A stretch of 64,000 bases of DNA from Phycicoccus endophyticus (GTDB taxonomy: Bacteria > Actinomycetota > Actinomycetes > Actinomycetales > Dermatophilaceae), in assembly GCF_011326735.1 (NCBI RefSeq), contig NZ_JAANCN010000006.1, positions 124,001-188,000 of the forward strand. The letters are read 5' to 3'. The notes under the pieces were generated by a model, which worked only from the letters and a program-made list of their open reading frames with translations, was not told the origin of the DNA and did no database searches. Below, in pieces: positions 1-64,000 of this stretch. The first letter of the stretch is position 1. The number at the start of each line of letters is the position of its first letter. The position numbers were made by a program, and so were the translations under genes.

Positions 1-307
1 GCCCCGCCGCGGCGAGGACGTCCTCGAGCGGGACCCCGCGCCACGTCGTGTCGAGCTTGCTCCACTTCGTCACGCAGTGCAGGTCGGTCGTGAACGTCTC
101 GTGCGGCAGGGCCGCGAGGGCGTCCCAGGACAGGCTCGTCACCGCGCCGCCGACCGTCGTGACCTCGAGCCGCCAGTCCTCCACGCGCACCGCCGGCGTC
201 GGCCCGGCCGAGAGCACGGGAAAGCCACGCTCGAGGTACTGGCCCGGCGGGATGCGCGGGTCACGGTCGGTGCGGCGGCCGACGAAGCCTCGGGTGACGA
301 TGTCCAC
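1..307 (-). CDS. Sulfite-oxidase-like molybdopterin oxidoreductase, partial (N-terminal part)
   Basis: Only the first 102 codons are in the window; the gene runs off the left edge. Read on the minus strand it gives TRGFVGRRTDRDPRIPPGQY near residue 5, then FPVLSAGPTP, and near residue 85 the stretch DLHCVTKWSKLDTTWRGV. That stretch is the Moco-binding segment of the sulfite oxidase/YedY fold, and its Cys is the expected molybdenum ligand. No signal peptide is visible in this start, so a cytoplasmic oxidoreductase of unknown substrate is likely. The GTG at 307 was chosen because family members start shortly before the TRGF motif; further in-frame GTG/TTG codons lie upstream. The product family is fairly secure, the substrate is not. 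Confidence 0.75.
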   Translation of the reverse strand, partial: MDIVTRGFVGRRTDRDPRIPPGQYLERGFPVLSAGPTPAVRVEDWRLEVTTVGGAVTSLSWDALAALPHETFTTDLHCVTKWSKLDTTWRGVPLEDVLAAAG

Positions 308-450
308 CCCGCCATTGTCACCGGTGACGTGACGGGACAGACACTGTGACCCCGGCAACCCGCGCCGCCGGCGGGTCACGGGCCGTCCGTAGCGTGACGG
401 TGGAGCCACGGCTCCCGACCGTGGCCGCAGCGGAGGGAGTGCAGGACGTC

Positions 451-1311
451 ATGAGTCGCACCTACGTGGTCACGGGCGCGGCCTCGGGGATCGGGCGGGC
501 GACCGCGAACCTCTTGGCGCACCGCGGGAACCGGGTCATCGGCGTCGACGTGCGCTCCGGTGACGTCGTCGCCGACCTGTCGACCCCGCAGGGCCGTGAG
601 GACGCCGTCGAAGGGGTCCTCGACGAGGCCGGCGGGCGGATCGACGGCGTCGTCGCGAACGCCGGGCTCTCCCTGCCCACCGCCGCGACCGTCGCCGTGA
701 ACTACTTCGGCGCGGTCGGGCTGCTCCACGGCCTGCGCAGTGCCCTCGTCGCCGCCTCCTCGGGTGCCCCGCGGGCCGTCGTCACGTCCTCGATGGCGAC
801 GCTCATGCCGGTGCACGCCCCGCTCGTCGAGGCTTGTGTCGCCGGCGACGAGGAGCGCGCCATGCTCATCGCCGCCGACCTCGAGGCCCAGGGCCCGCAG
901 GTCGGCGCCATCCTCTACCCCTCGAGCAAGCGGGCACTCTCGCGCTGGGTGCGCCGCGTCGCGCCGACGGCCACGTGGGCCGGCGCCGGCATCCCGCTCA
1001 ACGCCGTGGCGCCGGGCATCGTGCGCACCCCGATGGTCGAGGAGCTCATCGCGACCGAGGAGGGCCGCGCGGGGCTGGAGGCGGCGGTCCCGATGCCGCT
1101 GCACGGCTACCTCGAGGCCCAGCAGGTGGCCGCTCTCATCGCCTGGCTGGTCTCGCCGGAGAACACGCACCTGTGCGGCCAGACCGTCTACGTCGACGGC
1201 GGCTCGGACGTCGTCCTGCGCGGCGAGGACGTGTGGTCCTGGAACGACCCGCCCTCGACGGTGAGCACCCCGCACGACGAGGCGCGCGAGAGTCAGCCGG
1301 CGTCGTCGTAG
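451..1311 (+). CDS. Short-chain dehydrogenase/reductase (3-alpha-hydroxysteroid dehydrogenase/carbonyl reductase-like)
   Basis: A 286-residue NAD(P)-dependent SDR. The Rossmann glycine motif TGAASGIG is at 8-15, NAG at 70-72, catalytic Ser about 113-114, and the YxxxK pair at Tyr156/Lys160, followed by PGIVRTPM. The N-terminal pattern with VADLST after the first Rossmann unit and VNYFG near 83 resembles the 3-alpha-HSD/carbonyl reductase subgroup. The ATG at 451 is preferred over upstream starts because the coenzyme motif then sits at residue 8, as in the family, and GGAGGG lies about 13 nt upstream. The gene is monocistronic and its last 19 bp overlap the convergent aldo/keto reductase. Substrate unknown. 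Confidence 0.85.
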   Translation: MSRTYVVTGAASGIGRATANLLAHRGNRVIGVDVRSGDVVADLSTPQGREDAVEGVLDEAGGRIDGVVANAGLSLPTAATVAVNYFGAVGLLHGLRSALVAASSGAPRAVVTSSMATLMPVHAPLVEACVAGDEERAMLIAADLEAQGPQVGAILYPSSKRALSRWVRRVAPTATWAGAGIPLNAVAPGIVRTPMVEELIATEEGRAGLEAAVPMPLHGYLEAQQVAALIAWLVSPENTHLCGQTVYVDGGSDVVLRGEDVWSWNDPPSTVSTPHDEARESQPASS

Positions 1312-2303
1312 GACTCGGTGTCGATCTCCTCCCGGGTCGCGGCACCGTACCGGGGGCCGCGGACCGTCCCCGCGTTGAGGATGCGCCCGGCCGCCGCGAG
1401 CACCCGCTCGGGCACCGGGGCGGCGAGGGTGGCGAGGTTCTCGTGGAGGTGCTCCACCGACCGGGTGCCCGGGACGGCGAGGACGTGCTCGCCACGGGAG
1501 AGCACCCACGCGAGCGCGAGCTGGGCCAGGGTGACCCCGGCCTCGCGGGCGAGGGCGTCCAGGGCGTGGGCCAGGGCGAGGTTGCCCGGGTAGTTCGCCG
1601 CGTCGAAGCGCGGCATGGACCGCCGGATGTCGCGCTCGGGCAGGGCCGAGGGTCGGGGCGGGTCGGCCGTGAGCAGGCCGCGGGCGAGCGGGCTGAACGC
1701 GACGAGGGCGACCCCCAGCTCTCGGGTCGCCTCCAGGGTGCCGAGCTCGGGGTTGCGCGACCAGAGGCTGTACTCGTTCTGCAGCGCCGCGACCGGGTGG
1801 ACGGCATGGGCACGCCGCAACGTCGTGGCGGAGACCTCCGAGAGCCCGACGGCCCGCACCTTGCCGGCCGTGACGAGCCCGGCGAGGGCACCGACGCTCT
1901 CCTCGACGGGCACCGCCCGGTCGAGCCGGTGCAGGTAGTACACGTCGATGACGTCGGTGCCGAGCCGGGCCAGCGCCGCGTCGCACGTGCGCACGATGGT
2001 CTCGGGGCGCCCGTCGAGGACCCGGCGACCGTCGACACCGGCGAGGCCGCACTTGCTCGCGAGGACGACGTCGTCCCGGCGTGGGCCCAGGACCCGGCCG
2101 ACGAGCTCCTCGTTGGCGCCGAAGCCGTAGAGGGCGGCGGTGTCGAAGAGGGCGACCCCCGCGTCGAGGGCCGCCCGCAGGAGGCGCTCGGCGTCCTCCG
2201 GTGACGGCGTCCGCCCGTAGCCGTGGCTGAGGTTCATGCACCCGAGCCCGAGGGCGGGGACCTCGAACGGCCCGATGCGGCGCGTCGCAGCCGCAGCGCT
2301 CAC
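1293..2303 (-). CDS. Aldo/keto reductase
   Basis: A 336-residue cytosolic (beta/alpha)8 oxidoreductase. The AKR tetrad is complete: Asp54 and Tyr59 in FDTAALYG, Lys84 in SKCGL and His125 in YYLHRLD. The NADPH-binding end is seen in SPLARGLL and the C-terminal VPGTRSVEHL. The GTG at 2303 overlaps the stop of the dehydrogenase upstream by 4 bases (GTGA), so the two are translationally coupled, and this is the last gene of the protocatechuate 4,5-cleavage operon. Its role is not obvious from that pathway; it could reduce or isomerise an aldehyde or keto intermediate. It ends inside the convergent SDR gene (19-bp overlap). Confidence 0.85.
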   Translation of the reverse strand: MSAAAATRRIGPFEVPALGLGCMNLSHGYGRTPSPEDAERLLRAALDAGVALFDTAALYGFGANEELVGRVLGPRRDDVVLASKCGLAGVDGRRVLDGRPETIVRTCDAALARLGTDVIDVYYLHRLDRAVPVEESVGALAGLVTAGKVRAVGLSEVSATTLRRAHAVHPVAALQNEYSLWSRNPELGTLEATRELGVALVAFSPLARGLLTADPPRPSALPERDIRRSMPRFDAANYPGNLALAHALDALAREAGVTLAQLALAWVLSRGEHVLAVPGTRSVEHLHENLATLAAPVPERVLAAAGRILNAGTVRGPRYGAATREEIDTESYDDAG

Positions 2304-3265
2304 GGCGCCTCGAGCTGCTGCTCGAGCGCCGCCAGGGTGCGGTAGCACGGCAGGACGCTGCGCACCGAGGCGTTCGGCTCGCGGCCCTCGCGCACGGCAG
2401 CGACGAACTCGCGGTCCTGCAGCTCGATGCCGTCCAGGGAGACGTCGACGTCGCTGACGTCGACCGGCTCGTCGCGGCCGGTGACCAGCTCGTCGTAGCG
2501 GGCGAGGTAGGTGCCGGTGTCGCCGATGTAGCGGAAGAAGGTGCCGAACGGCCCGTCGTTGTTGAACGACAGGGAGAGCGTGCAGAGGGCGCCGTCCTCG
2601 GCGAGCAGCTGGACCGACATGTCCATCGCGATCCCCAGCTCGGGATGCAGGGGCCCCTGGACCGCGTTGGCCCGGACCACCCGGGAGCCGGTCTGGTACT
2701 GGAAGAGGTCCACCGTGTGCGCGGCGTGGTGCCACAGCAGGTGGTCGGTCCACGAGCGCGGCTCGCCGAGGGCGTTGAGGTTCTCGCGGCGCAGGAAGTA
2801 GGTCTGGACGTCCATCTGCTGGATGCGCAGCGCGCCGGCCTCGACCCGCCGATGCACCCACTGGTGGCTCGGGTTGAAACGGCGGGTGTGCCCGACCATC
2901 GCCACGAGACCGGTGCGCTCCTGCGCTGCGAGGACCGCCTCGGCGTCGGCGAGCGACTCCGCCACGGGGATCTCGCACTCCACGTGCTTGCCGGCCTCGA
3001 GGCAGGCGATGCTCTGGGCGGCGTGCAGCGGGGTCGGGGTGGCGAGGACCACGGCGTCGACGTCGTCGGCGGCCAGGGCCTCCTCGAGGGTCGCGACCCC
3101 ACGGCCGAGGCCGTGCTCGTCGGCGAACCGCTCGGCGTGCTCGAGGGTGTCGCTGACGACCGTGGTCACCTCCGCGGCCTCGATGCGCGCCAGCGCCGCG
3201 GCGTGCTTGGCGCCGAACGCCCCGGCGCCCGCGAGCGCGATCCGGACCGGCTGCTCGCAGGTCAT
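2300..3265 (-). CDS. ligC: 4-carboxy-2-hydroxymuconate-6-semialdehyde dehydrogenase (LigC/PmdC, Gfo/Idh/MocA fold)
   Basis: A 321-residue NAD(P)-dependent dehydrogenase that oxidises the ring-cleavage product CHMS (as its hemiacetal) to 2-pyrone-4,6-dicarboxylate. The N-terminal Rossmann motif GAGAFGAKH is at about 13-21. The middle carries signatures I recognise from LigC/PmdC: MVGHTRRFNPSHQWVH, QQMDVQTYFLRR, SWTDHLLWHHAAHTVDLF, and near the C-terminus NGxELQDREF-type residues (DGIELQDREFVAAVREG). These make it this enzyme rather than a generic sugar dehydrogenase. It starts 1 nt after the dioxygenase stop and overlaps the aldo/keto reductase by 4 nt, so it is transcribed and probably translated with both. 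Confidence 0.93.
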   Translation of the reverse strand: MTCEQPVRIALAGAGAFGAKHAAALARIEAAEVTTVVSDTLEHAERFADEHGLGRGVATLEEALAADDVDAVVLATPTPLHAAQSIACLEAGKHVECEIPVAESLADAEAVLAAQERTGLVAMVGHTRRFNPSHQWVHRRVEAGALRIQQMDVQTYFLRRENLNALGEPRSWTDHLLWHHAAHTVDLFQYQTGSRVVRANAVQGPLHPELGIAMDMSVQLLAEDGALCTLSLSFNNDGPFGTFFRYIGDTGTYLARYDELVTGRDEPVDVSDVDVSLDGIELQDREFVAAVREGREPNASVRSVLPCYRTLAALEQQLEAP

Positions 3266-3266
3266 G

Positions 3267-4580
3267 TCACTCCTTCCCCGCCGGCGCCTCGGCGCGCGGG
3301 TGGTTCTCCAGGATGAGGTGTCCGACAGCCGTGTTCGAGGCCGGGACGTGATAGAAGCGGTGCTTCACCTCGACCGTACCGCTGCCGTCGACGTCGGCCA
3401 GCGCCCCTCGGGCGATGAACCACATGACGAGCTCGATGCCCTCCGACCCGGCCTCCTCGACGTACTCCAGATGCGGGACCCGGGCGAGGTCGGCGGGGTC
3501 GCGCACCAGCGCGTCGAGCCAGCGGTTGTCCCACTCCTCGTTGATCAGCCCGGCCCGCGGTCCCTGCAGCTGGTGGCTCATCCCGCCGGTGCCCCACACC
3601 TGCACCCGCAGCGGCCTGTCGTAGGACTCGATGGCCCGGCGCAGCGCCTGGCCGAGCCGGAAGCAGCGCTCGCCCGAGGGCACGGGGTACTGGACGACGT
3701 TGACATGGAAGGGGATGACCTTGACCGGCCAGCGCTCGACGTCGCCGAACATCAGCGACAGCGGGACGGTCAGCCCGTGGTCGACCGCCATCTCGTTGAC
3801 GAGCGTGAGGTCGAAGTCCTCCCGGATGAGGCTGTGCGCGATGTGCGCCGCGAGGTCGGGGTCACCCTCGATGCCCGGCACCGGGCGGGGGCCGTACCCC
3901 TCGTCGGCCGCCGGGTACGACGCGCCCGTGCCGAGGACGAAGGTCGGGATGACCGTGAGGTCGAACGCCGTCGCGTGGTCGTTGTAGACGAGGAAGACCA
4001 CGTCGGGCAGGTTCTCGCGCTCCCACTGCTTGGAGACCTCGTAGCCGTCGAAGACCGCCTTCCAGTACGGCTCCTCCCGGCGGTGCTGGTCCCACGCCGC
4101 GCCGATGGCGGGGACGTGCGAGGTGAACACGGCGCCGGTGACCCACGCGTGCTCGGCGGGCCGCTGCGCGCCCTCGGCCGCGTAGTGCGCTTCGCGGACC
4201 TGGTCGGCGATCCGGTTGCCCTCGATCGAGCGGCCGCCGTGGAGCATCATGTCGCGGTAGTCCTCCTCGCTCATCCCGGTCATCGACCCGGCCATCTGCT
4301 GGAAGGACAGCCCGAGCGTGGCACCCCACTTGGACAGGAAGTAGATGTTGCCGCCCTCGGCCATCGCGGCGTTGAGGTCGCGATCCAGCAGGGCCTGCCT
4401 CTGCGCGTCGGTGAGCGGCCACTCCTGCAGGTAGGCACGCTCGTCGGCCAGGTAGCGCTCGCGGTTGGCCGCGGTCATCAAGGACATGCAGAACTGGTTG
4501 AGGTGGTAGCCCTTGGCCGACTGCTCCGCGTCGAAGATCGTCGTGCCGGGGACCTTCTTGTAGGTCTTGTCGAGGGACAT
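3267..4580 (-). CDS. ligAB: Fused LigA-LigB extradiol ring-cleavage dioxygenase (protocatechuate 4,5-dioxygenase type)
   Basis: A 437-residue protein joining two subunits that are separate in LigA/LigB of Sphingobium. Residues 1-115 are the small LigA (alpha) domain (PGTTIFDAEQSAKGYHLN, EGGNIYFLSKWG). Residues about 147-430 are the catalytic LigB (beta) domain. Candidate Fe(II) ligands and acid/base residues are His155 (TSHVPAIG), His202 (YNDHATAFD), His336 (GTGGMSHQL) and Glu380/Glu383. Order A then B separates it from gallate dioxygenases, where the catalytic domain is first. It opens the ring of protocatechuate, or possibly a related 3,4-dihydroxybenzoate, in the cytoplasm. RBS GGAG lies 5 nt before the ATG. 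Surrounding genes encode all downstream steps except the tautomerase. Confidence 0.92.
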   Translation of the reverse strand: MSLDKTYKKVPGTTIFDAEQSAKGYHLNQFCMSLMTAANRERYLADERAYLQEWPLTDAQRQALLDRDLNAAMAEGGNIYFLSKWGATLGLSFQQMAGSMTGMSEEDYRDMMLHGGRSIEGNRIADQVREAHYAAEGAQRPAEHAWVTGAVFTSHVPAIGAAWDQHRREEPYWKAVFDGYEVSKQWERENLPDVVFLVYNDHATAFDLTVIPTFVLGTGASYPAADEGYGPRPVPGIEGDPDLAAHIAHSLIREDFDLTLVNEMAVDHGLTVPLSLMFGDVERWPVKVIPFHVNVVQYPVPSGERCFRLGQALRRAIESYDRPLRVQVWGTGGMSHQLQGPRAGLINEEWDNRWLDALVRDPADLARVPHLEYVEEAGSEGIELVMWFIARGALADVDGSGTVEVKHRFYHVPASNTAVGHLILENHPRAEAPAGKE

Positions 4581-4605
4581 GGTGACTCCAATCGGTCGCG
4601 CCGGC

Positions 4606-5523
4606 TCAGGGCTCGTCCGGCCAGTACAGACGCATGGGGTTCTCGACGAGCAGGGCCTGTTGCAGGGCGGCGCTCGGGGCGATGTGCGGGATGCCGTCGA
4701 CGAGGAGACCGTCGTCGGGCATGTGGTCGCAGAGGTTGGGGTGCGGCCAGTCGGTACCCCACAAGACGCGCTCCGGGAGCTCCTCGACCACCCGCCGGGC
4801 GAAGGGGACGACGTCGCGGTAGGCGTCCCGCTCCCCGTCCACGGCCGGCGGGCCGCTCACGGAAAGCCGCTCCGGGCAGGTCACCTTGCAGTAGGCGTCC
4901 GGCCGCTCGCGCAGCAGCCCGAGGAGGTCCTCGAACGGTGGGCCGGTGGGGTCCTGGCTGACGTCCGGGCGCCCCATGTGGTCGATGACGAACGGCACCG
5001 GCAGGTCGAGCAGGACGGGCCGCAGGCGGGGGAGGTCAGCGGCCTCGAGGTACACCACGACGTGCCAGCCGAGGGGACGGACGCGGGCGGCCAGCCGCTG
5101 GAGCGTCTCGGGTGGCTGGCGGTCTGCCAGCCGGCGCAGGAAGGTGAGGCGGACGCCGCGGACACCGGCCTCGTGCAGCTCGGCGAGCTCGTCGTCGGTG
5201 ACCTCGGGACGCACGGTGGCCACCCCACGGGCGCGGCCTGCCGAGGCGCGCAGGGCGTCGACCATCGCCCGGTTGTCGGCACCGTGGCAGGTCGCCTGGA
5301 CGACGACGTTGCGGGCGAAGCCGAGGTGGTCGCGCAGCGCGAAGAGCTGGTCCTTGGACGCGTCGCACGGGGTGTACCGGCGCTCGGGCGCGAACGGGAA
5401 CTCCCACCCCGGCCCGAAGACGTGGCAGTGCGCGTCGACCGCGCCCTCCGGGACGCGGAAGGTGGGCGTGCTGGGGTCGGCGCACCAGTCCAGCCAACCG
5501 GGCGTCTTCTCGAACGTCGTCAT
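4606..5523 (-). CDS. ligI: 2-pyrone-4,6-dicarboxylate lactonase (LigI, amidohydrolase)
   Basis: A 305-residue TIM-barrel amidohydrolase that hydrolyses 2-pyrone-4,6-dicarboxylate to 4-oxalomesaconate. The first-strand motif DAHCHVFGPG is at 30-39 (His32/His34), FVIDHMGRPD near 178-187, and the catalytic aspartate at 258 in LWGTDWPHPN, all as in metal-independent LigI-type enzymes. An upstream in-frame extension exists, but the ATG at 5523 gives the family length and lies 13 nt after the aldolase stop. It is the third pathway gene of the operon. Confusion with other amidohydrolase-2 proteins is possible from motifs alone, but context fixes the role well. Confidence 0.93.
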   Translation of the reverse strand: MTTFEKTPGWLDWCADPSTPTFRVPEGAVDAHCHVFGPGWEFPFAPERRYTPCDASKDQLFALRDHLGFARNVVVQATCHGADNRAMVDALRASAGRARGVATVRPEVTDDELAELHEAGVRGVRLTFLRRLADRQPPETLQRLAARVRPLGWHVVVYLEAADLPRLRPVLLDLPVPFVIDHMGRPDVSQDPTGPPFEDLLGLLRERPDAYCKVTCPERLSVSGPPAVDGERDAYRDVVPFARRVVEELPERVLWGTDWPHPNLCDHMPDDGLLVDGIPHIAPSAALQQALLVENPMRLYWPDEP

Positions 5524-5536
5524 CACAGCGGCCCGT

Positions 5537-6226
5537 TCAGTCCTCGTAGCGCAAGCCCAGCTCGGCGAGCGGGCCGCGCATGGCGTAGAGGTCGAGGCCC
5601 AGCTCGCCGGCCCGGAAGCGCTCGCGTTTGCCCGCCTCGGCACCCTCCCGGCGGGCAGCCGCATCCGCCACCTCGGCGGCGCGCTCCCGGGGCACGACGA
5701 CGACGCCGTCGACGTCGGCCAGGACGACGTCCCCCGGCCGCACGAGGGCGTTCGCGCAGACGACGGGGACGTTGACCGAGCCGAGCGTCGCCTTGACCGT
5801 GCCCTTGGCGTTGACCGCCCGGGAGAAGACCGGGAAGTCCATGTCCTCGAGGTCGTCGACGTCGCGGACCCCGCCGTCGATGACCAGCCCGCGGGCCCCC
5901 CGGGCGCGGAAGGAGGTGGCGAGCAGCTCGCCGAAGAAGCCGTCCTCGCTCTCGGTGGTGCACGCGGCGACGACGACGTCACCTTCCCGCAGCTGCTCGG
6001 CGGCCACGTGGAGCATCCAGTTGTCCCCCGGCTGGAGCAGCACGGTGAGCGCGGGGCCGCAGAGCCGGGCCCCGGCGTAGACCGGGCGCAGGTAGGGCCG
6101 CATGAGCCCCACCCGGCCCAGGGCCTCGTGGACGGTCGCCACCCCGAACTGCGCCAGGGCCGCCACCGCCTCGGGGTCGGCGCGCGTGACCGAGGTATGG
6201 ACCACGCCGATCTCGGTGTGCTGCAT
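5537..6226 (-). CDS. ligK: 4-carboxy-4-hydroxy-2-oxoadipate aldolase (LigK, RraA fold)
   Basis: A 229-residue class II metal-dependent aldolase of the RraA-like fold. It cleaves CHA to pyruvate and oxaloacetate, the last step of the 4,5-cleavage and gallate routes. The metal/substrate motif IDGGVRD at 116-122 supplies the Arg121/Asp122 pair, and GELLATSFRARGARG at 99-113 is the preceding substrate loop. Both distinguish an active aldolase from the regulatory protein RraA. It lies 11 nt after the hydratase and 13 nt before the lactonase gene, all on the minus strand. Products feed straight into central metabolism. Confidence 0.93.
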   Translation of the reverse strand: MQHTEIGVVHTSVTRADPEAVAALAQFGVATVHEALGRVGLMRPYLRPVYAGARLCGPALTVLLQPGDNWMLHVAAEQLREGDVVVAACTTESEDGFFGELLATSFRARGARGLVIDGGVRDVDDLEDMDFPVFSRAVNAKGTVKATLGSVNVPVVCANALVRPGDVVLADVDGVVVVPRERAAEVADAAARREGAEAGKRERFRAGELGLDLYAMRGPLAELGLRYED

Positions 6227-6237
6227 CGGGGCTCCTC

Positions 6238-7263
6238 TCAGTGCCCGGCGGCCGCGAGCCGGGCGGCGAGGCGGGGGTAGACGCGCAGGGCGTTGCGCGA
6301 GTAGACGGCCTCGCGCTCGTCGTCGGTGAGGTGGGGGGTGGCGTCGAGGTAGCGCTTCGTGTCGTCGAAGTGGTGGCCGGTCCTCGGGTCGACGTCACGG
6401 ACGGCGCCGATCATCTCGCTCGCGAAGAGCAGAGCACGGCTGGGCACGACCTCGGTGAGCAGGTCGATGCCGGCCTGGTGGTAGACGCACGTGTCGAAGA
6501 GGACGTTCTCGAGCAGCTCCTCGGGGTCGGGGCGGCCGAGTGCCATCGCGAGCCCACGGAAGCGACCCCAGTGGTAGGGCACGGCCCCGCCCCCGTGCGG
6601 GATGACGAGCCTCAGCTGGGGAAGGTCGCGGAACAGGTCACCCTGGAGCAGCTGCATGAAGGCCGTCGTGTCGGCGTTGAGGTAGTGCGCGCCGGTCGTG
6701 TGGAAGGCGTCGTTGCACGAGGTGCTCACGTGGACCATGGCCGGCACGTCGAGCTCGCACACGGCCTCGTAGACGGGGTACCAGCTGCGGTCGGTGAGCG
6801 GCGGGGCGCTCCAGTGGCCGCCGGAGGGGTCCGGGTTGAGGTTGACGACGACCGCACCGAGCTCCTCGACGGCGCGGCGCAGCTCGGGGACGCTCGTGGC
6901 GGGCGCGGCACCGGGCGACTGGGGCAGCATCGCGCCCATCGCGAACCGGTCGGGGACGAGGGTGCTCACCCGGTGGACGAGATCGTTGCAGATCCGCGCC
7001 CACGTCGTGGACACGGCGAGGTCGCCGACGTGGTGGGCCATGAAGCTGGCCCGCGGCGAGAACACCGTGAGGTCGCTCCCGCGTGCGTCCATCATCGGCA
7101 GCTGGTTGCCCTCGACGGCGGCGAGCAGGTCCTCGTCGGGGATGTCGAGCTCGGCGGGGTCGGGCGCGTTCGCCGGGTCGCCGACCGCGGCGACCTGCCG
7201 CTCGCGCCACGCGGCGAGCTGGGGCGGGGCGGTCGTGAAGTGGCCGTGGCAGTCGATGATCAC
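6238..7263 (-). CDS. ligJ: 4-oxalomesaconate hydratase (LigJ, amidohydrolase family)
   Basis: A 341-residue amidohydrolase-2 protein that hydrates 4-oxalomesaconate to 4-carboxy-4-hydroxy-2-oxoadipate. It begins IIDCHGHFTTAP with the HxH metal motif at residues 6 and 8. Further motifs are FSPRASFMAHH, VVNLNPDPSGGHW, MVHVSTSCND, VIPHGGGAVPYHWGRF, DTCVYHQAG and LLFASEMIGAVR, typical of LigJ. The GTG at 7263 was chosen because family members start two residues before the DCHGH motif; GTGs 9 and 12 nt upstream and an ATG at 7398 are in frame, and no strong RBS decides between them. A 182-nt gap separates it from the regulator, so a promoter may lie there. Confidence 0.9.
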   Translation of the reverse strand: MIIDCHGHFTTAPPQLAAWRERQVAAVGDPANAPDPAELDIPDEDLLAAVEGNQLPMMDARGSDLTVFSPRASFMAHHVGDLAVSTTWARICNDLVHRVSTLVPDRFAMGAMLPQSPGAAPATSVPELRRAVEELGAVVVNLNPDPSGGHWSAPPLTDRSWYPVYEAVCELDVPAMVHVSTSCNDAFHTTGAHYLNADTTAFMQLLQGDLFRDLPQLRLVIPHGGGAVPYHWGRFRGLAMALGRPDPEELLENVLFDTCVYHQAGIDLLTEVVPSRALLFASEMIGAVRDVDPRTGHHFDDTKRYLDATPHLTDDEREAVYSRNALRVYPRLAARLAAAGH

Positions 7264-7445
7264 CGCGGCCACCACTGGGGGTTCGGCCCGCCGTTGCGGG
7301 CGGACGGTACGCAGCCCCCGCGGGGCCGTGCCGTCCAGGGCTGCGCCATCGCCTGCTCCCTCGTCCCGTCGTCGGACCGTGCCCGTGCACCGTGACACGG
7401 CGGCCCGGGGAGGTCAGCAGGGCTTCCGCCCTGCGGAAGGACGGG

Positions 7446-8225
7446 TCAGCCGGTCCGGACGACGGCGACCCCCGCCCGGCGGCCCAGCTCGGCGGACACG
7501 GCCTGGGCGGACCGGAGCACTCCATGGCGCAGCGCCCGGACCCGTTCGGAGCCGGGGTCGGCCGCGACGACCACCCCGAGGGCGGCGTGGACCGGGCCGC
7601 TCGGACCGACACGTACCGGCGCGGCGACCGCCAGGGTGCTCTCGGAGAGCTGGCGGTCGCTCACGACGACCTGCTCGCGCCGGATGCCGTCGAGCTGGGC
7701 TCGCAGCACGTCGGGGTCGGTGACCGTGTACGGCGTCCACGCGTCCAGCGGGGAGGCGAGCACGGCCTCCTGGATCTCGGCGGGGGCGTGCGCGAGCAGC
7801 ACCCGGCCCATGCCGGTCGCCGAGAGCGGGAAGCGCCCCCCGACCATCGTCCGCAGCTCGACCGAGCGGTGACCGGCGATCCGCTCGACGAAGACGAGCT
7901 CGGTGCCCTCACGGACGGCCAGCTGGATGTTCTCGTGGGTCGCCTCGTAGAGGTCCTGCATGAAGGGCAGGGCGACGTCGCGCAGGATCTGGGTGCGCGG
8001 GCAGACCGCCGCCACCTCCCACAGACGCAGGCCGACATGCCAGGCACCGTCCTCACCGCGCTCGAGGGCACCCCACTCGGCGAGCTCGGTGACGACCCGG
8101 TGGGCCGTGCTCAGGGCCAGCCCGGTGCGCTGCGCGATCTGGGTGAGGGTCTGGCTCTGCCGCTCCCGGTCGAAGGTCGCGAGCACGTCGAGGACCTTGC
8201 CTGCTGCGGTGCTCCGGCCCTCCAT
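7446..8225 (-). CDS. IclR-family transcriptional regulator
   Basis: A 259-residue regulator. Residues 1-65 form a winged helix (AGKVLDVLATF, LTQIAQRTGLALSTAHRVV), and 75-250 the IclR effector domain (PLSATGMGRVLLAH, SDRQLSESTLAVAAPVR). It sits first in the minus-strand lig cluster and divergent from an ABC importer operon, the usual position of PobR/PcaR-like IclR regulators of aromatic catabolism. A near-ideal leaderless -10 (CACACT) stands 6 nt before the ATG. The likely effector is protocatechuate or a pathway intermediate. The palindrome in the 253-nt divergent gap is a candidate target. Confidence 0.9.
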   Translation of the reverse strand: MEGRSTAAGKVLDVLATFDRERQSQTLTQIAQRTGLALSTAHRVVTELAEWGALERGEDGAWHVGLRLWEVAAVCPRTQILRDVALPFMQDLYEATHENIQLAVREGTELVFVERIAGHRSVELRTMVGGRFPLSATGMGRVLLAHAPAEIQEAVLASPLDAWTPYTVTDPDVLRAQLDGIRREQVVVSDRQLSESTLAVAAPVRVGPSGPVHAALGVVVAADPGSERVRALRHGVLRSAQAVSAELGRRAGVAVVRTG

Positions 8226-8391
8226 GCCGGCAGTGTGGCACCCGGCGTCCGCCGGCGGACGCGGTTTGGGACAGCTCGCCGCCGCTGCGCCGTCCGCCGG
8301 GCACGACGTTCTCCGAGGTCAGACGGGGTGGCGTCGGCGCGTGGCGGCGCGCCGGGGCGGGGCCGGCCGCTCGTGGCTGGGCGACGAGACA

Positions 8392-8412
8392 GTTGACGAA
8401 ATTGTCAACAAT
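8392..8412. promoter_or_regulatory. Palindromic operator between the lig operon and the ABC importer operon
   Basis: GTTGAC (8392-8397) and GTCAAC (8404-8409) form a perfect inverted repeat with a 6-bp AT-rich spacer. The right half is also part of a second overlapping palindrome, ATTGT-CA-ACAAT (8401-8412). The site lies 167 bp upstream of the divergent IclR start and 70 bp upstream of the importer start, and is the least GC-rich patch of the gap. Either the IclR protein (7446-8225) or the FadR-type GntR protein (12140-12766) could bind it; TTGT..ACAA resembles FadR-subfamily half sites. The TTGACG in it may double as a -35 box. Nothing else was recognised in the 253-nt gap. Confidence 0.6.
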
Positions 8413-8478
8413 CGGGTTCACTCTCCGCGGAGGCACCCTCGACGGCGAGCGGTGTCGGACTCGAGGAGGAGCCCAGCC

Positions 8479-9498
8479 ATGCACCTGCCCAGGACCTCAT
8501 CGCGGCGGATCACCCGCCGCGCCGGACTCGTCGCCGCCGGATCGGCCGCCGCCCTCGTGCTCGCAGCGTGCGGCTCGGGCGACGGCTCGCTGGGCGACTC
8601 GTCCAGCAGCGACGGCGCGTCGAGCGCCTCCGGGGAGACGAGCACCGTCTCCGTCGGCGTCATCCCGATCATCGACGTCGCGCCCATCTACCTCGGCGTC
8701 GACCAGGGGTTCTTCGCCGACCACGGCCTCGAGCTCGACCTCGAGCTCGCCCAGGGTGGTGCGGCCATCGTCCCCGGCGTCGTCAGCGACCAGTACCAGT
8801 TCGGCTTCAGCAACACCACCTCCCTGCTGCTCGCCACCGACAAGGGCCTGCCGGTCAAGGTCGTGGCCTCGGGCAACCAGGGCACCGACGACCCCGAGGA
8901 GGACTTCGCCGGCATCCTCGTGCGCTCCGACAGCGGGATCTCCAGCCCCAAGGACCTCGCGGGCAAGAAGGTCGCCGTCAACACGTTGAACAACATCAAC
9001 ACGACGACGACCAACGCCCTCGTGCGGGCCGACGGCGGCGACCCCTCCGGCATCGACTACGTCGAGCTCGCCTTCCCCGACATCCCCGCCGCGGTCGAGA
9101 AGGGCGACGTGGACGCCGGCCAGGTCGTCGAGCCCTTCGTCACCACGGGCGCCGCCGACGGCCTGGAGAACATCGGCTCCAACTACGCGGGCGTCGCCCC
9201 CGACCTCCAGGTGGCGATGTACTTCACCTCCACCACCTACGCGCAGAGCCACCCCGACACGGTCGAGGCGTTCGCGGCCGCGATGGACGAGTCGCTCACC
9301 TACGCCCAGGAGCACCCGGACGAGGCCCGCGCGATCCTCCTGCAGTACACGAAGATCGACGAGGCAGCCACCCAGAAGGTCGTGCTCCCCCAGTGGGACG
9401 AGCAGATCACCGAGGACACCGTCCAGCAGCTCGCCGACCTCGGCATGCAGGACGGGCTCTTCGAGAAGGACGTCGACATCTCGACCCTCCTGCCGTGA
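8479..9498 (+). CDS. ABC transporter substrate-binding lipoprotein (NMT1/SsuA-ThiY type)
   Basis: A 339-residue extracytoplasmic solute receptor. An RR-rich N-terminus, hydrophobic stretch and lipobox LAAC (Cys about 32) are followed by a Ser/Gly/Asp linker, so it is a membrane-anchored lipoprotein. The mature part has the NMT1/SsuA fold: VGVIPIIDVAPIYLGVDQGFF, then NTTSLLLATDKGLP and AGKKVAVNT. The ATG at 8479 has GGAGGA 8 nt upstream. It heads a plus-strand operon with two permeases and an ATPase. The family takes up nitrilotriacetate, taurine, sulfonates, pyrimidine precursors or aromatic acids. Being divergent from protocatechuate catabolism, an aromatic or phthalate-like carboxylate is the best guess. 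Confidence 0.9.
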   Translation: MHLPRTSSRRITRRAGLVAAGSAAALVLAACGSGDGSLGDSSSSDGASSASGETSTVSVGVIPIIDVAPIYLGVDQGFFADHGLELDLELAQGGAAIVPGVVSDQYQFGFSNTTSLLLATDKGLPVKVVASGNQGTDDPEEDFAGILVRSDSGISSPKDLAGKKVAVNTLNNINTTTTNALVRADGGDPSGIDYVELAFPDIPAAVEKGDVDAGQVVEPFVTTGAADGLENIGSNYAGVAPDLQVAMYFTSTTYAQSHPDTVEAFAAAMDESLTYAQEHPDEARAILLQYTKIDEAATQKVVLPQWDEQITEDTVQQLADLGMQDGLFEKDVDISTLLP

Positions 9499-9566
9499 GG
9501 CCGGTGGTCCCTCGCCCCGCGCGAGGGACCACCGCCCATCCCCGGACGACCAGGCGAGGAGCCTGC

Positions 9567-10385
9567 ATGACCGCGACCACCACCGACGTCCCCGCCCCCC
9601 GGCGCCGCGTCCCCCTGCCGTCGGGTGACGGCGCGCTCGGCGTCCTCGGCCTGCTCACGGTCGCGGCCGTCGTCGAGGTCCTCCCGCGGACCGGGCTGGT
9701 CAACCCCGGCTACCTGCCGCCGACGAGCGAGATCCTCCGGGCCCTCGGAGGCGTCCTCGCCGACGCCGACTTCTGGCGCCTGCTCGGGCTGACGCTGCGG
9801 GGCTGGGCCGCCGGGCTCGCCGTCGCGATGGCACTCGGGGTCGCCCTCGGGTTGCTCATCGGCAGCTTCCGGGTGCTGCGCGAGGTGACCGCCTCGACGA
9901 TCGAGTTCCTCCGGCCGATCCCGTCGGTCGCCCTCATCCCGCTCGTCGTCCTCGTCTTCGGCAGCCGGCCACCGTCGGCCCTCGTGCTCGTCGTCTACGC
10001 GGCGACCTGGCAGGTGCTCGTCCAGGTGCTCTACGGTGTCGCCGACGTCGACCCGGTCGCCCGTGACACCGCCCGCTCCTACCGGTTCTCGTTCCTGTCC
10101 ACCGGGTGGAACGTCGTGTGGCCCACCGCCCTCCCCTACGTCGTCACCGGCTTCCGGCTGGCCGCCGCGGTCGCCCTCATCCTCGAGGTCACCGCCGAGC
10201 TCGTCATCGGCGTCCCCGGCCTGGGCCAGGCCATCGGCGTCGCCCAGTCCTCGGGGGCGGTCCCGGAGACCTACGCCCTCGTCATCGCGGTGGGGCTCGT
10301 CGGCGTGCTCGTCAACGTGCTCGCCCGGGTCCTCGAGCGGCGTGTCCTGCGCTGGCACCCCAGCGTCCGCCGGGAGGCCTCGTGA
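9567..10385 (+). CDS. ABC transporter permease (SsuC/TauC type), first of two
   Basis: A 272-residue inner-membrane permease with about six transmembrane segments. The BPD-transport signature with the EAA-like loop is near 150-175 (ADVDPVARDTARSYRFS), followed by the typical C-terminal VPGLGQAIG segment. The start ATG is 69 nt after the receptor gene, with GCGAGGAG upstream. The stop overlaps the next permease start (GTGA). Together with the second permease it should form a heterodimeric channel; most SsuC/TauC systems use one permease gene, so two different ones is a small deviation. Confidence 0.9.
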   Translation: MTATTTDVPAPRRRVPLPSGDGALGVLGLLTVAAVVEVLPRTGLVNPGYLPPTSEILRALGGVLADADFWRLLGLTLRGWAAGLAVAMALGVALGLLIGSFRVLREVTASTIEFLRPIPSVALIPLVVLVFGSRPPSALVLVVYAATWQVLVQVLYGVADVDPVARDTARSYRFSFLSTGWNVVWPTALPYVVTGFRLAAAVALILEVTAELVIGVPGLGQAIGVAQSSGAVPETYALVIAVGLVGVLVNVLARVLERRVLRWHPSVRREAS

Positions 10386-11164
10386 CCGCCCGCATCCTGC
10401 GTCGCGTCGGCTACACCGCCGGGCTGCCCGCCGTGCTCGTCGCGCTGTGGTGGGTGGCCTCGGCCGGCAGCGACAGCTTCTTCTGGCCCCCGCTGCGCAC
10501 CATCGTCGCGACGTTCCCCGACACCTGGCTCACCGGACGTCTCGGCGAGGACGTCCTGCCGAGTGTGCTGCGGCTGCTCGCCGGCTACCTGCTCGCCCTC
10601 GTCCTCGGCGTCGCCCTCGGGGTGCCGATCGGCCTCCACCGCCGGGTGCGGGCCTTCGCCGAGCCCACCCTGGAGTTCTTCCGAGCGATCCCGCCGCCGG
10701 TGCTCGTGCCGGTCATCGCCCTCTTCGCCGGCTACACGGGGTCGGCGTCCAAGGTGGTCACCATCGCCATCGGATGCCTGTGGCCAGTGCTGCTCAACAC
10801 GGTGGAGGGGGTCCGCGCCGTCGACGAGGTCCTCGTCGACACCGCGCGCTGCTACCACCTCCGCCGCCGCTCGCAGCTCGTCCACCTCACGCTGCGCGGG
10901 TCGAGCCCGCAGATCGCCGCCGGCGCGCGCCAGGCCCTCTCGATCGGGGTCATCCTCATGGTCATCTCCGAGCTGTTCGGCGCCGACCGCGGCCTTGGCG
11001 CCTCGATCGTCCAGTTCCAGCGCAGCTTCGCCATCCCGCAGATGTGGACCGGCATCATCCTGCTCGGCGTGCTCGGCTTCCTGCTCTCCCTGATCTTCCG
11101 TCTCGTCGAGCACCGCGCCCTCGCCTGGTACCGCGGTCTGCGCGACGCCAACCGAGGAGCCTGA
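10382..11164 (+). CDS. ABC transporter permease (SsuC/TauC type), second of two
   Basis: A 260-residue integral membrane protein, about six TM segments. The ATPase-contact loop is in VRAVDEVLVDTARCYHLRRRSQ and the family C-terminal pattern is FGADRGLGASIVQFQ. It begins at a GTG inside the stop of the first permease (4-nt overlap) and ends 1 nt before the ATPase gene. It is divergent in sequence from the first permease, so not a recent duplication. Function is taken from family and operon. Confidence 0.9.
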   Translation: MTARILRRVGYTAGLPAVLVALWWVASAGSDSFFWPPLRTIVATFPDTWLTGRLGEDVLPSVLRLLAGYLLALVLGVALGVPIGLHRRVRAFAEPTLEFFRAIPPPVLVPVIALFAGYTGSASKVVTIAIGCLWPVLLNTVEGVRAVDEVLVDTARCYHLRRRSQLVHLTLRGSSPQIAAGARQALSIGVILMVISELFGADRGLGASIVQFQRSFAIPQMWTGIILLGVLGFLLSLIFRLVEHRALAWYRGLRDANRGA

Positions 11165-11165
11165 C

Positions 11166-12020
11166 ATGGCTACCACCGAGCCCACCACGACCGCCCCGGA
11201 GGCCGCCGCGACCGACGTCGCCCTCGACGTGCGCGGCCTGCAGAAGACCTACGGCGGCCAGGGCCGCTCGGTCGAGGCGATCCGCGAGCTCAGCTTCTCG
11301 GTCCCGCGAGGCCAGCTGACGTGCATCGTGGGCCCGTCGGGCGCGGGGAAGACCACGCTGCTGCGGTGCATCGCCGGCCTGCTCGACGTCACCGCCGGGG
11401 AGATCGTGCTCGACGGCGAGCGGGTCACCGGCCCACCACGCGGCATGGCGGTCGTCTTCCAGGAGTACGGGCGCAGCCTCTTCCCGTGGATGACGGTGCA
11501 GCAGAACGTCGAGCGGCCGCTCATCGAACGTAGAGTCCCCAAGGCCGAGCGGCGGCGCGTCGTCGCCGACGCCCTCGCCGCGGTCGGGCTCGGCGACTCC
11601 GGCGAGGCCCACCCGTGGCAGCTCTCGGGGGGCATGCAGCAGCGGGTGGCCATCGCCCGCGCCGTCGCCTACGAGCCCACGGTGCTCATCATGGACGAGC
11701 CGTTCGCCGCCGTCGACGCCCAGACCCGCGCCGACCTCGAGGACCTCGTCCGCGACCTGTGGCACCGGCTCGGCGTCACCGTGCTGTTCGTCACCCACGA
11801 CATCGACGAGTCGGTCTACCTCGGGCAACGGGTGCTCGTGCTGTCCAACCGCCCCACGGTCCTGCTCGAGGACGTCACCGTCGACCTGCCCGACGAGCGC
11901 GACCAGCTGGGCACCCGGGGGACGCACCGCTTCGCGGAGCTGCGCGGACACGTCTACGAGCTCATCCAGCGCGCCAAGGCGGGGCACCGGCCCGAGGACG
12001 ACGCGGGGCCGGCCTCATGA
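11166..12020 (+). CDS. ABC transporter ATP-binding protein (SsuB/TauB type)
   Basis: A 284-residue ATPase energising the importer. Walker A GPSGAGKTT is at 56-64, the Q-loop in VVFQEYGRSLFPW near 97-108, the signature LSGGMQQRVAIARA near 155-168, Walker B VLIMDEPFAAVD near 178-189 and the H-switch in FVTHDIDES. GAGGAG is 7 nt before the ATG. The FPW sequence after the Q-loop is common in SsuB/TauB-type proteins. The stop is part of an ATGA that could also start a longer form of the GntR gene. Confidence 0.93.
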   Translation: MATTEPTTTAPEAAATDVALDVRGLQKTYGGQGRSVEAIRELSFSVPRGQLTCIVGPSGAGKTTLLRCIAGLLDVTAGEIVLDGERVTGPPRGMAVVFQEYGRSLFPWMTVQQNVERPLIERRVPKAERRRVVADALAAVGLGDSGEAHPWQLSGGMQQRVAIARAVAYEPTVLIMDEPFAAVDAQTRADLEDLVRDLWHRLGVTVLFVTHDIDESVYLGQRVLVLSNRPTVLLEDVTVDLPDERDQLGTRGTHRFAELRGHVYELIQRAKAGHRPEDDAGPAS

Positions 12021-12085
12021 GCACGACCGACCACCGCGGGTCGCGCGGGTCGCTCCGGCCGAGCGGGGGCCGGCGGGCGAACGGC

Positions 12086-12091
12086 TACCCT
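12086..12091 (+). promoter_or_regulatory. Candidate -10 box of the GntR gene
   Basis: TACCCT fits the TANNNT consensus of the main sigma factor and lies 48 nt upstream of the GntR ATG, in the 119-nt gap after the ATPase gene. It suggests that the regulator and the dioxygenase behind it can be transcribed separately from the importer. No clear -35 is visible, so this is only a candidate. Confidence 0.35.
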
Positions 12092-12139
12092 CCCACCCAG
12101 CAGACCGACCTGCCCACAGCACGCCGAGGAAGGATCGCG

Positions 12140-12766
12140 ATGGCCACCGACAGCACCGTCGTCGAGGGCCTGCGCGAGGCGATCCTGCGCGGGGAGCTGG
12201 CACCGAACCAGCGCCTCGTCGAGGCCGAGCTGTGCGAGCGCTTCGGCGCGAGCCGGTTCACCGTGCGCTCGGCGCTGCGGACCCTCGAGGCCCAGGGCCT
12301 CGTGGAGCTGCAGCGCAACCGGGGGGCACGGATCCGGGAGATCACCCTCGAGGAGGCCGTCGAGATCACCCAGGTGCGGATGGTCATCGAGGGTCTCGTC
12401 GCCGCCCGTGCGGCCGAGCTCGCGACGACCGAGGACGTCGCCGAGCTCGAGGCGATCGGCCAGGAGATGCGCGAAGCCGTCGCCGCGGGCGAACCGCTGC
12501 GCTACAGCGACCTCAACGCCCGGCTGCACGGCAAGATCCGCGACATCGCCGGCCACGGCCTGGCCCAGCGGATCATCGAGGAGCTGCGCGGCCAGATGGT
12601 GCGCCACCAGTTCCAGCTCGCGCTGCGGCCGGGACGCTCGGCGGTCTCACTGGCCCAGCACGAGCGGGTCATCGAGGCGGTCGCGTCCCGCGACCCGGCG
12701 GCCGCCGAGGCCGCCATGCGCGCCCACATCGCGAGCGTCATCGAGGCGCTGCGCGAGATCCGCTGA
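12140..12766 (+). CDS. GntR-family regulator, FadR subfamily (FCD domain)
   Basis: A 208-residue repressor/activator. Residues 1-70 form the winged helix (VEGLREAILRGELAPNQRL, RFGASRFTVRSALRTLEAQG). Residues 75-200 are the helical FCD ligand domain with metal-binding histidines expected in LNARLHGKIRD and LAQHERVIEAV. The ATG at 12140 has a strong GAGGAAGGA 6 nt upstream. An in-frame ATG at 12017 would overlap the ATPase stop but adds 41 low-complexity residues. FCD regulators commonly sense carboxylic acids; it probably controls the importer and the dioxygenase gene behind it. Confidence 0.9.
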   Translation: MATDSTVVEGLREAILRGELAPNQRLVEAELCERFGASRFTVRSALRTLEAQGLVELQRNRGARIREITLEEAVEITQVRMVIEGLVAARAAELATTEDVAELEAIGQEMREAVAAGEPLRYSDLNARLHGKIRDIAGHGLAQRIIEELRGQMVRHQFQLALRPGRSAVSLAQHERVIEAVASRDPAAAEAAMRAHIASVIEALREIR

Positions 12767-12832
12767 GCGCCGACACCCGACCGTCCCCCGGAACCGGCCC
12801 GCCGTTTCCGCCCGACCCCCCAGGGAGCACCC

Positions 12833-13783
12833 GTGGAGCGCATCCGTGACATCGCCCACCTCTCCGCCGTCGAGCTGCGCACGCCGGATCTCGAGGCGAC
12901 CACCGACTTCTTCGTCCGTCTCCTCGGCCTGGACGAGGTGCGCCGCGAGGACGGGGTGGTCCACCTGCACTGCTGGGACGACTACGAGGGCTTCACCCTG
13001 CGCGTCGTCGCGCACGAGACCTCGGGCATCGGGCGGACCTGGCTGCGCACCGCCGGACCCGCGGCGCTCGAGCGACGGGTGGCGGCCCTCGAGGAGCGCG
13101 GGCATCGCGGCTCGTGGGAGGAAGGTGCGCCCGGCCTGGGCCCGACGTACGTCGTGCCCGACCCGGACGGCCACCTCCTGGCGTTGTACTGGGAGTCGGA
13201 GCCGTACCGGCCGCCGGAGCGCCTGCGGCCGTCGCTGAAGAACCAGGCCGCCGCGTTCCCCGGCCGCGGTGCCACCGTGCGCCGCCTGGACCACGTCAAC
13301 TACCTCGCCCGGGACGTCGCCGCCAACGGCTCCTTCCTCGCCGACGCGCTCGGTGCCCGACTCTCCGAGCAGATCGTCCTCGACGACGGAACGCAGGCGG
13401 CCTGCTGGTACACCGTCACCGACAAGAGCTACGACCTGGTCCACACCACCGACTGGACTGGCTTGCGGGGGCGCCTGCACCACATCGCCTTCGCCACCGA
13501 CACCCGGGAGGACATCCTGCGGGCCGCCGACGTGTTCCTCGACAACGACGTCTTCATCGAGACCGGGCCACACAAGCACGCGATCCAGCAGACCTTCTTC
13601 CTCTACGTCTACGAGCCGGGTGGCAACCGGGTCGAGCTGTGCAACGCGGGGGCCAGGCTGCTCCTCTCCCCGGACTCTCCCCCGGTCACCTGGACCGAGG
13701 CCGAGCGCGCCAAGGGCCAGGCGTGGGGGCTGAAGACCATCGAGAGCTTCCACACCCACGGCACCCCGCCCGTCGGGGAGTGA
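12833..13783 (+). CDS. Type I extradiol dioxygenase (catechol 2,3-dioxygenase-like, VOC superfamily)
   Basis: A 316-residue two-domain ring-cleavage dioxygenase. The 2-His-1-Glu iron triad is complete: His154 (RLDHVNYL), His216 or 217 (RLHHIAFAT) and Glu268 (YEPGGNRVEL), all in the C-terminal module. Residues 1-130 are the non-catalytic module. The tail AERAKGQAWGLKTIESFHTHGTP is typical of the C23O group. It is unrelated to the LigAB-type enzyme at 3267-4580, so the locus has two different extradiol chemistries. GTG start with CAGGGAG 5 nt upstream. No semialdehyde dehydrogenase or hydrolase for its product is nearby, so its substrate and pathway remain open. Confidence 0.87.
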   Translation: MERIRDIAHLSAVELRTPDLEATTDFFVRLLGLDEVRREDGVVHLHCWDDYEGFTLRVVAHETSGIGRTWLRTAGPAALERRVAALEERGHRGSWEEGAPGLGPTYVVPDPDGHLLALYWESEPYRPPERLRPSLKNQAAAFPGRGATVRRLDHVNYLARDVAANGSFLADALGARLSEQIVLDDGTQAACWYTVTDKSYDLVHTTDWTGLRGRLHHIAFATDTREDILRAADVFLDNDVFIETGPHKHAIQQTFFLYVYEPGGNRVELCNAGARLLLSPDSPPVTWTEAERAKGQAWGLKTIESFHTHGTPPVGE

Positions 13784-13793
13784 GGCCTCTCCG

Positions 13794-14486
13794 ATGAGCC
13801 CCGCCCTGCGCCTGCTCTCCTCGAGGGCCCCCGAGCGGCTGCTGGACGCGGCCACGGACCACCTCCACCGGGAGCACGGTCTCACCGTGCGCACCGCCTC
13901 CGCCGGAGGCGTCGAGGTGGCCCGTCGGATGCGCCGCGGCGAGCCCGTCGACCTCGTCGTCCTCGCCGAGGACGCCCTGCGCGGGCTGTCGACGGAGGGG
14001 TCGGTGCACCCGGCGACGGTCACCGCGCTGTTCACGTCCGACGCGGTGCTCGCCGTGCGCTCCTCGGCCCAGCCACCGCCCCTGCGCACCCTCGCCCAGC
14101 TGCGCGACGTCCTCCGCAGCGCCGACGGTGTCGCGTACTCGACGGGGCCGAGCGGCACCGCGCTCGTCGCCCGGCTCGAGGAGTGGGGTCTGGCCGGCAC
14201 GCTCCGCCTCGTCCAGGCGCCACCGGGAGTGCCCGTCGGCCGGCTGCTCGCGCAAGGAGTGGCCGAGGTGGGCGTGCAGCAGCGCAGCGAGCTCACCGGG
14301 ATCGAGGGGGTACGCGTCGTCGGGCCGCTGCCCGGCCCCGCCGCCCTGACGACGACCTTCGCCGGTGCGGTGGCCGCCGGGTCGGCCCACCCGGCGCTGG
14401 CGGAGCGCGTCCTGGCCCTCCTCGCCGGCGACGAGCTCTCCCACCTCGTCCGCGCGCACGGCATGCTCCCGGCCCGACCTGGCTAG
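13794..14486 (+). CDS. ModA-like substrate-binding domain protein without signal peptide
   Basis: A 230-residue protein with the periplasmic-binding-protein type II fold of molybdate-binding ModA (LVVLAEDALRGL, YSTGPSGTALVARLEEWGL, VGVQQRSELTGIEGV). The N-terminus has neither a hydrophobic signal nor a lipobox, so it should stay in the cytoplasm or act as a sensor-like domain. It starts 10 nt after the dioxygenase gene and ends the operon. No molybdate transporter genes are near. A small-molecule sensor or an accessory enzyme are equally possible; function unassigned. Confidence 0.7.
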   Translation: MSPALRLLSSRAPERLLDAATDHLHREHGLTVRTASAGGVEVARRMRRGEPVDLVVLAEDALRGLSTEGSVHPATVTALFTSDAVLAVRSSAQPPPLRTLAQLRDVLRSADGVAYSTGPSGTALVARLEEWGLAGTLRLVQAPPGVPVGRLLAQGVAEVGVQQRSELTGIEGVRVVGPLPGPAALTTTFAGAVAAGSAHPALAERVLALLAGDELSHLVRAHGMLPARPG

Positions 14487-14527
14487 GGTGTCGGGGTCAG
14501 TGACCACCCCCACCGACGGAGACTGCC

Positions 14528-15199
14528 GTGAGAACGTGTGCCGAGTGCGGCGCCGAGGTCCACGCCGGCGACCGGTTCTGCCCCGTGTGCGGCGTCGACC
14601 TCGCCGCGGCCGAGGCGGCCGCTCGTGGCTCCCTCTTCGAGGAGCTGATGACGGACGGCCGCGCCGAGGAGGGCGAGCCCGTACAGGACGAGCGTGAGGA
14701 GGCCTCGCACAGCGGGCTGCTCGGCGTCCTGCTCGTCTCGCTCGGCGCCCTGCTGCTCGTCGCCGGGATCGTCTGGGTCGTCACGCCCCGCAGCGGCGGC
14801 GACGGCTCGGCGTCGTCCGCGGCGCCGGCCACGCGGTCCAGCGGGACCCCGACCCCCTCCCCCGCCTCAGCCGACGAGAGCTCCGCCTCCCCCTCCCCGG
14901 CGCGCTCCTCCGCGACCATGCAGCCCCCGCGTGACATCAACATGACGCACACGGCGAGCCGGTGCCCCGGCGCCGGGGACGGCGTCACCGCCTACAGCGG
15001 CAACGAGGTGACGAGCTGCGCCTTCGCCGTCGAGGTGGCCGAGGCGCTCGCCGCCCGGGACCCGAAGCTGCCGGCGACCTTGACGGTGCGCTCGCCGGTG
15101 ACGACCAAGCGCTACACGATGACGTGCGACAACACCGCGCCGGTGGAGTGCCGCGGGGGCACCGACGCGCTGGTCTACGTCGCGCTGCCCGAGGGCTAG
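14528..15199 (+). CDS. Zinc-ribbon, single-pass membrane protein of unknown function
   Basis: A 223-residue protein. An N-terminal zinc ribbon has Cys4/Cys7 and Cys18/Cys21, an acidic linker follows, then one TM helix at about 62-85 (GLLGVLLVSLGALLLVAGIVW), a Ser/Pro/Ala-rich extracytoplasmic linker, and a C-terminal domain of about 80 residues with three Cys (SRCPGAGDG, VTSCAFAVEVAEAL, MTCDN..VECRGG). It looks like a cytoplasmic metal-ribbon sensor tethered to a secreted domain. TAGGGT at 14484-14489 can serve as its -10 box, and GGAGAC precedes the GTG. It is not recognised as any named family. Confidence 0.75.
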   Translation: MRTCAECGAEVHAGDRFCPVCGVDLAAAEAAARGSLFEELMTDGRAEEGEPVQDEREEASHSGLLGVLLVSLGALLLVAGIVWVVTPRSGGDGSASSAAPATRSSGTPTPSPASADESSASPSPARSSATMQPPRDINMTHTASRCPGAGDGVTAYSGNEVTSCAFAVEVAEALAARDPKLPATLTVRSPVTTKRYTMTCDNTAPVECRGGTDALVYVALPEG

Positions 15200-15253
15200 C
15201 AGACCTCCACACCCTCCCCACACTCCCACCACGTGCCCCCCGCCGCGCGAGGC

Positions 15254-15259
15254 TAGGGT
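15254..15259 (+). promoter_or_regulatory. Candidate -10 box of the ABC exporter operon
   Basis: TAGGGT (TANNNT) would place transcription initiation at about 15266, next to the in-frame GTG at 15267. This predicts a leaderless or nearly leaderless mRNA and makes GTG 15267 a serious alternative to GTG 15258 as the start of the first ATPase gene. Confidence 0.45.
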
Positions 15260-16226
15260 GAGCAGCGTGCAGCCGGTGGTGCGGGTCGAGGGGCTCACCA
15301 AGGACTACGGTCCGGTGCTCGCCCTGGACTCGCTGACCCTCGACATCGGCGAGGGCACGACCGGCCTCGTCGGTGCCAACGGCGCGGGCAAGTCCACCCT
15401 GCTGAAGATCCTCCTCGGGCTCGTGCCCGCGACCTCCGGGCGGGCCGAGGTCCTCGGCCACGACGTCGAGGAGGAGGGCCCGCAGGTCCGGGCGACCGTC
15501 GGCTACCTGCCCGAGCACGACTGCCTCCCCCCGGACGTCAGCGCGAGCGACTTCGTCGTGCACCTGGCGATGATGTCCGGCCTGCCGCGCCTCGCGGCCC
15601 GCGAACGAGCGGCCGAGGTCCTGCGCCACGTCGGCCTCGCCGAGGAGCGCTACCGGCCGATGGGGGGGTACTCGACGGGGATGAAGCAGAAGGCCAAGCT
15701 GGCCCAGGCCCTCGCGCACGACCCACGCCTCGTCCTGCTCGACGAGCCGACCAACGGCCTGGACCCGGCCGCCCGCGACGAGATGCTCGGGCTCGTGCGC
15801 CGGATCGGGCACGACTTCGGCATCGCGGTCATCGTCACCTCGCACCTGCTCGGCGAGCTGGAGCGGGTGAGCGACCACGTCGTCGTCCTCGACGCCGGCC
15901 GGCTGCTGCGGGCCTCCCGGACCGACGAGTTCCTCGACGCCACCGGCACCCTGCTCGTGGAGGTCCTCGGCGAGGACGCCCAGGGCCGGATGGCGACCGC
16001 CCTCGCGACCGCCGGCATCGGGGTGCGCGAGCGCGGGTCGGCGCTGTCCGTGGACCTCACCGGCAGCGGGCCCGACGTGCGCGACGTCGTCCGGGACGCG
16101 GCGAGCGACCTCGGCCTCGGGCTGGTGCGGATGCAGGCCGACCACCGCCACCTCGAGGACGTCTTCGCCGAGCAGCCCTCCGACGGCCGGCCGGCCGACC
16201 ACGCCGAGGAGGTGCCCCGTGACTGA
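15258..16226 (+). CDS. ABC-2-type exporter ATP-binding protein
   Basis: A 322-residue ATPase. Walker A GANGAGKST is at 39-47, the signature YSTGMKQKAKLAQAL near 139-153, Walker B LVLLDEPTNGLDP near 161-173 and an H-switch in TSHLLGELE. A C-terminal accessory region follows, as in multi-gene export ATPases. The start may be GTG 15258 or GTG 15267 (see the -10 box). It overlaps the permease gene by 8 nt. With the next three genes it forms two successive ATPase/permease pairs; drug, lipid or peptide export are typical roles, and the substrate is unknown. Confidence 0.88.
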   Translation: MSSVQPVVRVEGLTKDYGPVLALDSLTLDIGEGTTGLVGANGAGKSTLLKILLGLVPATSGRAEVLGHDVEEEGPQVRATVGYLPEHDCLPPDVSASDFVVHLAMMSGLPRLAARERAAEVLRHVGLAEERYRPMGGYSTGMKQKAKLAQALAHDPRLVLLDEPTNGLDPAARDEMLGLVRRIGHDFGIAVIVTSHLLGELERVSDHVVVLDAGRLLRASRTDEFLDATGTLLVEVLGEDAQGRMATALATAGIGVRERGSALSVDLTGSGPDVRDVVRDAASDLGLGLVRMQADHRHLEDVFAEQPSDGRPADHAEEVPRD

Positions 16227-17115
16227 CCCGTCGGCCGCGACCCCCGAGGGGCGCAGCGTCATCCACGACCTGGGCTACCGCCCGTACACCGGGCCCCGGC
16301 TCGGGCAGGGCGCGATCGCCCGCTCGCTCGTCGGCACGGGGCTGCGCAACGCCTTCGGCCTCGGCCGCTCGGGCCGCTCGAAGGTGCTGCCGTTCGCCCT
16401 GCTCGCCCTGAACCTCCTGCCCGCGGTCATCGTCGCCGGGGTCATGGTGCTCGTCGGGCTCGACAGCCTGCCGATCGGCTACGCCGAGTACGCGTCGACG
16501 ACCCAGGTGCTCGTCGGGGTGTTCGTCGCCGCCCAGGCCCCGGTGCTCTTCTCGCGCGACCTGCGGCACGGCACGATCGCCCTGTACCTCGCCCGGCCGC
16601 TCGGGTCGGGGACCTACGCCCTGGCCCGCTGGGTCTCGCTGCTCGGCGCCACCCTGGTCTTCCTCGTCCTGCCCGTCCTCGTCCTCTACGGCGCCGCCCT
16701 GCTCAGCGAGCTCGACGTCGCCGAGCAGACCCGGGACGTCGCGGTCGCCCTCGGGCTGGTCGTCCTGCTCGCCCTCTCGCTCGCCGGCGTCGCCGGCCTC
16801 GTCGCGTCCTGGTCCACGCGCCGGGGCTTCGCCGTCGTCGCGACGATCGCCCTGCTGCTCATCGCCAACGGCATCGTCACCGCCGTCCAGGGCATCGCCG
16901 GCGCGGAGGGCCGGCCCCGGATCGGTGAGGTCACCGGGCTGTTCTCGCCGTACTCGCTCTACCGCGGGCTGATGTCCGCCTGGACGGGGGTCGAGGCCCC
17001 GACGCCGCCGGCGTCGACGGGGATGGAGCTGGCCTACGTCGCGGTCCTGGTCGGCCTGTCGGCGGCCTGCCTCGGCGCCCTCGTCCTGCGCTACCGGAGG
17101 GTGGCGACGTCGTGA
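16219..17115 (+). CDS. ABC-2-type exporter permease
   Basis: A 298-residue integral membrane protein with about six TM helices. It opens with the motif IHDLGYRPYTGPRLG, frequent in actinobacterial ABC-2 permeases of this kind, followed by FSRDLRHGTIALYLARPLG, the usual cytoplasmic loop. GTG start with GAGGAGG upstream, inside the end of the ATPase gene, and a GTGA overlap with the second ATPase. It probably pairs with the ATPase at 15258-16226. Confidence 0.87.
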   Translation: MTDPSAATPEGRSVIHDLGYRPYTGPRLGQGAIARSLVGTGLRNAFGLGRSGRSKVLPFALLALNLLPAVIVAGVMVLVGLDSLPIGYAEYASTTQVLVGVFVAAQAPVLFSRDLRHGTIALYLARPLGSGTYALARWVSLLGATLVFLVLPVLVLYGAALLSELDVAEQTRDVAVALGLVVLLALSLAGVAGLVASWSTRRGFAVVATIALLLIANGIVTAVQGIAGAEGRPRIGEVTGLFSPYSLYRGLMSAWTGVEAPTPPASTGMELAYVAVLVGLSAACLGALVLRYRRVATS

Positions 17116-18026
17116 GCGTGCTGCGCCTGGAGCAGACCTCGCGATGGTTCGGCAACGTCGTCGCCGTCAACGGCATCACCATGTCCGTGGGCCCCGGCAT
17201 CACCGGGCTGCTCGGACCCAACGGCGCCGGGAAGACGACCCTCATCGCCCTGATGTCCGGCTTCCTCGCTCCGTCCGCGGGCGCGGTGACCCTCGACGGG
17301 GAACCGGTGTGGCGCAACACCGGCGCCTACCGGACCCTCGGGCTGGTCCCCGAGCGGGAGGTCAGCTTCGGCTACCTCACCGGCCGGCAGTTCGTCCTGG
17401 CCAACGCCGAGCTGCACGGTCTGCGGGACCCCGGGGCCGCGACCCGGCGCGCCCTCGAGGTCGTCGACCTGCTCGAGCCGGCCGGGCGCCGGATCGGCAC
17501 CTACTCCAAGGGGATGCGCCAGCGGGTCAAGCTGGCCTCCGCGCTCGTCCACGACCCCGCCGTGCTGCTGCTCGACGAGCCCTTCAACGGGGTCGACCCG
17601 CGTCAGCGCCTGCATCTCATGGCACTGCTGCGCCGGATGGGGGCCGAGGGGCGCACCGTGCTGTTCAGCTCGCACATCCTCGAGGAGGTCGAGCAGGTCG
17701 CCCGCCAGATCGAGGTCGTCGTCTCCGGCCGGCACGCAGCCTCCGGGGAGTTCGGCGAGATCCGGCGGCTGATGACCGACCGCCCGGTCCAGTACGTCAT
17801 CGTCGCCGACGACGACCGGGGGCTCGCCTCGCGGCTCATCGCCGAGCCCTCGGTCCTCGCCGTGGCGCTGCGCACGGACGGCGGCGTCGACGTCTCCGTG
17901 TCCGACTTCGGCGCCTTCGCGCTCCGGCTGCCGCGGGTCGCCCGCGAGCACGGCACCCGCATCCTCGAGGTGCGCCCGACCGACGACTCCCTCGAGAGCG
18001 TCTTCTCCTACCTGGTGGGGGGCTGA
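17112..18026 (+). CDS. ABC-2-type exporter ATP-binding protein, second
   Basis: A 304-residue ATPase with Walker A GPNGAGKT at 35-42, signature YSKGMRQRVKLASAL near 135-149, Walker B VLLLDEPFNGVDP near 156-168 and H-switch SSHILEEVE. It is a paralogue rather than a copy of the first ATPase. The GTG start overlaps the preceding permease stop. It should dimerise, either with itself or with the first ATPase, and act on the permease 3 nt downstream. Confidence 0.88.
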   Translation: MSVLRLEQTSRWFGNVVAVNGITMSVGPGITGLLGPNGAGKTTLIALMSGFLAPSAGAVTLDGEPVWRNTGAYRTLGLVPEREVSFGYLTGRQFVLANAELHGLRDPGAATRRALEVVDLLEPAGRRIGTYSKGMRQRVKLASALVHDPAVLLLDEPFNGVDPRQRLHLMALLRRMGAEGRTVLFSSHILEEVEQVARQIEVVVSGRHAASGEFGEIRRLMTDRPVQYVIVADDDRGLASRLIAEPSVLAVALRTDGGVDVSVSDFGAFALRLPRVAREHGTRILEVRPTDDSLESVFSYLVGG

Positions 18027-18029
18027 GCG

Positions 18030-18740
18030 GTGAACCGTACGATCATCCGGCTCTCGGCCCAGGCCGTGCTCGGCCGCCGCCGCGGGATCGTGCTCGTGCT
18101 CGTGCCCGTGGCGCTGCTGCTGCTGGCCGTCGTCGTGCGCCTGCTGACCGACGGCGACGTGGGCTTCCAGGCCACGGCCGGGCTCGGGCTGACCCTCGCC
18201 CTGCCACTCGTCGCGCTGCTCGCCTCGAGCGCGGTGCTCGGGCCCGAGGTCGACGACGGCTCGATCGTCTACCTGCTCGCCAAGCCGGTGAGCCGGCACG
18301 TCGTCGTCGTGAGCAAGTACGCCACCGCGTGGGCGACGACGATGGTGCTCGGCGCGCTGCCGCTCGCGCTGGCCGCGCTCGTCCTCGACCCCTCGCTCGG
18401 GCGCCGTGCGCTGGCCCTCGGCCTGGGCGGGGCGGTGGCCGGGACGGCGTACTCGGCCCTCTTCCTGGCCCTGGCCGCGCTGACCCGGCACGCCGTCGTC
18501 GTCGGCCTGCTCTACACCCTGTTCTGGGAGGGCGTGCTCGGGTCGCTGCTCGCCGGCGTGCGCTGGCTCTCGGTGGGGGCGTGGGGTCGCGCCGTGGCGG
18601 GCGAGGTGAGCCCCCTGCTCGCCGACGAGGCGAGCACCGGGCTGGTCTACTCGCTCGTCGCCGCCGCGCTCGTCACCCTCGTGACGGTGTGGTTCGCGGG
18701 CGACCGGCTGCGCTCGTTCACCCTCCGCGGCGACGAGTAG
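18030..18740 (+). CDS. ABC-2-type exporter permease, second
   Basis: A 236-residue, about six-TM permease (VLGRRRGIVLVLVPVALLLLAV at the N-terminus; DDGSIVYLLAKPVSRHVVVVSKY as the coupling loop). It is shorter than the first permease and not obviously homologous along its length. It starts 3 nt after the second ATPase and closes the operon; a 34-nt gap separates it from the convergent LacI gene. No clear terminator hairpin is seen in that gap. Confidence 0.85.
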   Translation: MNRTIIRLSAQAVLGRRRGIVLVLVPVALLLLAVVVRLLTDGDVGFQATAGLGLTLALPLVALLASSAVLGPEVDDGSIVYLLAKPVSRHVVVVSKYATAWATTMVLGALPLALAALVLDPSLGRRALALGLGGAVAGTAYSALFLALAALTRHAVVVGLLYTLFWEGVLGSLLAGVRWLSVGAWGRAVAGEVSPLLADEASTGLVYSLVAAALVTLVTVWFAGDRLRSFTLRGDE

Positions 18741-18774
18741 CCCGCCGACGGCTCGGTGACCCGGTCGGGGCTCC

Positions 18775-19785
18775 TCAGGCCGGGGGTGGCGCGCACGACG
18801 CACGCTCGACCATCGTCGTGGGCAGCCGCGCGTGGCCGGGGCTGCTCCCCTCGCCGTCGAGGAGGGAGACGAGGATCCGCAACGCGGTGGCCCCGATCTC
18901 CTGCAGGGGCTGGGCGATCGTCGTGAGCGCCGGCGTCGACAGGGCCGACTCGGGCACGTTGTCGAAGCCGACGACCGACAGGTCCCCCGGGACGTCGAGC
19001 CCGAGGGAGCGAGCGACGTCCATCGTGCGGATGGCGCTGAGGTCGTTCGCCGCGAACACGGCCGTGGGCCGCTCGGCGCGCGAGAGGAGAGCTCGGGCGG
19101 GCGCCTCCGCCGACTCGGCCCGGTACCCGCCGACCACGACGAGGGACTCGTCCACCGGCACCCCGGCCCGCCGCATCGCCTCGCGGAAGCCCTTTTCCCG
19201 CAGCCGTGCCGACTCCAGGTCGGTGCGCCCCCCGAGGAACGCGACGCGCCGGTGGCCGAGGGCGAGCAGGTGCTCGGTCGCGGTGACGGCACCGCCGAGG
19301 TTGTCGGCGTCGACGGTGGGGACGTCGCTCGGCCCGGTGTGCGGGTCGACCGCGACGACGGGGATGCCGCCGTCGCGGGCGTCGACGACCGTCGGGGTCA
19401 CGACGATCGCCCCGTCGATGACCGAGCCGCCGAGCCGGGCGAGCGAGCGACGCTCCCAGCCCACCTGGTCCCCGTGGTGGCGCCCTGAGTGGGCGATGAG
19501 CTCGTACCTCGTCTCGCCGATGGCCGCCGAGACGCCCTTGAGCAGCTCGGTGCTGAACGGCTCGAACTCCGCGACGAGCACGCCGATGACGTTGGTCCGC
19601 AGGCTGCGCAGGCTGCGAGCGCCGAGGCTGGCCTCGTAGCCGAGGTCGGCGATGACGCCGAGCACCTTGTCGTGGGTGGCCGGGGAGACGCCGTAGCGGC
19701 CGTTGACCACCTTGGACACCGTGGCGACGGAGACCCCGGCGGCGCGCGCGACGTCGGCCATCTTCACTCGCCCGACCGGCTGCAC
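18775..19785 (-). CDS. LacI-family transcriptional regulator
   Basis: A 336-residue repressor. Residues 5-60 are the LacI HTH and hinge (MADVARAAGVSVATVSKVVNG, ASLGARSLRSLRTNVIG); the rest is the sugar-binding domain (VFAANDLSAIRTMDVARSLG, SVVGFDNVPESALSTPALTT). Starts at GTG 19785, GTG 19767 or ATG 19761 are all possible; the longest is given. It lies directly downstream of xylose isomerase on the same strand (68-nt gap), so a pentose or xyloside is the likely effector. Some LacI-type regulators here control xylosidase or ABC genes located elsewhere. Confidence 0.9.
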   Translation of the reverse strand: MQPVGRVKMADVARAAGVSVATVSKVVNGRYGVSPATHDKVLGVIADLGYEASLGARSLRSLRTNVIGVLVAEFEPFSTELLKGVSAAIGETRYELIAHSGRHHGDQVGWERRSLARLGGSVIDGAIVVTPTVVDARDGGIPVVAVDPHTGPSDVPTVDADNLGGAVTATEHLLALGHRRVAFLGGRTDLESARLREKGFREAMRRAGVPVDESLVVVGGYRAESAEAPARALLSRAERPTAVFAANDLSAIRTMDVARSLGLDVPGDLSVVGFDNVPESALSTPALTTIAQPLQEIGATALRILVSLLDGEGSSPGHARLPTTMVERASCAPPPA

Positions 19786-19853
19786 GCCCCCGATCCTACC
19801 GACCGAGGGCGTGCCGGGCGGCGGCCGATCACGGTGTCGGACACCGGCTCGGG

Positions 19854-21035
19854 TCAGGAGGTGAGGTGCTCCACGGCGAGCTGGTTGAGCCGGACGAAGC
19901 CGAAGTCGCGCTCGGCGGCCTTCTCGACGTCGAAGCCGTCGTCGGTCGCGAGGAAGTCCGCCAGGGACTCCCCCTCATCGAGGGTGGGCTCCACGAGCGT
20001 CCCGACCCCGGCGTACTCCATCGCCTCGGTGACCCGCGGGTCGGCGCGGAACGCCCTGGCCTTCTCGGCGAGCAGCAGGTACGTGCTCATGCACGCCTTG
20101 GCCGACTCCCACACACCCTCGAGGTACTCGGTCCGCGACGGCTTGTAGTCGAAGTGCCGGGGGCCGGTGTAGCGCGGGGCGTCCGGGTTGCCCGGGAACC
20201 CGTTCTCGAGCAGGTCGACGGTGAAGAACGCGGAGAGCAGGTCACCGTGGCCGAAGACGAGGTCCTGGTCGTACTTCAACCCGCGCTGGCCGTTGAGGTC
20301 GAGGTGGAAGAGCTTGCCGGACCACAGTGCCTGCCCGAGCTGGTGGGTGTAGTTGAGGTTGGCCATCTGCTCGTGGCCGGTCTCCGGGTTCAGCCCGACG
20401 ATGTCGCCGTGCTCGAGCTCGGCGATCATCGCCAGGGCGTGCCCGACGGTCGGCAGGAAGATGTCGCCGCGCGGCTCGTTCGGCTTGGGCTCCAGGGCGA
20501 TCCGCAGGTCGTAGCCCTTGGACTTGATGTAGCCGGCGACGGTGTCCAGGCCCTCCTTGTAGCGCGCGAACGCGGAGTGGAGGTCCTTGCTGCCGTCGTA
20601 CTCGCTGCCCTCGCGGCCACCCCACATGACGAACGTCGTCGCCCCGAGCTCCGCGGCGAGGTCGACGGCGTGGATGACCTTGCGCAGCCCGAACCGGCGC
20701 ACCGAGCGGTCGTTGCTCGTCAGGCCGCCGTCCTTGAAGACGGGGTGGCTGAAGGTGTTCGTCGTGACCATCTCGATGACCAGGCCGGAGGCGTCGGCGG
20801 CAGAGCGCAGCCGGCCCACCCGCTCGCGGATGGTCTGCTCGTCGGCGTCGAAGGGGTAGACGTCGTTGTCGTGGAAGGTGATCCCCCACGCCCCGAGCTC
20901 GGCGAGCCGGTCGGCGTACTCCCACGGGTCCAGCGCGGGGCGGCTCGGACCGCCGAACGGGTCGGTGCCCGTCCAGCCCACGGTCCACAGCCCGAACGAG
21001 AAGCGGTCCTCGGCGGTCGGCGTCCTCGGCGACAT
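19854..21035 (-). CDS. xylA: Xylose isomerase
   Basis: A 393-residue enzyme converting D-xylose to D-xylulose in the cytoplasm. The actinobacterial class I features are present: His55 and Asp58 in [18 protein letters not shown], the metal ligand Glu and Lys in [24 protein letters not shown] and FHLDLNGQ. Three in-frame ATGs lie within 10 nt (21044, 21041, 21035). The third is chosen because AGGAG (21045-21049) would touch the first ATG but is 9 nt from the third. No xylulokinase gene is in the window. The divergent ROK repressor and the operator between them indicate xylose control. Confidence 0.95.
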
Positions 21036-21050
21036 CGTCATCATCTCCTG

Positions 21051-21076
21051 TGTGTTTTGTTCAATGATGAAACTAA
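21051..21076. promoter_or_regulatory. XylR/ROK-type operator between xylA and the ROK gene
   Basis: On the minus strand the region reads TTAGTTTCAT, then 5 nt, then AACAAAACACA. This is an imperfect inverted repeat close to the TTAGTTTGTT...AACAAACTAA operator of XylR-type ROK repressors. It is a low-GC island in a GC-rich gap, directly upstream of the xylA RBS, so bound repressor would block xylA expression. Assignment rests on similarity to the known XylR consensus and on position. Confidence 0.6.
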
Positions 21077-21090
21077 TACGCCGTCCGGGG

Positions 21091-21096
21091 TACGGT
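21091..21096 (+). promoter_or_regulatory. -10 box of a leaderless promoter for the ROK gene
   Basis: TACGGT is separated by 6 nt from the GTG at 21103, so the first base of the GTG falls at +1. With no Shine-Dalgarno sequence before this GTG, a leaderless mRNA is likely. This supports GTG 21103 as the start. Confidence 0.5.
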
Positions 21097-21102
21097 CAAG
21101 AC

Positions 21103-22347
21103 GTGAGCCGGCCGACGCGTGGAGGAGCGCCGTCCCCGGTGGCGGTCGACGCCGGCGGGGTGCGGGCGGTCAACCTCGCCCGGGTGCTCTCGGCCGCCCT
21201 GGCCTGCCCCACCCCGCCGACCCGGGCCGACCTGGCGCTCGCCACCGCCACCACCCGGGCCACCGCCGCCCGGCTCGTCGACGACCTGCTCGCCGGCGGT
21301 CTGCTCGAGGAGCTCGGGGCGCAGGCCGGTCGTCCACGCGGCCCCGGCCGCCCGGGGACGCCGCTCGGGCCCGGGAGCACGCTCGGGGCGCTCGGGCTGC
21401 AGGTCGACGTCGACCGGGTGGCGGCCGTGGTCGTCGACCTCACCGGCGCCGTGCGCGCCGAACGCGTCGAGGACGACGACCTGCGCGGCTCGCGGCCCGC
21501 ACCCGTGCTGCGCCGGCTCGCCCGGCTGGCCCACCGGGCCCTCGCCGACGCGCCCGACGTGCTCGTCGTCGGTGCCCGGCTCGCGCTCCCGGGGATCGTC
21601 GCCGACGACGGGGTCCTGCTGCGTGCGCCGAACCTCGGCTGGTCCGACGTCCCCGTGGCCGAGCTGCTCCCCGACCTGCCCGGGCTCGCAGCCGTGGCGG
21701 TGGGCAACGAGGCGGAGCTGGCCGCCGTCCCCATCTCGTTCGCGGCCCCCGGACGGCCGGGCACCCACCGCGACTTCGTCTACCTCTCGGGGTCCACCGG
21801 CATCGGCGGCGCGGTCGTCCTGGACGGCCACCCCGTCCGCGGCCGGCACGGCTGGGCCGGCGAGGTGGGCCACGTGACCGTCGACCCCGCCGGCCCCGCG
21901 TGCGCGTGCGGGAGCACGGGGTGCCTCGAGCAGTACGCCGGTGCCCGGGCGCTGGCCGCCGCCGCGGGCCTGCCCGAGACGACGCGCACGAGCGAGGTCG
22001 CCCGCCGCGCCACCGCAGGCGACGCGCGCGCCCGCGAGGCGGTCGAGCGGGCCGCCGCCGGCCTGGGCATCGCGCTCTCGGCGGTCGTCAACGTCCTCGA
22101 CGTGCCGGTCATCGTCCTCGGAGGCCACCTGCGTGAGCTCGGGGAGCTCGTCCGCCCCACACTGGAGCGCACCCTCGGCCGGCGGGTCCTGTCGGCGGCC
22201 TGGGTCACTCCCGTCGTCGAGGTCGCGCCCGAGCGGCCGGTGGCCGCCGCGCTCGGCGCCGCGTACGTCGAGCTGCACCGCCTCGTCGCCGACCCCGGGC
22301 CGTGGCTCGAGGGCCGCACCGCGGCCGCCGTGCCGTCCGGAGGCTGA
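21103..22347 (+). CDS. ROK-family transcriptional repressor (XylR-like)
   Basis: A 414-residue protein. The N-terminal winged helix is at about 20-85 (VRAVNLARVLSAAL, TRATAARLVDDLLAGG). The C-terminal ROK sugar-kinase fold carries DFVYLSGSTGIGGAVVLDG, GWAGEVGHVTVDP, and the zinc motif CACGSTGCLEQYAG (Cys residues 2+1). The conserved GHVTVDP and cysteine cluster mark a ROK regulator rather than a kinase. It is divergent from xylA with the operator between them. Binding of xylose or xylulose is inferred. The G+C is high even for this window, and the N-terminus is alanine-rich. Confidence 0.88.
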   Translation: MSRPTRGGAPSPVAVDAGGVRAVNLARVLSAALACPTPPTRADLALATATTRATAARLVDDLLAGGLLEELGAQAGRPRGPGRPGTPLGPGSTLGALGLQVDVDRVAAVVVDLTGAVRAERVEDDDLRGSRPAPVLRRLARLAHRALADAPDVLVVGARLALPGIVADDGVLLRAPNLGWSDVPVAELLPDLPGLAAVAVGNEAELAAVPISFAAPGRPGTHRDFVYLSGSTGIGGAVVLDGHPVRGRHGWAGEVGHVTVDPAGPACACGSTGCLEQYAGARALAAAAGLPETTRTSEVARRATAGDARAREAVERAAAGLGIALSAVVNVLDVPVIVLGGHLRELGELVRPTLERTLGRRVLSAAWVTPVVEVAPERPVAAALGAAYVELHRLVADPGPWLEGRTAAAVPSGG

Positions 22348-22389
22348 CCGCCCCCGCGGCGCGCCTGCCGGCGCCGGACGCCCGGAGGG

Positions 22390-23331
22390 TCAGCGCTCGA
22401 CGTCGACCGTCGCGAGCAGGGCCAGCTCGTCCCGCGACGGCTGGCCCTCCCAGTCGCCGTCGACCGCGGCCGCCAGCGCGCCGCAGCGGGCCGCCGTGTC
22501 GAGCATCGTGGCCGGGTCGGCCCCCGCCACCCACTCGGCGAGGTAGCCCGCGGCGAACGCGTCACCCGCGCCGATCGGGTCGACCTCGGCCACCTCGAAG
22601 ACCGCCGAGGTACGGGCGACCCCGTCGACGCACGAGACCGCGCCATGGCGGCCGTGCTTGACGACGGCGTGCCGGGGCCCGAGCTCGTGGAGCCGGTCGG
22701 CCAGCTCGGCGTCCGCCACGGCGTCCCCGACGAGCAGACGCGCCTCCGCGTGGCCGGCGAACACGACGTCGGCGGCCGCGGCCACCGGGCGGAGGACCTC
22801 GGCGGCCGCGTCGGGGGCCCACAGCCGGGCCCGGAAGTTGACGTCGAACGAGACCGCCGTCCCCGACGACCGGGCGACCGCCACGGCGCGGTCGAGGGCT
22901 GCCCGGGCGGAGGGCCCGAGGGCGGGCGTGATGCCCGAGACGTGCAGCAGCCGGGCCGAGGCGATCGCTGCCTCGTCGAGGTCCTCGACCGCGAGCAGGG
23001 AGCCGGCGCTGCCCTCCCGGTAGTAGGTCACCCGCGTGACGGCCGCCGTCCGTCGTTCTCGCACGAGCAGCCCGGTGCGGGCGCGCGGGTCGACCGCGGC
23101 CCGGACCTCGACCCCCTCGCCGCGCAGGGTGGAGACGACGAGCCGGCCGAACTCGTCGTCGCCGACGCGGCCGACCCACTGCACCGGCACCCCGAGGCGC
23201 GCCAGCCCGATCGCGACGTTGGACTCGGCCCCGGCGACACCGAGGTCGAGGGCGGCCGAGTGGCGCAGGGGGCCGATCCCCTGGGAGGCGAGCCGCCCCA
23301 TCGCCTCGCCGAGGGTGACGACCTCAGCCAC
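22390..23331 (-). CDS. PfkB-family sugar kinase (2-keto-3-deoxygluconate kinase-like)
   Basis: A 313-residue ribokinase-fold kinase. N-terminal VVTLGEAMGRL and GVAGAESNVAIGLARLG, FDVNFRARLW in the centre, and the anion-hole motif DPIGAGDAFAAGYL near 255 with the catalytic Asp. The FDVNFR sequence and its pairing with a KDPG aldolase (8-nt overlap) point to 2-keto-3-deoxygluconate or a close 2-keto-3-deoxy acid as substrate. GTG start at 23331; a longer in-frame extension runs into the aldolase gene and is not used. It is the last gene of the 11-gene operon that begins at 33251. Confidence 0.85.
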   Translation of the reverse strand: MAEVVTLGEAMGRLASQGIGPLRHSAALDLGVAGAESNVAIGLARLGVPVQWVGRVGDDEFGRLVVSTLRGEGVEVRAAVDPRARTGLLVRERRTAAVTRVTYYREGSAGSLLAVEDLDEAAIASARLLHVSGITPALGPSARAALDRAVAVARSSGTAVSFDVNFRARLWAPDAAAEVLRPVAAAADVVFAGHAEARLLVGDAVADAELADRLHELGPRHAVVKHGRHGAVSCVDGVARTSAVFEVAEVDPIGAGDAFAAGYLAEWVAGADPATMLDTAARCGALAAAVDGDWEGQPSRDELALLATVDVER

Positions 23332-23980
23332 GGGCCACCTCCTCGCTCGCCACCGCACCGGCCATCGCGGTCCGTGCCCGCTCCCCGAGGGCCTCGAGGG
23401 ACCCTCCGCGCAGGGAGTCCCCGACGAGTGGGGACCCGAGCCCGACGGCGACCGCACCGGCCGCCAGGTACGCGGGGATGTCGCCGAGCGCCACCCCGCC
23501 CGTCGGCACGAGGGGGATGTCGTCGAGGGGTGCCCGGACCGCCCGGACGTACTCGGGCCCTCCCACCGACCCGACGGGGAACACCTTGACCGCCGTGGCC
23601 CCGAGGCGGTGGGCGGCGACGACCTCCGTCGGTGTCATCGCGCCCGGGAGCCACGCGAGACCGAGCTCGAGGGCCCGGCGGCCGACGGCCCCGTCGGTGT
23701 CGGGCGACACGACGAAGGTGGCGCCCGCGGCCGCGGCGTCGTCGACCTGCTGCGGGGACCGGACCGTCCCGGCACCCACCCGCGACCCGTCGCCGGCGAG
23801 CTCCCCGAGGGCGTCCTGCCACCCCGGCGAGTTCGTCGTCACCTCCAGCCAGCGCACACCCTCGCCGAGGAGGGTGCGCCCCACGGCGCAGGTGGCTCGC
23901 GCGTCACCTCCACGGAGGATGGCGACGACCGGGCTGGCCGCGAGCTCGCCCAGCACGATGTCCCGGCCGCTGCCGCTCAC
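23324..23980 (-). CDS. eda: 2-dehydro-3-deoxy-phosphogluconate aldolase / 4-hydroxy-2-oxoglutarate aldolase
   Basis: A 218-residue class I aldolase. The catalytic residues are recognisable: Arg23 (VAILRGG), Glu46 (WLEVTTNS), Lys132 forming the Schiff base (ATAVKVFPVGS) and the phosphate-binding VPTGGV near 161. It cleaves the phosphorylated 2-keto-3-deoxy acid made by the adjacent kinase into pyruvate and glyceraldehyde-3-phosphate, or an analogue. It overlaps the aminotransferase upstream by 4 nt and the kinase downstream by 8 nt, so the three are coupled. Confidence 0.92.
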   Translation of the reverse strand: MSGSGRDIVLGELAASPVVAILRGGDARATCAVGRTLLGEGVRWLEVTTNSPGWQDALGELAGDGSRVGAGTVRSPQQVDDAAAAGATFVVSPDTDGAVGRRALELGLAWLPGAMTPTEVVAAHRLGATAVKVFPVGSVGGPEYVRAVRAPLDDIPLVPTGGVALGDIPAYLAAGAVAVGLGSPLVGDSLRGGSLEALGERARTAMAGAVASEEVARG

Positions 23981-25122
23981 GCCATCCTCCCGATCGCCGC
24001 AATGCCCTCACGGATGTCGTCCGTGGACGTCGCGAGCGAGAGCCGCACCCACCCCTCACCGCCGGCGCCGAACGCGGTGCCGGGCGCGACCGCCACCCGC
24101 TCCTGCTCGAGGAGGCGCACCGCCCAGGACTCGACGTCCCCACCGGCCCGGGCGCTGACGTCGGCCCACAGGTAGAAGGCCCCGTGCGGGACGACGTGGG
24201 GGATCCCGGCCTGCTCGAGCAGGTCCAGAGCCAGCCGGCGGCGCGCGTCGTAGGTGCCGCGCATCTCGTGCACCCGCTCCTGCGGCCCGGTGAGCGCGGC
24301 CAGGGCGGCCCGCTGCGCCGGGGCGTTGACGCAGGCCACCATGGGCTCCTGGAGCTTCGCGGCGACCGGGGCGACCGACGCCGGGCAGACGAGGTACCCC
24401 ACGCGCACCCCGGTCATCGCGTAGGTCTTGGAGAAGGAGAACGCCGAGAGCACGCAACCCGTCCGGTCGAAGGTCGCCGGGGAGACGTGGGCGACCCCGT
24501 AGGTCAGCGCGTCGTAGCACTCGTCCGACAGCAGCCACAGGTCGTGCCGCTCGGCGAACCGGACGAGCTCCTCGAGCCGGGGCCCGGGGATGACGGTGCC
24601 GAGAGGGTTGGACGGGCTGTTGACGACGAGCACCCGGGTCCGTGGCGTCAGGAGAGCCTCGAGGTCGGCCACGACCGGGACGAAACCCTGCTCCGGGCGC
24701 AGCGGGTACCCGACGGGGACCCCCTGGAGGAGCCCGACGGCCATCCGGTAGTTCGGCCACCCCGGGTCCGGCACGAGGACCTCCTCGCCCGCCGCCAGGG
24801 TCATGGACAGCGCCAGGTGCAGCGCCTGGGCACCGCCGGCGCTCACGACGACCTGCTCGGGAGCGACCTCGATGCCGTTGGCCGTCCGCAGCTTCTCCAC
24901 GAGGGCGCGGGTCAGCTCGGGGATGCCGCCGTTGGGGACGTAGTGCGTGTCCCCGTCGAGGTAGGCCTGGGCCCCGGCCGCGGCGACGTGGGCCGGCGGG
25001 TCGAAGTCGGGCTCGCCGACGTGCATCCCGATGAAGGGCCGTCCGGAGGCCCACGCGGCGTCCATGACCCGGCGGATTCCGGACCGGGGCATGGTCGCGG
25101 CGTGGGGAGTGGGTGTCGGCAT
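23977..25122 (-). CDS. PLP-dependent aminotransferase, class I/II
   Basis: A 381-residue fold-type I aminotransferase. PLP residues are visible: GGAQAL phosphate site near 96-101, Asn172 (NSPSNPLG), Asp200 and Tyr203 (SDECYD), Lys232 (SFSKTYAMTG) and Arg240 region (GVRVGYL). The C-terminal substrate Arg is in GWVRLSLATS. It resembles aspartate aminotransferase-like enzymes. Between a deacylase-containing transport operon and KDPG aldolase/kinase genes, it may remove the amino group of an imported amino acid or amino-sugar acid to give a 2-keto acid. Substrate not predictable. Confidence 0.88.
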   Translation of the reverse strand: MPTPTPHAATMPRSGIRRVMDAAWASGRPFIGMHVGEPDFDPPAHVAAAGAQAYLDGDTHYVPNGGIPELTRALVEKLRTANGIEVAPEQVVVSAGGAQALHLALSMTLAAGEEVLVPDPGWPNYRMAVGLLQGVPVGYPLRPEQGFVPVVADLEALLTPRTRVLVVNSPSNPLGTVIPGPRLEELVRFAERHDLWLLSDECYDALTYGVAHVSPATFDRTGCVLSAFSFSKTYAMTGVRVGYLVCPASVAPVAAKLQEPMVACVNAPAQRAALAALTGPQERVHEMRGTYDARRRLALDLLEQAGIPHVVPHGAFYLWADVSARAGGDVESWAVRLLEQERVAVAPGTAFGAGGEGWVRLSLATSTDDIREGIAAIGRMA

Positions 25123-25153
25123 CGCGGTGCGGGGCTCCTTGTCGTGCGGGTGG

Positions 25154-26020
25154 TCAGGTGAGCAGTCGGGTGACAGTGCCGCCGAGGATGTCCGCCCGCT
25201 CGCCGGGGGTGATCCCGGGCAGGCACGCCTCGAGCACGTCCAGGGTGGCGGTGTACCCCGGGACGGCGTCGACCCACGGCCAGTCCGAGGCCCACAGGGT
25301 CCGGTCGGCGCCGAAGGCCGCGACCAGCCGCTGCGAGGTCTCGGCGAGGTCCGGGTACGGATGGTCCTGCGCCGAGAGGGCGTAGTGCCCCGAGAACATC
25401 AGGTGGGTACGCGGGTGCCTCGCCAGACCCTCGACCCGCTCGACCTCGGCCGGCGCCAGCGCGCCGTCGAACCGGGGGCGGCCGTGGGCGTCGACCCACA
25501 TGCCCGAGGGTGCGAAGCCGAGGTGGTTGAGCACCACCGCCAGGTCGGGGACGAGGGCGCCGAGCGGCTCGAGCAGCGGCGCCTGCTCGGGCGGCAGGTA
25601 GCTCCACAGGGCGAGCCCGCGGCGGGCGAGCCACCTGAGGGTGGGGAGCATCGGCGAGTCCTCCAGGGGCCGGCCGGGATCTCCGAGCCACGTCGTCCGC
25701 AGCGCCCGGAAGGGGAACCCCTCCCACCGGCGCTCGAGGGCCTGCACCGGGTCGACGCCGGCGCGCCCCTGCTCGGCCTCGCCGGCGACCGCGACCGCCG
25801 CGACCGCCCACGGCGAGGTGGCGAGGGCACGACGCACCGGCTCGTCGTGGCGGTCGAGCGGCACGAGCACGGCGCCGTCGACCCCCGCCGCGCGCAGCCG
25901 TGCGCCGAGCGCGTCCACGGAGGCGGTCCGGTCGACGGGTACGAGCTCGTCGACGCCTCGGGCGACCCGGTCGGCACGCTCGAACACGTGCACGTGGGCG
26001 TCGACGACCGCGGTGCTCAT
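25154..26020 (-). CDS. Amidohydrolase-2 family TIM-barrel hydrolase (lactonase-like)
   Basis: A 288-residue protein with the family signature VDAHVHVFE (His9/His11), VVLNHLGFAPSG in the middle, and the catalytic aspartate in TLWASDWPW near 251. This is the group containing PDC lactonase and L-fucono-/rhamnono-lactonases, so hydrolysis of a sugar-acid lactone is plausible. It overlaps the permease upstream (ATGA) and is 31 nt before the aminotransferase. The overall similarity to LigI at 4606-5523 is at fold level only. Confidence 0.85.
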   Translation of the reverse strand: MSTAVVDAHVHVFERADRVARGVDELVPVDRTASVDALGARLRAAGVDGAVLVPLDRHDEPVRRALATSPWAVAAVAVAGEAEQGRAGVDPVQALERRWEGFPFRALRTTWLGDPGRPLEDSPMLPTLRWLARRGLALWSYLPPEQAPLLEPLGALVPDLAVVLNHLGFAPSGMWVDAHGRPRFDGALAPAEVERVEGLARHPRTHLMFSGHYALSAQDHPYPDLAETSQRLVAAFGADRTLWASDWPWVDAVPGYTATLDVLEACLPGITPGERADILGGTVTRLLT

Positions 26021-26997
26021 CGCGGCCGCCGCACGACGAAGACCGCGACCGCGGCGATGATGATCAGCCCCCGCACGAGGTCGGTCCACGTGGAGGGGAG
26101 CTGGAGCAGGGTGATGGCGTTGGTGATCAGGGCCAGGAGGGCGACGCCACCGACCGTGCCGAGCAGGCTGCCGCGCCCCCCGAGGAGCGAGGTCCCACCG
26201 ATGACGACCGCGGTGATCGCCGACAGCTCGAGACCGCTGCCGGCCGTCGGGGAGCCGATGGCCGAGCGTGCGGCGAGGAGGACCCCGGCGAGGCCCGCCA
26301 GCACCCCGGAGGTCACGTAGGCCCCGAGCAGCACCGGGCGGACGCGCACGCCGGCGGCCCGGGCGGCGTGCTGGTCGCCGCCGACCGCGTACAGGTGGCG
26401 CCCCCACGGGGTGCGCGCGAGGAGCAGCCAGACGGCCGCCACCGCCGCGACGAGGACGAGGAAGGGCGCCGGGACGGGCCCCAGGGTGGCGCGCGAGAAG
26501 TCGGTCAGCGCCGCGGTGACCCGGCCGGCCGGGGTGGCGCTGACGGTCAGGGCGACCCCGCTGACGAGGTAGAGCATGCCGAGGGTGACGATGAACGGGG
26601 GAAGCCTCGCGACGCTGACGAGCGAGCCGTTGAGCAGGCCCATCGCGGCCCCGAGCACGACCATGGCGACGATGACGGGCACCGTCCGGATGGGGTAGCC
26701 GTCGACGAGCACGGCCGTGAGCAACGAGGTCAGCGTGACCATGGAGCCGACGGACAGGTCGATGCCGCCCCCGAGGACCACGACGTGCTGCCCCAGGGCG
26801 ACGAGCCCCAGGACGGCGGCCCCGGCGAGGACGGCCGCGATGTTGCCCGAGTTCCAAAAGCCCGTCCCGCGGGCGAACGTCAGCGCCAGGACGAGCGCAA
26901 GGACGATGACCCAGACGGCGCCACCGCGCCGGACGAGGCCGGAGAACGCGGCGAGCCGGGGGGCACGGGAGCCACGGGGGGCTGCGACGCTGGTCAT
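26017..26997 (-). CDS. Ribose-type ABC sugar permease (RbsC-like), second of two
   Basis: A 326-residue permease with 8-10 TM segments. LGQHVVVLGGGIDLSVGSM is the RbsC signature and ITAVVIGGTSLLGGRGSLLGT the C-terminal BPD_transp_2 motif. ATGA overlaps both with the ATPase upstream and with the amidohydrolase downstream. A second, different permease of the same family is encoded at 29725-30720, so the transporter is probably a heterodimer. Confidence 0.92.
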   Translation of the reverse strand: MTSVAAPRGSRAPRLAAFSGLVRRGGAVWVIVLALVLALTFARGTGFWNSGNIAAVLAGAAVLGLVALGQHVVVLGGGIDLSVGSMVTLTSLLTAVLVDGYPIRTVPVIVAMVVLGAAMGLLNGSLVSVARLPPFIVTLGMLYLVSGVALTVSATPAGRVTAALTDFSRATLGPVPAPFLVLVAAVAAVWLLLARTPWGRHLYAVGGDQHAARAAGVRVRPVLLGAYVTSGVLAGLAGVLLAARSAIGSPTAGSGLELSAITAVVIGGTSLLGGRGSLLGTVGGVALLALITNAITLLQLPSTWTDLVRGLIIIAAVAVFVVRRPR

Positions 26998-28487
26998 GAC
27001 GCGGTCCCCAGGGCCAGGTGCATGATCCGCTCGGCGCTGTCCGGGTCGCGGTGGACCTCCCCGACGACCGCGCCGTCCCGGAAGACGAGGACCCGGTGGG
27101 CCAGGCCGATGACCTCGGCCAGCTCGCTCGAGGCGATGACGATGGCCATCCCGCTCGCCGCGAGCTCGCGCACGATCCGGTAGATCTCGCTCTTGGCACC
27201 GATGTCGACCCCGCGGGTCGGCTCGTCGAGCAGCAGGACCCGGGGGGAGACGCGCAACCACTTCGCGATGGCGATCTTCTGCTGGTTGCCACCGGAGAGC
27301 TGGCGGGTGGGCTGGCCCGGGCCGGACGCCTTGATGCCCAGACGCTCGCGCTCCTCGTCGAAGGCGGCGTTCTCCCGGGCGGTGCGCACGAGCCCGGCCG
27401 AGCTGACCTGGCGCAGGTCCGTGAGGGTGATGTTCTGGGCGGCCGTGAGGTCGAGGACGAGGCCGTCGCGCTTGCGCTCCTCGGGGACGAGCGCGACACC
27501 CGCGGCGATCGCCCCGGTGAGCGAGCCGCGCACGCGCCGCCCACCCACGTCGACTCCCCCCTGGGAGCGGCCACGGGCCCCGGCCAGGGTGCGCAGGAAG
27601 CGGGAGCGGCCCGCCCCGACGAGCCCGGCGAGACCGACGATCTCACCGGCGCGCACCTCGAGGTGCGCCGGTGGTGCGCTCGAGCCGACCGGGACGAGGT
27701 CGCTGACCCGCAGGACGACCTCGCCGGCGGGCGGCGCGGGGTCGGGGAAGACCTGGTCGACCTGGCGGCCGACCATCTCGCGCACGATCCGGTCGGTGGT
27801 GTAGTCCGTGGCCGGGCCGGAGGAGACGACCTTGCCGTCGCGCAGCACCGTGAGGTCGTCGGCGAGGGCCGGCACCTCCTCGAGCAGGTGGGTGATGTAG
27901 ACGACGGCGGTCCCCTCGGCGGCGATGGCGCGGACGACGTCGTGCAACGCCTGCAGCTTGTCGCCGGAGAGCACCGCCGAGGGCTCGTCGAGGATGAGCA
28001 CGGAGCTGCGTCGGGCGATCGCGCGCGCGATCTCCACGAGCTGCTGGTTGGCCAGCGACAGCTCCCCGGTCCGGGTGCCGAGCGGCAGGTCCTCGAGGGA
28101 GACCCGCGCGAGGGCCGCCCGGGCGAGCTCTCGCTGGGCGCCCCGGTCGAGCAGGCCGCGGCGGGAGCGCTCCTGGCCGAGCAGGACGTTGTCGAGGACG
28201 CTCATCTCGGGGAGCACGGTGAGCTCCTGGTAGACCGGGACGATGCCGAGGCCGAGCGCCTCACGCGGCGCGCCGAGCCGCGTCTCCCGGTCCGCGACGA
28301 CCACGGTCCCGGCATCGGGCGACTCGTCGCCGGTGAGGATCCGCACCAGCGTGGACTTGCCCGCACCGTTCTCCCCGAGCAGGGCGTGGACCCGGCCCGG
28401 CGCGCACGCGAGCGTGACGTCGTCGAGGGCCCGGACGCCCGGGAAGGACTTGGTCACTCCCCGGGCGCCCAGCGCGGTCTCGGGCAT
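26994..28487 (-). CDS. Ribose-type ABC sugar transporter ATPase (RbsA-like, two-domain)
   Basis: A 497-residue tandem ATPase. Domain 1 has Walker A GENGAGKST (38-46), signature LSLANQQLVEIARA and Walker B VLILDEPSAVLS. Domain 2 has the usual degenerate P-loop (GLVGAGRSRF) but intact signature LSGGNQQKIAIAKWL and DEPTRGVDIG. This asymmetry is normal for RbsA/MglA/XylG. It starts 29 nt after the binding protein gene. Energises uptake of the unknown carbohydrate handled by this operon. Confidence 0.94.
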   Translation of the reverse strand: MPETALGARGVTKSFPGVRALDDVTLACAPGRVHALLGENGAGKSTLVRILTGDESPDAGTVVVADRETRLGAPREALGLGIVPVYQELTVLPEMSVLDNVLLGQERSRRGLLDRGAQRELARAALARVSLEDLPLGTRTGELSLANQQLVEIARAIARRSSVLILDEPSAVLSGDKLQALHDVVRAIAAEGTAVVYITHLLEEVPALADDLTVLRDGKVVSSGPATDYTTDRIVREMVGRQVDQVFPDPAPPAGEVVLRVSDLVPVGSSAPPAHLEVRAGEIVGLAGLVGAGRSRFLRTLAGARGRSQGGVDVGGRRVRGSLTGAIAAGVALVPEERKRDGLVLDLTAAQNITLTDLRQVSSAGLVRTARENAAFDEERERLGIKASGPGQPTRQLSGGNQQKIAIAKWLRVSPRVLLLDEPTRGVDIGAKSEIYRIVRELAASGMAIVIASSELAEVIGLAHRVLVFRDGAVVGEVHRDPDSAERIMHLALGTAS

Positions 28488-28516
28488 GGTGGGCTCCGCT
28501 CCTCGGTCCTCGGTGG

Positions 28517-29728
28517 TCAGGACGCCTTGCACATCTTGAGGTCCACGAGCAGGTCCTCGGGAGCGCTCGAGGGGACCAGCAGCCCTCCGTCGCAGTCGTC
28601 CCGGGCGTACTGCGCGCCGTCGGCATCGGTGAAGCTCGGGGAGTCGACGTAGACCTTGTCGAGCACCGGCTCGCCCTTGAGCAGGTCGAGGGCGGTGTCG
28701 AGGCAGGTGCTCGACATCTCCGGCGGGAAGGTCGAGAGCGCGTACTGGACGTCGGTGCCCTCGGTCGCCTGGATGAACTCGTTGATCGAGTCTCCCGTGA
28801 TCGGCGGGACCGCCTTGCCGGCCTCCTGGTAGGCCTGGACCACGCCGAGCGCGCCGTAGCCGGAGTCGGACCAGATCGCGTCGAGGTCCGGGTAGCTGGC
28901 GATGAGGTTCTGCGCGACCGTCTTGGCCACGGTCGGCGACCACTGGGTGTACTGGGTCGTCACGATCTTGATGTCCGGGTACTTCGCGAAGGTCTTCTCC
29001 GCGGCCGCCTTCTGGTACTCCGCCGTCGGGACTCCGGCGAGGCCGGAGAGGATGGCGACCTTGCCCTTGCCACCGAGCTTCTCGGCGATCCACTCGGCGT
29101 AGGCCGAGCCGAGCAGGTCGTACTGGCGGGTCACGGTGGAGACGGCGCCGCTGGAGTCGGGCAGCAGACCCGAGCACAGCACGACCGGGATGTCCTGGTC
29201 CACCGCCGCCTTGACCTGACCGGAGATCCCGTCGCCCATCGGGACGACGACCATGGCGTCGGGGTCCTGGCTCGTCAGCTGCTGGATGTTGTCGACCTGG
29301 GTGGTGGCGTCCCCGTTGGCCGCGGCGTACAGGACGTCGACCCCGAGCTCCTTGGCGTGGTACTTCAGCGCCTCGTCGCTGAGGACGCCCCACGAGTTCG
29401 TCGGGCCCTGCGCGGCGAAGGCGATCCGGTAGCTGTCGCCCTGCTTGGGCTCGGCCTTCCACTGCTCGCCGTCGACCTGGCAGACGGTCTCGTCGACGGG
29501 TTCGAAGTCGGTGAGGCCGAAGGCCTCCTTGACCGAGGTCCACGAGGCGGTGTACTCCGCCTGGGCCTCGTCGGCGTTGATGCAGTCCTCGGCGGCCGAG
29601 GAGCCGGACGAGGAGGAGGAGCCCTCCTGCTCGGTGCTGCAGCCGGCTGCGACGAGCAGGGCGGCGAGACCGACGGTGGTGGTGAGGACGCGGCGGCGAG
29701 GACCGCGTCGTCGGGTGGGGTGGGTCAT
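28517..29728 (-). CDS. Sugar ABC transporter substrate-binding lipoprotein (CUT2 type)
   Basis: A 403-residue receptor with a basic N-terminus, lipobox VAAGC near 29-33 and Ser-rich linker. The type I periplasmic-binding fold follows after an unusual insert of about 75 residues (residues 47-100, with two Cys): RIAFAAQGPTNSWG, then MVVVPMGDGISGQ and AIWSDSGYGALGVVQAY. The CUT2 family binds monosaccharides and some amino-sugar or quorum-type ligands. It overlaps the first permease gene by 4 nt. Confidence 0.9.
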   Translation of the reverse strand: MTHPTRRRGPRRRVLTTTVGLAALLVAAGCSTEQEGSSSSSGSSAAEDCINADEAQAEYTASWTSVKEAFGLTDFEPVDETVCQVDGEQWKAEPKQGDSYRIAFAAQGPTNSWGVLSDEALKYHAKELGVDVLYAAANGDATTQVDNIQQLTSQDPDAMVVVPMGDGISGQVKAAVDQDIPVVLCSGLLPDSSGAVSTVTRQYDLLGSAYAEWIAEKLGGKGKVAILSGLAGVPTAEYQKAAAEKTFAKYPDIKIVTTQYTQWSPTVAKTVAQNLIASYPDLDAIWSDSGYGALGVVQAYQEAGKAVPPITGDSINEFIQATEGTDVQYALSTFPPEMSSTCLDTALDLLKGEPVLDKVYVDSPSFTDADGAQYARDDCDGGLLVPSSAPEDLLVDLKMCKAS

Positions 29729-30720
29729 GTCGTGTCCTTCTCTCGTGCGGTGATTCGTGGGATTCGGACGGGTCGGCCCTGCATGAAGACCGCCAGGACG
29801 ATGACTGCCCCCGAGACGACGAGCCGGGCCCCCGCGCCCGCCCCGAGCTGGATGAGCCAGGTGAGCAGCACGGCGAGCATCACCGTGCCGAGCAGCGTGT
29901 TGCCCACCCGTCCCCGCCCCCCGGTCAGGGCGACCCCGCCGATGACGGCGGCGGCGATCGAGTCGAGGTTGAGGCTGCGCACGAGCGCGGCGTCCACGTA
30001 GCCGATGTAGCTGGCGTTGACCATCCCCGCGACGACGCCGAGCAGGCTCGAGGCGACGTAGCAGCCGACGACGACGAGACCGGGGCGCACCCCGGAGAGC
30101 CGGGCGGCGTCGGGGTTGAAGCCGGTGGCGTAGACCCGCCGGCCGGCCGTCGTGCGCTCGAGGACGACGAGCGCGGCGAGCGCGAGCAGCGCGAAGACGA
30201 CGACCGGGACCGGCACCTGCCCGAGGACGCGCCCCTGCCCGAGCCAGGACAGCCCGGCAGGGATCCGGCCCGAGGGGGCTCCACCGGTCCAGGCGATGAC
30301 GACGCCCTGGACGAGCACGAGGGAGGCGAAGGTGGCCACGAACGGGGGCACGCCACGCAGGACGACGAGCCCACCGTTGAGCAGCCCGACGGCAAGGCCG
30401 GCGGCCAGGCTGAGCAGGACCCCGGCGACGAGCCGGCCGTCGGACCCGCCCGTGGTCACGGCGAGGACGACGGAGGTCATCGCCATGGCGCCGCTGATCG
30501 ACAGGTCGATGCCGCCGGTGAGGAGCACCAGCGTCTGGCCCAGAGCGGCGATCCCGATGATGCCGACCTGGAACAGGACGATGCGCACGACGTCGGGGGT
30601 GTACATCTGCGGCGTCGTCACCGCCGCGAGGACGAGGACGAGCACGAGCCCGGCGAGGGGGGCGAGCACCGTCGACAGGCGGGTGAGCACCGAGGCGGAC
30701 CCGGTCGTCGCGGTGGTCAT
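29725..30720 (-). CDS. Ribose-type ABC sugar permease (RbsC-like), first of two
   Basis: A 331-residue, 8-10 TM permease: LGQTLVLLTGGIDLSISGAM near 60-80 and IAAAVIGGVALTGGRGRVGNT toward the C-terminus. It overlaps the M20 gene upstream and the receptor gene downstream, each by ATGA. It is only moderately similar to the second permease, so this is an old duplication with kept function. Confidence 0.92.
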   Translation of the reverse strand: MTTATTGSASVLTRLSTVLAPLAGLVLVLVLAAVTTPQMYTPDVVRIVLFQVGIIGIAALGQTLVLLTGGIDLSISGAMAMTSVVLAVTTGGSDGRLVAGVLLSLAAGLAVGLLNGGLVVLRGVPPFVATFASLVLVQGVVIAWTGGAPSGRIPAGLSWLGQGRVLGQVPVPVVVFALLALAALVVLERTTAGRRVYATGFNPDAARLSGVRPGLVVVGCYVASSLLGVVAGMVNASYIGYVDAALVRSLNLDSIAAAVIGGVALTGGRGRVGNTLLGTVMLAVLLTWLIQLGAGAGARLVVSGAVIVLAVFMQGRPVRIPRITAREKDTT

Positions 30721-31916
30721 CGCGGCTCCCCCGCTGTCGGGGCGCAGAAGGCGCGGGCGAGCTGCTCGTACAGGTCGGCCGCCTGGTGCACCGCGCGGAC
30801 CGAGACCCACTCGTCGGCGCCGTGCGCGCGGGCGAGCAGCCCGGGGCCGAGAGCCGGTAGGCAGGGCGTCCCGAGGCCGGCGAGCCAGCTGGCGTCGGTG
30901 GTGCCGGGGAAGACGGACGTGGGGGGCCGGTGGCCGAGGACCGCGGCACCGGCGGCCTCGGCGGCCCGCACGAGCGCGCCGTCCGCCGGGACCAGGGGCG
31001 AGGCGTCGATCCAGTGCGCGGCCGTGGCGTCCGGGCGGACCTCGACGTCCGCGCCGTCGGCGCCCTCCCGGGCGCGCTCGGTGAGCTCGGCGAGGACGGC
31101 GCCGGGGGTCATCCCGGGCAGGGTGCGGACCTCGACGAGCGCGCTCACGTGGTCGGGGAGGACGCCGTAGCCCCAGCCTCCGCGGTAGGCGAGGCCGGCG
31201 TTGACCGTGGCGTTCCAGTCGCGGACCCCGGGCGGAGCCAGCGGGGTGACCAGCTCGGCGCCGTGGAGGCGGGTCACCGCGGCGGCGACGTCGGCTCCGG
31301 CGTTGCGCATCCCGAGGACGGAGGAGAGGCTGGAGTGGCCCTGCCGGGCGGAGGCCAGCACGTCGAAGCGCGCGAGACCCCGGCTGGAGACGTGGAGCCG
31401 GTCGAAGTCCTCGGCGATGCCACCGGGCTCGCCGATGACCATCCCGTCCGCAGCCAGCTCCACGGCGCGCCCGAGGAACTGCGAGCCGTAGACGGCGCCG
31501 TTCTCCTCGTCGGCGGTGAGCAGCAGGCTCAGGCGTCCGCAGCGCGGTGGCTCCTCGGCTAGCCGCTCGGCGGCCACGGTCATCGCCGCGACCCCGGCCT
31601 TCATGTCGCCCGAGCCGAGCCCGTAGAGGCGGTCGCCGTCGAGGTCGGCCCCGAACGGGTCGGCACTCCACGCGGCGTCGCCGACCGGCTTGGTGTCGAG
31701 GTGCCCACAGAGGACGAGATGCGCACCCCCGGCGCCGAAGTCGAGGGTGGTCAGCAGGTTGGGGCGTGTGGGGTCCAGGGCGTGCACCGTCGGCCGGGGC
31801 AGGCCGGCGTCGGTGAGGACGTCGGCCATCAGCGCGGCGACGGCCCGCTCGTCCCCGTCGACGACGGGGCTCGGGGTGCGGATGAGCTCGCGCGCGAGCT
31901 CGAGGACGTCGGTCAC
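30717..31916 (-). CDS. M20-family metallo-amidohydrolase (ArgE/DapE/ACY1 type)
   Basis: A 399-residue di-zinc deacylase or peptidase. His72 and Asp74 (CGHLDTKP), Asp104 (GSGDMKAG), the Glu137/138 catalytic base and ligand (TADEENGA), Glu163 region (IGEPGG) and a C-terminal His (LLARAHGADEWV). The dimerisation lid lies between. Family members remove acyl groups from N-acyl amino acids or cleave small peptides. As the enzyme next to the importer it is the likely first cytoplasmic step, releasing a free amine for the aminotransferase. The GTG at 31916 lies 7 nt after the flavin protein stop. Confidence 0.9.
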   Translation of the reverse strand: MTDVLELARELIRTPSPVVDGDERAVAALMADVLTDAGLPRPTVHALDPTRPNLLTTLDFGAGGAHLVLCGHLDTKPVGDAAWSADPFGADLDGDRLYGLGSGDMKAGVAAMTVAAERLAEEPPRCGRLSLLLTADEENGAVYGSQFLGRAVELAADGMVIGEPGGIAEDFDRLHVSSRGLARFDVLASARQGHSSLSSVLGMRNAGADVAAAVTRLHGAELVTPLAPPGVRDWNATVNAGLAYRGGWGYGVLPDHVSALVEVRTLPGMTPGAVLAELTERAREGADGADVEVRPDATAAHWIDASPLVPADGALVRAAEAAGAAVLGHRPPTSVFPGTTDASWLAGLGTPCLPALGPGLLARAHGADEWVSVRAVHQAADLYEQLARAFCAPTAGEPR

Positions 31917-31923
31917 GACCGGC

Positions 31924-32397
31924 CTACTTGTACTTCTCGGCCCACTCGACGCCCTGCCAGGTCTGCATCGAGACCGGCTCGAGGCGGAAGAGCCAGCGCT
32001 GCTTGTCGAGGGTCGGCTCGAGGTACTTCGGTCCGTTCTCCCCGAGGTAGCGCAGCGACATCCGCTCGGCGATGGGCACCCAGGCGCCGCCGACGTTGGG
32101 CTCCTCGACGAGGTGAGCACGGCAGCGGGCCGACACCTTCCGCTGCCCGCCGTCCTCGTCGACCGTCAGGGCGCATCGCTCGTCGTCGGCGAGGAAGCGG
32201 GCCCAGGCCGACTTCCTGCGCGGCACGACCCAGAACGACGAGCCGTCCCACTCGTGCCAGCAGGGCACGACGTACGGCCACCCGTCGCCGTCGAGGCAGG
32301 CGAGCCGTGCGATGACGCCCTCGGCGAGGAAGCCGTCGAGCTCGCCGCCGCGCAGGGCGCCGATCTTGCCGCGCCAGCTCTGGTCCTGGTCGCTCAC
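31924..32397 (-). CDS. Pyridoxamine 5'-phosphate oxidase-family split-barrel protein
   Basis: A 157-residue protein of the FMN/F420-binding split-barrel superfamily (GVIARLACLDGDGWPYVVPCW, FWVVPRRKSAWARFL, ALTVDEDGGQRKVSARCRAH). The start GTG is inside the IclR stop (4-nt overlap). It is too short for pyridoxamine oxidase itself; flavin reductase, haem degradation or general oxidoreductase functions are known for the fold. Its place between regulator and M20 hydrolase suggests a step of the same pathway, but no specific reaction can be named. Confidence 0.82.
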   Translation of the reverse strand: MSDQDQSWRGKIGALRGGELDGFLAEGVIARLACLDGDGWPYVVPCWHEWDGSSFWVVPRRKSAWARFLADDERCALTVDEDGGQRKVSARCRAHLVEEPNVGGAWVPIAERMSLRYLGENGPKYLEPTLDKQRWLFRLEPVSMQTWQGVEWAEKYK

Positions 32398-33251
32398 AGC
32401 GTCTCCAGGTCCGGCGTCGTGGGCTCCGTGGCGGGTCCATCGTCGTCCGGCCGGCTCGGCAGCCGGTGGCCGGCCCGGGCCGAGAGCTCCCGGGCGATCT
32501 CGACGACCCGTGGGCCGTAGCGTTCGACGTCCTCCCGCGAGAAGCGGTAGGCGGGGGCGGAGACCGAGAGCGCCGCGACCACCTCGCCGAGGTGGTCGAA
32601 GACGGGGGCCGAGACGCAGCGCACCCCCTCCTCGTTCTCGATGTCGTCGATGACGTAGCCACGCTCGACGCAGCGCTCGAGCTCGGCGAGCAGCGCCGCC
32701 CGCTCGGTGATGGTGTTCGGGGTACGCGCCTCGAGGGGCTCGTGCAGCAGCTCGTCGCGGCGGGCGGGCGAGGACCACGCGAGCAGGCACTTGCCGATGC
32801 CCGTCGAGTGCAGCGGGTTGCGCGAGCCGACCGTCGCGGCGGGGCGAACCGGCTGCGGACTGCTCACGGCCGCGACGTAGAGCACGCTCCCCCGGTCGAG
32901 GACGCCGAGGAAGCAGGTCTCGTCGGTCTCGGCGACGAGGGTCTCCATGAGGTCGAACGCGAGACGGGCGATGTCGAGCTGGGCGAGGAAGGCCTGCCCC
33001 CACGCGGCCGTCCGCGGCCCGAGGCCGTAGATCCCGCGCTCGTCCACCCGCACGATGTCGAGCTGGACGAGGACGTCGACGAGGCGGACGACCGTCGCGT
33101 GCGGCAGGCCGAGCTCGTCGACGAGGTCGGTGAGCCGCATCGGCCGCCCGCTCGCGGCGAGCAGGTCGACGACGGCCACACCCTTGACGAGGCCCTTCGC
33201 GGAACCGGAAATGGACGCCAGGTCCATTCTCATTTCGGACATGGCGTCCAT
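32394..33251 (-). CDS. IclR-family transcriptional regulator
   Basis: A 285-residue regulator with winged helix at about 18-80 (VKGVAVVDLLAASG, LPHATVVRLVDVL) and effector domain at 100-260 (LHSTGIGKCLLAW, EEGVRCVSAPVFDH, ALSVSAPAYRFS). It is the first gene of the long operon to 22390, so it probably controls it. Four in-frame ATGs lie at 33251, 33242, 33233 and 33227, none with a good Shine-Dalgarno; the longest form is given. A 15-bp inverted repeat spans the first codons and probably is its own operator. Confidence 0.9.
   Translation of the reverse strand: MDAMSEMRMDLASISGSAKGLVKGVAVVDLLAASGRPMRLTDLVDELGLPHATVVRLVDVLVQLDIVRVDERGIYGLGPRTAAWGQAFLAQLDIARLAFDLMETLVAETDETCFLGVLDRGSVLYVAAVSSPQPVRPAATVGSRNPLHSTGIGKCLLAWSSPARRDELLHEPLEARTPNTITERAALLAELERCVERGYVIDDIENEEGVRCVSAPVFDHLGEVVAALSVSAPAYRFSREDVERYGPRVVEIARELSARAGHRLPSRPDDDGPATEPTTPDLETL
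33211..33251. repeat. 15-bp inverted repeat across the IclR start codons
   Basis: Arms 33211-33225 and 33237-33251 match at 14 of 15 positions (outer arm ATGGACGCCA / TGGCGTCCAT, inner GTCC / GGAC) and enclose an 11-bp AT-rich spacer. It lies on the first 14 codons of the IclR gene. The size and symmetry fit a dimeric-regulator operator, so autorepression is the simplest reading; a translational hairpin is also possible. Confidence 0.6.
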
Positions 33252-33329
33252 AGTGGGCGGCCCGGGCCGCCGACGGAAGGGGCGGCGGGCTTCGTTACCC
33301 AGTGTTTACACGCGGGAGTGCGCCGGCCC

Positions 33330-33356
33330 GGCGCGCCCGGGGGCGGCGGGCGCGCC
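33330..33356. repeat. Strong GC hairpin between IclR and bioY
   Basis: GGCGCGCCC (33330-33338) and GGGCGCGCC (33348-33356) are perfect 9-bp complements with a 9-nt loop, in the 195-nt divergent gap. No U-run follows. It could be a regulatory site or a barrier to read-through in either direction. Nothing resembling a biotin-repressor site was recognised in the rest of the gap. Confidence 0.4.
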
Positions 33357-33446
33357 CGACCGTGTCGGAATGGTCACCCCGGTGTACGGCGGCGGCGAGT
33401 TTTCGGCAGGATGGGGGTGCCCCACCCGACCATCCACGGAGACCCG

Positions 33447-34058
33447 ATGACCACCCTCGCTGCTCCCCTTCGTCCACGCGCCGTCCTCGCGGAGGCCGTG
33501 CTGCCGCAGTCGCTGACCCGCACGGGCGTCACTGTGGGGCTCGGTGCCCTGATCACCGCGCTCGCCGCGCAGGTCGCGCTGCCGATCCCGGGCTCGCCGG
33601 TTCCGGTGACCGGCCAGACGTTCGCGGTGCTGCTCGTCGGCGCGGCCCTCGGCCCGGCCCGGGGCGTGGCGAGCATGGCCCTCTACCTCGTCCTCGGCGC
33701 CGTCGGCCTGCCCGTCTTCACCGACGCCTCGGGCGGCGCGCACGTCCTCCTCGGCGCGACCGGCGGCTACCTCGTCGGCTTCCTCGCCGCTGCCGCGATC
33801 GCCGGCCACGCGGCCCGCCGCGGCCACGACCGCTCGGTCCTGCGCGAGCTGACCGTCGCGGTCGCCGCCTCGCTGACGATCTACGTCGTCGGTGTCGGCT
33901 GGCTCGCCCTCTCGACCGGGATGTCCCTCGGTGCGGCGATCGGCGCGGGCATGCTGCCCTTCCTCCTCGGTGACGCGCTCAAGGCGCTGCTCGCCGCCGG
34001 CGCCCTCCCCGGCGCCTGGAAGGTGGTCGGCGCGCTCGACTCGCGCCCCGACGCCTGA
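33447..34058 (+). CDS. bioY: BioY biotin transporter S component
   Basis: A 203-residue membrane protein with six TM helices, the substrate-specific unit of an ECF biotin transporter: ALAAQVALPIPGSPVPVTGQT, then GPARGVASMALYLVLGAVGLPVF, GGAHVLLGATGGYLVGF and FLLGDALKALLA at the end. Starts at ATG 33447 (an upstream extension in frame is unlikely). No BioM/BioN ATPase or T-component is adjacent, so it works alone or with shared ECF modules. Monocistronic, followed by a terminator-like hairpin. Confidence 0.95.
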   Translation: MTTLAAPLRPRAVLAEAVLPQSLTRTGVTVGLGALITALAAQVALPIPGSPVPVTGQTFAVLLVGAALGPARGVASMALYLVLGAVGLPVFTDASGGAHVLLGATGGYLVGFLAAAAIAGHAARRGHDRSVLRELTVAVAASLTIYVVGVGWLALSTGMSLGAAIGAGMLPFLLGDALKALLAAGALPGAWKVVGALDSRPDA

Positions 34059-34391
34059 CAAGCCGCCGAGCTCGAGCGGGCCGGGCGCCACAGGCCCTCG
34101 GCCCGCTCGGCCTGACATGACGACGTACCGGGCTCGACGAGCGACTCGTGAGCGGTTCGACCTGTGGTGGGCGCCCTCGGAGCCGACGGTGTGCCGACCC
34201 GCCGGCCGTCGCGACGGCCGACCTTGCTCGTCCCCGACGCCACCCGGCTGAGCCCCGCGGTGCTCGCCGGGTCCAGGGCAGGCCACCGGCGGGCATCCTC
34301 TTGTGCCACCCTCCCCCCTCGGACACACTGTGCTTGCGCCGCATGGGCGGCGAGGCGCCGTCCGGCGCGTCGAAGACATGAGGGGGACACG
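34059..34391. other. Intergenic region after bioY
   Basis: These 333 nt hold the bioY terminator-like hairpin (34073-34109) and the promoter region and GAGGGGG RBS of the secreted protein gene. No convincing gene was found; short ORFs here lack RBS and are arginine/proline-rich translations of GC-rich DNA. Confidence 0.6.
34073..34109 (+). terminator. Hairpin after bioY
   Basis: CGAGCGGGCCG (34073-34083) pairs perfectly with CGGCCCGCTCG (34099-34109), with a 15-nt loop, 15 nt after the bioY stop. There is no U-tract, as is common for terminators of high-GC actinobacteria. Confidence 0.6.
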
Positions 34392-34874
34392 ATGAAGGCA
34401 TGGGGCAAGGCCGCACGCGGAGCGGCCGTGGCCGCGGTGGTCGTCGCGGGCGGCGTCGTGGTGACGCAGGGGTCCGCGTCGGCGGGGATCATGCGGGACT
34501 GCGTCCTGTACGAGAAGAGCTTCGGCTACGGCTACACGTGCGAGGAGGAGGTGGTCGGCACGCCCGAGAAGGGTCGTACCCTGGCCGCCGCCTTGTTCAC
34601 CGGGCAGAACTTCACCGGCAAGCGGCTGCGGATCTGGAAGCTCGGCGGCGACTGCACCCGGCCCTACGACGGTGACGAGTTCGAGGCTCCACTCCCCGAC
34701 GGTGACTACGCGCCGTTCGCCTACAACGTCGAGTCGATCCGCACCTTCAACTACTGCGACGTGCAGCTGTCGGCGGGCAACCGGGACAGCAAGTGGATCG
34801 ACTACGCCCCGAACCTCAAGGACGGCTTCGCGATCAACTGGAACAACCGGGCGACGTACTTCTCCATCAGCTGA
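34392..34874 (+). CDS. Small secreted protein, crystallin/I36-inhibitor-like
   Basis: A 160-residue preprotein with a clear Sec signal (basic MKAWGKAARG, hydrophobic core, cleavage after SASA near 31). The mature part of about 129 residues has four cysteines (DCVLYE, YTCEEE, GDCTRP, NYCDVQ), suggesting two disulfides, and the motif LYEKSFGYGY...LFTGQNFTGKRLRIW. That motif resembles beta/gamma-crystallin folds such as peptidase-inhibitor family I36, but similarity is weak and function is not assigned. A strong GAGGGGG RBS is 5 nt upstream. Monocistronic; a hairpin separates it from the convergent GH172 gene. Confidence 0.78.
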   Translation: MKAWGKAARGAAVAAVVVAGGVVVTQGSASAGIMRDCVLYEKSFGYGYTCEEEVVGTPEKGRTLAAALFTGQNFTGKRLRIWKLGGDCTRPYDGDEFEAPLPDGDYAPFAYNVESIRTFNYCDVQLSAGNRDSKWIDYAPNLKDGFAINWNNRATYFSIS

Positions 34875-34891
34875 GGACACGCCGAAAGGTC

Positions 34892-34926
34892 GGCAGGCCG
34901 AACGAGGACCGCCCCCGCGGCCTGCC
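34892..34926. terminator. Bidirectional terminator-like hairpin
   Basis: GGCAGGCC (34892-34899) and GGCCTGCC (34919-34926) form a perfect 8-bp stem in the 63-nt gap between two convergent genes, so it can serve both. Confidence 0.55.
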
Positions 34927-34937
34927 CGTCCGGCACC

Positions 34938-36026
34938 TCAGCGGGGTGCCCGCTCAGCAGCCGGCGGCAGCGGCGGGAACGGGGCGGCGGGAGCGGTCTG
35001 GTACCAGTACGCGACCGAGGAGTAGTCGTCGACCCTCTCGAACAGGCCGTGGTCCCACGCACCGATCTGTTGCACGGTGACGCGCAGTCGGTCGTGGAAG
35101 TGGATGGGGTCGGGCACGTGCCACCGGTAGAGCGCGTGCATCGCGGGCGCGTGGGTCGCGAACGGTGAGGCCGCCGTACGGTCCCGGTCGACGAACTGGG
35201 GGTACCCGCACCACGGTGCGCTGTAGGTGAGGATCGCGGGCTCGGGATGGGCACGCAGCTCGTCCTGGAAAGCCCAGGCCCCTCCGGCGTAGTCCTCCAG
35301 ACCCGTCGAGCACAGGGTCGGCAGGTCCACGTCGTCATCGAGGAAGAACTTCACTTCCCCCTCCCCCCACCAGAACCGCTGGAGGGACGAGACGGCGATG
35401 AACGTGCCGAGGTAGGTGCCCGCGCCCCGGACGCCGTCGAGAATGACGTGGTCCTCGCCGGCCGCGGTCGTGCCGTTGGACCGGCGCCACTGGGCGTGGA
35501 AGGACATCGCCTGAGGACCCACGTCATCACCGACGGTGTAGTCGACCTGGTAGAAGACGTGCTCGATCGGGCCGGGGTGCTCGCTCGTCAGCGTCATGCG
35601 GGCGTGCTCGCGGAAGGGCATCTGGAAGTACGCGTTCATCCCGCCGGTCGGCGCCACCACGACGAGGTCGGACGTGACGAGGGCACGGTCGGCGAACCCG
35701 TTGCAGAAGAAGTCACCCAGAGGCACCTCGACGGCCGGGGCGTCGGCGCCGTCCCAGTAGACCCGCAGGACGAGGTCGCGCAGCACGAAGGGACCGGCGG
35801 CCGTGCGGTCGGGCACGGTGACCCATACGTGCCGGATGACCCCTGGCCCGTCGATGTCAGCCAGGGTGATGGTCTCCCCGGCGGCCAGGGGCAGGGCCGG
35901 CGATCCCTTGCGCCCGGGACCCAGCGGCGAGGGCGCCGAGGCGCCGGCACCCTCTCCGCCGGTCGGGTTCTCGGCGTTCGCGGATCGGCTACGGACGGTT
36001 GGCGGGCGTTCCCACAGGGAGGTCAT
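34938..36026 (-). CDS. DUF2961 glycoside hydrolase (GH172-like)
   Basis: A 362-residue protein without signal peptide, thus cytoplasmic. It shows the DUF2961 pattern: NPTGG near 20-24, GPGVIRHVWVTVPD near 60-73, PLGDFFCNG near 102-110, PTGGMNAYFQMPF near 126-138, FWWGEGEVKFFLDDD near 218-232 and STGLEDYAGGAW near 240-251. Acidic residues near 222-224 and 244 are candidates for the catalytic pair. Characterised GH172 enzymes act on alpha-D-fructofuranosides, difructose anhydrides or D-arabinofuranosides. As the last gene of a LacI-ABC importer operon, it probably hydrolyses the imported oligosaccharide inside the cell. Confidence 0.85.
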   Translation of the reverse strand: MTSLWERPPTVRSRSANAENPTGGEGAGASAPSPLGPGRKGSPALPLAAGETITLADIDGPGVIRHVWVTVPDRTAAGPFVLRDLVLRVYWDGADAPAVEVPLGDFFCNGFADRALVTSDLVVVAPTGGMNAYFQMPFREHARMTLTSEHPGPIEHVFYQVDYTVGDDVGPQAMSFHAQWRRSNGTTAAGEDHVILDGVRGAGTYLGTFIAVSSLQRFWWGEGEVKFFLDDDVDLPTLCSTGLEDYAGGAWAFQDELRAHPEPAILTYSAPWCGYPQFVDRDRTAASPFATHAPAMHALYRWHVPDPIHFHDRLRVTVQQIGAWDHGLFERVDDYSSVAYWYQTAPAAPFPPLPPAAERAPR

Positions 36027-36105
36027 GGCGAGTCCTCGAGAGGTCGGGGTGTGGTCGGACTGTCGGCGTGGCCGGGCACGGAACGGCTCAGTCGCCGCGG
36101 GTCGG

Positions 36106-37011
36106 TCACTTGACCGCGCCTGCGGTGACGCCCCGGCTCAGGGTGCGCTGGAAGATGACGAAGAACACGAGCGTCGGCAGCAGCGACAGGAGCGATCCGG
36201 CGTTGAGCACCGTGATGTCGATCGAGTACTGGCCCCGCAGCGTCGACAGGGCGATCGGCACGGTCTGGCTGGCTGGGTCGCTGAGCAGGACGAGGGGGAT
36301 GTAGAACTCGTTCCACGTCCAGATGAAGAAGAACACGACGAGCACGCCCATGGTGGGGCGGAGCAGCGGGGCGACGATGCGCACGAGGATCTGCCGCCGG
36401 TTGGCACCGTCCAGCCGTGCCGCCTCGAGCAACTCGACGGGGACGGTCGCCATGACGCTCGAGAGCAGGTACGTGGCGAACGCGCCTTGGAGCACGGAGA
36501 AGACGATGATGACCGACCAGACGGTGTTGAGCGTCCCGGTTGCCTGAGCGCCGTAGAACAGGGGGTAGATGAGGGCCTCCTGCGGAAGCATCGTCGCCAG
36601 CAGGAGGACGGCGAGGAGGCCCCCACCGCCACGCACCCGGCCGACGCCGATCGAGTACGCCGCCAACAGCCCGAGCACGACACCGACCACGGCGACGACG
36701 CTGCTGATGAGGATGGAGTTCCACAGGGCCACGGGGTAGTCGACCCGGCCGAGGTACCCGCGGACCGACTCCAACGTCCAGGCCTCGGGCCAGGACAGCG
36801 GTCCGTGGGTGCTGTAGTCCGTACCGCTCCGGAAGGCGTTGACGACCAGGAGCAGGAAGGGGAGTGCCGTGGCCAGTGCCATGAGTCCGACGACGGCCAG
36901 CACCCCCCAGCGCGTGAGCTGCTCACGCGGGGTCCGCCGGCGCCTGCGCTTCTCGGCAGGGCGCACCGGGCGGCTCCTGGAGAGAGCCGTGTCTGACGGG
37001 ATGCTCATCAT
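36106..37011 (-). CDS. Carbohydrate ABC permease (MalG/CUT1 type)
   Basis: A 301-residue, six-TM permease with the EAA loop EAARLDGANRRQILVRIVAPLLRP near 195-218 and the C-terminal LSRGVTAGAVK typical of MalG-type proteins. ATG 37011 overlaps the MalF stop (ATGA) with AGGAGG one base upstream; ATG 37008 is an equally possible start. Works with the MalF partner and an ATPase that is not in this operon (a shared MsiK-like ATPase is usual in actinobacteria). Confidence 0.92.
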   Translation of the reverse strand: MMSIPSDTALSRSRPVRPAEKRRRRRTPREQLTRWGVLAVVGLMALATALPFLLLVVNAFRSGTDYSTHGPLSWPEAWTLESVRGYLGRVDYPVALWNSILISSVVAVVGVVLGLLAAYSIGVGRVRGGGGLLAVLLLATMLPQEALIYPLFYGAQATGTLNTVWSVIIVFSVLQGAFATYLLSSVMATVPVELLEAARLDGANRRQILVRIVAPLLRPTMGVLVVFFFIWTWNEFYIPLVLLSDPASQTVPIALSTLRGQYSIDITVLNAGSLLSLLPTLVFFVIFQRTLSRGVTAGAVK

Positions 37012-37952
37012 GCCTCCTGACGGTCCGCGCGGCGCTGCCAGACGAGCAGGAGGCTGGCCGCGGCGAAGATGATGACGGACATGACGGTCGAGATGGTGGA
37101 GCCGTAGCCGACGCGGGAGAGCTCGAAGAAGTTGCGGTAGCTGTAGTACGAGGGCACGACGGTCGAGTTCTCCGGTCCTCCGGCAGTGAGAATGAGGATT
37201 GGAGCAAAGACCTTGAGCGAGTTGACCGTTGCCGTGAGGACGACGACGAACACCTCGGGCCGGATCTGGGGGACGGTGATGTGGCGGAACCGGCTGAGCC
37301 AGCCGGCGCCGTCGAGCTCGGCGGCCTCGTAGAGCTCCGGGTCGACCCGCTGCAGCGCCGCCATGAAGATGACGACCGGGTAGCCGATCTGGAGCCAGAT
37401 GAGCATGAGCATCACGGAGTAGAGCGCGACATCGGGGTCGCCGAGCCAGTCGGGTGTCCGGTCCAGGCCGAGGAGCTGCAGGCCGACGGTGAGCACTCCT
37501 TCCCGGGAGTCCAGCACCCACGCCCAGATGAACCCGGCCACGGCGATGGGCACGATCTGGGGCAGGTAGAAGGTCGCTCTGAGCACAGCTGCGGTCCGGG
37601 CCCCGAACTGCTTGCCCAGGTAGTCGAAGAGAACCGAGGCCAGGAGCAGCCCGACGAGCGTGGGGACGACGACGACGGCGACGATCATGTAGAGCGAGTT
37701 GCCGAGGGAGGTCCAGAACTCGTGGTCGGTCGCCAAGGTGCGGTAGTTGTCCAGGCCGGTCCAGGACATCGGTGCCTGGCCACCTCGCCACCGGTGCAGG
37801 CTGACCCAGACGTTGGCGACGAACGGCACCGCGACGACTGCAGTGAAGCCGACGAGCATGGGGGCGAGGTAGAGCCAGTAGCTGCCGCCGCGTGCTCCTC
37901 GGCGGTGCTGTCCTCGGGGGACGCGCTGCGTCGACATCTGCGGTGTGGTCAT
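37008..37952 (-). CDS. Carbohydrate ABC permease (MalF/CUT1 type)
   Basis: A 314-residue, six-TM permease: YWLYLAPMLVGFTAVVAVPF at the first helix, and the EAA loop EAAELDGAGWLSRFRHITVPQ near 220-240. AAGGAG lies 6 nt before the ATG. It is 64 nt downstream of the receptor gene and coupled to the MalG gene by ATGA. Confidence 0.92.
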   Translation of the reverse strand: MTTPQMSTQRVPRGQHRRGARGGSYWLYLAPMLVGFTAVVAVPFVANVWVSLHRWRGGQAPMSWTGLDNYRTLATDHEFWTSLGNSLYMIVAVVVVPTLVGLLLASVLFDYLGKQFGARTAAVLRATFYLPQIVPIAVAGFIWAWVLDSREGVLTVGLQLLGLDRTPDWLGDPDVALYSVMLMLIWLQIGYPVVIFMAALQRVDPELYEAAELDGAGWLSRFRHITVPQIRPEVFVVVLTATVNSLKVFAPILILTAGGPENSTVVPSYYSYRNFFELSRVGYGSTISTVMSVIIFAAASLLLVWQRRADRQEA

Positions 37953-38016
37953 GCGGGTCTCCTTGGCCCTGGCCGTCGCGACCGCCCGGGCCCGCGGGGG
38001 CCCGGGCGGTGGCGGC

Positions 38017-39336
38017 TCACGGAACCTGGCTCTCCTTGCCCTCGTCGTAGAAGGCCTGCAGCTTCTCCAGGTACTCGGAGGCGTTCTCGTTCTGGTTCGA
38101 CATCGCCTGCATGTTGCTCTGGATGAAGTCCAGGAAGCCGGGAACCGGGTAGTCGGGGTAGTAGGAGATCGCGTCCTGGTCGACGAGCTCGTTGAACCGC
38201 TCGCTGAGCGCCCGGACGCGCTCGTCGTCGATCTGGGAAGGGTCGCCGGCAAGGGGCAGGCCGCCGTTCTTCCCGATGACGTTCTGGACCTCGGGGCTCA
38301 AGGTCGTCTCGATCCAGTCGTAGGCGAGGTCCTTGTTGTCAGACTTCGCCGGGACGCCCCACAGGTGGCCGGAGGAGCCCATGACGAGGTTGGCCCCGGG
38401 CATGGTGAACGTGCCCCAGTCGAAGCTGGCGTCCTTGGTGATCCGGGCGAACTCACCGTTGTTCCAGATGAGCATCGCCGTGTTGCCCCGCAGGAAGTTG
38501 ACGGTGGCCTGCTCGTAGGAGAGGCCTCCGAGGTTCTTGCCGACGTATCCCTTGTCGATCCACTGGGCGAACGTCTCGGTGCCCTCGGCCCAGGGATCCG
38601 CGGAGAAGTCGACGTCGTCGCGCAGGAACATGAAGTCGTCGATCTGGTCGCGGTCCGCGAGTGCGGAGACGAGTGAGTACCAGACCCACATCTGGTTGAA
38701 GCCCTGGCTCGTCGACGCCGAGCTCGAGATGGGCGTGACGCCTTGGGCGAGGAGCTTGTCCATCATCGCCTCGAAGCCGTCGAGGTCCGTGGGGATCTCG
38801 GTGATGCCGGCCTTCTCGAAGACGTCCTTGTTGTAGTAGAACATCACGTACTCACCGAAGTTGGGGATGCCGTACCACTCACCCTCGCCGGCGTTCCCGT
38901 TCTCGTCGTAGCGGGCGAAGGCGGCCATGGGGCCGGTGACCTTCTCGTCCCAGCCCCGCTCGCTGACCTCGTCGGTCAGGGGCTCGAGCAGACCCTGGGC
39001 GGCGAGCTGGCCCCCGTCGGCGTTTCCCTTGTTGAACTCGATCACGTCCGGGACGTCGTTGCCGGCCAGGAGGATCTTGGCGTTCTGGCGGACGGCGTCG
39101 AAGCTCGTCTGCTGGAAGTCCACCGTCACATCGGGGTGGTCCTCCTTGAAGATCTCCACAGCCTTGGCCCAGCCCTGGCCCTGAGCAGTCGTGGGGTCCT
39201 CGTACTGGACGATCGTGAAGGTGTCGCCGGAGTTGTCGCCCGCCTCGGAGTCCCCGCCACACGCGGCAAGAAACCCGCTGAGGCCGAGGACGGTGACGGC
39301 GACGACCCCGGTGCGGAGGCGTCGTGTCGATCTCAT
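38017..39336 (-). CDS. Carbohydrate ABC substrate-binding lipoprotein (CUT1 type)
   Basis: A 439-residue receptor. Lipobox LAAC near 22-25 after an RR-containing signal, short acidic linker, then the type II sugar-binding fold (AKAVEIFKEDHPDVTVDFQQ, VPDVIEFNKGNADGGQLAAQG, GEYVMFYYNKDVFEKAG, NFLRGNTAMLIWNNGEF). It is coupled to the LacI gene by an ATGA overlap, so regulator and receptor are made together. The ligand is probably a di- or oligosaccharide that the GH172 enzyme cleaves. Confidence 0.93.
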   Translation of the reverse strand: MRSTRRLRTGVVAVTVLGLSGFLAACGGDSEAGDNSGDTFTIVQYEDPTTAQGQGWAKAVEIFKEDHPDVTVDFQQTSFDAVRQNAKILLAGNDVPDVIEFNKGNADGGQLAAQGLLEPLTDEVSERGWDEKVTGPMAAFARYDENGNAGEGEWYGIPNFGEYVMFYYNKDVFEKAGITEIPTDLDGFEAMMDKLLAQGVTPISSSASTSQGFNQMWVWYSLVSALADRDQIDDFMFLRDDVDFSADPWAEGTETFAQWIDKGYVGKNLGGLSYEQATVNFLRGNTAMLIWNNGEFARITKDASFDWGTFTMPGANLVMGSSGHLWGVPAKSDNKDLAYDWIETTLSPEVQNVIGKNGGLPLAGDPSQIDDERVRALSERFNELVDQDAISYYPDYPVPGFLDFIQSNMQAMSNQNENASEYLEKLQAFYDEGKESQVP

Positions 39337-40391
39337 GGTGCTGTCCTTTCGATGGGTGCGCTGGGGTCGGCGGCAGGGGGCGCAACGGTTGAGCGCTCCA
39401 CGAGGCCGCACGGGATGCGTTCGACGACGGGTGCGTCGTCGGTCTCGCCCCTGATCCGGGCGATGACCCGGCGTGCCGCCCATTCGCCCATGGCGTCATG
39501 GGGCAGCTGGACCGTGGTCAGGCCGGGGATCATCGCGTCGGCGACGTACTGCTGGTTGTCGAAGCCGACGAGGGAGAGGTCTTCCGGGATCCGCAGCCCG
39601 TGGTGTGACGCCACCTGCGAGACAGTGAGGGCGATCTGGTCCGAGAAGCAGAAGATCGCGGTCGGGCGGGTCGGCCGGGTCAGGAGTGCCTCGGCGGCGG
39701 GCACCGCCGACCGGCTGGAGGGGTCGGGCGCCTCCACCTGCAGGTCGGGGTCGGGCTGGATCCCCGCGCCGCGCAGCGCGTTCTCGTACCCGGCTCGGCG
39801 CAGCCGCGCAGCGACGTACGTGTCCCCGGCAACCCCGATCATCGCGATCCGCCGGTGGCCGGCGGCGATGAGGTGCTCGGTGGCGGCCGTTGCGCCCCCC
39901 ACCTCGTCGGGGACGACACCGTCGGCACTGTCGGGGTCGTCGGGCCAACCGTCGAGGACGACCGTCGGAACGCTGGCAGGAACCGGGGGGACGACGACCT
40001 CGCGGTGGAAGTCGGCGGCCACGACGAGCGCCTCGACGTCACGCTGGAGGAGAGACTGGGTGGCGGGCGTGTCGAGCCGACGGTCACCACCGGTGTCGAT
40101 GACGAGGAGGAGGAACCCCTCCTCCCACGCGGCGCGCTGGGCACCGGCCAGCATCGGCCCGGCAAAGGGGACCGTCGCCACGCGGTCGGCGAGCAGGCCG
40201 AGGGTGTGGCTGCGCTTCGTCTTCAGCCCCCGGGCGAGCAGGTTGGGAACGTACCCGAGTTCCTCTGCCCGGTCTCGGATCCGCTGGGCGACGGCGCTGT
40301 TGACCCGGCCCTGGTCCCGGTTGTTGAGGACGAGCGAGACGGTCGACACGGAGACACCGAGCTCGGCTGCGATGTCCTTCATCCTCACCAT
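39333..40391 (-). CDS. LacI-family regulator of the GH172 sugar operon
   Basis: A 352-residue repressor with HTH at about 4-50 (MKDIAAELGVSVSTVSLVLNN) and hinge near GLKTKRSHTLGLL, followed by the effector domain (IFCFSDQIALTVSQVASHHGLR, LVGFDNQQYVADAMIPGLTT). Start ATG 40391 has GAGGAG 7 nt upstream; two nearby ATGs (40412, 40382) are less well placed. First gene of the operon and therefore autoregulated through the two operators at 40422-40478. Confidence 0.93.
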   Translation of the reverse strand: MVRMKDIAAELGVSVSTVSLVLNNRDQGRVNSAVAQRIRDRAEELGYVPNLLARGLKTKRSHTLGLLADRVATVPFAGPMLAGAQRAAWEEGFLLLVIDTGGDRRLDTPATQSLLQRDVEALVVAADFHREVVVPPVPASVPTVVLDGWPDDPDSADGVVPDEVGGATAATEHLIAAGHRRIAMIGVAGDTYVAARLRRAGYENALRGAGIQPDPDLQVEAPDPSSRSAVPAAEALLTRPTRPTAIFCFSDQIALTVSQVASHHGLRIPEDLSLVGFDNQQYVADAMIPGLTTVQLPHDAMGEWAARRVIARIRGETDDAPVVERIPCGLVERSTVAPPAADPSAPIERTAP

Positions 40392-40421
40392 TGAGTGGCT
40401 CCTCGACCTCACCGCGATCGA

Positions 40422-40481
40422 CGTCGAACGATTGACGTGGACCTGGGAACGACCGTAGAAACGTCAAACGCGTTGACGCAA
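40422..40481 (-). promoter_or_regulatory. Promoter with two LacI-type operators
   Basis: On the minus strand TTGCGT (40481-40476) and TACGGT (40457-40452), 18 nt apart, form a good -35/-10 pair with start near 40445. Operator 1, CGTCAAACGCGTTGACG (40462-40478), fills the spacer. Operator 2, CGTCGAACGATTGACG (40422-40437), lies just after the start point. Both share CGTC....GACG symmetry and their centres are about 41 bp apart, close to four helical turns, which suits cooperative binding of LacI dimers. Confidence 0.65.
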
Positions 40482-40527
40482 GCACGCGGAGCAGGGCGTT
40501 CCGCCCACGGTCGGGGGGCCCCCTCCT

Positions 40528-40541
40528 CGCCCGTCAGGGCG
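40528..40541 (-). terminator. Small hairpin downstream of the antiporter gene
   Basis: CGCCC (40528-40532) and GGGCG (40537-40541) with a GTCA tetraloop, about 70 nt after the antiporter stop, in a GC-rich 218-nt gap. Weak evidence for termination. Confidence 0.3.
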
Positions 40542-40609
40542 GGTCCCGCGGTGGGCCACACTGCCCGCGCCACCGGGGTCGAGGGCAGCAGGCGTGCGCG
40601 AGAGCGGCC

Positions 40610-42328
40610 TCAGGACCGGTCGAGCCGGTGCTCGACGGTGTCGAGCATGGCCTCGACCCGCTTGTAGGTGTCGCTCGGGTACGCCCCGATGTCCCGTTCG
40701 GTGAGGAGGGCGTCGCGCATCGCGTCGAGGTAGCGGCGCTGGAGGATGAGCATCTGCTCGACGGCTCCGGGATGCTCGTCGAGGTGCCCGGCCCCGGCGA
40801 GCAGACGGGGCAGGACCTCCTCCCGCAGCCGGCTGGCCAGCGCCGGGTCGACCGGCTCACCGTCGATCGTCTGCTCCTCGACCGGGCCGACGGCGTCGAC
40901 GGCACTCTCGCCGACCTGGCGCAGCAGCGCCTGTACGGCATCCCGCCGCTCGACCCCGTCCGCCGAGCGGAAGTCCATCCGGGCGATGAGCCACGGCAGG
41001 GTCAGCCCGAACAGGACGAGGGTGACCAGGGCGACGAGGAAGGCGGCGAGGACGACGGTGGCGCGCTGGGGCGTGCCCTCGGGGATGGTCTGGGCGGCGG
41101 CGACGGTGACGACGCCGCGCATCCCGGCCCAGGCCAGGACGAGGTAGCCGCGTCCGGTGATCGGCTCGCGCTGCTCGAAGTCGACGTCGGCGCGACCGCG
41201 CGCGAGGCGTCGCCGGGCCCAGCCGAGCCGGGACGCCTCCCGCTCGTCGGCGGGCGGGGACATCGCGTCGAGCTTCTCCTCGAACGCGTCGTACCGGGCG
41301 CGTAGCGCCTCCCCTCGGTCACTGCCCCGGGCGGCGCGACCGGTGAGGGCCGGCCAGAGGAGGCCGACGAAGCGCAGGACGAGAAGGAGGGCGACGACGA
41401 CCACGACGAGCGCGCTGATCCGCCCGACGGTCGTCTCGTCGTGGGCGGCCTCGAGCAGCTGCGGGAGCTGGTAGCCCATGCCGAGGAAGACCGCGCTCTC
41501 GAGGACGAAGCTCGCCGTGGTCCACGTCGTCGCCTGGGTCTGGCGGTCGCGGGCGCTGAACCGCCGGCTGCCGAGGGTGCCGGTGACCAGGCCCGCGACG
41601 ACCACCGCGAGGACCCCGGAGACGCCCGCCTCCTCCGCGGGCACGAACGCGAGGAACGGGACGGCGAAGGAGATCGTCGTGTTGAGCACCGGGTCGTCGA
41701 GGCGCTGGCGCAGCAGCACCGTCAGCCACCCCACGGCGAGGCCGATGCCGACCGCGCCGGCGACGGCCCAGACGAAGTCGACCGCCGTCGACCAGACCGT
41801 CAGGCCGCCGGCGGCGGTGAGAGCGGCCGTGGCGGTGCGCAGCACGACGAGCGCGGAGGCGTCGTTGACCAGGCTCTCCCCCTCGAGCACGGTCATCAGC
41901 CGCGGCGGCAGCCCGAGGCGGCGGCCGATGGCGGTCGCGGCGACGGCGTCGGTCGGGCTGACCACGGCGCCGAGCGCCACGCCGAGGGCGAACGGGATGC
42001 CGGAGAAGAGCAGGTGCACGACGGCGCCGATGACCACGGCCGAGACCACGACCATGACGATGGACAGCCAGCCGATGAGCGAGACGTTGCGCCGCACGTC
42101 GAGCACCGGAAGGTTGACCGCCGAGGCGTACAGCAGCGCCGGGAGGACGCCGGCGAGCACCACCTCGGGCGAGATGTCCACCGTCGGGGCGCCCGGCAGG
42201 TAGCTCGCGCCGATCCCCAGGACGGCGAGGAGCAGCGGGGTCGCGATCCCCGTGCGGCGCGAGAACACCGACGCGGCGACCATGATGGCGAGCGCCGCAC
42301 CGACGACGAGCAGCAGCTGGTGGTTCAT
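40610..42328 (-). CDS. Na+/H+ antiporter, CPA1 family
   Basis: A 572-residue protein with about 12 TM helices (residues 1-415) and a hydrophilic C-terminal tail with a helical region (REEVLPRLLAGAGHLDEHPG...LQRRYLDAMRDALLTERDIG). The CPA1 core is clear: the PTDAVAATAIG motif near 137-147 and EGESLVNDASALVV near 160-173 carry the ion-binding Asp/Asn residues, and WAGMRGVVTVAAAQTIP is the second conserved block. It expels Na+ (or K+) for H+ and supports pH and salt tolerance. ATG with GAGGGG 1-6 nt upstream. Its 5' leader contains a strong hairpin. Confidence 0.93.
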   Translation of the reverse strand: MNHQLLLVVGAALAIMVAASVFSRRTGIATPLLLAVLGIGASYLPGAPTVDISPEVVLAGVLPALLYASAVNLPVLDVRRNVSLIGWLSIVMVVVSAVVIGAVVHLLFSGIPFALGVALGAVVSPTDAVAATAIGRRLGLPPRLMTVLEGESLVNDASALVVLRTATAALTAAGGLTVWSTAVDFVWAVAGAVGIGLAVGWLTVLLRQRLDDPVLNTTISFAVPFLAFVPAEEAGVSGVLAVVVAGLVTGTLGSRRFSARDRQTQATTWTTASFVLESAVFLGMGYQLPQLLEAAHDETTVGRISALVVVVVALLLVLRFVGLLWPALTGRAARGSDRGEALRARYDAFEEKLDAMSPPADEREASRLGWARRRLARGRADVDFEQREPITGRGYLVLAWAGMRGVVTVAAAQTIPEGTPQRATVVLAAFLVALVTLVLFGLTLPWLIARMDFRSADGVERRDAVQALLRQVGESAVDAVGPVEEQTIDGEPVDPALASRLREEVLPRLLAGAGHLDEHPGAVEQMLILQRRYLDAMRDALLTERDIGAYPSDTYKRVEAMLDTVEHRLDRS

Positions 42329-42360
42329 CCCCTCGCCCCTCGCGTCTCGAGGTCTTCCCT

Positions 42361-42407
42361 GGTCGGGCGGGCCTCTCCGCCCGACCATTCCGGACGTCGC
42401 GATCCTA
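42361..42407 (-). promoter_or_regulatory. -10 box and hairpin in the antiporter 5' leader
   Basis: TAGGAT on the minus strand (42407-42402) predicts transcription from about 42395. Directly inside the leader GGTCGGGCGG (42361-42370) and CCGCCCGACC (42377-42386) form a perfect 10-bp stem with a 6-nt loop, ending 32 nt before the antiporter ATG. The placement suggests an RNA structure affecting translation or early termination. Confidence 0.45.
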
Positions 42408-42515
42408 GGGCGGCGCGACGAGCAGCGCCCGGCCGCCGCTCGCTGCCGGGCTTCGGGGCCGTCCGGTACGCCGGTCGACCACGGGGCGCAGGGGTCTCGC
42501 GGTATGGTCGTGGGA

Positions 42516-42557
42516 GGACAAAATACTCTTGTCCAAGACGATCTCATCTCGTAGTAT
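42516..42557 (+). promoter_or_regulatory. Leaderless promoter with MarR-type operator
   Basis: TTGTCC (42529-42534), 17-nt spacer and TAGTAT (42552-42557) form a promoter whose start point is at 42564-42565, on the ATG of the MBL gene. GGACAA (42516-42521) and TTGTCC (42529-42534) are a perfect inverted repeat with 7-bp AT-rich spacer that overlaps the -35 box. The operon encodes a MarR protein, so autorepression at this site is likely. Confidence 0.65.
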
Positions 42558-42564
42558 CTCTTCC

Positions 42565-43428
42565 ATGCCCTCGAGACCGGCTTCTCCCTGGACCGCGCCG
42601 ATGCCCCCCGCCAGGCCACCCGGCGACATGGGGCTCTGGCAGCTGCCGACGGGCACGTACAGCACGCGCGCCGCCCTCGCGGTCACTGGAGGCTCGCCGT
42701 TCGAGCAACGCGCCTTCGCGGCCACCGCGGTCCTGGTGAGGCACCCGCTCGGGGACCTGCTCGTCGATGCTGGCTTCGGTGCTGCTGTCGACGAGCACGT
42801 CGCGATGCTCGCCAGGATGGAGCGGCCCCCCTACCACCGCGCCGGTACCGCCCGGGCGCAGCTCGAAGCGGCCGGCTACGACTTCAGACGTCTGCTCGGT
42901 GTCGTGGTGACCCATGTGCACTGGGACCACGTCAGTGGCCTCGACTCGCTGGACGCCCCCGTCTGGATGAACTCCGCAGAGGCCGGCTACGGCGCCGAGG
43001 ACAAGCACGGCGCCGTCTACCGGGCCGTGTCGGAGACGACCGCCACTCGCAGCTACGAGATGGCCGACGGGCCCTACCTGGGGTTCCCCGCCAGCTGGGA
43101 CGTCCACGGGGACGGGTCCGTCGTGATCGCCCACGCAGGGGGTCACACCCCAGGTTCCGTCGTGGTCTTCGTCGCGCTGCCCTCGGGCGAGCGCTACGGC
43201 TTCATCGGCGACCTGACCTGGCAGCTCGACGGCATCACCCGCGGGGCAGAGCGGCCGTGGTTCATGCGACGGGTCGCCGACGTCGATCCCGAGCTGGTCC
43301 GGACCGGGCTCGAGCGCAGCATCGCGCTGCGGGACGTCGTCCACATCGTCCCCGCGCACGACGTGTCCGCGTACGACCCCATCCCGCGCCTGGAGCAGGT
43401 CGACCCGTCCGGGACGGTGGACGCATGA
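42565..43428 (+). CDS. MBL-fold metallo-hydrolase
   Basis: A 287-residue metallo-beta-lactamase-fold hydrolase. The HxHxDH dizinc motif is at His117, His119, Asp121, His122 (THVHWDHVSG), a further His in HAGGHTPGSV near 193 and the bridging Asp in GFIGDLTW near 213; the last His is in IVPAHDVSAYD. N-acyl-homoserine lactonases and quinolone-type hydrolases share this set, but the substrate is unknown. The start at 42565 follows from the leaderless promoter; ATG 42601 and 42628 are alternatives. First of three coupled genes with MarR and a CMD protein. Confidence 0.85.
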   Translation: MPSRPASPWTAPMPPARPPGDMGLWQLPTGTYSTRAALAVTGGSPFEQRAFAATAVLVRHPLGDLLVDAGFGAAVDEHVAMLARMERPPYHRAGTARAQLEAAGYDFRRLLGVVVTHVHWDHVSGLDSLDAPVWMNSAEAGYGAEDKHGAVYRAVSETTATRSYEMADGPYLGFPASWDVHGDGSVVIAHAGGHTPGSVVVFVALPSGERYGFIGDLTWQLDGITRGAERPWFMRRVADVDPELVRTGLERSIALRDVVHIVPAHDVSAYDPIPRLEQVDPSGTVDA

Positions 43429-43937
43429 GCGACCCCGTGGCCCCGCGGATCGTCGACGCGTCCTCCGGCTCGCTCGAACAGAGCCAGCCGAGCCTCGGGC
43501 CCGGCCCGGAGTCGGAGATCACGTGGCTGCTGCATCGGGCCGCGCAGCGACTGCGCTCCGTCACCGGCGACGTGGCGGAGCGACACGGGCTCTCGATGCG
43601 TGACTTCATCGTCCTGAGCGCTCTCCATCTCTCCCCGGGCATGACCCAGGTCGAGCTCGGCAGGGCGGTCGGGATGGACAAGACGACACTGACGAGCGAG
43701 CTGGACCGGCTCGAAGGCTTCGGGCTCGTCATGCGTACCGTTGACCCCCGGGACCGACGGGCTCGCGCACTGAATGTGACCCCGACGGGGGAAGAGCGGC
43801 GACGCGTCGTCGCCGACGCGACCGAGCGGGCAGAGTCCGAGGCGCTCGCGGCTTTCGACCACGACGACGTCCTACGCCTGCGCCGCATGTTGTTCGAGCT
43901 CATCGGCCCCCACCAGGACAAGGGGACGTGCTTGTGA
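43425..43937 (+). CDS. MarR-family transcriptional regulator
   Basis: A 170-residue winged-helix regulator (ALHLSPGMTQVELGRAVGMDKTTLTSELDRLEGFGLVMRTVDPRDRRARAL in short blocks: recognition helix near 75-92, wing with DPRDRRAR). ATGA overlap with the MBL gene and GTGA overlap with the CMD gene show one translational unit. It probably represses the operon at the palindrome at 42516-42534 until a phenolic or lactone-type ligand appears. Confidence 0.9.
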   Translation: MSDPVAPRIVDASSGSLEQSQPSLGPGPESEITWLLHRAAQRLRSVTGDVAERHGLSMRDFIVLSALHLSPGMTQVELGRAVGMDKTTLTSELDRLEGFGLVMRTVDPRDRRARALNVTPTGEERRRVVADATERAESEALAAFDHDDVLRLRRMLFELIGPHQDKGTCL

Positions 43938-44326
43938 CCAGGGAGACGACGGAAGACCGGATCTCCCGCGGACGGCGCATCTACGCCCGCAACCTCGGCA
44001 TCCCCGAGGCGGAGGCCGAGACGCGGATGTCCGCGCTCGCCGGCCATGAGTTCGTCCGGGAGGCGTACCTCGCAGCAGGAGGCACGTCGTGGAGCAGCCC
44101 CGAGCTGTCGGACCGCGACCGAGCCCTCGCGGTCGTCGCTGCCCTCGTGGCACAGCACGTCGTGGACGAGCGGCTGGACCCGTACCTGGCGCTGGCCCGC
44201 GGGGCCGGCGTCACCGAGGACGGGCTCGACGCACTGATGGTGCTCCTGAGCGCCTATCTCGGTCAGCCTGCGACCTCGCGTGGGGCTGCGGCGGTCCACC
44301 GCACCAGGTCGGCCCGCGACGACTGA
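43934..44326 (+). CDS. Carboxymuconolactone decarboxylase-family protein
   Basis: A 130-residue, all-helical protein of the CMD/AhpD superfamily (FVREAYLAAGG, SDRDRALAVVAALVAQHVVDERLDPYLALARGAGVT in short blocks, LDALMVLLSAYLGQPA). The CxxC pair of AhpD peroxidase-type members is absent, so it is closer to decarboxylase or uncharacterised CMD proteins. The GTG at 43934 (GTGA overlap, AAGGGG 8 nt before) is preferred to GTG 43928. Last gene before the tRNA-derived attachment site. Confidence 0.82.
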   Translation: MTRETTEDRISRGRRIYARNLGIPEAEAETRMSALAGHEFVREAYLAAGGTSWSSPELSDRDRALAVVAALVAQHVVDERLDPYLALARGAGVTEDGLDALMVLLSAYLGQPATSRGAAAVHRTRSARDD

Positions 44327-44484
44327 CCAGCGGGCAGCGTCACCGAGCGCTTCGCTGGCCGTCCTGAAAACCGCGGTGCCCGGCCCGGCCCACCCCACGA
44401 GACCGCAGCTTGGGCGACCCCACCCCACCCCCGTCGTCCGGGAAAAACCGGGGGAACGTCGCGTCGCCGCGCGGAGTCGTACCT

Positions 44485-44561
44485 GTGTCTGAGAGCTGGC
44501 GGGGGGACTCGAACCCCCAACCACCTGTTTACAAGGCCTCCTGAATCCGTAGCTCAGACAC
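44485..44561 (-). other. Attachment site: 3' half of tRNA-Thr(UGU) with flanking inverted repeats
   Basis: Read on the minus strand 44536-44494 is the 3' half of a tRNA gene: anticodon loop CTTGTAAAC, variable region, T-arm GGGGG-TTCGAGT-CCCCC and acceptor strand CGCCAGC with discriminator. The matching 5' acceptor strand GCTGGCG and D-arm are missing; unrelated DNA follows at 44537. This is what remains at the distal end when an integrase inserts an element into a tRNA 3' end. A 9-bp inverted repeat GTGTCTGAG (44485-44493) / CTCAGACAC (44553-44561) brackets the core and may bind integrase. 44327-44484 and 44562-44701 contain no recognisable gene. Confidence 0.72.
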
Positions 44562-44701
44562 GCCCTGACCTGCAACAACGCGCACGAAAGCAATAGCACC
44601 GAGGGTCCCCGTGCGATCCACGTGCGATGCGAGTGCATGCTCGGGGCCACTTCTGACCCCTCATCGCCGGCTCGTCAACCACGGCCACATTCGTGATCCG
44701 G

Positions 44702-45283
44702 TCATCCGTGCACCGGCCGGCCGTCGAGCGCACCCGCCGACTCCGACCGGAGGACCAGGCCCACCGCCACGTAGAGGAGCCCCCAGACGACGGCGACGAG
44801 CCCGAGCACGATCGCGATGCCGACCGCGCCGCGGCCCGGGTTGGCCATGAGCAGGATTCCCAGCAGCCAGCTGACGATACCGCCCGCGACGACGAGCCAG
44901 CGCAGCATCATCGCGGGGGACCCGAGGGCGTCGACGATCTCGACGATGCCGCGGACGGCCAGCCACACCCCGAGCGCCCAGGTGACGGCGGTGACCGCGA
45001 GCGCCGGGCTGAAGACCGCCACGATGCCCGCAACCGTGGCTACGGCCGCGACGACGAGGACGAGCACGCGCTTCCACGTCGCGGCGTCCGAAGCGGCGGC
45101 CTGGCCCACGAGGCCGACGCCGTCGACGATCGCCCACACCCCCCAGACGACGCCGAGCACCCCGATCGTCAGACCGGGCCACACGATCGCGAGGACACCG
45201 ACAACGAAGGCGACCACCCCCCGCGCGACGTACGTCAGCCATGCCGGACGAGCGGGACGGGGGACGAGACCTGGGTCGGACAT
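44702..45283 (-). CDS. HdeD-family membrane protein (DUF308)
   Basis: A 193-residue protein with six predicted TM helices arranged as three DUF308 hairpins (VARGVVAFVVGVLAIVWPG, VWGVWAIVDGV, LAVRGIVEIVDAL, WLVVAGGIVSWLLGILLMANPG). HdeD was described in E. coli as an inner-membrane acid-resistance protein; function in actinobacteria is unknown. ATG 45283 has GGGAG upstream and lies 2 nt after the AI-2E gene stop, so it is the third gene of the operon from 48440. A second DUF308 protein is at 56721. Confidence 0.85.
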   Translation of the reverse strand: MSDPGLVPRPARPAWLTYVARGVVAFVVGVLAIVWPGLTIGVLGVVWGVWAIVDGVGLVGQAAASDAATWKRVLVLVVAAVATVAGIVAVFSPALAVTAVTWALGVWLAVRGIVEIVDALGSPAMMLRWLVVAGGIVSWLLGILLMANPGRGAVGIAIVLGLVAVVWGLLYVAVGLVLRSESAGALDGRPVHG

Positions 45284-45285
45284 GG

Positions 45286-46389
45286 CTAGCTCCCGGATGT
45301 CGTGGTGGGTGGGTCTGGCGGGTCCGAGGCTGTCGTCCCGGAGGTTCCGATGAGGCCGCGCAGCCAGCGGGTGTTCGGGTCCACGTCGATGAACAGCTCG
45401 CGGACCAGCAGGGTCAGCGGGACGGCCAGTACAGCCCCGACCGGGCCGAGGATCCACGCCCACACCACGAGCGAGAGGAACGTGACACTGGCCGAGAGGC
45501 CGACCGCGTCCCCGACCAGCTTGGGCTGGATGATCGACTGAATGACGACGTTCACGACGGAGTAGGCGACGACCACCCCGAGCGCCAGCCCCGGGCCGCC
45601 CTCGAGCAGGGCCAGCACGGCAGGGGGCACGAGCCCGAGGACGAAGCCGATGTTCGGGACGTAGTTCGTGACGAAGGCGAGCAGCCCCCAGAGCAGCGCT
45701 CCCGGCACTCCGAGCGCCCACAGAAGCAGGGTGTCGACGACCGCGACGACGAGGCCGAAGACGGTCGACACCAAGAGGTACGTGCGGGTCCCCCGCGCGA
45801 AGGAGTCGAGCGCCTCGACGAACGCCGGACGGTGCTGCCGGATCACCGCCAGGTGCCGCCCGAAGGACCCGGCGTCGAGGACGACGAAGAGGACGAGCGT
45901 GACGACGAAGGCGAGGTTCGTGACGAGCGAGAGCGTCCCGGACAGCACCGTCGTGACGAGCCCAGCCAGTCGTCGCAGGTCGAAGGAGTCGAGGATCGCC
46001 GACACCTGGCCGTTCCCCACCCCCAGGTCGGCGAGCCACCGCGCGACCCCGTCCAGCACCTTCCTTAGCTCGTCCTGGTAGTCCGGGACGAGCGCCGCGA
46101 ACCGAGCAGCCGCCACGACCATCGAGCCGGCGAGAACGACGATCACGAGATACACGACGAGCACCGTGAGCAGCGTCCCCACCCACGCCGGCGCCCCGAG
46201 ACGCTCGGCGACCGACCTCACCGGAGCGGCCGCGATGCACAGGACGACGGCGAGGAAGGCCGGGCCGAGGATCCCTGACACCCCGTGCAGACCCGCCACG
46301 CTGACGGTCGCTGCGGCGAGGCCGACGAGAATGAGGACCCCACGCGGAAGGGCGACCGGGGTCATGGGTCCGGGGGTGCTCGCGGTCAT
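45286..46389 (-). CDS. AI-2E family transporter (TqsA/PerM-like)
   Basis: A 367-residue membrane protein with seven to eight TM helices. The family features are a cytosolic helical insert near 105-150 (LVPDYQDELRKVLDGVARWL) and the C-terminal motif LLAFVTNYVPNIGFVLGLVPPAVLALL plus QSIIQPKLVGDAVGLS. Despite the name, members work as exporters or Na+/H+ antiporters. ATGA overlap with the upstream phosphodiesterase gene. Confidence 0.88.
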   Translation of the reverse strand: MTASTPGPMTPVALPRGVLILVGLAAATVSVAGLHGVSGILGPAFLAVVLCIAAAPVRSVAERLGAPAWVGTLLTVLVVYLVIVVLAGSMVVAAARFAALVPDYQDELRKVLDGVARWLADLGVGNGQVSAILDSFDLRRLAGLVTTVLSGTLSLVTNLAFVVTLVLFVVLDAGSFGRHLAVIRQHRPAFVEALDSFARGTRTYLLVSTVFGLVVAVVDTLLLWALGVPGALLWGLLAFVTNYVPNIGFVLGLVPPAVLALLEGGPGLALGVVVAYSVVNVVIQSIIQPKLVGDAVGLSASVTFLSLVVWAWILGPVGAVLAVPLTLLVRELFIDVDPNTRWLRGLIGTSGTTASDPPDPPTTTSGS

Positions 46390-48440
46390 CGGAGCGCCTC
46401 CGCGGTCTCGGGCCGGCAGGCGCCGAGGTCGCGGCGGTGTCCCGCCTCCTCGAGCACGGCGACGAGGGCGCGGTGCAGGGCCGCGGCCCCTTCGATGGCC
46501 GTCTCCCCTCGCCACAGGCTCGTGGGCGCGACGACTACTCCCCGGTCCTGCCATCCGCCGAGGCCGCCGTGACTGCCCACGAGGTCCTCGAAGGCGGCCA
46601 CCTCACCCGTGCTGGGGTCGGGACTGCTCCCCACGTACAGGTCCGGCGCGCGGTCGTCGGCGAGCGCCGACGCCAGCATCCGTCCGGAGTGGGCGGGCAG
46701 GTTCTCGAAGGGGTCCTCCCCGTCGCCGGCTCCGGAGGTGAGGTCGCGCCATCCCCGGGCACCGAGGGCGACGGACCGTCCCTCGTGCGACAGGCCGGCG
46801 ACCCAGCCGATGCCGGGGTGCTCGGCGAGCCCGCGGGTCAGCCGCGGCCACCGGTCGTCCAGCTCGGGAAGGGTGAGCCGCCGTCGCCCGCCCGCGTACA
46901 GGAGGCCGAGGTTGCCCGAGCCGAGCACGACCGGTGTCCCGACCGCGGCCGTCCCGGTGTCCTGGAGGTCGCGCCCCCGCCGGACGAGCGCGTCGGTCAG
47001 CCCCGAGCCGCCCTCGGCCTCCCCCAGGTCCTCCGCCAGGGACGCGGCCCGGCCGACGCTCTCGACGGGCTCACCCACCCACGTCACGTCGGTCCCCATG
47101 AGACCGCGGCACAGCTCGTCCAGTCCGATGCCGTGCCGGGACTCGAACGGCTCGCCCATCGACTGACCGTGGTCGGACAGGAGCAGGATCTCGTATCGGC
47201 GGGGTGCGAGGTCGGCAAGCCGGGCCAGGGCCTCGACGACACCGTCGATCTCGGCGAGCACGGCCAGGGCCTCCAGCCGCGTCGGCCCGGCGTGGTGCGC
47301 GACCTCGTCGTAGTCGACGAAGTCGACGTACACCGAGCGACGACCCGCGGCCAGCTCGCGGGCGACGACGACGAGGTTGACGTCGCGCAGCAACCCGTTG
47401 GTCGCGGCACGCAGACCGGTGAACGCCCAGGGCCGCACGATGCGGGGGACGACATCGCGTCGACGCTGACGGCGCGACTGGAAACGTTCGCGGCCGATCT
47501 CGGCCACGGCCCGCGCGAGCGTCCGCGCCAGCCCGTCCGGTCGGGCGACGAACCCCGACACGGCCCGTCGGGTGGCGAGGCTGCCCCGACTCGCCTCCGT
47601 CCGGCTCATGACCATGGAGCAGCGTGGGGCGTCACCGGAGAAGAGGTTGCTCACGGACGCGCCGTCGTCGGCGAGCAGACCGTGTCCGGTCCGAACGCGG
47701 TCCTCGATGATCCTGGCGTCCGCCGGGCGGTTGGCCACGAGGACCCGGCCCAGCTCGCGGTCGTACCAGCGGAAGGCCGGCACACCGGACGTGGTCCCGT
47801 GGAGGAGGCCGAGCTGGCTGGCCGGGGTTGTGCACGGCAGCTGGACCAGCCACTCCTGGGCGACGTGGGTCCCGCTGTCCACCCATCGTCGGACGGTCGG
47901 CATGAGGCCGGACTGGAGCGCCCAGCGCAGCAGGGGGAACGGCAGCCCGTCCAGCTGGACGAAGATCACGCCGCGCACCTCGGGGTCCGGCAGCGTCACG
48001 CCACGGCTCCGGGACCCCACCTCCCGCGCGAGCGAGGCCACGAGCGAGTCGGACGTGCCCGCAGTGGTCAACCACTCGACGGCCGTCACCAGCGCCGCGG
48101 TGACCCAGGCGGCCACGAGCGTCGTCCCGAAGGACGCAGAACGGACGCCGGGCACGAGCCCGAGCGCGACGTGGAGCACGACGGCCTGCCCCACGAAGGC
48201 CACGACGACGACCGCCACCCAGCCGACGAGAGCGGCGGCGAGCACGAGCAGAGGGCGCAGCAGCGCCCCGACGACGCCCACCACGGCCGCCGCGGTCGGC
48301 CACGCCCACCACCCGTCCGCGGACAGACCGGGGAGGACGACACCACTCACCCAGAGGGCACCGGTCCCGACACCCCAGGCGGCCAGCAGCCGCCCCAAGT
48401 CGCCCCACCGCAGGACTCTGGGGCGCACGGTGTCGGCCAT
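46386..48440 (-). CDS. Holin-4-like membrane domain fused to alkaline-phosphatase-superfamily phosphodiesterase
   Basis: A 684-residue fusion. Residues 15-125 hold four TM helices of the phage_holin_4_2 type (LWVSGVVLPGLSADGWWAWPTAAAVVG region, GALLRPLLVLAAALVGWVAVVVV). From about 150 onward a soluble domain of the nucleotide pyrophosphatase/alkaline phosphatase superfamily follows, with VIFVQLDGLPFPLL (metal Asp), CTTPASQLGLLHG (Thr nucleophile), VDFVDYDEVAHHAG and LLLSDHGQSMGEPFESRHG (metal ligands). Topology suggests the hydrolase faces outward or is membrane-attached. ATG 48440 lies 37 nt from the regulatory palindrome at 48477; GGGAGGG or a near-leaderless start could be used. Confidence 0.82.
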   Translation of the reverse strand: MADTVRPRVLRWGDLGRLLAAWGVGTGALWVSGVVLPGLSADGWWAWPTAAAVVGVVGALLRPLLVLAAALVGWVAVVVVAFVGQAVVLHVALGLVPGVRSASFGTTLVAAWVTAALVTAVEWLTTAGTSDSLVASLAREVGSRSRGVTLPDPEVRGVIFVQLDGLPFPLLRWALQSGLMPTVRRWVDSGTHVAQEWLVQLPCTTPASQLGLLHGTTSGVPAFRWYDRELGRVLVANRPADARIIEDRVRTGHGLLADDGASVSNLFSGDAPRCSMVMSRTEASRGSLATRRAVSGFVARPDGLARTLARAVAEIGRERFQSRRQRRRDVVPRIVRPWAFTGLRAATNGLLRDVNLVVVARELAAGRRSVYVDFVDYDEVAHHAGPTRLEALAVLAEIDGVVEALARLADLAPRRYEILLLSDHGQSMGEPFESRHGIGLDELCRGLMGTDVTWVGEPVESVGRAASLAEDLGEAEGGSGLTDALVRRGRDLQDTGTAAVGTPVVLGSGNLGLLYAGGRRRLTLPELDDRWPRLTRGLAEHPGIGWVAGLSHEGRSVALGARGWRDLTSGAGDGEDPFENLPAHSGRMLASALADDRAPDLYVGSSPDPSTGEVAAFEDLVGSHGGLGGWQDRGVVVAPTSLWRGETAIEGAAALHRALVAVLEEAGHRRDLGACRPETAEALR

Positions 48441-48476
48441 GGCCCCAACCCTCCCTATCGGCGTGGTCGGCCGCCT

Positions 48477-48493
48477 TCACCCAGGGCGGGTGA
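48477..48493. promoter_or_regulatory. Regulon palindrome 1 (TCACCC-N5-GGGTGA), divergent
   Basis: Perfect 6-bp arms around a 5-bp spacer, centred in the 88-nt gap between the phosphodiesterase operon (start 48440) and the membrane protein gene (start 48529). On the plus strand TAGCCT (48517-48522) is 23 bp downstream and 6 nt before the GTG, predicting a leaderless mRNA. On the minus strand GAGGGT (48453-48448) is also 23 bp away and would start RNA one base before the ATG. One site can thus serve both directions. Confidence 0.75.
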
Positions 48494-48528
48494 GGCCGCC
48501 GGATCCCCGGCCCGCCTAGCCTCGCGAG

Positions 48529-49743
48529 GTGAGCGCCCAACCGTCGGGCCGCCCCGGTCCACGGGTCGACGCCCAGACGGACCGGGGCCGTCGGGTGGCC
48601 TCGGTGCTCTGCTCGGTCCTGGCCGCCCTGCTCACCGGCCCGGCCGTGGCCGCGGCGGCGGTCCACCAGGTCGCGACGGACGGCGACGCCTACGTCCGGC
48701 TCGTCGGTCCACTGGCCGAGGACCCGGCCGTGCAGGACGCGGCCGTCCGACACCTCGTCGACGCCGTCGACGACCGTCTCGTCGATGATGCACCGCTCGA
48801 CCTCGCGGCGGATGCCCTCGAGTCGCGTGGGGTACCGCCCGCGCTCGCGCGTGCCCTGCAGCTGCCCGCCGACCCGGCTCGGGACGCCGTGCTCGACCGC
48901 GTCCGCGCCACATCGGACGCGGTCGTCTCGAGCCCGGCCTTCGCGCGCTCCTGGACCACGGCGAACGCCGCCGCCCACGAGCGCGCGATCGGCCTCCTTC
49001 GGGGTGAGACCACGCCGCCCACCACGGACGACGGCACGGTGGGCGTCTCCCTCGATCCCCTCCTCGACACCGTGCTGGCCGACCTCGCTCACGCCGGTGT
49101 CCCGGGCGTCACCAGCCTGTCCCCGCCTCCGGTCGTCATCCCGGTGGTCCGCGCCGACCGGCTCGAGCAGTGGCAGCGGTCCTACCGCCTCCTCACTGCG
49201 GGGACGACGGCACTCGCCCTCGCCCCGGGCGCGCTGTTCCTCCTCGGTGTCTCCCTCGCCCGCGACCGGCGCCGGGCAGTCCGGCGCAGCGCCGCCGGTG
49301 CCGTGGTGTCCGTCCTGGTGCTCCTCGTCGTCGTGGCGCTGGTCCGGGAACGGATCCTCGACGAGGTGGCCGCGCCGGACCGTGCGGCGGTCGGCGCCGT
49401 CGTCACTGCCGTCACCGGGCCCGTCCGCGGGGCCTTGCGGTGGACCGCGGTGGCCCTGCTCGTCGTGGTCGGCGCCACGGCCGTGGACCGGGCTCGCACC
49501 GACGCGGTCGGCGCCCTGGTGCGCGCAGCTCGGCGGCACCCCGCCACCCCGGTCCTCGGCATCGCCCTGGCCCTCGGGTGCCTGCTGGCAACCACCTGGG
49601 CCGGGTCGTCACTCGCGTCGACCATCGCTCTCTCGGCGGGTGCCGCACTGGGGGTGTCCCTCACCGTGTCGGCGTCCCGACGCAGGCCGGGGAGCTCAGA
49701 GGAGGTGCGCCCGACGGGCCTCGGTGATCGCGTCCCGCCGTGA
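48529..49743 (+). CDS. Membrane protein of unknown function
   Basis: A 404-residue protein. An N-terminal TM helix (about 22-45), an extracytoplasmic region of about 170 residues rich in Asp/Ala/Val, then four TM helices (near 222-245, 255-275, 300-325, 345-385) and a basic C-terminus. No catalytic motif is recognised. The start GTG coincides with the +1 of the predicted leaderless promoter controlled by palindrome 1. Its last 48 bp overlap the end of the convergent LuxR gene. Confidence 0.75.
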   Translation: MSAQPSGRPGPRVDAQTDRGRRVASVLCSVLAALLTGPAVAAAAVHQVATDGDAYVRLVGPLAEDPAVQDAAVRHLVDAVDDRLVDDAPLDLAADALESRGVPPALARALQLPADPARDAVLDRVRATSDAVVSSPAFARSWTTANAAAHERAIGLLRGETTPPTTDDGTVGVSLDPLLDTVLADLAHAGVPGVTSLSPPPVVIPVVRADRLEQWQRSYRLLTAGTTALALAPGALFLLGVSLARDRRRAVRRSAAGAVVSVLVLLVVVALVRERILDEVAAPDRAAVGAVVTAVTGPVRGALRWTAVALLVVVGATAVDRARTDAVGALVRAARRHPATPVLGIALALGCLLATTWAGSSLASTIALSAGAALGVSLTVSASRRRPGSSEEVRPTGLGDRVPP

Positions 49744-52290
49744 GGCCACTCCGAGCTTGCGGTACACGCTGCGGAGGTGCGTCTTCACCGTGTTCACCGA
49801 GACGACGAGCGACGAGGCGATCTCCTCGACCGTCTTCAGCGTGGGGAGCTCGCACAGGACGTCGAGCTCACGTTGGGTGAGCGCGACCGTCGGCGCCGCC
49901 GACGCGCGCGCCCTCCGCACGATCTCCTCGACGAGGGCCTCGTTGCGGCCCCATCCCCCGAACTTGCCGTCGAGGAGGTCGAGCACGGCCTGTCCGCCGA
50001 CGTCCACGACGGGTCGGGCGGCACCGAGGCGGGCCGCGTCGTCGAGCACGGACGCCAGCCGGCGCAGCGCCACGTGCTGGTTCCCGGCCTCGGCGTGGAG
50101 CCGGACGAGCAGCATCTCCGCGTAGACCCGGTTGAGCTCGAGGACGACGGGTCGCTCGCCGTCGGCGACGGCCCGGAGGGCTTCGACGGCCTGCCGTCGC
50201 TGGCCACGGGCCAAGGCGTGGATCGCCGCGACGACGAGGACCTCGCCGGCCGACCCGAGGCGTTCCCGGGCGGCCTCCGAGATCTCCCGCAACCGGTCGC
50301 GTCGACCCGTCTCGTGGGCGATGAGGGCGTCCGCAACGGCGAGCACGGCCACGGCGTCGCTTGCGATGTGCTCGTCGGCCGGGGCGGTGAGCCACAGTCG
50401 GTGGACGCGGTCGACGTCGGTGAGGACACCGTCACCGTCGAACCGGGACGCGGCCGCCAGGGCCGCCACCCCCAGCTGGACGGTGGGGTCGTCGCGTCCC
50501 GAGACGAGCGCGGACGCGCGGGATGCGTGAATACGGCTCGCTGTGTCGTGCAACGCGGCCCGTTCGGCCCATCCTCCGAGCAGGTGCAGGTAGGTGGCCC
50601 GCGCCGTCTCCGTCCAGCCGCAGCGCTGGGCGACGGCCGACGCCCGCTCGACGTACTCGCGCACACCGTGGAAGTCGGACTGTGCCGCTCGGACGGCGCC
50701 GAGCATCGTCAACGCGTCCAAGAGCGCGGCGTCGGCGGTCCGTCCGGCCGCCAAGGTGGCAGCGGTGCGGAGCAGGTGTTCCGCCTCGTTGAGCGACCCG
50801 GCCCGCAGCAGCGCCGTCCCGCGGGCCAGGGCGAGAAGGAGCCCGACGTCGGGTCCAACGGACGGAGGGGGGTCCCCCGAGTCCGGGACGACCTGGGCTC
50901 CCTGGAGCACTAGGACCCGCAGTCGTACCGCCTCCTCGAGAGCTGCGACCTCGGCCTCCCCCGCTGCTGCCCCCTGCATCACGTCGACCTCGGTCGCCGC
51001 CTCCGCTGCCCGTCCCAGGTCGAGCAGCGCGGCCGCCCGGACCGCCCGGACCCACCGCCCTCCGGGCGAGTGTGCGCCGCCGGGCAGCAACGCCAGCAGC
51101 CGCTCGGAGCGTCCGACCGCGACGAGGCCGGGCCCGGCTCGAGCCAGCACGGCTTCGAGCACACCGTCGTGCTCGCTGCGTACTGCGTGGTCGGTCGCCT
51201 GCAGGGCAGCGCCGTGGTCGAGGAACCACTTCGCCGATCGGGCGTGGCGGTCTCGGGCGAGGACGGCGTCCCGGCGCAGCTGCTCCGCCTGGAGGTAGAC
51301 CCGCAGACTCGCATGGAGGTGGTACTCGATCCGCCCGTCATGGTCCCGGACCCTGTGCACGAGACCGGTCGCCCGGCCGGCGTCGTCGAGCAGGGCGCCG
51401 GCGTGGGGACACCTCGTGAGCTCCGTGACGAGCGCCAATGGCACGGTCTCCGCAACCGACGCGGCCATGAGCACCGAGAGGGCCTCCGGCCCGATGCGAC
51501 GTAGCCCCTCCCCGAACACGGCGTCCATGAGGGGCCGCTCGTCGTCCCAGACGTCGGCCACCCGGCCGCCGCCGCGCAGCGCGACGCCCACGAGGCGCGT
51601 CAAGGCGGGCCAGCCCTCGGTCCCCGACCACACCGCCCGCCGATCCTCGGGCCCGAGCCAGGGGCACACCAGACCGGTCTCCTCCTCCGTGAAGGCGAGG
51701 TCGCGCGCCCGCAGGTGCGCCAGCCGTCCGTCGAGGCGGTGGTCGAGGACGGTCGGCAGCGGCGGCAGTGTCCGGCTCGTCATGACCACCCGCACGCCGG
51801 ACGGCAGGCGGTGGAGGAAGTGGTCGAAGGCGCGGAGGGTGACGGCGTCGTGCAGCAGGTCGACCCCGTCGAGAACGACGAGGAGCCGCCCGCCGACGAG
51901 CCGGTCCACGAGCTCCAGGACGAAGAGCTCGTCCCCGGCGGTCTCCGGTGGGTGCAGCCCCCGCAGGGCGGTCGCCCACTCCTCCCCCGACGCACGGATC
52001 GCCGCCACCACCTCACGCCAGAACAGGCGACGCGACGCGCCGGCTGCGGTCAGCTGGAGCCACGCCACCGGCCACCCCGCGGCCTCGGCCCGGTGCGCCC
52101 ACGTGTGAGCCAGCGTCGTCTTTCCGAATCCCGGTGGGGCGGAAAGCAGGACCGCCGTGCACGCTGCGACCGGCACGAGCTCGCGGTCGATGAGGAGGTC
52201 GAGCCGCGGGCGTGCAACAACACCCGAGAGGTCGTCCGTCAGACCCTCGTCCAGCACCGCGCCCCGATCGGGGCCGATGGCCCTCAGCAT
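49696..52290 (-). CDS. Large LuxR-family (LAL/MalT-like) transcriptional activator
   Basis: An 864-residue regulator. An N-terminal STAND/AAA ATPase has Walker A APPGFGKTT near 51-59 and a Walker B-like LLVVLDGVDLLHD near 135-147. The middle is a long alpha-helical tetratricopeptide-like region (about 330-780), and the C-terminal LuxR HTH lies at about 795-858 (LTQRELDVLCELPTLKTVEEIA, VSVNTVKTHLRSVYRKLGV). MalT-type proteins activate when a ligand and ATP promote oligomerisation. It sits in the middle of genes carrying the palindrome and is the only DNA-binding regulator seen in the element, so it is the candidate activator. Its own promoter lacks the palindrome. Confidence 0.9.
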   Translation of the reverse strand: MLRAIGPDRGAVLDEGLTDDLSGVVARPRLDLLIDRELVPVAACTAVLLSAPPGFGKTTLAHTWAHRAEAAGWPVAWLQLTAAGASRRLFWREVVAAIRASGEEWATALRGLHPPETAGDELFVLELVDRLVGGRLLVVLDGVDLLHDAVTLRAFDHFLHRLPSGVRVVMTSRTLPPLPTVLDHRLDGRLAHLRARDLAFTEEETGLVCPWLGPEDRRAVWSGTEGWPALTRLVGVALRGGGRVADVWDDERPLMDAVFGEGLRRIGPEALSVLMAASVAETVPLALVTELTRCPHAGALLDDAGRATGLVHRVRDHDGRIEYHLHASLRVYLQAEQLRRDAVLARDRHARSAKWFLDHGAALQATDHAVRSEHDGVLEAVLARAGPGLVAVGRSERLLALLPGGAHSPGGRWVRAVRAAALLDLGRAAEAATEVDVMQGAAAGEAEVAALEEAVRLRVLVLQGAQVVPDSGDPPPSVGPDVGLLLALARGTALLRAGSLNEAEHLLRTAATLAAGRTADAALLDALTMLGAVRAAQSDFHGVREYVERASAVAQRCGWTETARATYLHLLGGWAERAALHDTASRIHASRASALVSGRDDPTVQLGVAALAAASRFDGDGVLTDVDRVHRLWLTAPADEHIASDAVAVLAVADALIAHETGRRDRLREISEAARERLGSAGEVLVVAAIHALARGQRRQAVEALRAVADGERPVVLELNRVYAEMLLVRLHAEAGNQHVALRRLASVLDDAARLGAARPVVDVGGQAVLDLLDGKFGGWGRNEALVEEIVRRARASAAPTVALTQRELDVLCELPTLKTVEEIASSLVVSVNTVKTHLRSVYRKLGVASRRDAITEARRAHLL

Positions 52291-52296
52291 GTTCTC

Positions 52297-52302
52297 AGGG
52301 TA
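52297..52302 (-). promoter_or_regulatory. -10 box of a leaderless promoter for the LuxR gene
   Basis: TACCCT on the minus strand ends 6 nt before the ATG at 52290, so the A of the ATG is at +1. No Shine-Dalgarno sequence precedes the ATG. No convincing -35 is seen. Confidence 0.5.
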
Positions 52303-52337
52303 GTGGAGTCGCGGACCGGCCGCTCGCCGGACACCGC

Positions 52338-52580
52338 TCAGTCCGGGAGACGTCGCATCTCCTGCACCGGAATTCCGAGAGTCTGGAACCGCTCGAGTAG
52401 ACCGTAGAGGTGCGCCTCGTCCTCGACCTCTCCGAAGAGGACGGTGCCCTCGGTGGGCGCTGTCGCCTCCTCGAGCTCGGGGAAGGCAGCCGTCACGGTC
52501 TCCGAGAGCCGCCCGTCCAGGCGGAACTCGTAGCGCACGACGTCGCTCGGGGATCGACGTCGACCGGTGCGCGGCGTCAT
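52338..52580 (-). CDS. Conserved small protein of unknown function
   Basis: An 80-residue soluble protein: basic N-terminus, then YEFRLDGRLSETVTAAFPEL, TVLFGEVEDEAHLYGLLERF and IPVQEMRRLPD. A beta-alpha-beta arrangement with LFG and GLLERF suggests a small ferredoxin-like or ACT-like fold. The ATG at 52580 is preferred to 52622 because GGAGG is 6 nt upstream and because it overlaps the stop of a 24-codon ORF (ATGA). No enzymatic role can be proposed. Confidence 0.75.
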   Translation of the reverse strand: MTPRTGRRRSPSDVVRYEFRLDGRLSETVTAAFPELEEATAPTEGTVLFGEVEDEAHLYGLLERFQTLGIPVQEMRRLPD

Positions 52581-52651
52581 TGCGCCCTCCGCGGGCCGGG
52601 CCCGGACGGCAAGGAGCGCCATGGCGTGAGGGTGCGGTCGTGGCGTGTCAT
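52577..52651 (-). CDS. 24-residue small ORF coupled to the 80-residue protein gene
   Basis: ATG 52651 is preceded by an ideal AAGGAG (52657-52662, 5-nt spacing). The ORF encodes a basic 24-residue peptide (begins MTRHDRTLTPW, ends GPRRAQ), and its TGA overlaps the ATG of the next gene as ATGA. A good -10 (GACGCT) and regulon palindrome 2 lie upstream, so this is the first translated unit of the operon. It could be a leader controlling downstream translation or a functional micropeptide; only RBS, promoter and coupling support it. Confidence 0.55.
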   Translation of the reverse strand: MTRHDRTLTPWRSLPSGPGPRRAQ

Positions 52652-52706
52652 GGTCTCTCCTTCGACGTCGCCGGTGCCAGCGTCGGCTGTGGAGCCGGCC
52701 GGCGGC

Positions 52707-52723
52707 TCATCCGTGACGGGTGA
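52707..52723 (-). promoter_or_regulatory. Regulon palindrome 2 (TCATCC-N5-GGGTGA)
   Basis: Arms TCATCC (52707-52712) and GGGTGA (52718-52723) with a 5-bp spacer; one arm position deviates from perfect symmetry. It lies in the 104-nt gap after the DUF389 gene. On the minus strand GACGCT (52684-52679) is 22 bp downstream and predicts RNA from about 52672, 21 nt before the 24-codon ORF. Confidence 0.65.
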
Positions 52724-52755
52724 GTCCGGGTCACCGCGGACTGCGCACCGTGACA

Positions 52756-53796
52756 TCAGCCGGCGGGCAGCACCACCGAACCGCCGACCACCAGGGTCAC
52801 GTCCACGTCGGTGTCCGCGAGGCCGGCGCGGTCGAGGGCGGCACGGAGGGACTCCGCGTCGGCCTCCGGGGGCCGCCCGATGCTCACGATGTGCAGGACC
52901 CCGGCGCGCAAGAACACGTCGGTCACGGTCCAGCCCTGGTCCGCGGCCCACTTCTGCGCCACCGGTCGGGCCGCTGCGACAGCGGTCTGCTCCTGCACCA
53001 CGTTGCGGCTCCCCACGGCGAGCGGCACCGCGACGAGGATGATCGACCCCGCGACGATCGCGAGCGTCCGGCCTGCGAGGACGCCGACCTCGGCACCGGC
53101 CCTGTGGGCCGCTTCGCGCAGCCGCGCGATGAGGAGCACGGCCGTCCCCGTCGCGATGATGGCCGCGACGTTGGTGCCGAAGAGGAGGAGCGCCCCGAGG
53201 GCCTCGTCGGGGCTGCCCGACTCAAGAGTGAGCCCGACGACCGCGAGCGGTGGCACGAGGGAGATCGCGATGGCCACGCCGGGGAGACTGTCCGCGACGT
53301 CCGAGCGGGTCAGCGCGTAGGCCCCGACGACCCCGGTGGCGAGCGCGGAGATCAGGTCGATGAGCCGGGGGCTGACCCGACCGGCGACCTGGCTGTTGGT
53401 GTCGGCCACGACGTCCAGAGGCACGGTCAGCCCCAGGAGCCACCCCACGGCCACCACCGTTGTCGCGCCGCTGACGACGAGGAGCATGTTGGCCACTAAC
53501 TGTCGCCGACGGGACAGCACGATCGCACAGGCGGTGCCGAGGATCGGCCGCATCAGGGGGGCGACGATCATGGCGCCGATGACGGTCGCGGTGGAGTCGG
53601 CCACGATCCCGGCGCCGGCGATGACGGCCGACAGGACGAGCAGGACCCAGAACGAGGACAGCATCCGGGCCCGGTGCGGACCGTCCAGGAAGTACGTGCC
53701 CGTGATCCGCTCGACGTCCGCGGGGGTCAGGCGGTCAAGCCCTCGCGCGCCGAGCCCGCCCGCCGTCACGACCGGACCCTCCGGTGGCCCCGCCAC
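52756..53796 (-). CDS. DUF389 membrane protein
   Basis: A 346-residue protein with six to seven TM helices (residues 40-250) and a C-terminal soluble domain of about 85 residues. DUF389 hallmarks are SFWVLLVLSAVIAGAGIVADSTATVIGAMIVAPLMRPILG (in blocks) and VADSLPGVAIAISLVPPLAVVG, with the conserved ADSTA and GAMIVAPLM residues. No transport substrate is established for the family. GTG 53796 is the longest start; GTG 53769 is a reasonable alternative. It is 34 nt downstream of the symporter gene and probably in one transcript with it. Confidence 0.85.
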   Translation of the reverse strand: MAGPPEGPVVTAGGLGARGLDRLTPADVERITGTYFLDGPHRARMLSSFWVLLVLSAVIAGAGIVADSTATVIGAMIVAPLMRPILGTACAIVLSRRRQLVANMLLVVSGATTVVAVGWLLGLTVPLDVVADTNSQVAGRVSPRLIDLISALATGVVGAYALTRSDVADSLPGVAIAISLVPPLAVVGLTLESGSPDEALGALLLFGTNVAAIIATGTAVLLIARLREAAHRAGAEVGVLAGRTLAIVAGSIILVAVPLAVGSRNVVQEQTAVAAARPVAQKWAADQGWTVTDVFLRAGVLHIVSIGRPPEADAESLRAALDRAGLADTDVDVTLVVGGSVVLPAG

Positions 53797-53830
53797 ACCG
53801 CCACCACGCCACGCCGGTGGGCCGACACCG

Positions 53831-54715
53831 TCACGCCGCCGTCGGCGACGCGCCGGCCTGCGGCTCGGCGGTCACCGCCCCTGCTCCGAGCCGCGCCGCG
53901 GCGACAAGGAGGACGACGGAGGAGAGGATGGCGGCGACCAGGGTCCGCACGACGACGTCGGGGTCCATGGACGCGGCCACGACGAGGGCCGCCGCGATGT
54001 TCCGCTGCGCGGCAGCGAGTCCGAGGAGTCTTCGGTCGGGGGTGGACCGGGTCCGGTTCACGAGAGCCCCGACGACGTAGGCGATCGCGAGCAGCCCGAG
54101 CGTCCCTACGAAGATCCAGGAGCCGACGGACCCGACGATGTCCCGCCAGGCCGCGAGCAGTCCGGCCACGAGCGCGAGCACGATCGCCCCGGTCGGGACC
54201 GGCGCGAGCACCCGGGCCCACGATGCGGCGACCTCCGGCAGCCACGCGCGGAGCCCGAGCCCGGCCGCCAGCGGCAGCAGCATGACGACGACGAGTGAGA
54301 GGGCGATGGGCCCGGCGGACACGCTGGCCCCCTCGACCGCGACGGGCACGACGAGCGGCGCGTAGACGACCGTGACGACCATGAGCAGGACCATGACCGC
54401 GACCGAGATCGCGAGGTCACCATGGACCAGCCGGGCCAAGGTCGGCAGGAAGGGGGCACCCGCGCAGCAGGCCACGAGGACGAGGGCCGTGCCGGTGGCC
54501 GGCTCGACGGGGAGGAGCCGGACGAGCAGCACGACGACGGCCGGGACGACGGCGAAGTTCACGACGAGCGTCCCGGCGACGAGCCGCACGTCCCGCAGAG
54601 GTCTCGTCACGCCACGCACCGTGAGCGCAAGACCGGTCGTCACCATCCCGACGACGACGAAGGTCAGCATCCCCGCCCGGGCCACGGCCACCAGCGCCTC
54701 GGTGGCGCCGGTCAT
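53831..54715 (-). CDS. Bile acid:sodium symporter (BASS)-superfamily transporter
   Basis: A 294-residue protein with nine to ten TM helices. Features are GMVTTGLALTVRGVTRPLRDVR near the N-terminus, CCAGAPFLPTLARLVHGDLAISVAVM in the first repeat and LGLAAAQRNIAAALVVAA in the second, matching the crossover helices of BASS proteins. Organic anions, arsenite or small acids are carried by relatives. ATG 54715 is chosen because it precedes the first TM helix; the in-frame ATG 54820 would add 35 polar residues. It is divergent from the SulP gene, with palindrome 3 between. Confidence 0.8.
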   Translation of the reverse strand: MTGATEALVAVARAGMLTFVVVGMVTTGLALTVRGVTRPLRDVRLVAGTLVVNFAVVPAVVVLLVRLLPVEPATGTALVLVACCAGAPFLPTLARLVHGDLAISVAVMVLLMVVTVVYAPLVVPVAVEGASVSAGPIALSLVVVMLLPLAAGLGLRAWLPEVAASWARVLAPVPTGAIVLALVAGLLAAWRDIVGSVGSWIFVGTLGLLAIAYVVGALVNRTRSTPDRRLLGLAAAQRNIAAALVVAASMDPDVVVRTLVAAILSSVVLLVAAARLGAGAVTAEPQAGASPTAA

Positions 54716-54847
54716 CGCGGGCCGCTTAGCGTGGACCCGCTCACTGCGGACGACGCTCGGGAATGCTCCATCACCGCTCCCTCGCGTGGACCGGCGGACG
54801 TCCGCCGGTGCGGCGCCCATCGCACCAGCTCCACGAGCCCGGTCACC

Positions 54848-54864
54848 TCATCCCCTCCGGGTGA
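54848..54864. promoter_or_regulatory. Regulon palindrome 3 (TCATCC-N5-GGGTGA)
   Basis: Arms TCATCC (54848-54853) and GGGTGA (54859-54864). On the plus strand TACCGT (54888-54893) follows after exactly 23 bp and stands 6 nt before ATG 54900, the same geometry as palindrome 1 including the leaderless start. In the other direction, toward the BASS-DUF389 genes, the -10 is less clear. Confidence 0.7.
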
Positions 54865-54899
54865 ACCGCCGACGTCGACCGCGTCCCTACCGTGGCGCG

Positions 54900-56612
54900 A
54901 TGCGCGAGCGTGCGACCCGTCCCGACGGTGCGCCCGCCCCGGGCGAGGACCTCGTCGCGCGACCCTCGCGGTCGCTGCGTGGCGTCCTGCCCGTCTTGGC
55001 CTGGCTGCCCCGCTACGCGCCCGGGCGGGACCTGCCGCGTGACGTCGTCGCCGGGATCGCCCTCGCCGCCCTGCTCGTCCCCGAGTCCATCGGGTACGCC
55101 GGCATCGCCGGGGTCCCTCCCGAGGTCGGACTGTACGCGGCCATCGCGGCCATCGCGGCCTACGCGGTGTTCGGCGGCACCTCCGTCCTCGTCGTCGGAC
55201 CCGCGTCCGCCGTGGCCGCGCTGAGCGCGTCCCTGGTGGCCGAGATCGCCGGCACCGGCGTCGACCCCGTGGCCGTGACCACGGGGCTCGCCCTCGCCTC
55301 CGGCGTCCTCCTGGTCCTCGCCGGAGCCCTCCGCCTGGGGTGGATCGTCAACTTCGTGTCCCGACCGGTCCTCCACGCCTTCGTCGCCGGACTCTCCATC
55401 GCGATCGTCGTCGGACAGCTCGACACCCTGCTCGGCCTCGAGCTCGAGCGAGAGACCGCGCTCGGCCGTGCTGTCGAGGTGGTGACCCACGTCCCCGCGT
55501 GGCAGCCCCCGGTCGTCGCGGTCGGCGTCGGCTCCCTGCTCCTCATCCTCGTGCTCGAGCGACGGGTGCACCGCGTCCCTGCCGCGCTCGTCGTCGTCGT
55601 CGCCGGGATCCTCGCCGTCGCCGTCCTCCACCTCGATCGGCACGGCGTGCCCGTCCTCGGCGACATCCCACAGGGGCTGCCGACACCCGGGATCCCCGAC
55701 CTCGGAGCAGGCGCCTGGCTCGAGCTCGCGGCCGGCGCGACCGCGCTCCTCCTCGTCGGCTTCTCCGAGGGGTTCGCCGCGGCCAGCGCCGTGGCCGACC
55801 GGACCGGCGAGGACGTCGACGGCGATCAGGAGCTGCTCGGCTCCGGCGCGGCGAACGTCGCCGCCGGCCTGTTCGGCGGCCTGGCTGTCTCCGGCAGCCT
55901 TTCGAAGTCCGCCGCGAGCCAGGCCGCCGGCGCCCGTACCCAGGTCGCCAATCTCGTCGCCGGTCTCGTCGTCCTCGCGTCCCTCCTCGTCCTCGGCCCC
56001 GTCGTCGCCCTCCTCCCGGAGCCGGTCGTCTCGGCGGTCGTCATCGCCGCAGTCTTGCCCGCCGCCGACCCCCGTCGCGTCCTGCGCCTCTGGATCGTCA
56101 ACCGGCTCGACTTCGTCGCCGGTGTCACGACGTTCGTCCTCGTCCTCGTCTGGGAGACCCTGCCGGCCATGGCCGTCGGGGTCCTCCTGTCCCTCGTCTT
56201 CCTCGTGCGGCGGGCCAGCTTCCCGTCTGTCGTCGAGCTCACCGAAGGTCCCGACGGCTTCCACGCCGGCTCACCACTCGACGCGACCGCCTCCCGGCCG
56301 GACGTCGGGGTGCTGAGGTTCGGCGCCCCGCTCGTCTACGCGAACCAGGACCGGCTTCTGCGTGCCGTCCGCGGTCTGGTGGAGGGACGACCGGGTATCA
56401 CCCGGGTCGTCCTCGACATGGAGATGGTCGCCGACCTCGACACCGACGGCGCGGACGCCCTGCGCACCGCGGACACGTGGCTCGCCGAGCACGGGGTCGC
56501 GCTGCACCTGGCCCGGACGCACGAGGCGACGCGCCGGCAGCTCGCACGCTCCGGGGTGGACCGGGAGTTCGAGCACCGGCTGCACCAGCACATCCGGGAC
56601 GCGGTCGACTGA
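54900..56612 (+). CDS. SulP-family anion transporter with STAS domain, first
   Basis: A 570-residue transporter. About 12-14 TM helices (residues 45-440) carry the SulP signature LAALLVPESIGYAGIAGVPPEVGLYAA near 66-92 and GLAVSGSLSKSAASQAAGARTQVANLVAG (in blocks), the anion-site region. A C-terminal STAS domain spans about 455-565 (VLRFGAPLVYANQD, VVLDMEMVADLDTDGADAL). Members carry sulfate, bicarbonate or organic anions. ATG 54900 coincides with +1 of the leaderless promoter; no RBS precedes it. Confidence 0.92.
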   Translation: MRERATRPDGAPAPGEDLVARPSRSLRGVLPVLAWLPRYAPGRDLPRDVVAGIALAALLVPESIGYAGIAGVPPEVGLYAAIAAIAAYAVFGGTSVLVVGPASAVAALSASLVAEIAGTGVDPVAVTTGLALASGVLLVLAGALRLGWIVNFVSRPVLHAFVAGLSIAIVVGQLDTLLGLELERETALGRAVEVVTHVPAWQPPVVAVGVGSLLLILVLERRVHRVPAALVVVVAGILAVAVLHLDRHGVPVLGDIPQGLPTPGIPDLGAGAWLELAAGATALLLVGFSEGFAAASAVADRTGEDVDGDQELLGSGAANVAAGLFGGLAVSGSLSKSAASQAAGARTQVANLVAGLVVLASLLVLGPVVALLPEPVVSAVVIAAVLPAADPRRVLRLWIVNRLDFVAGVTTFVLVLVWETLPAMAVGVLLSLVFLVRRASFPSVVELTEGPDGFHAGSPLDATASRPDVGVLRFGAPLVYANQDRLLRAVRGLVEGRPGITRVVLDMEMVADLDTDGADALRTADTWLAEHGVALHLARTHEATRRQLARSGVDREFEHRLHQHIRDAVD

Positions 56613-56628
56613 AACGCCACCGTCGGTC

Positions 56629-56645
56629 TCACCCATGACGGGCGA
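56629..56645 (+). promoter_or_regulatory. Regulon palindrome 4 (TCACCC-N5-GGGCGA)
   Basis: Arms TCACCC (56629-56634) and GGGCGA (56640-56645), one arm position deviating. GAGGCT (56669-56674) lies 23 bp downstream and predicts RNA from about 56681. It is 75 nt before the second HdeD-type gene and just after the SulP stop. Confidence 0.6.
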
Positions 56646-56720
56646 GGTGGCACCGGCACCGTCCTCGGGAGGCTGGCCGTCGACGTCACCGTGACGCCGG
56701 CCACCGGAAGGAGCCTGCCG

Positions 56721-57278
56721 ATGTCGACCATCGTCCGGGAGGAGCGCACGGGCTGGGACATCGCCCTCGGGGCGTTCCTCGTCCTCGCCGGGTTCGTCGT
56801 CCTCGGGCACACGATCATCGCGACCGCGGTGTCGGTGCTCTTCGTCGGGTGGACGACCCTGCTCATGGGGGTCGTGGCGGTCGTCGTGACCCTCTTCCGG
56901 ATCGGCAAGGACGGGTTCTGGACCGGGATCATCGGGGGCGGCCTCCTCGCGGCCATCGGGTTCGCGATGGTCCGCAACCCGGGGGTCGCGGCCCTGACCC
57001 TGACCCTGGTCGCCGGCTCCTTGTTCTTCAGCACGGGCATCGTCCGCCTCGTCGCCGCCTTCGGGACCGGCGAGGGTCGCGTCGCCCTCCTGCTGAGCGG
57101 CGGTGTGTCGACACTTCTCGGCCTGTCCGTCCTCTTCAACCTGTTCTCGTCGACCTTCGCCTTCCTCGGCGTCCTGCTCGGCGTCCAGGCCATCGTCGAG
57201 GGAATTTCGGTCATGGTCGCCGGACGCCGTCGGATCGTCCCGGCCGGACGCCACGATGCCTCCCGGGCCACCGCCTGA
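56721..57278 (+). CDS. HdeD-family membrane protein (DUF308), second
   Basis: A 185-residue, six-TM DUF308 protein: ALGAFLVLAGFVVLGHTIIATAVS, LFVGWTTLLMGVVAVV, GILGGGL-type glycine segments and a short basic C-terminus. It has the strong RBS GGAAGGAG 7 nt before ATG 56721. Only distantly similar to the first DUF308 protein at 44702. Its last 23 bp overlap the ATPase gene, so the two are coupled. Confidence 0.87.
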   Translation: MSTIVREERTGWDIALGAFLVLAGFVVLGHTIIATAVSVLFVGWTTLLMGVVAVVVTLFRIGKDGFWTGIIGGGLLAAIGFAMVRNPGVAALTLTLVAGSLFFSTGIVRLVAAFGTGEGRVALLLSGGVSTLLGLSVLFNLFSSTFAFLGVLLGVQAIVEGISVMVAGRRRIVPAGRHDASRATA

Positions 57279-58674
57279 CCGCGGTCCGCCGACCGACCGC
57301 CGGCAGGTCGGGTCGCCGGACGGGCGGACCTTCGGACTGCACGACGGGCAGCCGCCGTTGACGCCCGGCGACCTGTGGACGGTGGAGGAAGGGCCTGGCG
57401 AGATCGTCCTCCAAGCGCTCACGCCTCGGACAGGCAGCGTCCTCGGCCGTCTGGACGACGACCGTCTCGACCCGGACGTCGCGGGCTGGGCGCGGCTCGA
57501 CGCCCGGCCGGCCGTCGCCGACACCCTGTCCGCGATCCACCGGGCGTCCGGGGCGCAGATTCCCGTCGGCACCTGGGACGCCGGGTCCGCCTCGTCGGCC
57601 GCCCTGCTCCGGGCCTCCGGCTTCAACCGCCACACCTTCCTGTGCGGCCAGAGCGGGTCGGGCAAGACCTACGCCCTCGGCGTCCTCCTCGAGCAGTTGC
57701 TGCTCGGCACCGAGCTCCCAATGGCGGTCCTCGACCCGAACGCCGACTTCGTCCGGCTGGCGGAGACCCGGCCGGACGTCGAGGCCGACGTCGCCGCCCG
57801 GCTGGGCGCTGCCGACATCCGGGTCCTCGGCCGAGAGCCGGAGCGCGAGCCGTTGCGGATGCGGTTCGTGACGATGCCGCGGCGGGCCCAGGCCGCGGTG
57901 CTCCGGCTCGACCCGCTCCGGGACCGGGCGGAGTACAACCTGTTCCTGGACTCGCTGAGCGCCGGGCGGCCTCCGCTCGAGGGCGTCGAGGCCTACGTGC
58001 GCACCCTTCTGGGCGGCGGTACGGACGAGCGCGCCCTGGCGCAGCGGATCCAGAACCTCGGGCTTCCGGAGTGGGAGGTCTTCGCCCGGGAGGACCGGTC
58101 CGCGGCCGAGGTGGTCCGCGGTGGCGCCCGCGTCACCGTTCTCGACCTCGCCGGCTTCGACGACCCCCGGGCCGGGTCGGCGGTGAGCCTGGACCTCCTG
58201 GAGAACCTGTGGGCCGGGCGCCACGAGCGGTGCCCGCAGCTCCTCGTCATCGACGAGGCCCACAACATCTGCCCTGCCCATCCGGTCGGGGAGATCCAGG
58301 AGATGCTCGTCGAGCGTCTCGTGCAGATCGCCGGGGAGGGCCGGAAGTACGGACTGTGGCTGCTGCTGTCCACCCAACGTCCGTCCAAGGTCCACCCCCA
58401 GGTGCTCTCGCAGTGCGACAACCTCATGCTCATGCGGATGAACTCGCCTGCGGACGTCGAGGAGGTCGTCGACCTGTTCGGCTTCGCGCCACCGGAGATG
58501 CTGCGACGGGCGCCGTTCTTCCGGCAGGGCGAGGCCGTCTTCGCCGGCCGGTTCGCCCCGTGCCCGATGCGGGTGCGGATGGGTCGACGGCTCACCGTCA
58601 ACGGTGGGTCCGACGTCGCCGTCCCGCTCGCACCGGCCGCGGCGGCTGCCACTGCCGACCGCGACCGGATCTGA
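57256..58674 (+). CDS. HerA/VirB4-like P-loop ATPase
   Basis: A 472-residue ATPase of the HerA-FtsK superfamily. The N-terminal region (1-110) is probably a beta-rich HAS-barrel-like domain. Walker A GQSGSGKT is at 131-138, VLDPNADFVRL after strand 2, Walker B LLVIDEAHNICP near 330-341 with the conserved Glu, EGRKYGLWLLLSTQRPSKV near 358-376 with the Q and arginine of DNA pumps, and SQCDNLMLMRM near 382-392. HerA proteins translocate DNA with nuclease NurA, but no nuclease gene is adjacent. The start overlaps the DUF308 gene by 23 bp; no separate promoter is seen. Role with membrane proteins unclear. Confidence 0.85.
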   Translation: MPPGPPPDRGPPTDRRQVGSPDGRTFGLHDGQPPLTPGDLWTVEEGPGEIVLQALTPRTGSVLGRLDDDRLDPDVAGWARLDARPAVADTLSAIHRASGAQIPVGTWDAGSASSAALLRASGFNRHTFLCGQSGSGKTYALGVLLEQLLLGTELPMAVLDPNADFVRLAETRPDVEADVAARLGAADIRVLGREPEREPLRMRFVTMPRRAQAAVLRLDPLRDRAEYNLFLDSLSAGRPPLEGVEAYVRTLLGGGTDERALAQRIQNLGLPEWEVFAREDRSAAEVVRGGARVTVLDLAGFDDPRAGSAVSLDLLENLWAGRHERCPQLLVIDEAHNICPAHPVGEIQEMLVERLVQIAGEGRKYGLWLLLSTQRPSKVHPQVLSQCDNLMLMRMNSPADVEEVVDLFGFAPPEMLRRAPFFRQGEAVFAGRFAPCPMRVRMGRRLTVNGGSDVAVPLAPAAAAATADRDRI

Positions 58675-58697
58675 CCACCGAGGAAGAGGAGGACGTC

Positions 58698-59186
58698 ATG
58701 GCCACGCTGACCGTCTGGAAGTTCGGGTCCGCCACGGGAGCGCAGGACGCGGTACGAACGCTGGAGGCGCTCACGAGCCAGGAGCTCATCACCGTGCACG
58801 ACGCCGCGACGGTGTCGTGGCCCGAAGGGAAGAAGAAACCCAGCACCCGGCAGGTGAACGACCTGCGCACCTCCGGTGCCCTCGGAGGGGCCTTCTGGGG
58901 AATGCTGTTCGGCTTGATCTTTTTCGTCCCCCTGCTCGGCGCTGCCATCGGCGCCGCCGCCGGGGCCCTCTCGGGAGCCCTCAGCGACGCCGGGATCGAC
59001 GACGGTTTCATCAACCGCGTCCGGGACGAGCTGACCGAAGGGACCTCGGCCCTGTTCCTGCTCTCCTCCGACGCCGTCATCGACCGCGTCCGCGAGGCCT
59101 TCGCCGGACAGGACCTCGAGCTCATCCGGACCAACCTCTCGCGCGAGGAGGAGGACGCCCTGCGCGCTGCCTTCGCCGAGGAGTAG
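58698..59186 (+). CDS. DUF1269 membrane protein
   Basis: A 162-residue protein with the DUF1269 layout: an N-terminal beta-alpha segment (ATLTVWKFGSATGAQDAVRTL), a polar region, a glycine/alanine-rich hairpin of two TM helices near 70-100 (GALGGAFWGMLFGLIFFVPLLG), and a C-terminal alpha/beta segment (GTSALFLLSSDAVIDRVREAF). Strong purine-rich RBS before ATG. It is 23 nt after the HerA-like gene and ends the operon. Function of the family is unknown; it often accompanies SulP, DUF308 or stress genes. Confidence 0.88.
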   Translation: MATLTVWKFGSATGAQDAVRTLEALTSQELITVHDAATVSWPEGKKKPSTRQVNDLRTSGALGGAFWGMLFGLIFFVPLLGAAIGAAAGALSGALSDAGIDDGFINRVRDELTEGTSALFLLSSDAVIDRVREAFAGQDLELIRTNLSREEEDALRAAFAEE

Positions 59187-59240
59187 GACGAGCGCCCGGC
59201 CCCCGAGCCGTCGGGGCGCCGCCGAGTCGCGTCCAGGTCC

Positions 59241-60884
59241 TCACTCGTCGGACCGGAACTCCCTCAGGGCGTCCCGGTAGGCCCGGCGGGTCGTGTCCCC
59301 GATCCACTCCGTCCCGAGGTAGACGTGCTCTGCCCCCAGCTCGTCGACGAGGCCCTCGCCCCGCAGCTGCCGCAGAGCGCGCTCGGTGCCGAGCACGACC
59401 TTGAGGGCACCACCCCGGGCGCTCAGCTCGGCTCCGTACCGGCGCAGGACGTCCACGAGCGTCAGCCCGAGCTGGTCCACACCGCGGAAGCGGATGACCA
59501 CGCACGCACCCGTACTGCCGTCCGTCACCCGCGGAAGCTGCCGTTCCAACACCGGGGCGCTGGCGAAGAACAGGCTCCCGTACGGCTGGAGGACGACGAC
59601 GTCTCCCGCCTCGAGCGTGGCCGGTGGATCCGTCTCGCGGTACCGACCGTCGGCGCGCAGCTCCACCCGGCGCAGGCTGACGCGGTTGGACTGGTCGGCG
59701 ACGTGCAGGACGATGGCCAGCCCGACCCCGGTGACGACCGCGTACTGGAGCGGCACGACGACGGTCAGCACGAAAGTGACGGCCAGGACCGTCGCCTGGA
59801 ACGGGCCCGTGCGCACCACGGAGAGGAAGGCCGCGGGCTTGACCGTGCGGATGCCGACGACGACGAGCAGCGCGGCCAGCGCCGGCATCGCCACACGCCC
59901 GACGACGTCGGACAGGGCGAGGATCACGACCGCCATCGTGAGACCGGCCACGAAGAACGCCGCCCGGCTGCGGGCACCGGCCGCATGGACCAGGGCCGAG
60001 GCCGACATCGACCCGCCGACCGGCATCCCCTGGAAGACGCCGGACAGCACATTCCCAGCGCCCTGGGCCACGAAGTCCCGCGACGCGTCGGACCGGCGGC
60101 CGTCCGGGTTCGGCAGGCCCGACGACACCGCCGCTCCCTGCACGAGACCGACGAACGCCAGCGACAGTGCGGGGACCACGAGAGACAGGAGGTCTCCGAG
60201 CACCGGGAGCCGTGGAGCGGGCAACGTGCCCGGCAGGTCGGCGAGGTCGGACACGAGCGCCACGTCGAGGTGCAGCACGGCGGGAAGGATGGACGCCGCC
60301 GCGACGGCGACAACGAGGCCGAGCGAGCGCAGGCGGGTGCGCTCGAGGCCGACGATCAGCAGCACCGTGAGCGCGCCGACCGCGACGGACGCGACGTCGG
60401 CGCGACCGGGGTGGACGAGCAGGTCGGCCGCGCGCAGCAGACGATTCCCGGCCTCCGAGGCGTACCCGCTGAGGTTCGAGAGCTGACCGAGCACGATGTT
60501 GACCCCGACGGCGCTGACGAAGCCGGTCATGACCGCCGTGGGGACGAACCGCAGCAGCCGACCACCGCGGAGCAGTCCGGCCACGACCATGACGAGCCCG
60601 GTCAGCACCGCGAGGGTGAACAGCGCCCGTTCGGGGTCCGGCCGGGAGGCGAGATCGGTGTCGGCGACGACGAGCGACATCGCGCCGGTCGCCTGCACCG
60701 CCATGAAGGTGCTGCTCGTGAAGGCCGCGGCACCGACCATCCCGAAGAGGTAGCCGTACAGGCCGGAGACCGGGTCGACCCCCGCGAGGACGCCACTCGC
60801 GAGACCATCGGGAACGCTCTCGACCCCCAGCACCACCCCGGCCACGGCGTCCGAGCGCAGGTCACCGGTCCTGGACCGGGTCAC
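59241..60884 (-). CDS. SulP-family anion transporter with STAS domain, second
   Basis: A 547-residue transporter whose first TM helix begins almost at the N-terminus (SDAVAGVVLGVESVPDGLASGVLAG), with QATGAMSLVVAD, FVGLVQGAAVSSGLPNPDG and GNVLSGVFQGMPVGGSMSASAL as SulP core motifs, and a C-terminal STAS-like domain from about 425. It is divergent from the first SulP protein. Its GTG overlaps the arylsulfatase stop (GTGA), so sulfatase and transporter are made together, which suggests sulfate or an organosulfur anion as cargo. Confidence 0.88.
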   Translation of the reverse strand: MTRSRTGDLRSDAVAGVVLGVESVPDGLASGVLAGVDPVSGLYGYLFGMVGAAAFTSSTFMAVQATGAMSLVVADTDLASRPDPERALFTLAVLTGLVMVVAGLLRGGRLLRFVPTAVMTGFVSAVGVNIVLGQLSNLSGYASEAGNRLLRAADLLVHPGRADVASVAVGALTVLLIVGLERTRLRSLGLVVAVAAASILPAVLHLDVALVSDLADLPGTLPAPRLPVLGDLLSLVVPALSLAFVGLVQGAAVSSGLPNPDGRRSDASRDFVAQGAGNVLSGVFQGMPVGGSMSASALVHAAGARSRAAFFVAGLTMAVVILALSDVVGRVAMPALAALLVVVGIRTVKPAAFLSVVRTGPFQATVLAVTFVLTVVVPLQYAVVTGVGLAIVLHVADQSNRVSLRRVELRADGRYRETDPPATLEAGDVVVLQPYGSLFFASAPVLERQLPRVTDGSTGACVVIRFRGVDQLGLTLVDVLRRYGAELSARGGALKVVLGTERALRQLRGEGLVDELGAEHVYLGTEWIGDTTRRAYRDALREFRSDE

Positions 60885-63220
60885 TGCCTGCGGTACCTCG
60901 CCTTCACGACGAGGTCGGCGTCGTGCTCGGCATCCGGGTCGATGTCGATGTCGACCGCCTTGATCGTGCCGGTGAACTCGCCCCGCGGCGTGGTGTAGTC
61001 CCGGACGACGGGGTCGAGGCTGTCCAGCCCCACGTCGAGGCCCTCGTCGAACGAGAACAGACCCGGCACGGTCCTCGGCACCCGGCCTTCCCCGATGGCG
61101 CGGCCGTCGCACTGCAGCCGCACCGTCCCACCTTTGCCCGCGCCACCCCCGTCGTAGTCGAACGCCATTCCCAGGACGTGGTCGCCGCCACCGACCGGCT
61201 CGTGCGAGCGGACGGTGTAGGTCTCCATCCCCACGAAGTTGTGGGCGTAGCAGAGATGGCCGTCCCGTGCGTACAGGCACCAGCCGCCGAAGCTGCCGCC
61301 CTGCGCGACGATCGCCCCCTGGACCGGCTCCTCGGGCAGCGACACGTCAGCGGTCACCGTGAACGAGGTGTTCTTCACGTTGAGCACCGTGTTCTCGTTG
61401 AGCCGGGTCATCCCGGGATGGAGGGTCATCCGGGTGCGTCCGGCCATGAGGTCCGGGCGGCCGGCCAGCCGCGCGTCGAACCGTTCACGCTCGCGGTCGT
61501 CAAGAGGCAGGACGTGGTACTTCGCAGCCTCGATGAGGAACCGTTGCTGGAGAGCGGCCAGGACCTCCGGGTGCGCGTCGGCGACGTCGTGGGCCTGGGT
61601 CCAGTCGTCGGGCCCGTAGAGCTCCCACCGGTCCTCGTCGAGCGGTGGGGTGACCCAGTCGGGGTCGGGCCAGGGCAACAGGTGCTGGGTCACGGCAGTC
61701 CACCCCTCGTGGTACACACCACGGTTGCCCGCGATCTCGAAGTACTGGGTGCGGTGCCGCTCGGGTGCGCCCCCGTCCTGGAGGGCGTAGACGAAGCTCG
61801 TCCCCTCCAACGGGCTCTGGTCGATGCCGTTCACCGTGTCCGGCGCCGGGATCCCCACCAGCTCGAGGACGGTGGGGACGACGTCGATGACGTGGGTGAA
61901 CTGCGAGCGGGCCTCGCCCGCGGGCACGACGGGCGGGTACCGCAGGACCATGCCGGTCCGGGTCCCGCCCCAGTGCGACGCGACGATCTTGCTCCACTGG
62001 TAGGGGGTGTTCATCGCCTGCGCCCACCCCGACGGCATGTGGTTGAACGCGGTCGGGCCGCCGATCTCGTCGACGTGCTCGCGGATGTCGTCCGTCGTCA
62101 TCAGGACGTTGTTCTGGTAGGCCATCTCGTTGAACGTCCCGTACGCACCCGCCTCGGCCGAGGACCCGTTGTCGCCGAGGATGTACAGCACCACCGTGTC
62201 GTCGAGCACGCCTCGATCCTCGAGGGCGGCGAGGACCCGGCCCACCTGGTCGTCGGTGTGGCTGGCCATCGCGGCGTAGGCCTCGAAGAGGCGGGTGCCG
62301 ACGAACCGGTCGTCGTCGGTGAGGTCGGACCAGGCCGGGATGTAGGCGTTGGGTTCGGTGAGGTCGGCGTCCTCCGGGACGACACCCAGCTCCTGCTGGC
62401 GCGCGAACGTCAGTTCCCGCTGCTCGTCGTAGCCGTGGTCGAAGCGGCCGCGGTAGCGCTCCAGGTACTCCCGTGGAGCGTGGTGCGGCGCGTGTGTCGC
62501 GCCGAAGGCCAGGTAGGCGAACCAGGGCTTGTCCGGGGTGAGCGCACCCAGGGCCCCGGTCCACGCCAGGAGCTGGTCGACCAGGTCCTCCGACAGGTGG
62601 TACCCCTCCTCGGGAGTCCGAGGCGGTTCGATCGGTGTCGTCCCCTCGACCAGGGCGGGCGTGTACTGGTGGGTGTCCCCCCCGAGAAACCCGTAGAACT
62701 TCTCGAAGCCCTCCCCCGTCGGCCAGCGGTCGAAGGGACCGGACGGGCTGGTCTCCCACGGCGGTGTCTGGTGCATCTTGCCGAAGGCGCCCGTGGAGTA
62801 CCCGTTCATCCGGAGGACCTGCGCCAACGTCGCACAGTCGTCCGGACGAATCCCCGTGTAGCCACGGAACGACGTCGCGATCTCCGCGATGACCCCCATG
62901 TTGGCGGAGTGGTGGTTCCGGCCGGTCAGCAGCGCCTGACGCGTCGGGGAGCAGAGTGCCGTCGTGTGGAAACGGGTGAACCGCGTCCCCTCGGCGGCCA
63001 TCCGCTCGGCGTGCGGCATCTCGCACGGGCCGCCGAACGCACTGCTGGCGCCGAACCCCATGTCGTCGATGAGGATCACGAGCACGTTCGGTGCGCCGGC
63101 CGGCGGGCGCAGCGGAGGTTGCGGCTCGGGGGCCACACCGTCCCGCGCGTCGACCGGGGTGTCCCCCGGTGGCGTTGCTGTCGCCAGGGGGAGACGGGAA
63201 CGGCTGCTCACGGGTGTCAT
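60881..63220 (-). CDS. Arylsulfatase (formylglycine-dependent) with C-terminal beta domain
   Basis: A 779-residue sulfatase. The metal-binding start VLVILIDDMGFG has Asp52/Asp53, and the sulfatase signature C-x-P-x-R is CSPTRQALLTGR with Cys90 to be converted to formylglycine. GAFGKMHQTP and VLYILGDNGSSAEAG supply further ligands. After about residue 550 a jellyroll-like region (TRLNENTVLNVKNTSFTVTADV, GGWCLYARDGHLCYAHN) resembles the extra domain of large arylsulfatases. There is no signal peptide, so it acts in the cytoplasm. A formylglycine-generating enzyme is not in the window. RBS GGAGA; promoter and palindrome 5 lie upstream. Confidence 0.93.
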   Translation of the reverse strand: MTPVSSRSRLPLATATPPGDTPVDARDGVAPEPQPPLRPPAGAPNVLVILIDDMGFGASSAFGGPCEMPHAERMAAEGTRFTRFHTTALCSPTRQALLTGRNHHSANMGVIAEIATSFRGYTGIRPDDCATLAQVLRMNGYSTGAFGKMHQTPPWETSPSGPFDRWPTGEGFEKFYGFLGGDTHQYTPALVEGTTPIEPPRTPEEGYHLSEDLVDQLLAWTGALGALTPDKPWFAYLAFGATHAPHHAPREYLERYRGRFDHGYDEQRELTFARQQELGVVPEDADLTEPNAYIPAWSDLTDDDRFVGTRLFEAYAAMASHTDDQVGRVLAALEDRGVLDDTVVLYILGDNGSSAEAGAYGTFNEMAYQNNVLMTTDDIREHVDEIGGPTAFNHMPSGWAQAMNTPYQWSKIVASHWGGTRTGMVLRYPPVVPAGEARSQFTHVIDVVPTVLELVGIPAPDTVNGIDQSPLEGTSFVYALQDGGAPERHRTQYFEIAGNRGVYHEGWTAVTQHLLPWPDPDWVTPPLDEDRWELYGPDDWTQAHDVADAHPEVLAALQQRFLIEAAKYHVLPLDDRERERFDARLAGRPDLMAGRTRMTLHPGMTRLNENTVLNVKNTSFTVTADVSLPEEPVQGAIVAQGGSFGGWCLYARDGHLCYAHNFVGMETYTVRSHEPVGGGDHVLGMAFDYDGGGAGKGGTVRLQCDGRAIGEGRVPRTVPGLFSFDEGLDVGLDSLDPVVRDYTTPRGEFTGTIKAVDIDIDPDAEHDADLVVKARYRRQ

Positions 63221-63283
63221 AGAAGGTCTCCGCTCTTGACCGGTCGGGTGCCGACATCGTGGTGCGTGCCGGGCGAGAGTCCT

Positions 63284-63300
63284 TCACCCTCCGAGGGTGA
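63284..63300 (-). promoter_or_regulatory. Regulon palindrome 5 (TCACCC-N5-GGGTGA)
   Basis: Perfect arms TCACCC (63284-63289) and GGGTGA (63295-63300). On the minus strand CACGAT (63261-63256) lies 22 bp downstream, predicting RNA from about 63249 and a 29-nt leader with GGAGA before the arylsulfatase ATG. Confidence 0.72.
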
Positions 63301-63670
63301 CCCGACGTCCGCAGACCCCTTGCGCACCACCGAACCGGCGCCAGCGACGTGCCCTCGCGATCCGCCGGATGTCGGTCGCGGCATTCCGTGTCACCCGAGT
63401 GAGCGAAGGCAAGATGACCGCCGGACGCCAATCGACTCGGACACACGTCTGCACGAGCTGAGTCCGTGCAGAACTCCTATTCACGGCGTTATTGACGTCC
63501 TGTGACGAGTCCGAAGACGCATCCCAGGACTGCCCGCGAGAAGCCTCTCCATAGAGCGGCACGCATGCTACGAAGGTCCGTAGGTCGGTCCGCCCGTGAG
63601 GGCGGGCCGAACGTCGTTTCGAGGCTGGTTGACGGGCAGTGACGGGTGGTGGGGCCGGGTGCATGGCGGG
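63301..63670. other. Intergenic region before the relaxase, with hairpin
   Basis: 370 nt without a convincing gene. It contains a lower-GC patch around 63440-63500 with CCGTG...CACGG, and a 9-bp hairpin GGTCCGCCC (63587-63595) / GGGCGGGCC (63600-63608) with a GTGA loop, 62 nt upstream of the relaxase GTG. Since MobF relaxases often have their transfer origin just upstream, this region is a candidate oriT, but a terminator hairpin is equally compatible. Confidence 0.4.
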
Positions 63671-64000
63671 GTGAAGTTCTACCGCGGATCGGCTGTCGCG
63701 GCCCGCTCCTACGTGGAGGCGGACCGGTCCCGGGCGGATGACTACTACCTGGCTGAGGGCACCGGCTTGGCGACCCGGTTCGTCGCCACCACGGGTCCGG
63801 ACAGCCCGGCGACCGTGCTGGAGGCGGGGGCGTTGGACGGCCCGGCGTACGAACGGTGGGTCGCCGGCTACGACGCCGAGACCGGGGCCGCCAAGGGGCA
63901 GCTGCGCACCGACGAGCGGGGGCTGCGGTTCGTCGAGGTCGTCGTCAACGGACCCAAGACCTGGTCCCTGGCCGCGTCCCTGCACCCCGAGATCGCCGCC
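63671..64000 (+). CDS. MobF-type (TrwC/TraI-like) relaxase, N-terminal part
   Basis: The first 110 codons of a protein that leaves the window. FYRGSAVAARSYVEADRSRADDYYL-type residues carry a tandem Tyr25-Tyr26 suited to be the DNA-nicking tyrosines. ATRFVATTGPDS, YERWVAGYDAETGAAKGQL and VEVVVNGPKTWSLAASLHPE follow the pattern of actinobacterial TrwC-domain proteins. GTG 63671 is used; an in-frame GTG at 63659 is an alternative, and ATG 63663 is out of frame. It would nick the element at its transfer origin for conjugation or mobilisation; a C-terminal helicase domain is expected beyond the edge. Confidence 0.8.
   Translation, partial: MKFYRGSAVAARSYVEADRSRADDYYLAEGTGLATRFVATTGPDSPATVLEAGALDGPAYERWVAGYDAETGAAKGQLRTDERGLRFVEVVVNGPKTWSLAASLHPEIAA

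Follow-up and report, generated by a model that had tools for sequence, protein, structure and literature searches.

Aes and MalK have partner or inhibitor roles toward E. coli MalT. MalY likewise acts on this protein as a partner or inhibitor (PMC10427625). The core of the MalT box is GGA(T/G)GA (PMC9628970, PMC7567727), and in E. coli the box adjoins the -35 region (cited in PMC7567727). In Actinoplanes sp. SE50/110, Droste et al. (2020) reported a TCATCC-5nt-GGATGA motif, its distance to the transcription start and a MalT-like activator (PMC7567727). According to that report, which covers Actinoplanes and four relatives, the dyad lies upstream of 17 transcription start sites at a distance of 34.4 +/- 1.0 nt, binding of MalT to the motif is deduced, and on maltose the deletion of malT lowers 42 of 51 genes and its overexpression raises 39 (PMC7567727). 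The MRLGR (ACSP50_3900-3950) comprises 51 genes, 24 without annotated function and 10 related to membrane or transport, and its horizontal transfer was suspected by the same authors (PMC7567727).

Here we examine five palindromes that, in all likelihood, serve a MalT-like LAL activator as operators; the gene of this activator, at 49696-52290, lies with them in the cargo of a mobile element. A sequence-only reading of this DNA had proposed that the palindromes may define an undescribed regulon, a suggestion that does not hold in that form, as the motif, the distance and the activator were published for Actinoplanes in 2020 (PMC7567727). The sites, their geometry, their linkage to LAL genes, the domain architecture of the regulator and the ends of the element were all computed.

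The window, that is, the whole 64-kb stretch of DNA analysed, contains the left end of an integrative element of approximately 23.7 kb located at a tRNA-Thr gene, with perfect 45-bp direct repeats at both ends. The attL repeat (44491-44535), detected by blastn self-comparison and ARAGORN, is a perfect 45-bp copy of the tRNA-Thr 3' end, and attR is situated at the intact tRNA-Thr gene beyond the window (window-equivalent 68104-68148). A 'tRNA-Arg' called by ARAGORN at 44493 overlaps the tRNA-Thr fragment of attL and was rejected. The gene for a TrwC relaxase (plus strand, 6.4e-50) occupies 63671-64000 in the window and ends at window-equivalent 66325, and a tyrosine integrase (Phage_integrase, 3.8e-17) is encoded beyond the window at window-equivalent 66823-67953. 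The direct repeats, the integrase beside the intact tRNA gene and the relaxase are those of a tRNA-integrated mobilizable element. Its cargo consists of 14 genes and one 24-codon ORF; megablast did not find the cargo DNA in the plasmid collection, in which no record covered 80% of the LAL gene. The LAL regulator and its putative targets are cargo of the tRNA-Thr integrative element.

The pattern TCAYCC-N5-GGGYGA occurs five times between 48 and 63 kb of the window, at 48477-48493 (TCACCCAGGGCGGGTGA, perfect half-sites), 52707-52723 (TCATCCGTGACGGGTGA), 54848-54864 (TCATCCCCTCCGGGTGA), 56629-56645 (TCACCCATGACGGGCGA) and 63284-63300 (TCACCCTCCGAGGGTGA, perfect half-sites). The sequence-only reading had located the same five copies, described all of them as intergenic and inside the mobile element, and seen no other in the first 44 kb; indeed, none lies within a called gene (0/5), all fall inside the element bounded by the 45-bp repeat, and the 64-kb window has no further exact copy. 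Seven directional matches were counted, compared with a mean of 0.04 and a maximum of 2 in 100 shuffles. Half-sites of the GGRTGA type with exactly 5 bp between them are strict in four of the five sites, 56629 having GGGCGA in one half. The same reading had called for a genome-wide scan for equal sites inside genes. An exact-match scan of the 3.18-Mb genome returned just two palindromes besides the five, each overlapping the 3' end of a gene and without nAnnnT at 22 or 23 bp, a result that leaves the regulon standing. Such palindromes could also have arisen by chance or from the composition of high-GC DNA, or have been spread as repeats by mobile elements, and with two mismatches allowed the window gives 30 matches against 42 expected, a chance level with no excess and no halo of weaker sites, so that the palindrome signal resides in the near-perfect sites. 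The exact matches, however, exceed both the window shuffles and the reversed controls in the genome, in 118 genomes and in 80 loci, the conserved half-sites enclose differing 5-bp spacers, and the -10 geometry recurs outside the window (66 of 79 one-sided sites); we regard this origin as extremely improbable.

All six gene directions have an nAnnnT hexamer after the palindrome, at a distance of 22 or 23 bp, as the sequence-only reading had claimed. Site 48477 is two-sided. To its left, GAGGGT at 23 bp (48448-48453, minus strand) leads into the gene for a type I phosphodiesterase-like protein with an N-terminal membrane segment (46386-48440, minus; Pfam PF01663 and PF04020), which is followed in the presumed operon by an AI-2E family transporter (45286-46389, minus; PF01594, 6.5e-41) and finally by an HdeD-like membrane protein (DUF308; 44702-45283, minus; PF03729, 7.4e-18). 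To its right, TAGCCT at 23 bp (48517-48522, plus) stands ahead of the GTG at 48529 of a membrane protein (48529-49743, plus) that has no Pfam or NCBIfam match and whose homologue in genome G030 likewise begins behind the motif. At 54848, TACCGT at 23 bp rightward (54888-54893, plus) precedes the ATG at 54900 of a SulP-STAS anion permease (54900-56612, plus; PF00916, 1.5e-85); in the leftward direction this site has no nAnnnT at 22 or 23 bp. The starts at 48529 and 54900 each lie 36 bp past the last palindrome base and are of the leaderless type, which bears out the likeness already noticed between these two promoters. Site 56629, with GAGGCT at 23 bp rightward (56669-56674, plus), heads the genes for an HdeD-like membrane protein (DUF308; 56721-57278), a HerA/DUF87-like ATPase (57259-58674) and a DUF1269 membrane protein (58698-59186; PF06897, 3.2e-38), all on the plus strand. 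Site 63284, with CACGAT at 22 bp leftward (63256-63261, minus), heads an arylsulfatase-like gene (60881-63220, minus; PF00884, 2.4e-64) and, second in the presumed operon, another SulP-STAS anion permease (59241-60881, minus). Leftward of 52707, GACGCT at 22 bp (52679-52684, minus) is followed by a 24-codon ORF read by eye (52577-52651, minus), which overlaps the start of a gene for an 80-aa protein (52338-52580, minus). The units assigned earlier to the five sites were recovered, with the addition that 52707 heads the LAL gene as well as the small ORF pair. Rightward of 52707 there is a CACCGT at 22 bp, yet no gene begins there. For two other cargo genes, encoding a DUF389 membrane protein (52756-53766, minus) and an SBF-family transporter (53831-54715, minus; start uncertain, 54715 or 54820), no motif-type promoter was found.

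The product of 49696-52290 (minus strand) combines an ATPase, a helical-repeat sensor and a LuxR HTH. A LAL profile matched the E. coli MalT structures of the ATPase (8bob, 2.8e-84) and the sensor (1hz4, 8e-14). MalT was also its best NCBIfam match (8e-42), at 143 bits, below the equivalog cut-off of 537 bits, and no maltose genes were recognised among the cargo. The protein shares just 21-31% identity with the remaining 21 LALs of set A2, and this activator had no match in 11 other sampled genomes of the genus. A MalT-like LuxR (LAL/STAND) activator very probably has its site at the palindrome, and 49696-52290 encodes the element's own version, inside the putative target cluster; this LuxR protein, named earlier as one to test for binding, is supported as the likely regulator.

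The LAL gene follows the small ORF pair that site 52707 heads, separated from it by 47 bp in which a crude scan showed no terminator-like match, and is probably autoregulated through this site. Among 91 LALs, direct or operon-level geometry of this kind occurs in eight, six of them distinct (locus L118 carries the same LAL genes as L055 of genome G048), a further 15 lie no more than 400 bp from a site that lacks a -10 in that direction, and 68 have none; a general rule of LAL autoregulation was rejected. The 80-aa protein has a predicted ferredoxin-like fold and belongs to a LAL-linked family, 33 of whose 38 members are encoded within 1.5 kb of LAL genes; a fold search gave generic matches, none at E <= 0.001. 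In the broader and tentative reading given below, it may act on the STAND sensor as a dedicated partner or inhibitor.

The motif was then counted in 80 LAL loci (1.49 Mb), the best 80 of at least 440 relatives, which were chosen for their LAL homology, near-identical Nocardia loci among them. TCAYCC-Nk-GGRTGA was present 105 times at k=5 and 0-4 times at every other k from 0 to 12, and the reversed control gave none at k=5 and no more than one at any other spacer; at least one dyad was present in 54 of these loci and none in 26. In an unbiased count over spacers 0-12, TCACCC-N5-GGGTGA was the top 6-bp dyad barring runs of N (47), the next (26) being nested in it. One-sided geometry, base frequencies, downstream families, the HTH comparison and the autoregulation counts were obtained with a slightly relaxed pattern, and genes outside the window were called by a codon-usage script in place of a standard gene finder. 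The 66 of 79 one-sided sites with nAnnnT at 22/23, the window excluded, compare with a mean of 3.7 and a maximum of 9 for other adjacent offset pairs; removal of near-duplicates, done for geometry alone, left 54 of 67. The full TAnnnT was present in just 12 of the 79. Just downstream of the palindrome there is no TTGACA-like hexamer, and G is favoured at offset 1 (0.77).

A survey of 118 genomes from the class gave 237 sites against 21 in the control; in other genomes the motif occurs at many separate places and is not confined to this element. A LAL match (A2, E <= 1e-60) was present in 19 of 25 genomes with at least four sites vs 24 of 93 others, the genomes being related, so that p values are not independent tests; with eight candidates scored per genome, six of the 25 had no A2 match. 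All eight genomes with A2 matches at 1e-200, G000 itself included, carry five or more sites, a result that is partly circular because A2 was chosen mostly from LALs near sites. The window LAL as a single query against 58 relatives gave matches at 1e-20 in G030, G035, G039, G040, G048 and G057, and was discordant in that G035, G040 and G057 have few sites and the site-rich G031 no match. The LAL near the G031 sites was detected solely by our own gene calling. Near-identical LAL HTHs occur both with and without sites, so the HTH alone is no predictor of sites, and by eye its sequence gave no clean split between the two. Elsewhere the motif is most often followed by the DUF7144 family, which is absent from this genome; family labels came from Pfam on example members, and those for MFS, AI-2E, HdeD and SulP from clusters or sequence reading.

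The sites might instead be bound by a NarL/FixJ-type, BldM-like response regulator encoded elsewhere in the chromosome, since BldM group I sites have the half-site TCACcCgnncGgGTGA in common with them (PMC4125116), and G048 has one LuxR-HTH match in a 304-aa frame 1.9 kb from a site. The BldM spacer, however, is 4 bp, and in the 80 LAL loci, the best 80 of at least 440 relatives, that spacer accounts for 2 sites against 105 for spacer 5. Among 127 of 143 matches listed in five genomes, a LuxR-HTH lies within 5 kb of a site in 5 of 39 frames of at least 700 aa vs 1 of 88 shorter ones (6/39 vs 3/88 at 10 kb), counts that leave out G057 and miss one G048 and one G031 LAL near sites. The genetics reported for Actinoplanes also favour the LAL over a BldM-type regulator (PMC7567727). 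With the spacer differing, BldM was rejected as the main explanation, and a regulator of this type is very unlikely.

For the LAL activator, we infer binding, activation, operons, autoregulation, an inducer and a physiological role as follows. Inducer and ATP would bring the LAL into an active oligomer, whose LuxR-type DNA-binding domains would occupy both half-sites of the GGRTGA-type dyad across its 5-bp spacer. The bound protein, adjoining or overlapping the -35 region, would bring RNA polymerase to the nAnnnT -10 22-23 bp away, with transcription predicted to start about 35 nt from the palindrome, which would account for the two leaderless starts. The targets would be the SulP permeases, arylsulfatase, phosphodiesterase and the HdeD-type, AI-2E, DUF1269 and HerA-like proteins, and with the activator gene behind site 52707 the circuit is probably positively autoregulated. 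These genes being cargo of the ~23.7-kb element, the regulator would move together with those operators of the genome that are correctly built. Alternatively, the bound LAL could repress these genes or play a constitutive architectural part, and LAL repressors such as SCO6993 do exist (PMC9628970); yet the palindrome is upstream of the -10 and the start and does not cover them, and the Actinoplanes homologue is an activator (PMC7567727), and we consider this very unlikely. A palindrome upstream of the -10, with no TTGACA-like hexamer, fits activation, and the earlier view of one regulon with an activator-type position beside the -35 region is supported by the sequence.

The same kind of predicted switch is present in other actinobacteria, and we did not find described in the literature either its class-wide recurrence with other target genes or regulator and targets as cargo of an integrative element. 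The Actinoplanes report may be turned into a sequence rule for other actinobacterial genomes, by which targets are predicted wherever GGRTGA half-sites form a dyad across 5 bp and nAnnnT follows at 22/23 bp, and proteins of the DUF7144, DUF1269, DUF6325 and SHOCT families gain a probable shared regulator. Being small and self-contained, the element's version of the regulon is useful for an inducer search and lets one ask why a whole regulon travels on an integrative element. A wider reading, possible but rather doubtful, is that of a widespread actinobacterial envelope regulon under a MalT-type STAND activator, with one fixed promoter grammar (GGRTGA dyad, 5-bp spacer, -10 at 22/23 bp), spread as a self-contained package with positive feedback and a small-protein partner. 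If this is true, the element brings the activator, its feedback and every properly built operator found in the genome into a genus in which 11 other sampled genomes had no match for this activator.

Among LAL systems of Streptomyces, the operators given for SCO6993 differ from this motif (PMC9628970), and a word search of PMC3282765 found none for SCO0877/SCO7173. Like BldM group I, the present system has an identical hexamer half-site and would use a LuxR-type HTH dimer (PMC4125116), but BldM is an orphan response regulator of differentiation with a 4-bp spacer, whereas the spacer is 5 bp at 5/5 sites here. With E. coli MalT it shares the domain architecture and the half-site core GGA(T/G)GA, but has a palindromic pair with a fixed 5-bp spacer where the E. 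coli boxes are repeats of the core (PMC7567727). The closest system is the Actinoplanes MRLGR, which likewise pairs GGRTGA-type half-sites across 5 bp and has a LAL gene within the target cluster; the dyad lies at the -35 region there and is predicted to do so here, the start distance is 34.4 +/- 1.0 nt there (PMC7567727) and predicted at about 35 nt here, and aminopeptidase P and class II glutamine amidotransferase, both in the MRLGR, also occur downstream of a G030 site. The half-sites, however, are mostly TCACCC/GGGTGA here and TCATCC/GGATGA in Actinoplanes, the 14 cargo genes with SulP, sulfatase and HdeD contrast with 51 that include arginine and peptide genes, and, unlike the MRLGR, the present cluster is bounded by attL and attR with an integrase and a relaxase.

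The palindrome TCAYCC-N5-GGGYGA occurs in the window at 48477, 52707, 54848, 56629 and 63284, the five positions named in the sequence-only reading, giving 7 directional matches against 0.04 expected; with two mismatches allowed, the motif count in the window is at chance level. The whole genome (3,177,191 bases, 21 contigs) holds seven sites in total, so that a search for many equally good copies inside genes turned up only two more, C4:19460 and C19:38911 (contig and position). Each overlaps a called gene at its 3' end, and neither has a -10 hexamer (nAnnnT) at 22 or 23 bp in either direction. In the window, the hexamer is present at this distance in all six gene directions. The units behind the motif there are phosphodiesterase/AI-2E/HdeD, a membrane protein of no known family, small ORFs with a LAL gene (a MalT-like LAL/STAND regulator with a LuxR-type HTH), SulP, HdeD/HerA/DUF1269, and sulfatase/SulP. 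The DUF389 and SBF-transporter genes at 52756-54715, in mid-cargo, have no motif-type promoter.

With a relaxed pattern, 185 sites were gathered from the window, from motif-chosen stretches of related genomes and from LAL loci; 8 lie inside called genes. Outside the window, nAnnnT falls at an offset of 22 or 23 in 66 of 79 one-sided sites (54 of 67 after removal of near-duplicates), compared with a mean of 3.7 (maximum 9) for other adjacent offset pairs at the same 79 sites, and the stricter TAnnnT is found in only 12 of the 79. The fixed promoter spacing proposed from five founding sites is therefore borne out well beyond them. Where genes flank a site on both sides (85 sites), the hexamer is on exactly one side in 66, on both in 8 and on neither in 11; window site 48477 has it on both. 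Some sites are paired, 60 to 281 bp apart, sharing one intergenic region or preceding one gene (collected stretches L048:9056 and 9116, L049:13757 and 13870, L139:8103 and 8170, L050:3134 and 3415).

Counted as first gene behind the motif in 256 unblocked site-directions (those with a -10 in brackets), the most frequent families were DUF7144, 20 (16), which is absent from the host genome; PLDc_N-SHOCT proteins, 19 (14); small proteins linked to LAL genes, 17 (14); LAL genes, 15 (2); DUF1269, 8 (7); alkyl sulfatase, 8 (4); LapA-like proteins with a Pfam score under cut-off, 8 (7); arylsulfatase, 7 (7); MFS, 7 (5); DUF6325, 7 (6); AI-2E, 6 (5); an unlabelled membrane family, 6 (0); GH15, 5 (4); HdeD, 5 (3); and SulP, 4 (3).

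The probable binder of the motif is the LuxR-HTH protein adjoining the window sites (49696-52290, minus strand; 864 aa), which has GerE (1.7e-13) and AAA domains. Its top NCBIfam match is MalT, at 143 bits against a required 537. A2, a profile of 22 LAL proteins, hits two solved parts of E. coli MalT, the ATPase region (8bob, 2.8e-84) and the sensor (1hz4, 8e-14), as well as numerous LuxR-type HTH domains; these proteins thus have the MalT domain order. In 80 loci chosen by LAL homology (the best 80 of at least 440 relatives), the dyad TCAYCC-Nk-GGRTGA was counted for every spacer length k from 0 to 12: k=5 gave 105 copies, the other lengths 0-4 apiece, and the reversed control 0 at k=5; 54 of these 80 loci have a site and 26 have none. 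Among 6-bp dyads with spacers of 0-12 in intergenic DNA of LAL loci, TCACCC-N5-GGGTGA ranks first, runs of N aside. Across five genomes (127 of the 143 matches found there), a site lies no more than 5 kb from 5 of 39 LuxR-HTH frames of at least 700 aa vs 1 of 88 shorter ones; at 10 kb the figures are 6 of 39 and 3 of 88. Six loci from Rhodococcus/Prescottella, Actinokineospora and Frankia (L121, L122, L152, L186, L187, L193) encode a similar HTH and have no N5 dyad.

Site 52707 reads toward a 24-codon ORF, an 80-aa gene and, after 47 bp, the LAL gene, and a crude scan detected no terminator between the last two, an arrangement in which positive feedback on the LAL is likely. Autoregulation is not the rule: among 91 LAL genes, a complete site stands immediately before the gene in 4 and acts via an operon in another 4 (the window included), while 15 have a site without a -10 in the LAL direction and 68 have none; the eight are six distinct cases, because L055 and L118 are from the same genome. 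In 33 of 38 cases, a small protein of the RYEIRV... type (53-90 aa as called; window 52338-52580, L071, L134, L136, L151 and others) is encoded no more than 1.5 kb from a LAL gene. The AlphaFold model of the window protein is beta-alpha-beta-beta-alpha-beta (pLDDT 78), and matched nothing in the PDB at E <= 0.001.

That the sites are carried on a mobile element is upheld by a perfect 45-bp direct repeat enclosing the cargo, with copies at 44491-44535 and, in coordinates continued past the window end, 68104-68148, the 3' end of an intact tRNA-Thr gene. Between the repeats lie a TrwC relaxase (63671-66325), a tyrosine integrase (66823-67953, likewise continued) and two small ORFs that look DNA-binding-like by eye. 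None of eleven congeners gave a LAL match at 1e-20, and their directional motif matches number 0 to 4 per genome; the flank right of tRNA-Thr was found in 10 of the 11, several of which have extra tRNA-end copies about 2 to 50 kb off, as expected of a putative integration hotspot. Such copies at a distance from the tRNA-Thr gene in G005, G006, G008 and G010 suggest other, sometimes stacked, integrative elements there. A search of plasmids for the cargo at DNA level found no match.

Across 118 genomes of the class, there were 237 sites vs 21 control matches. Of the 25 genomes that hold four sites or more, 19 have a LAL match at 1e-60, vs 24 of the 93 others, p values being indicative only because the genomes are related; with 8 candidates scored per genome, six genomes with at least four sites have no LAL match. 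The eight genomes with a match at 1e-200 carry 5 to 16 sites each, an agreement that is partly circular because A2 consists mostly of LALs near sites, the window's own included. When the window LAL alone served as query (1e-20), G035, G040 and G057 match yet hold few sites, and site-rich G031 gives no match; its contig C10 has a LAL 6.4 kb from sites. TCACCC-N5-GGGTGA also lies within 60 bp of the 3' end of LAL matches in a Caldilineaceae MAG (L179:12804) and a Pseudomonadota MAG (L195:4758), so the dyad may extend past Actinobacteria, unless these MAG contigs are misplaced. Half-sites appear to drift between lineages: all four sites of L167 (Actinoplanes sp. TBRC 11911) are TCATCC/GGATGA, most of those elsewhere contain TCACCC, GGGTGA or both, and L158, also Actinoplanes, is mixed.

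The suggestion that this may be an undescribed regulon does not stand. According to PMC7567727, a 51-gene region of Actinoplanes sp. SE50/110 is activated by the MalT-like ACSP50_3915, a role backed by deletion and overexpression; TCATCC-5nt-GGATGA precedes 17 transcription starts there at a distance of 34.4 +/- 1.0 nt, and four Micromonosporaceae have related regions that carry the motif. The regulator or the region also comes up in each of two more Actinoplanes papers (PMC6828939, PMC11205506), and among the open-licence matches listed no other paper recognisably describes the regulon. BldM (PMC4125116) has the same half-site as the window motif but a 4-bp spacer. The window regulon is thus real and well built, and, being the same kind of system as the SE50/110 region, already known in kind; to the extent searched within the open-licence matches, no description turned up of the window copy, of its status as cargo or of its spread across the class.
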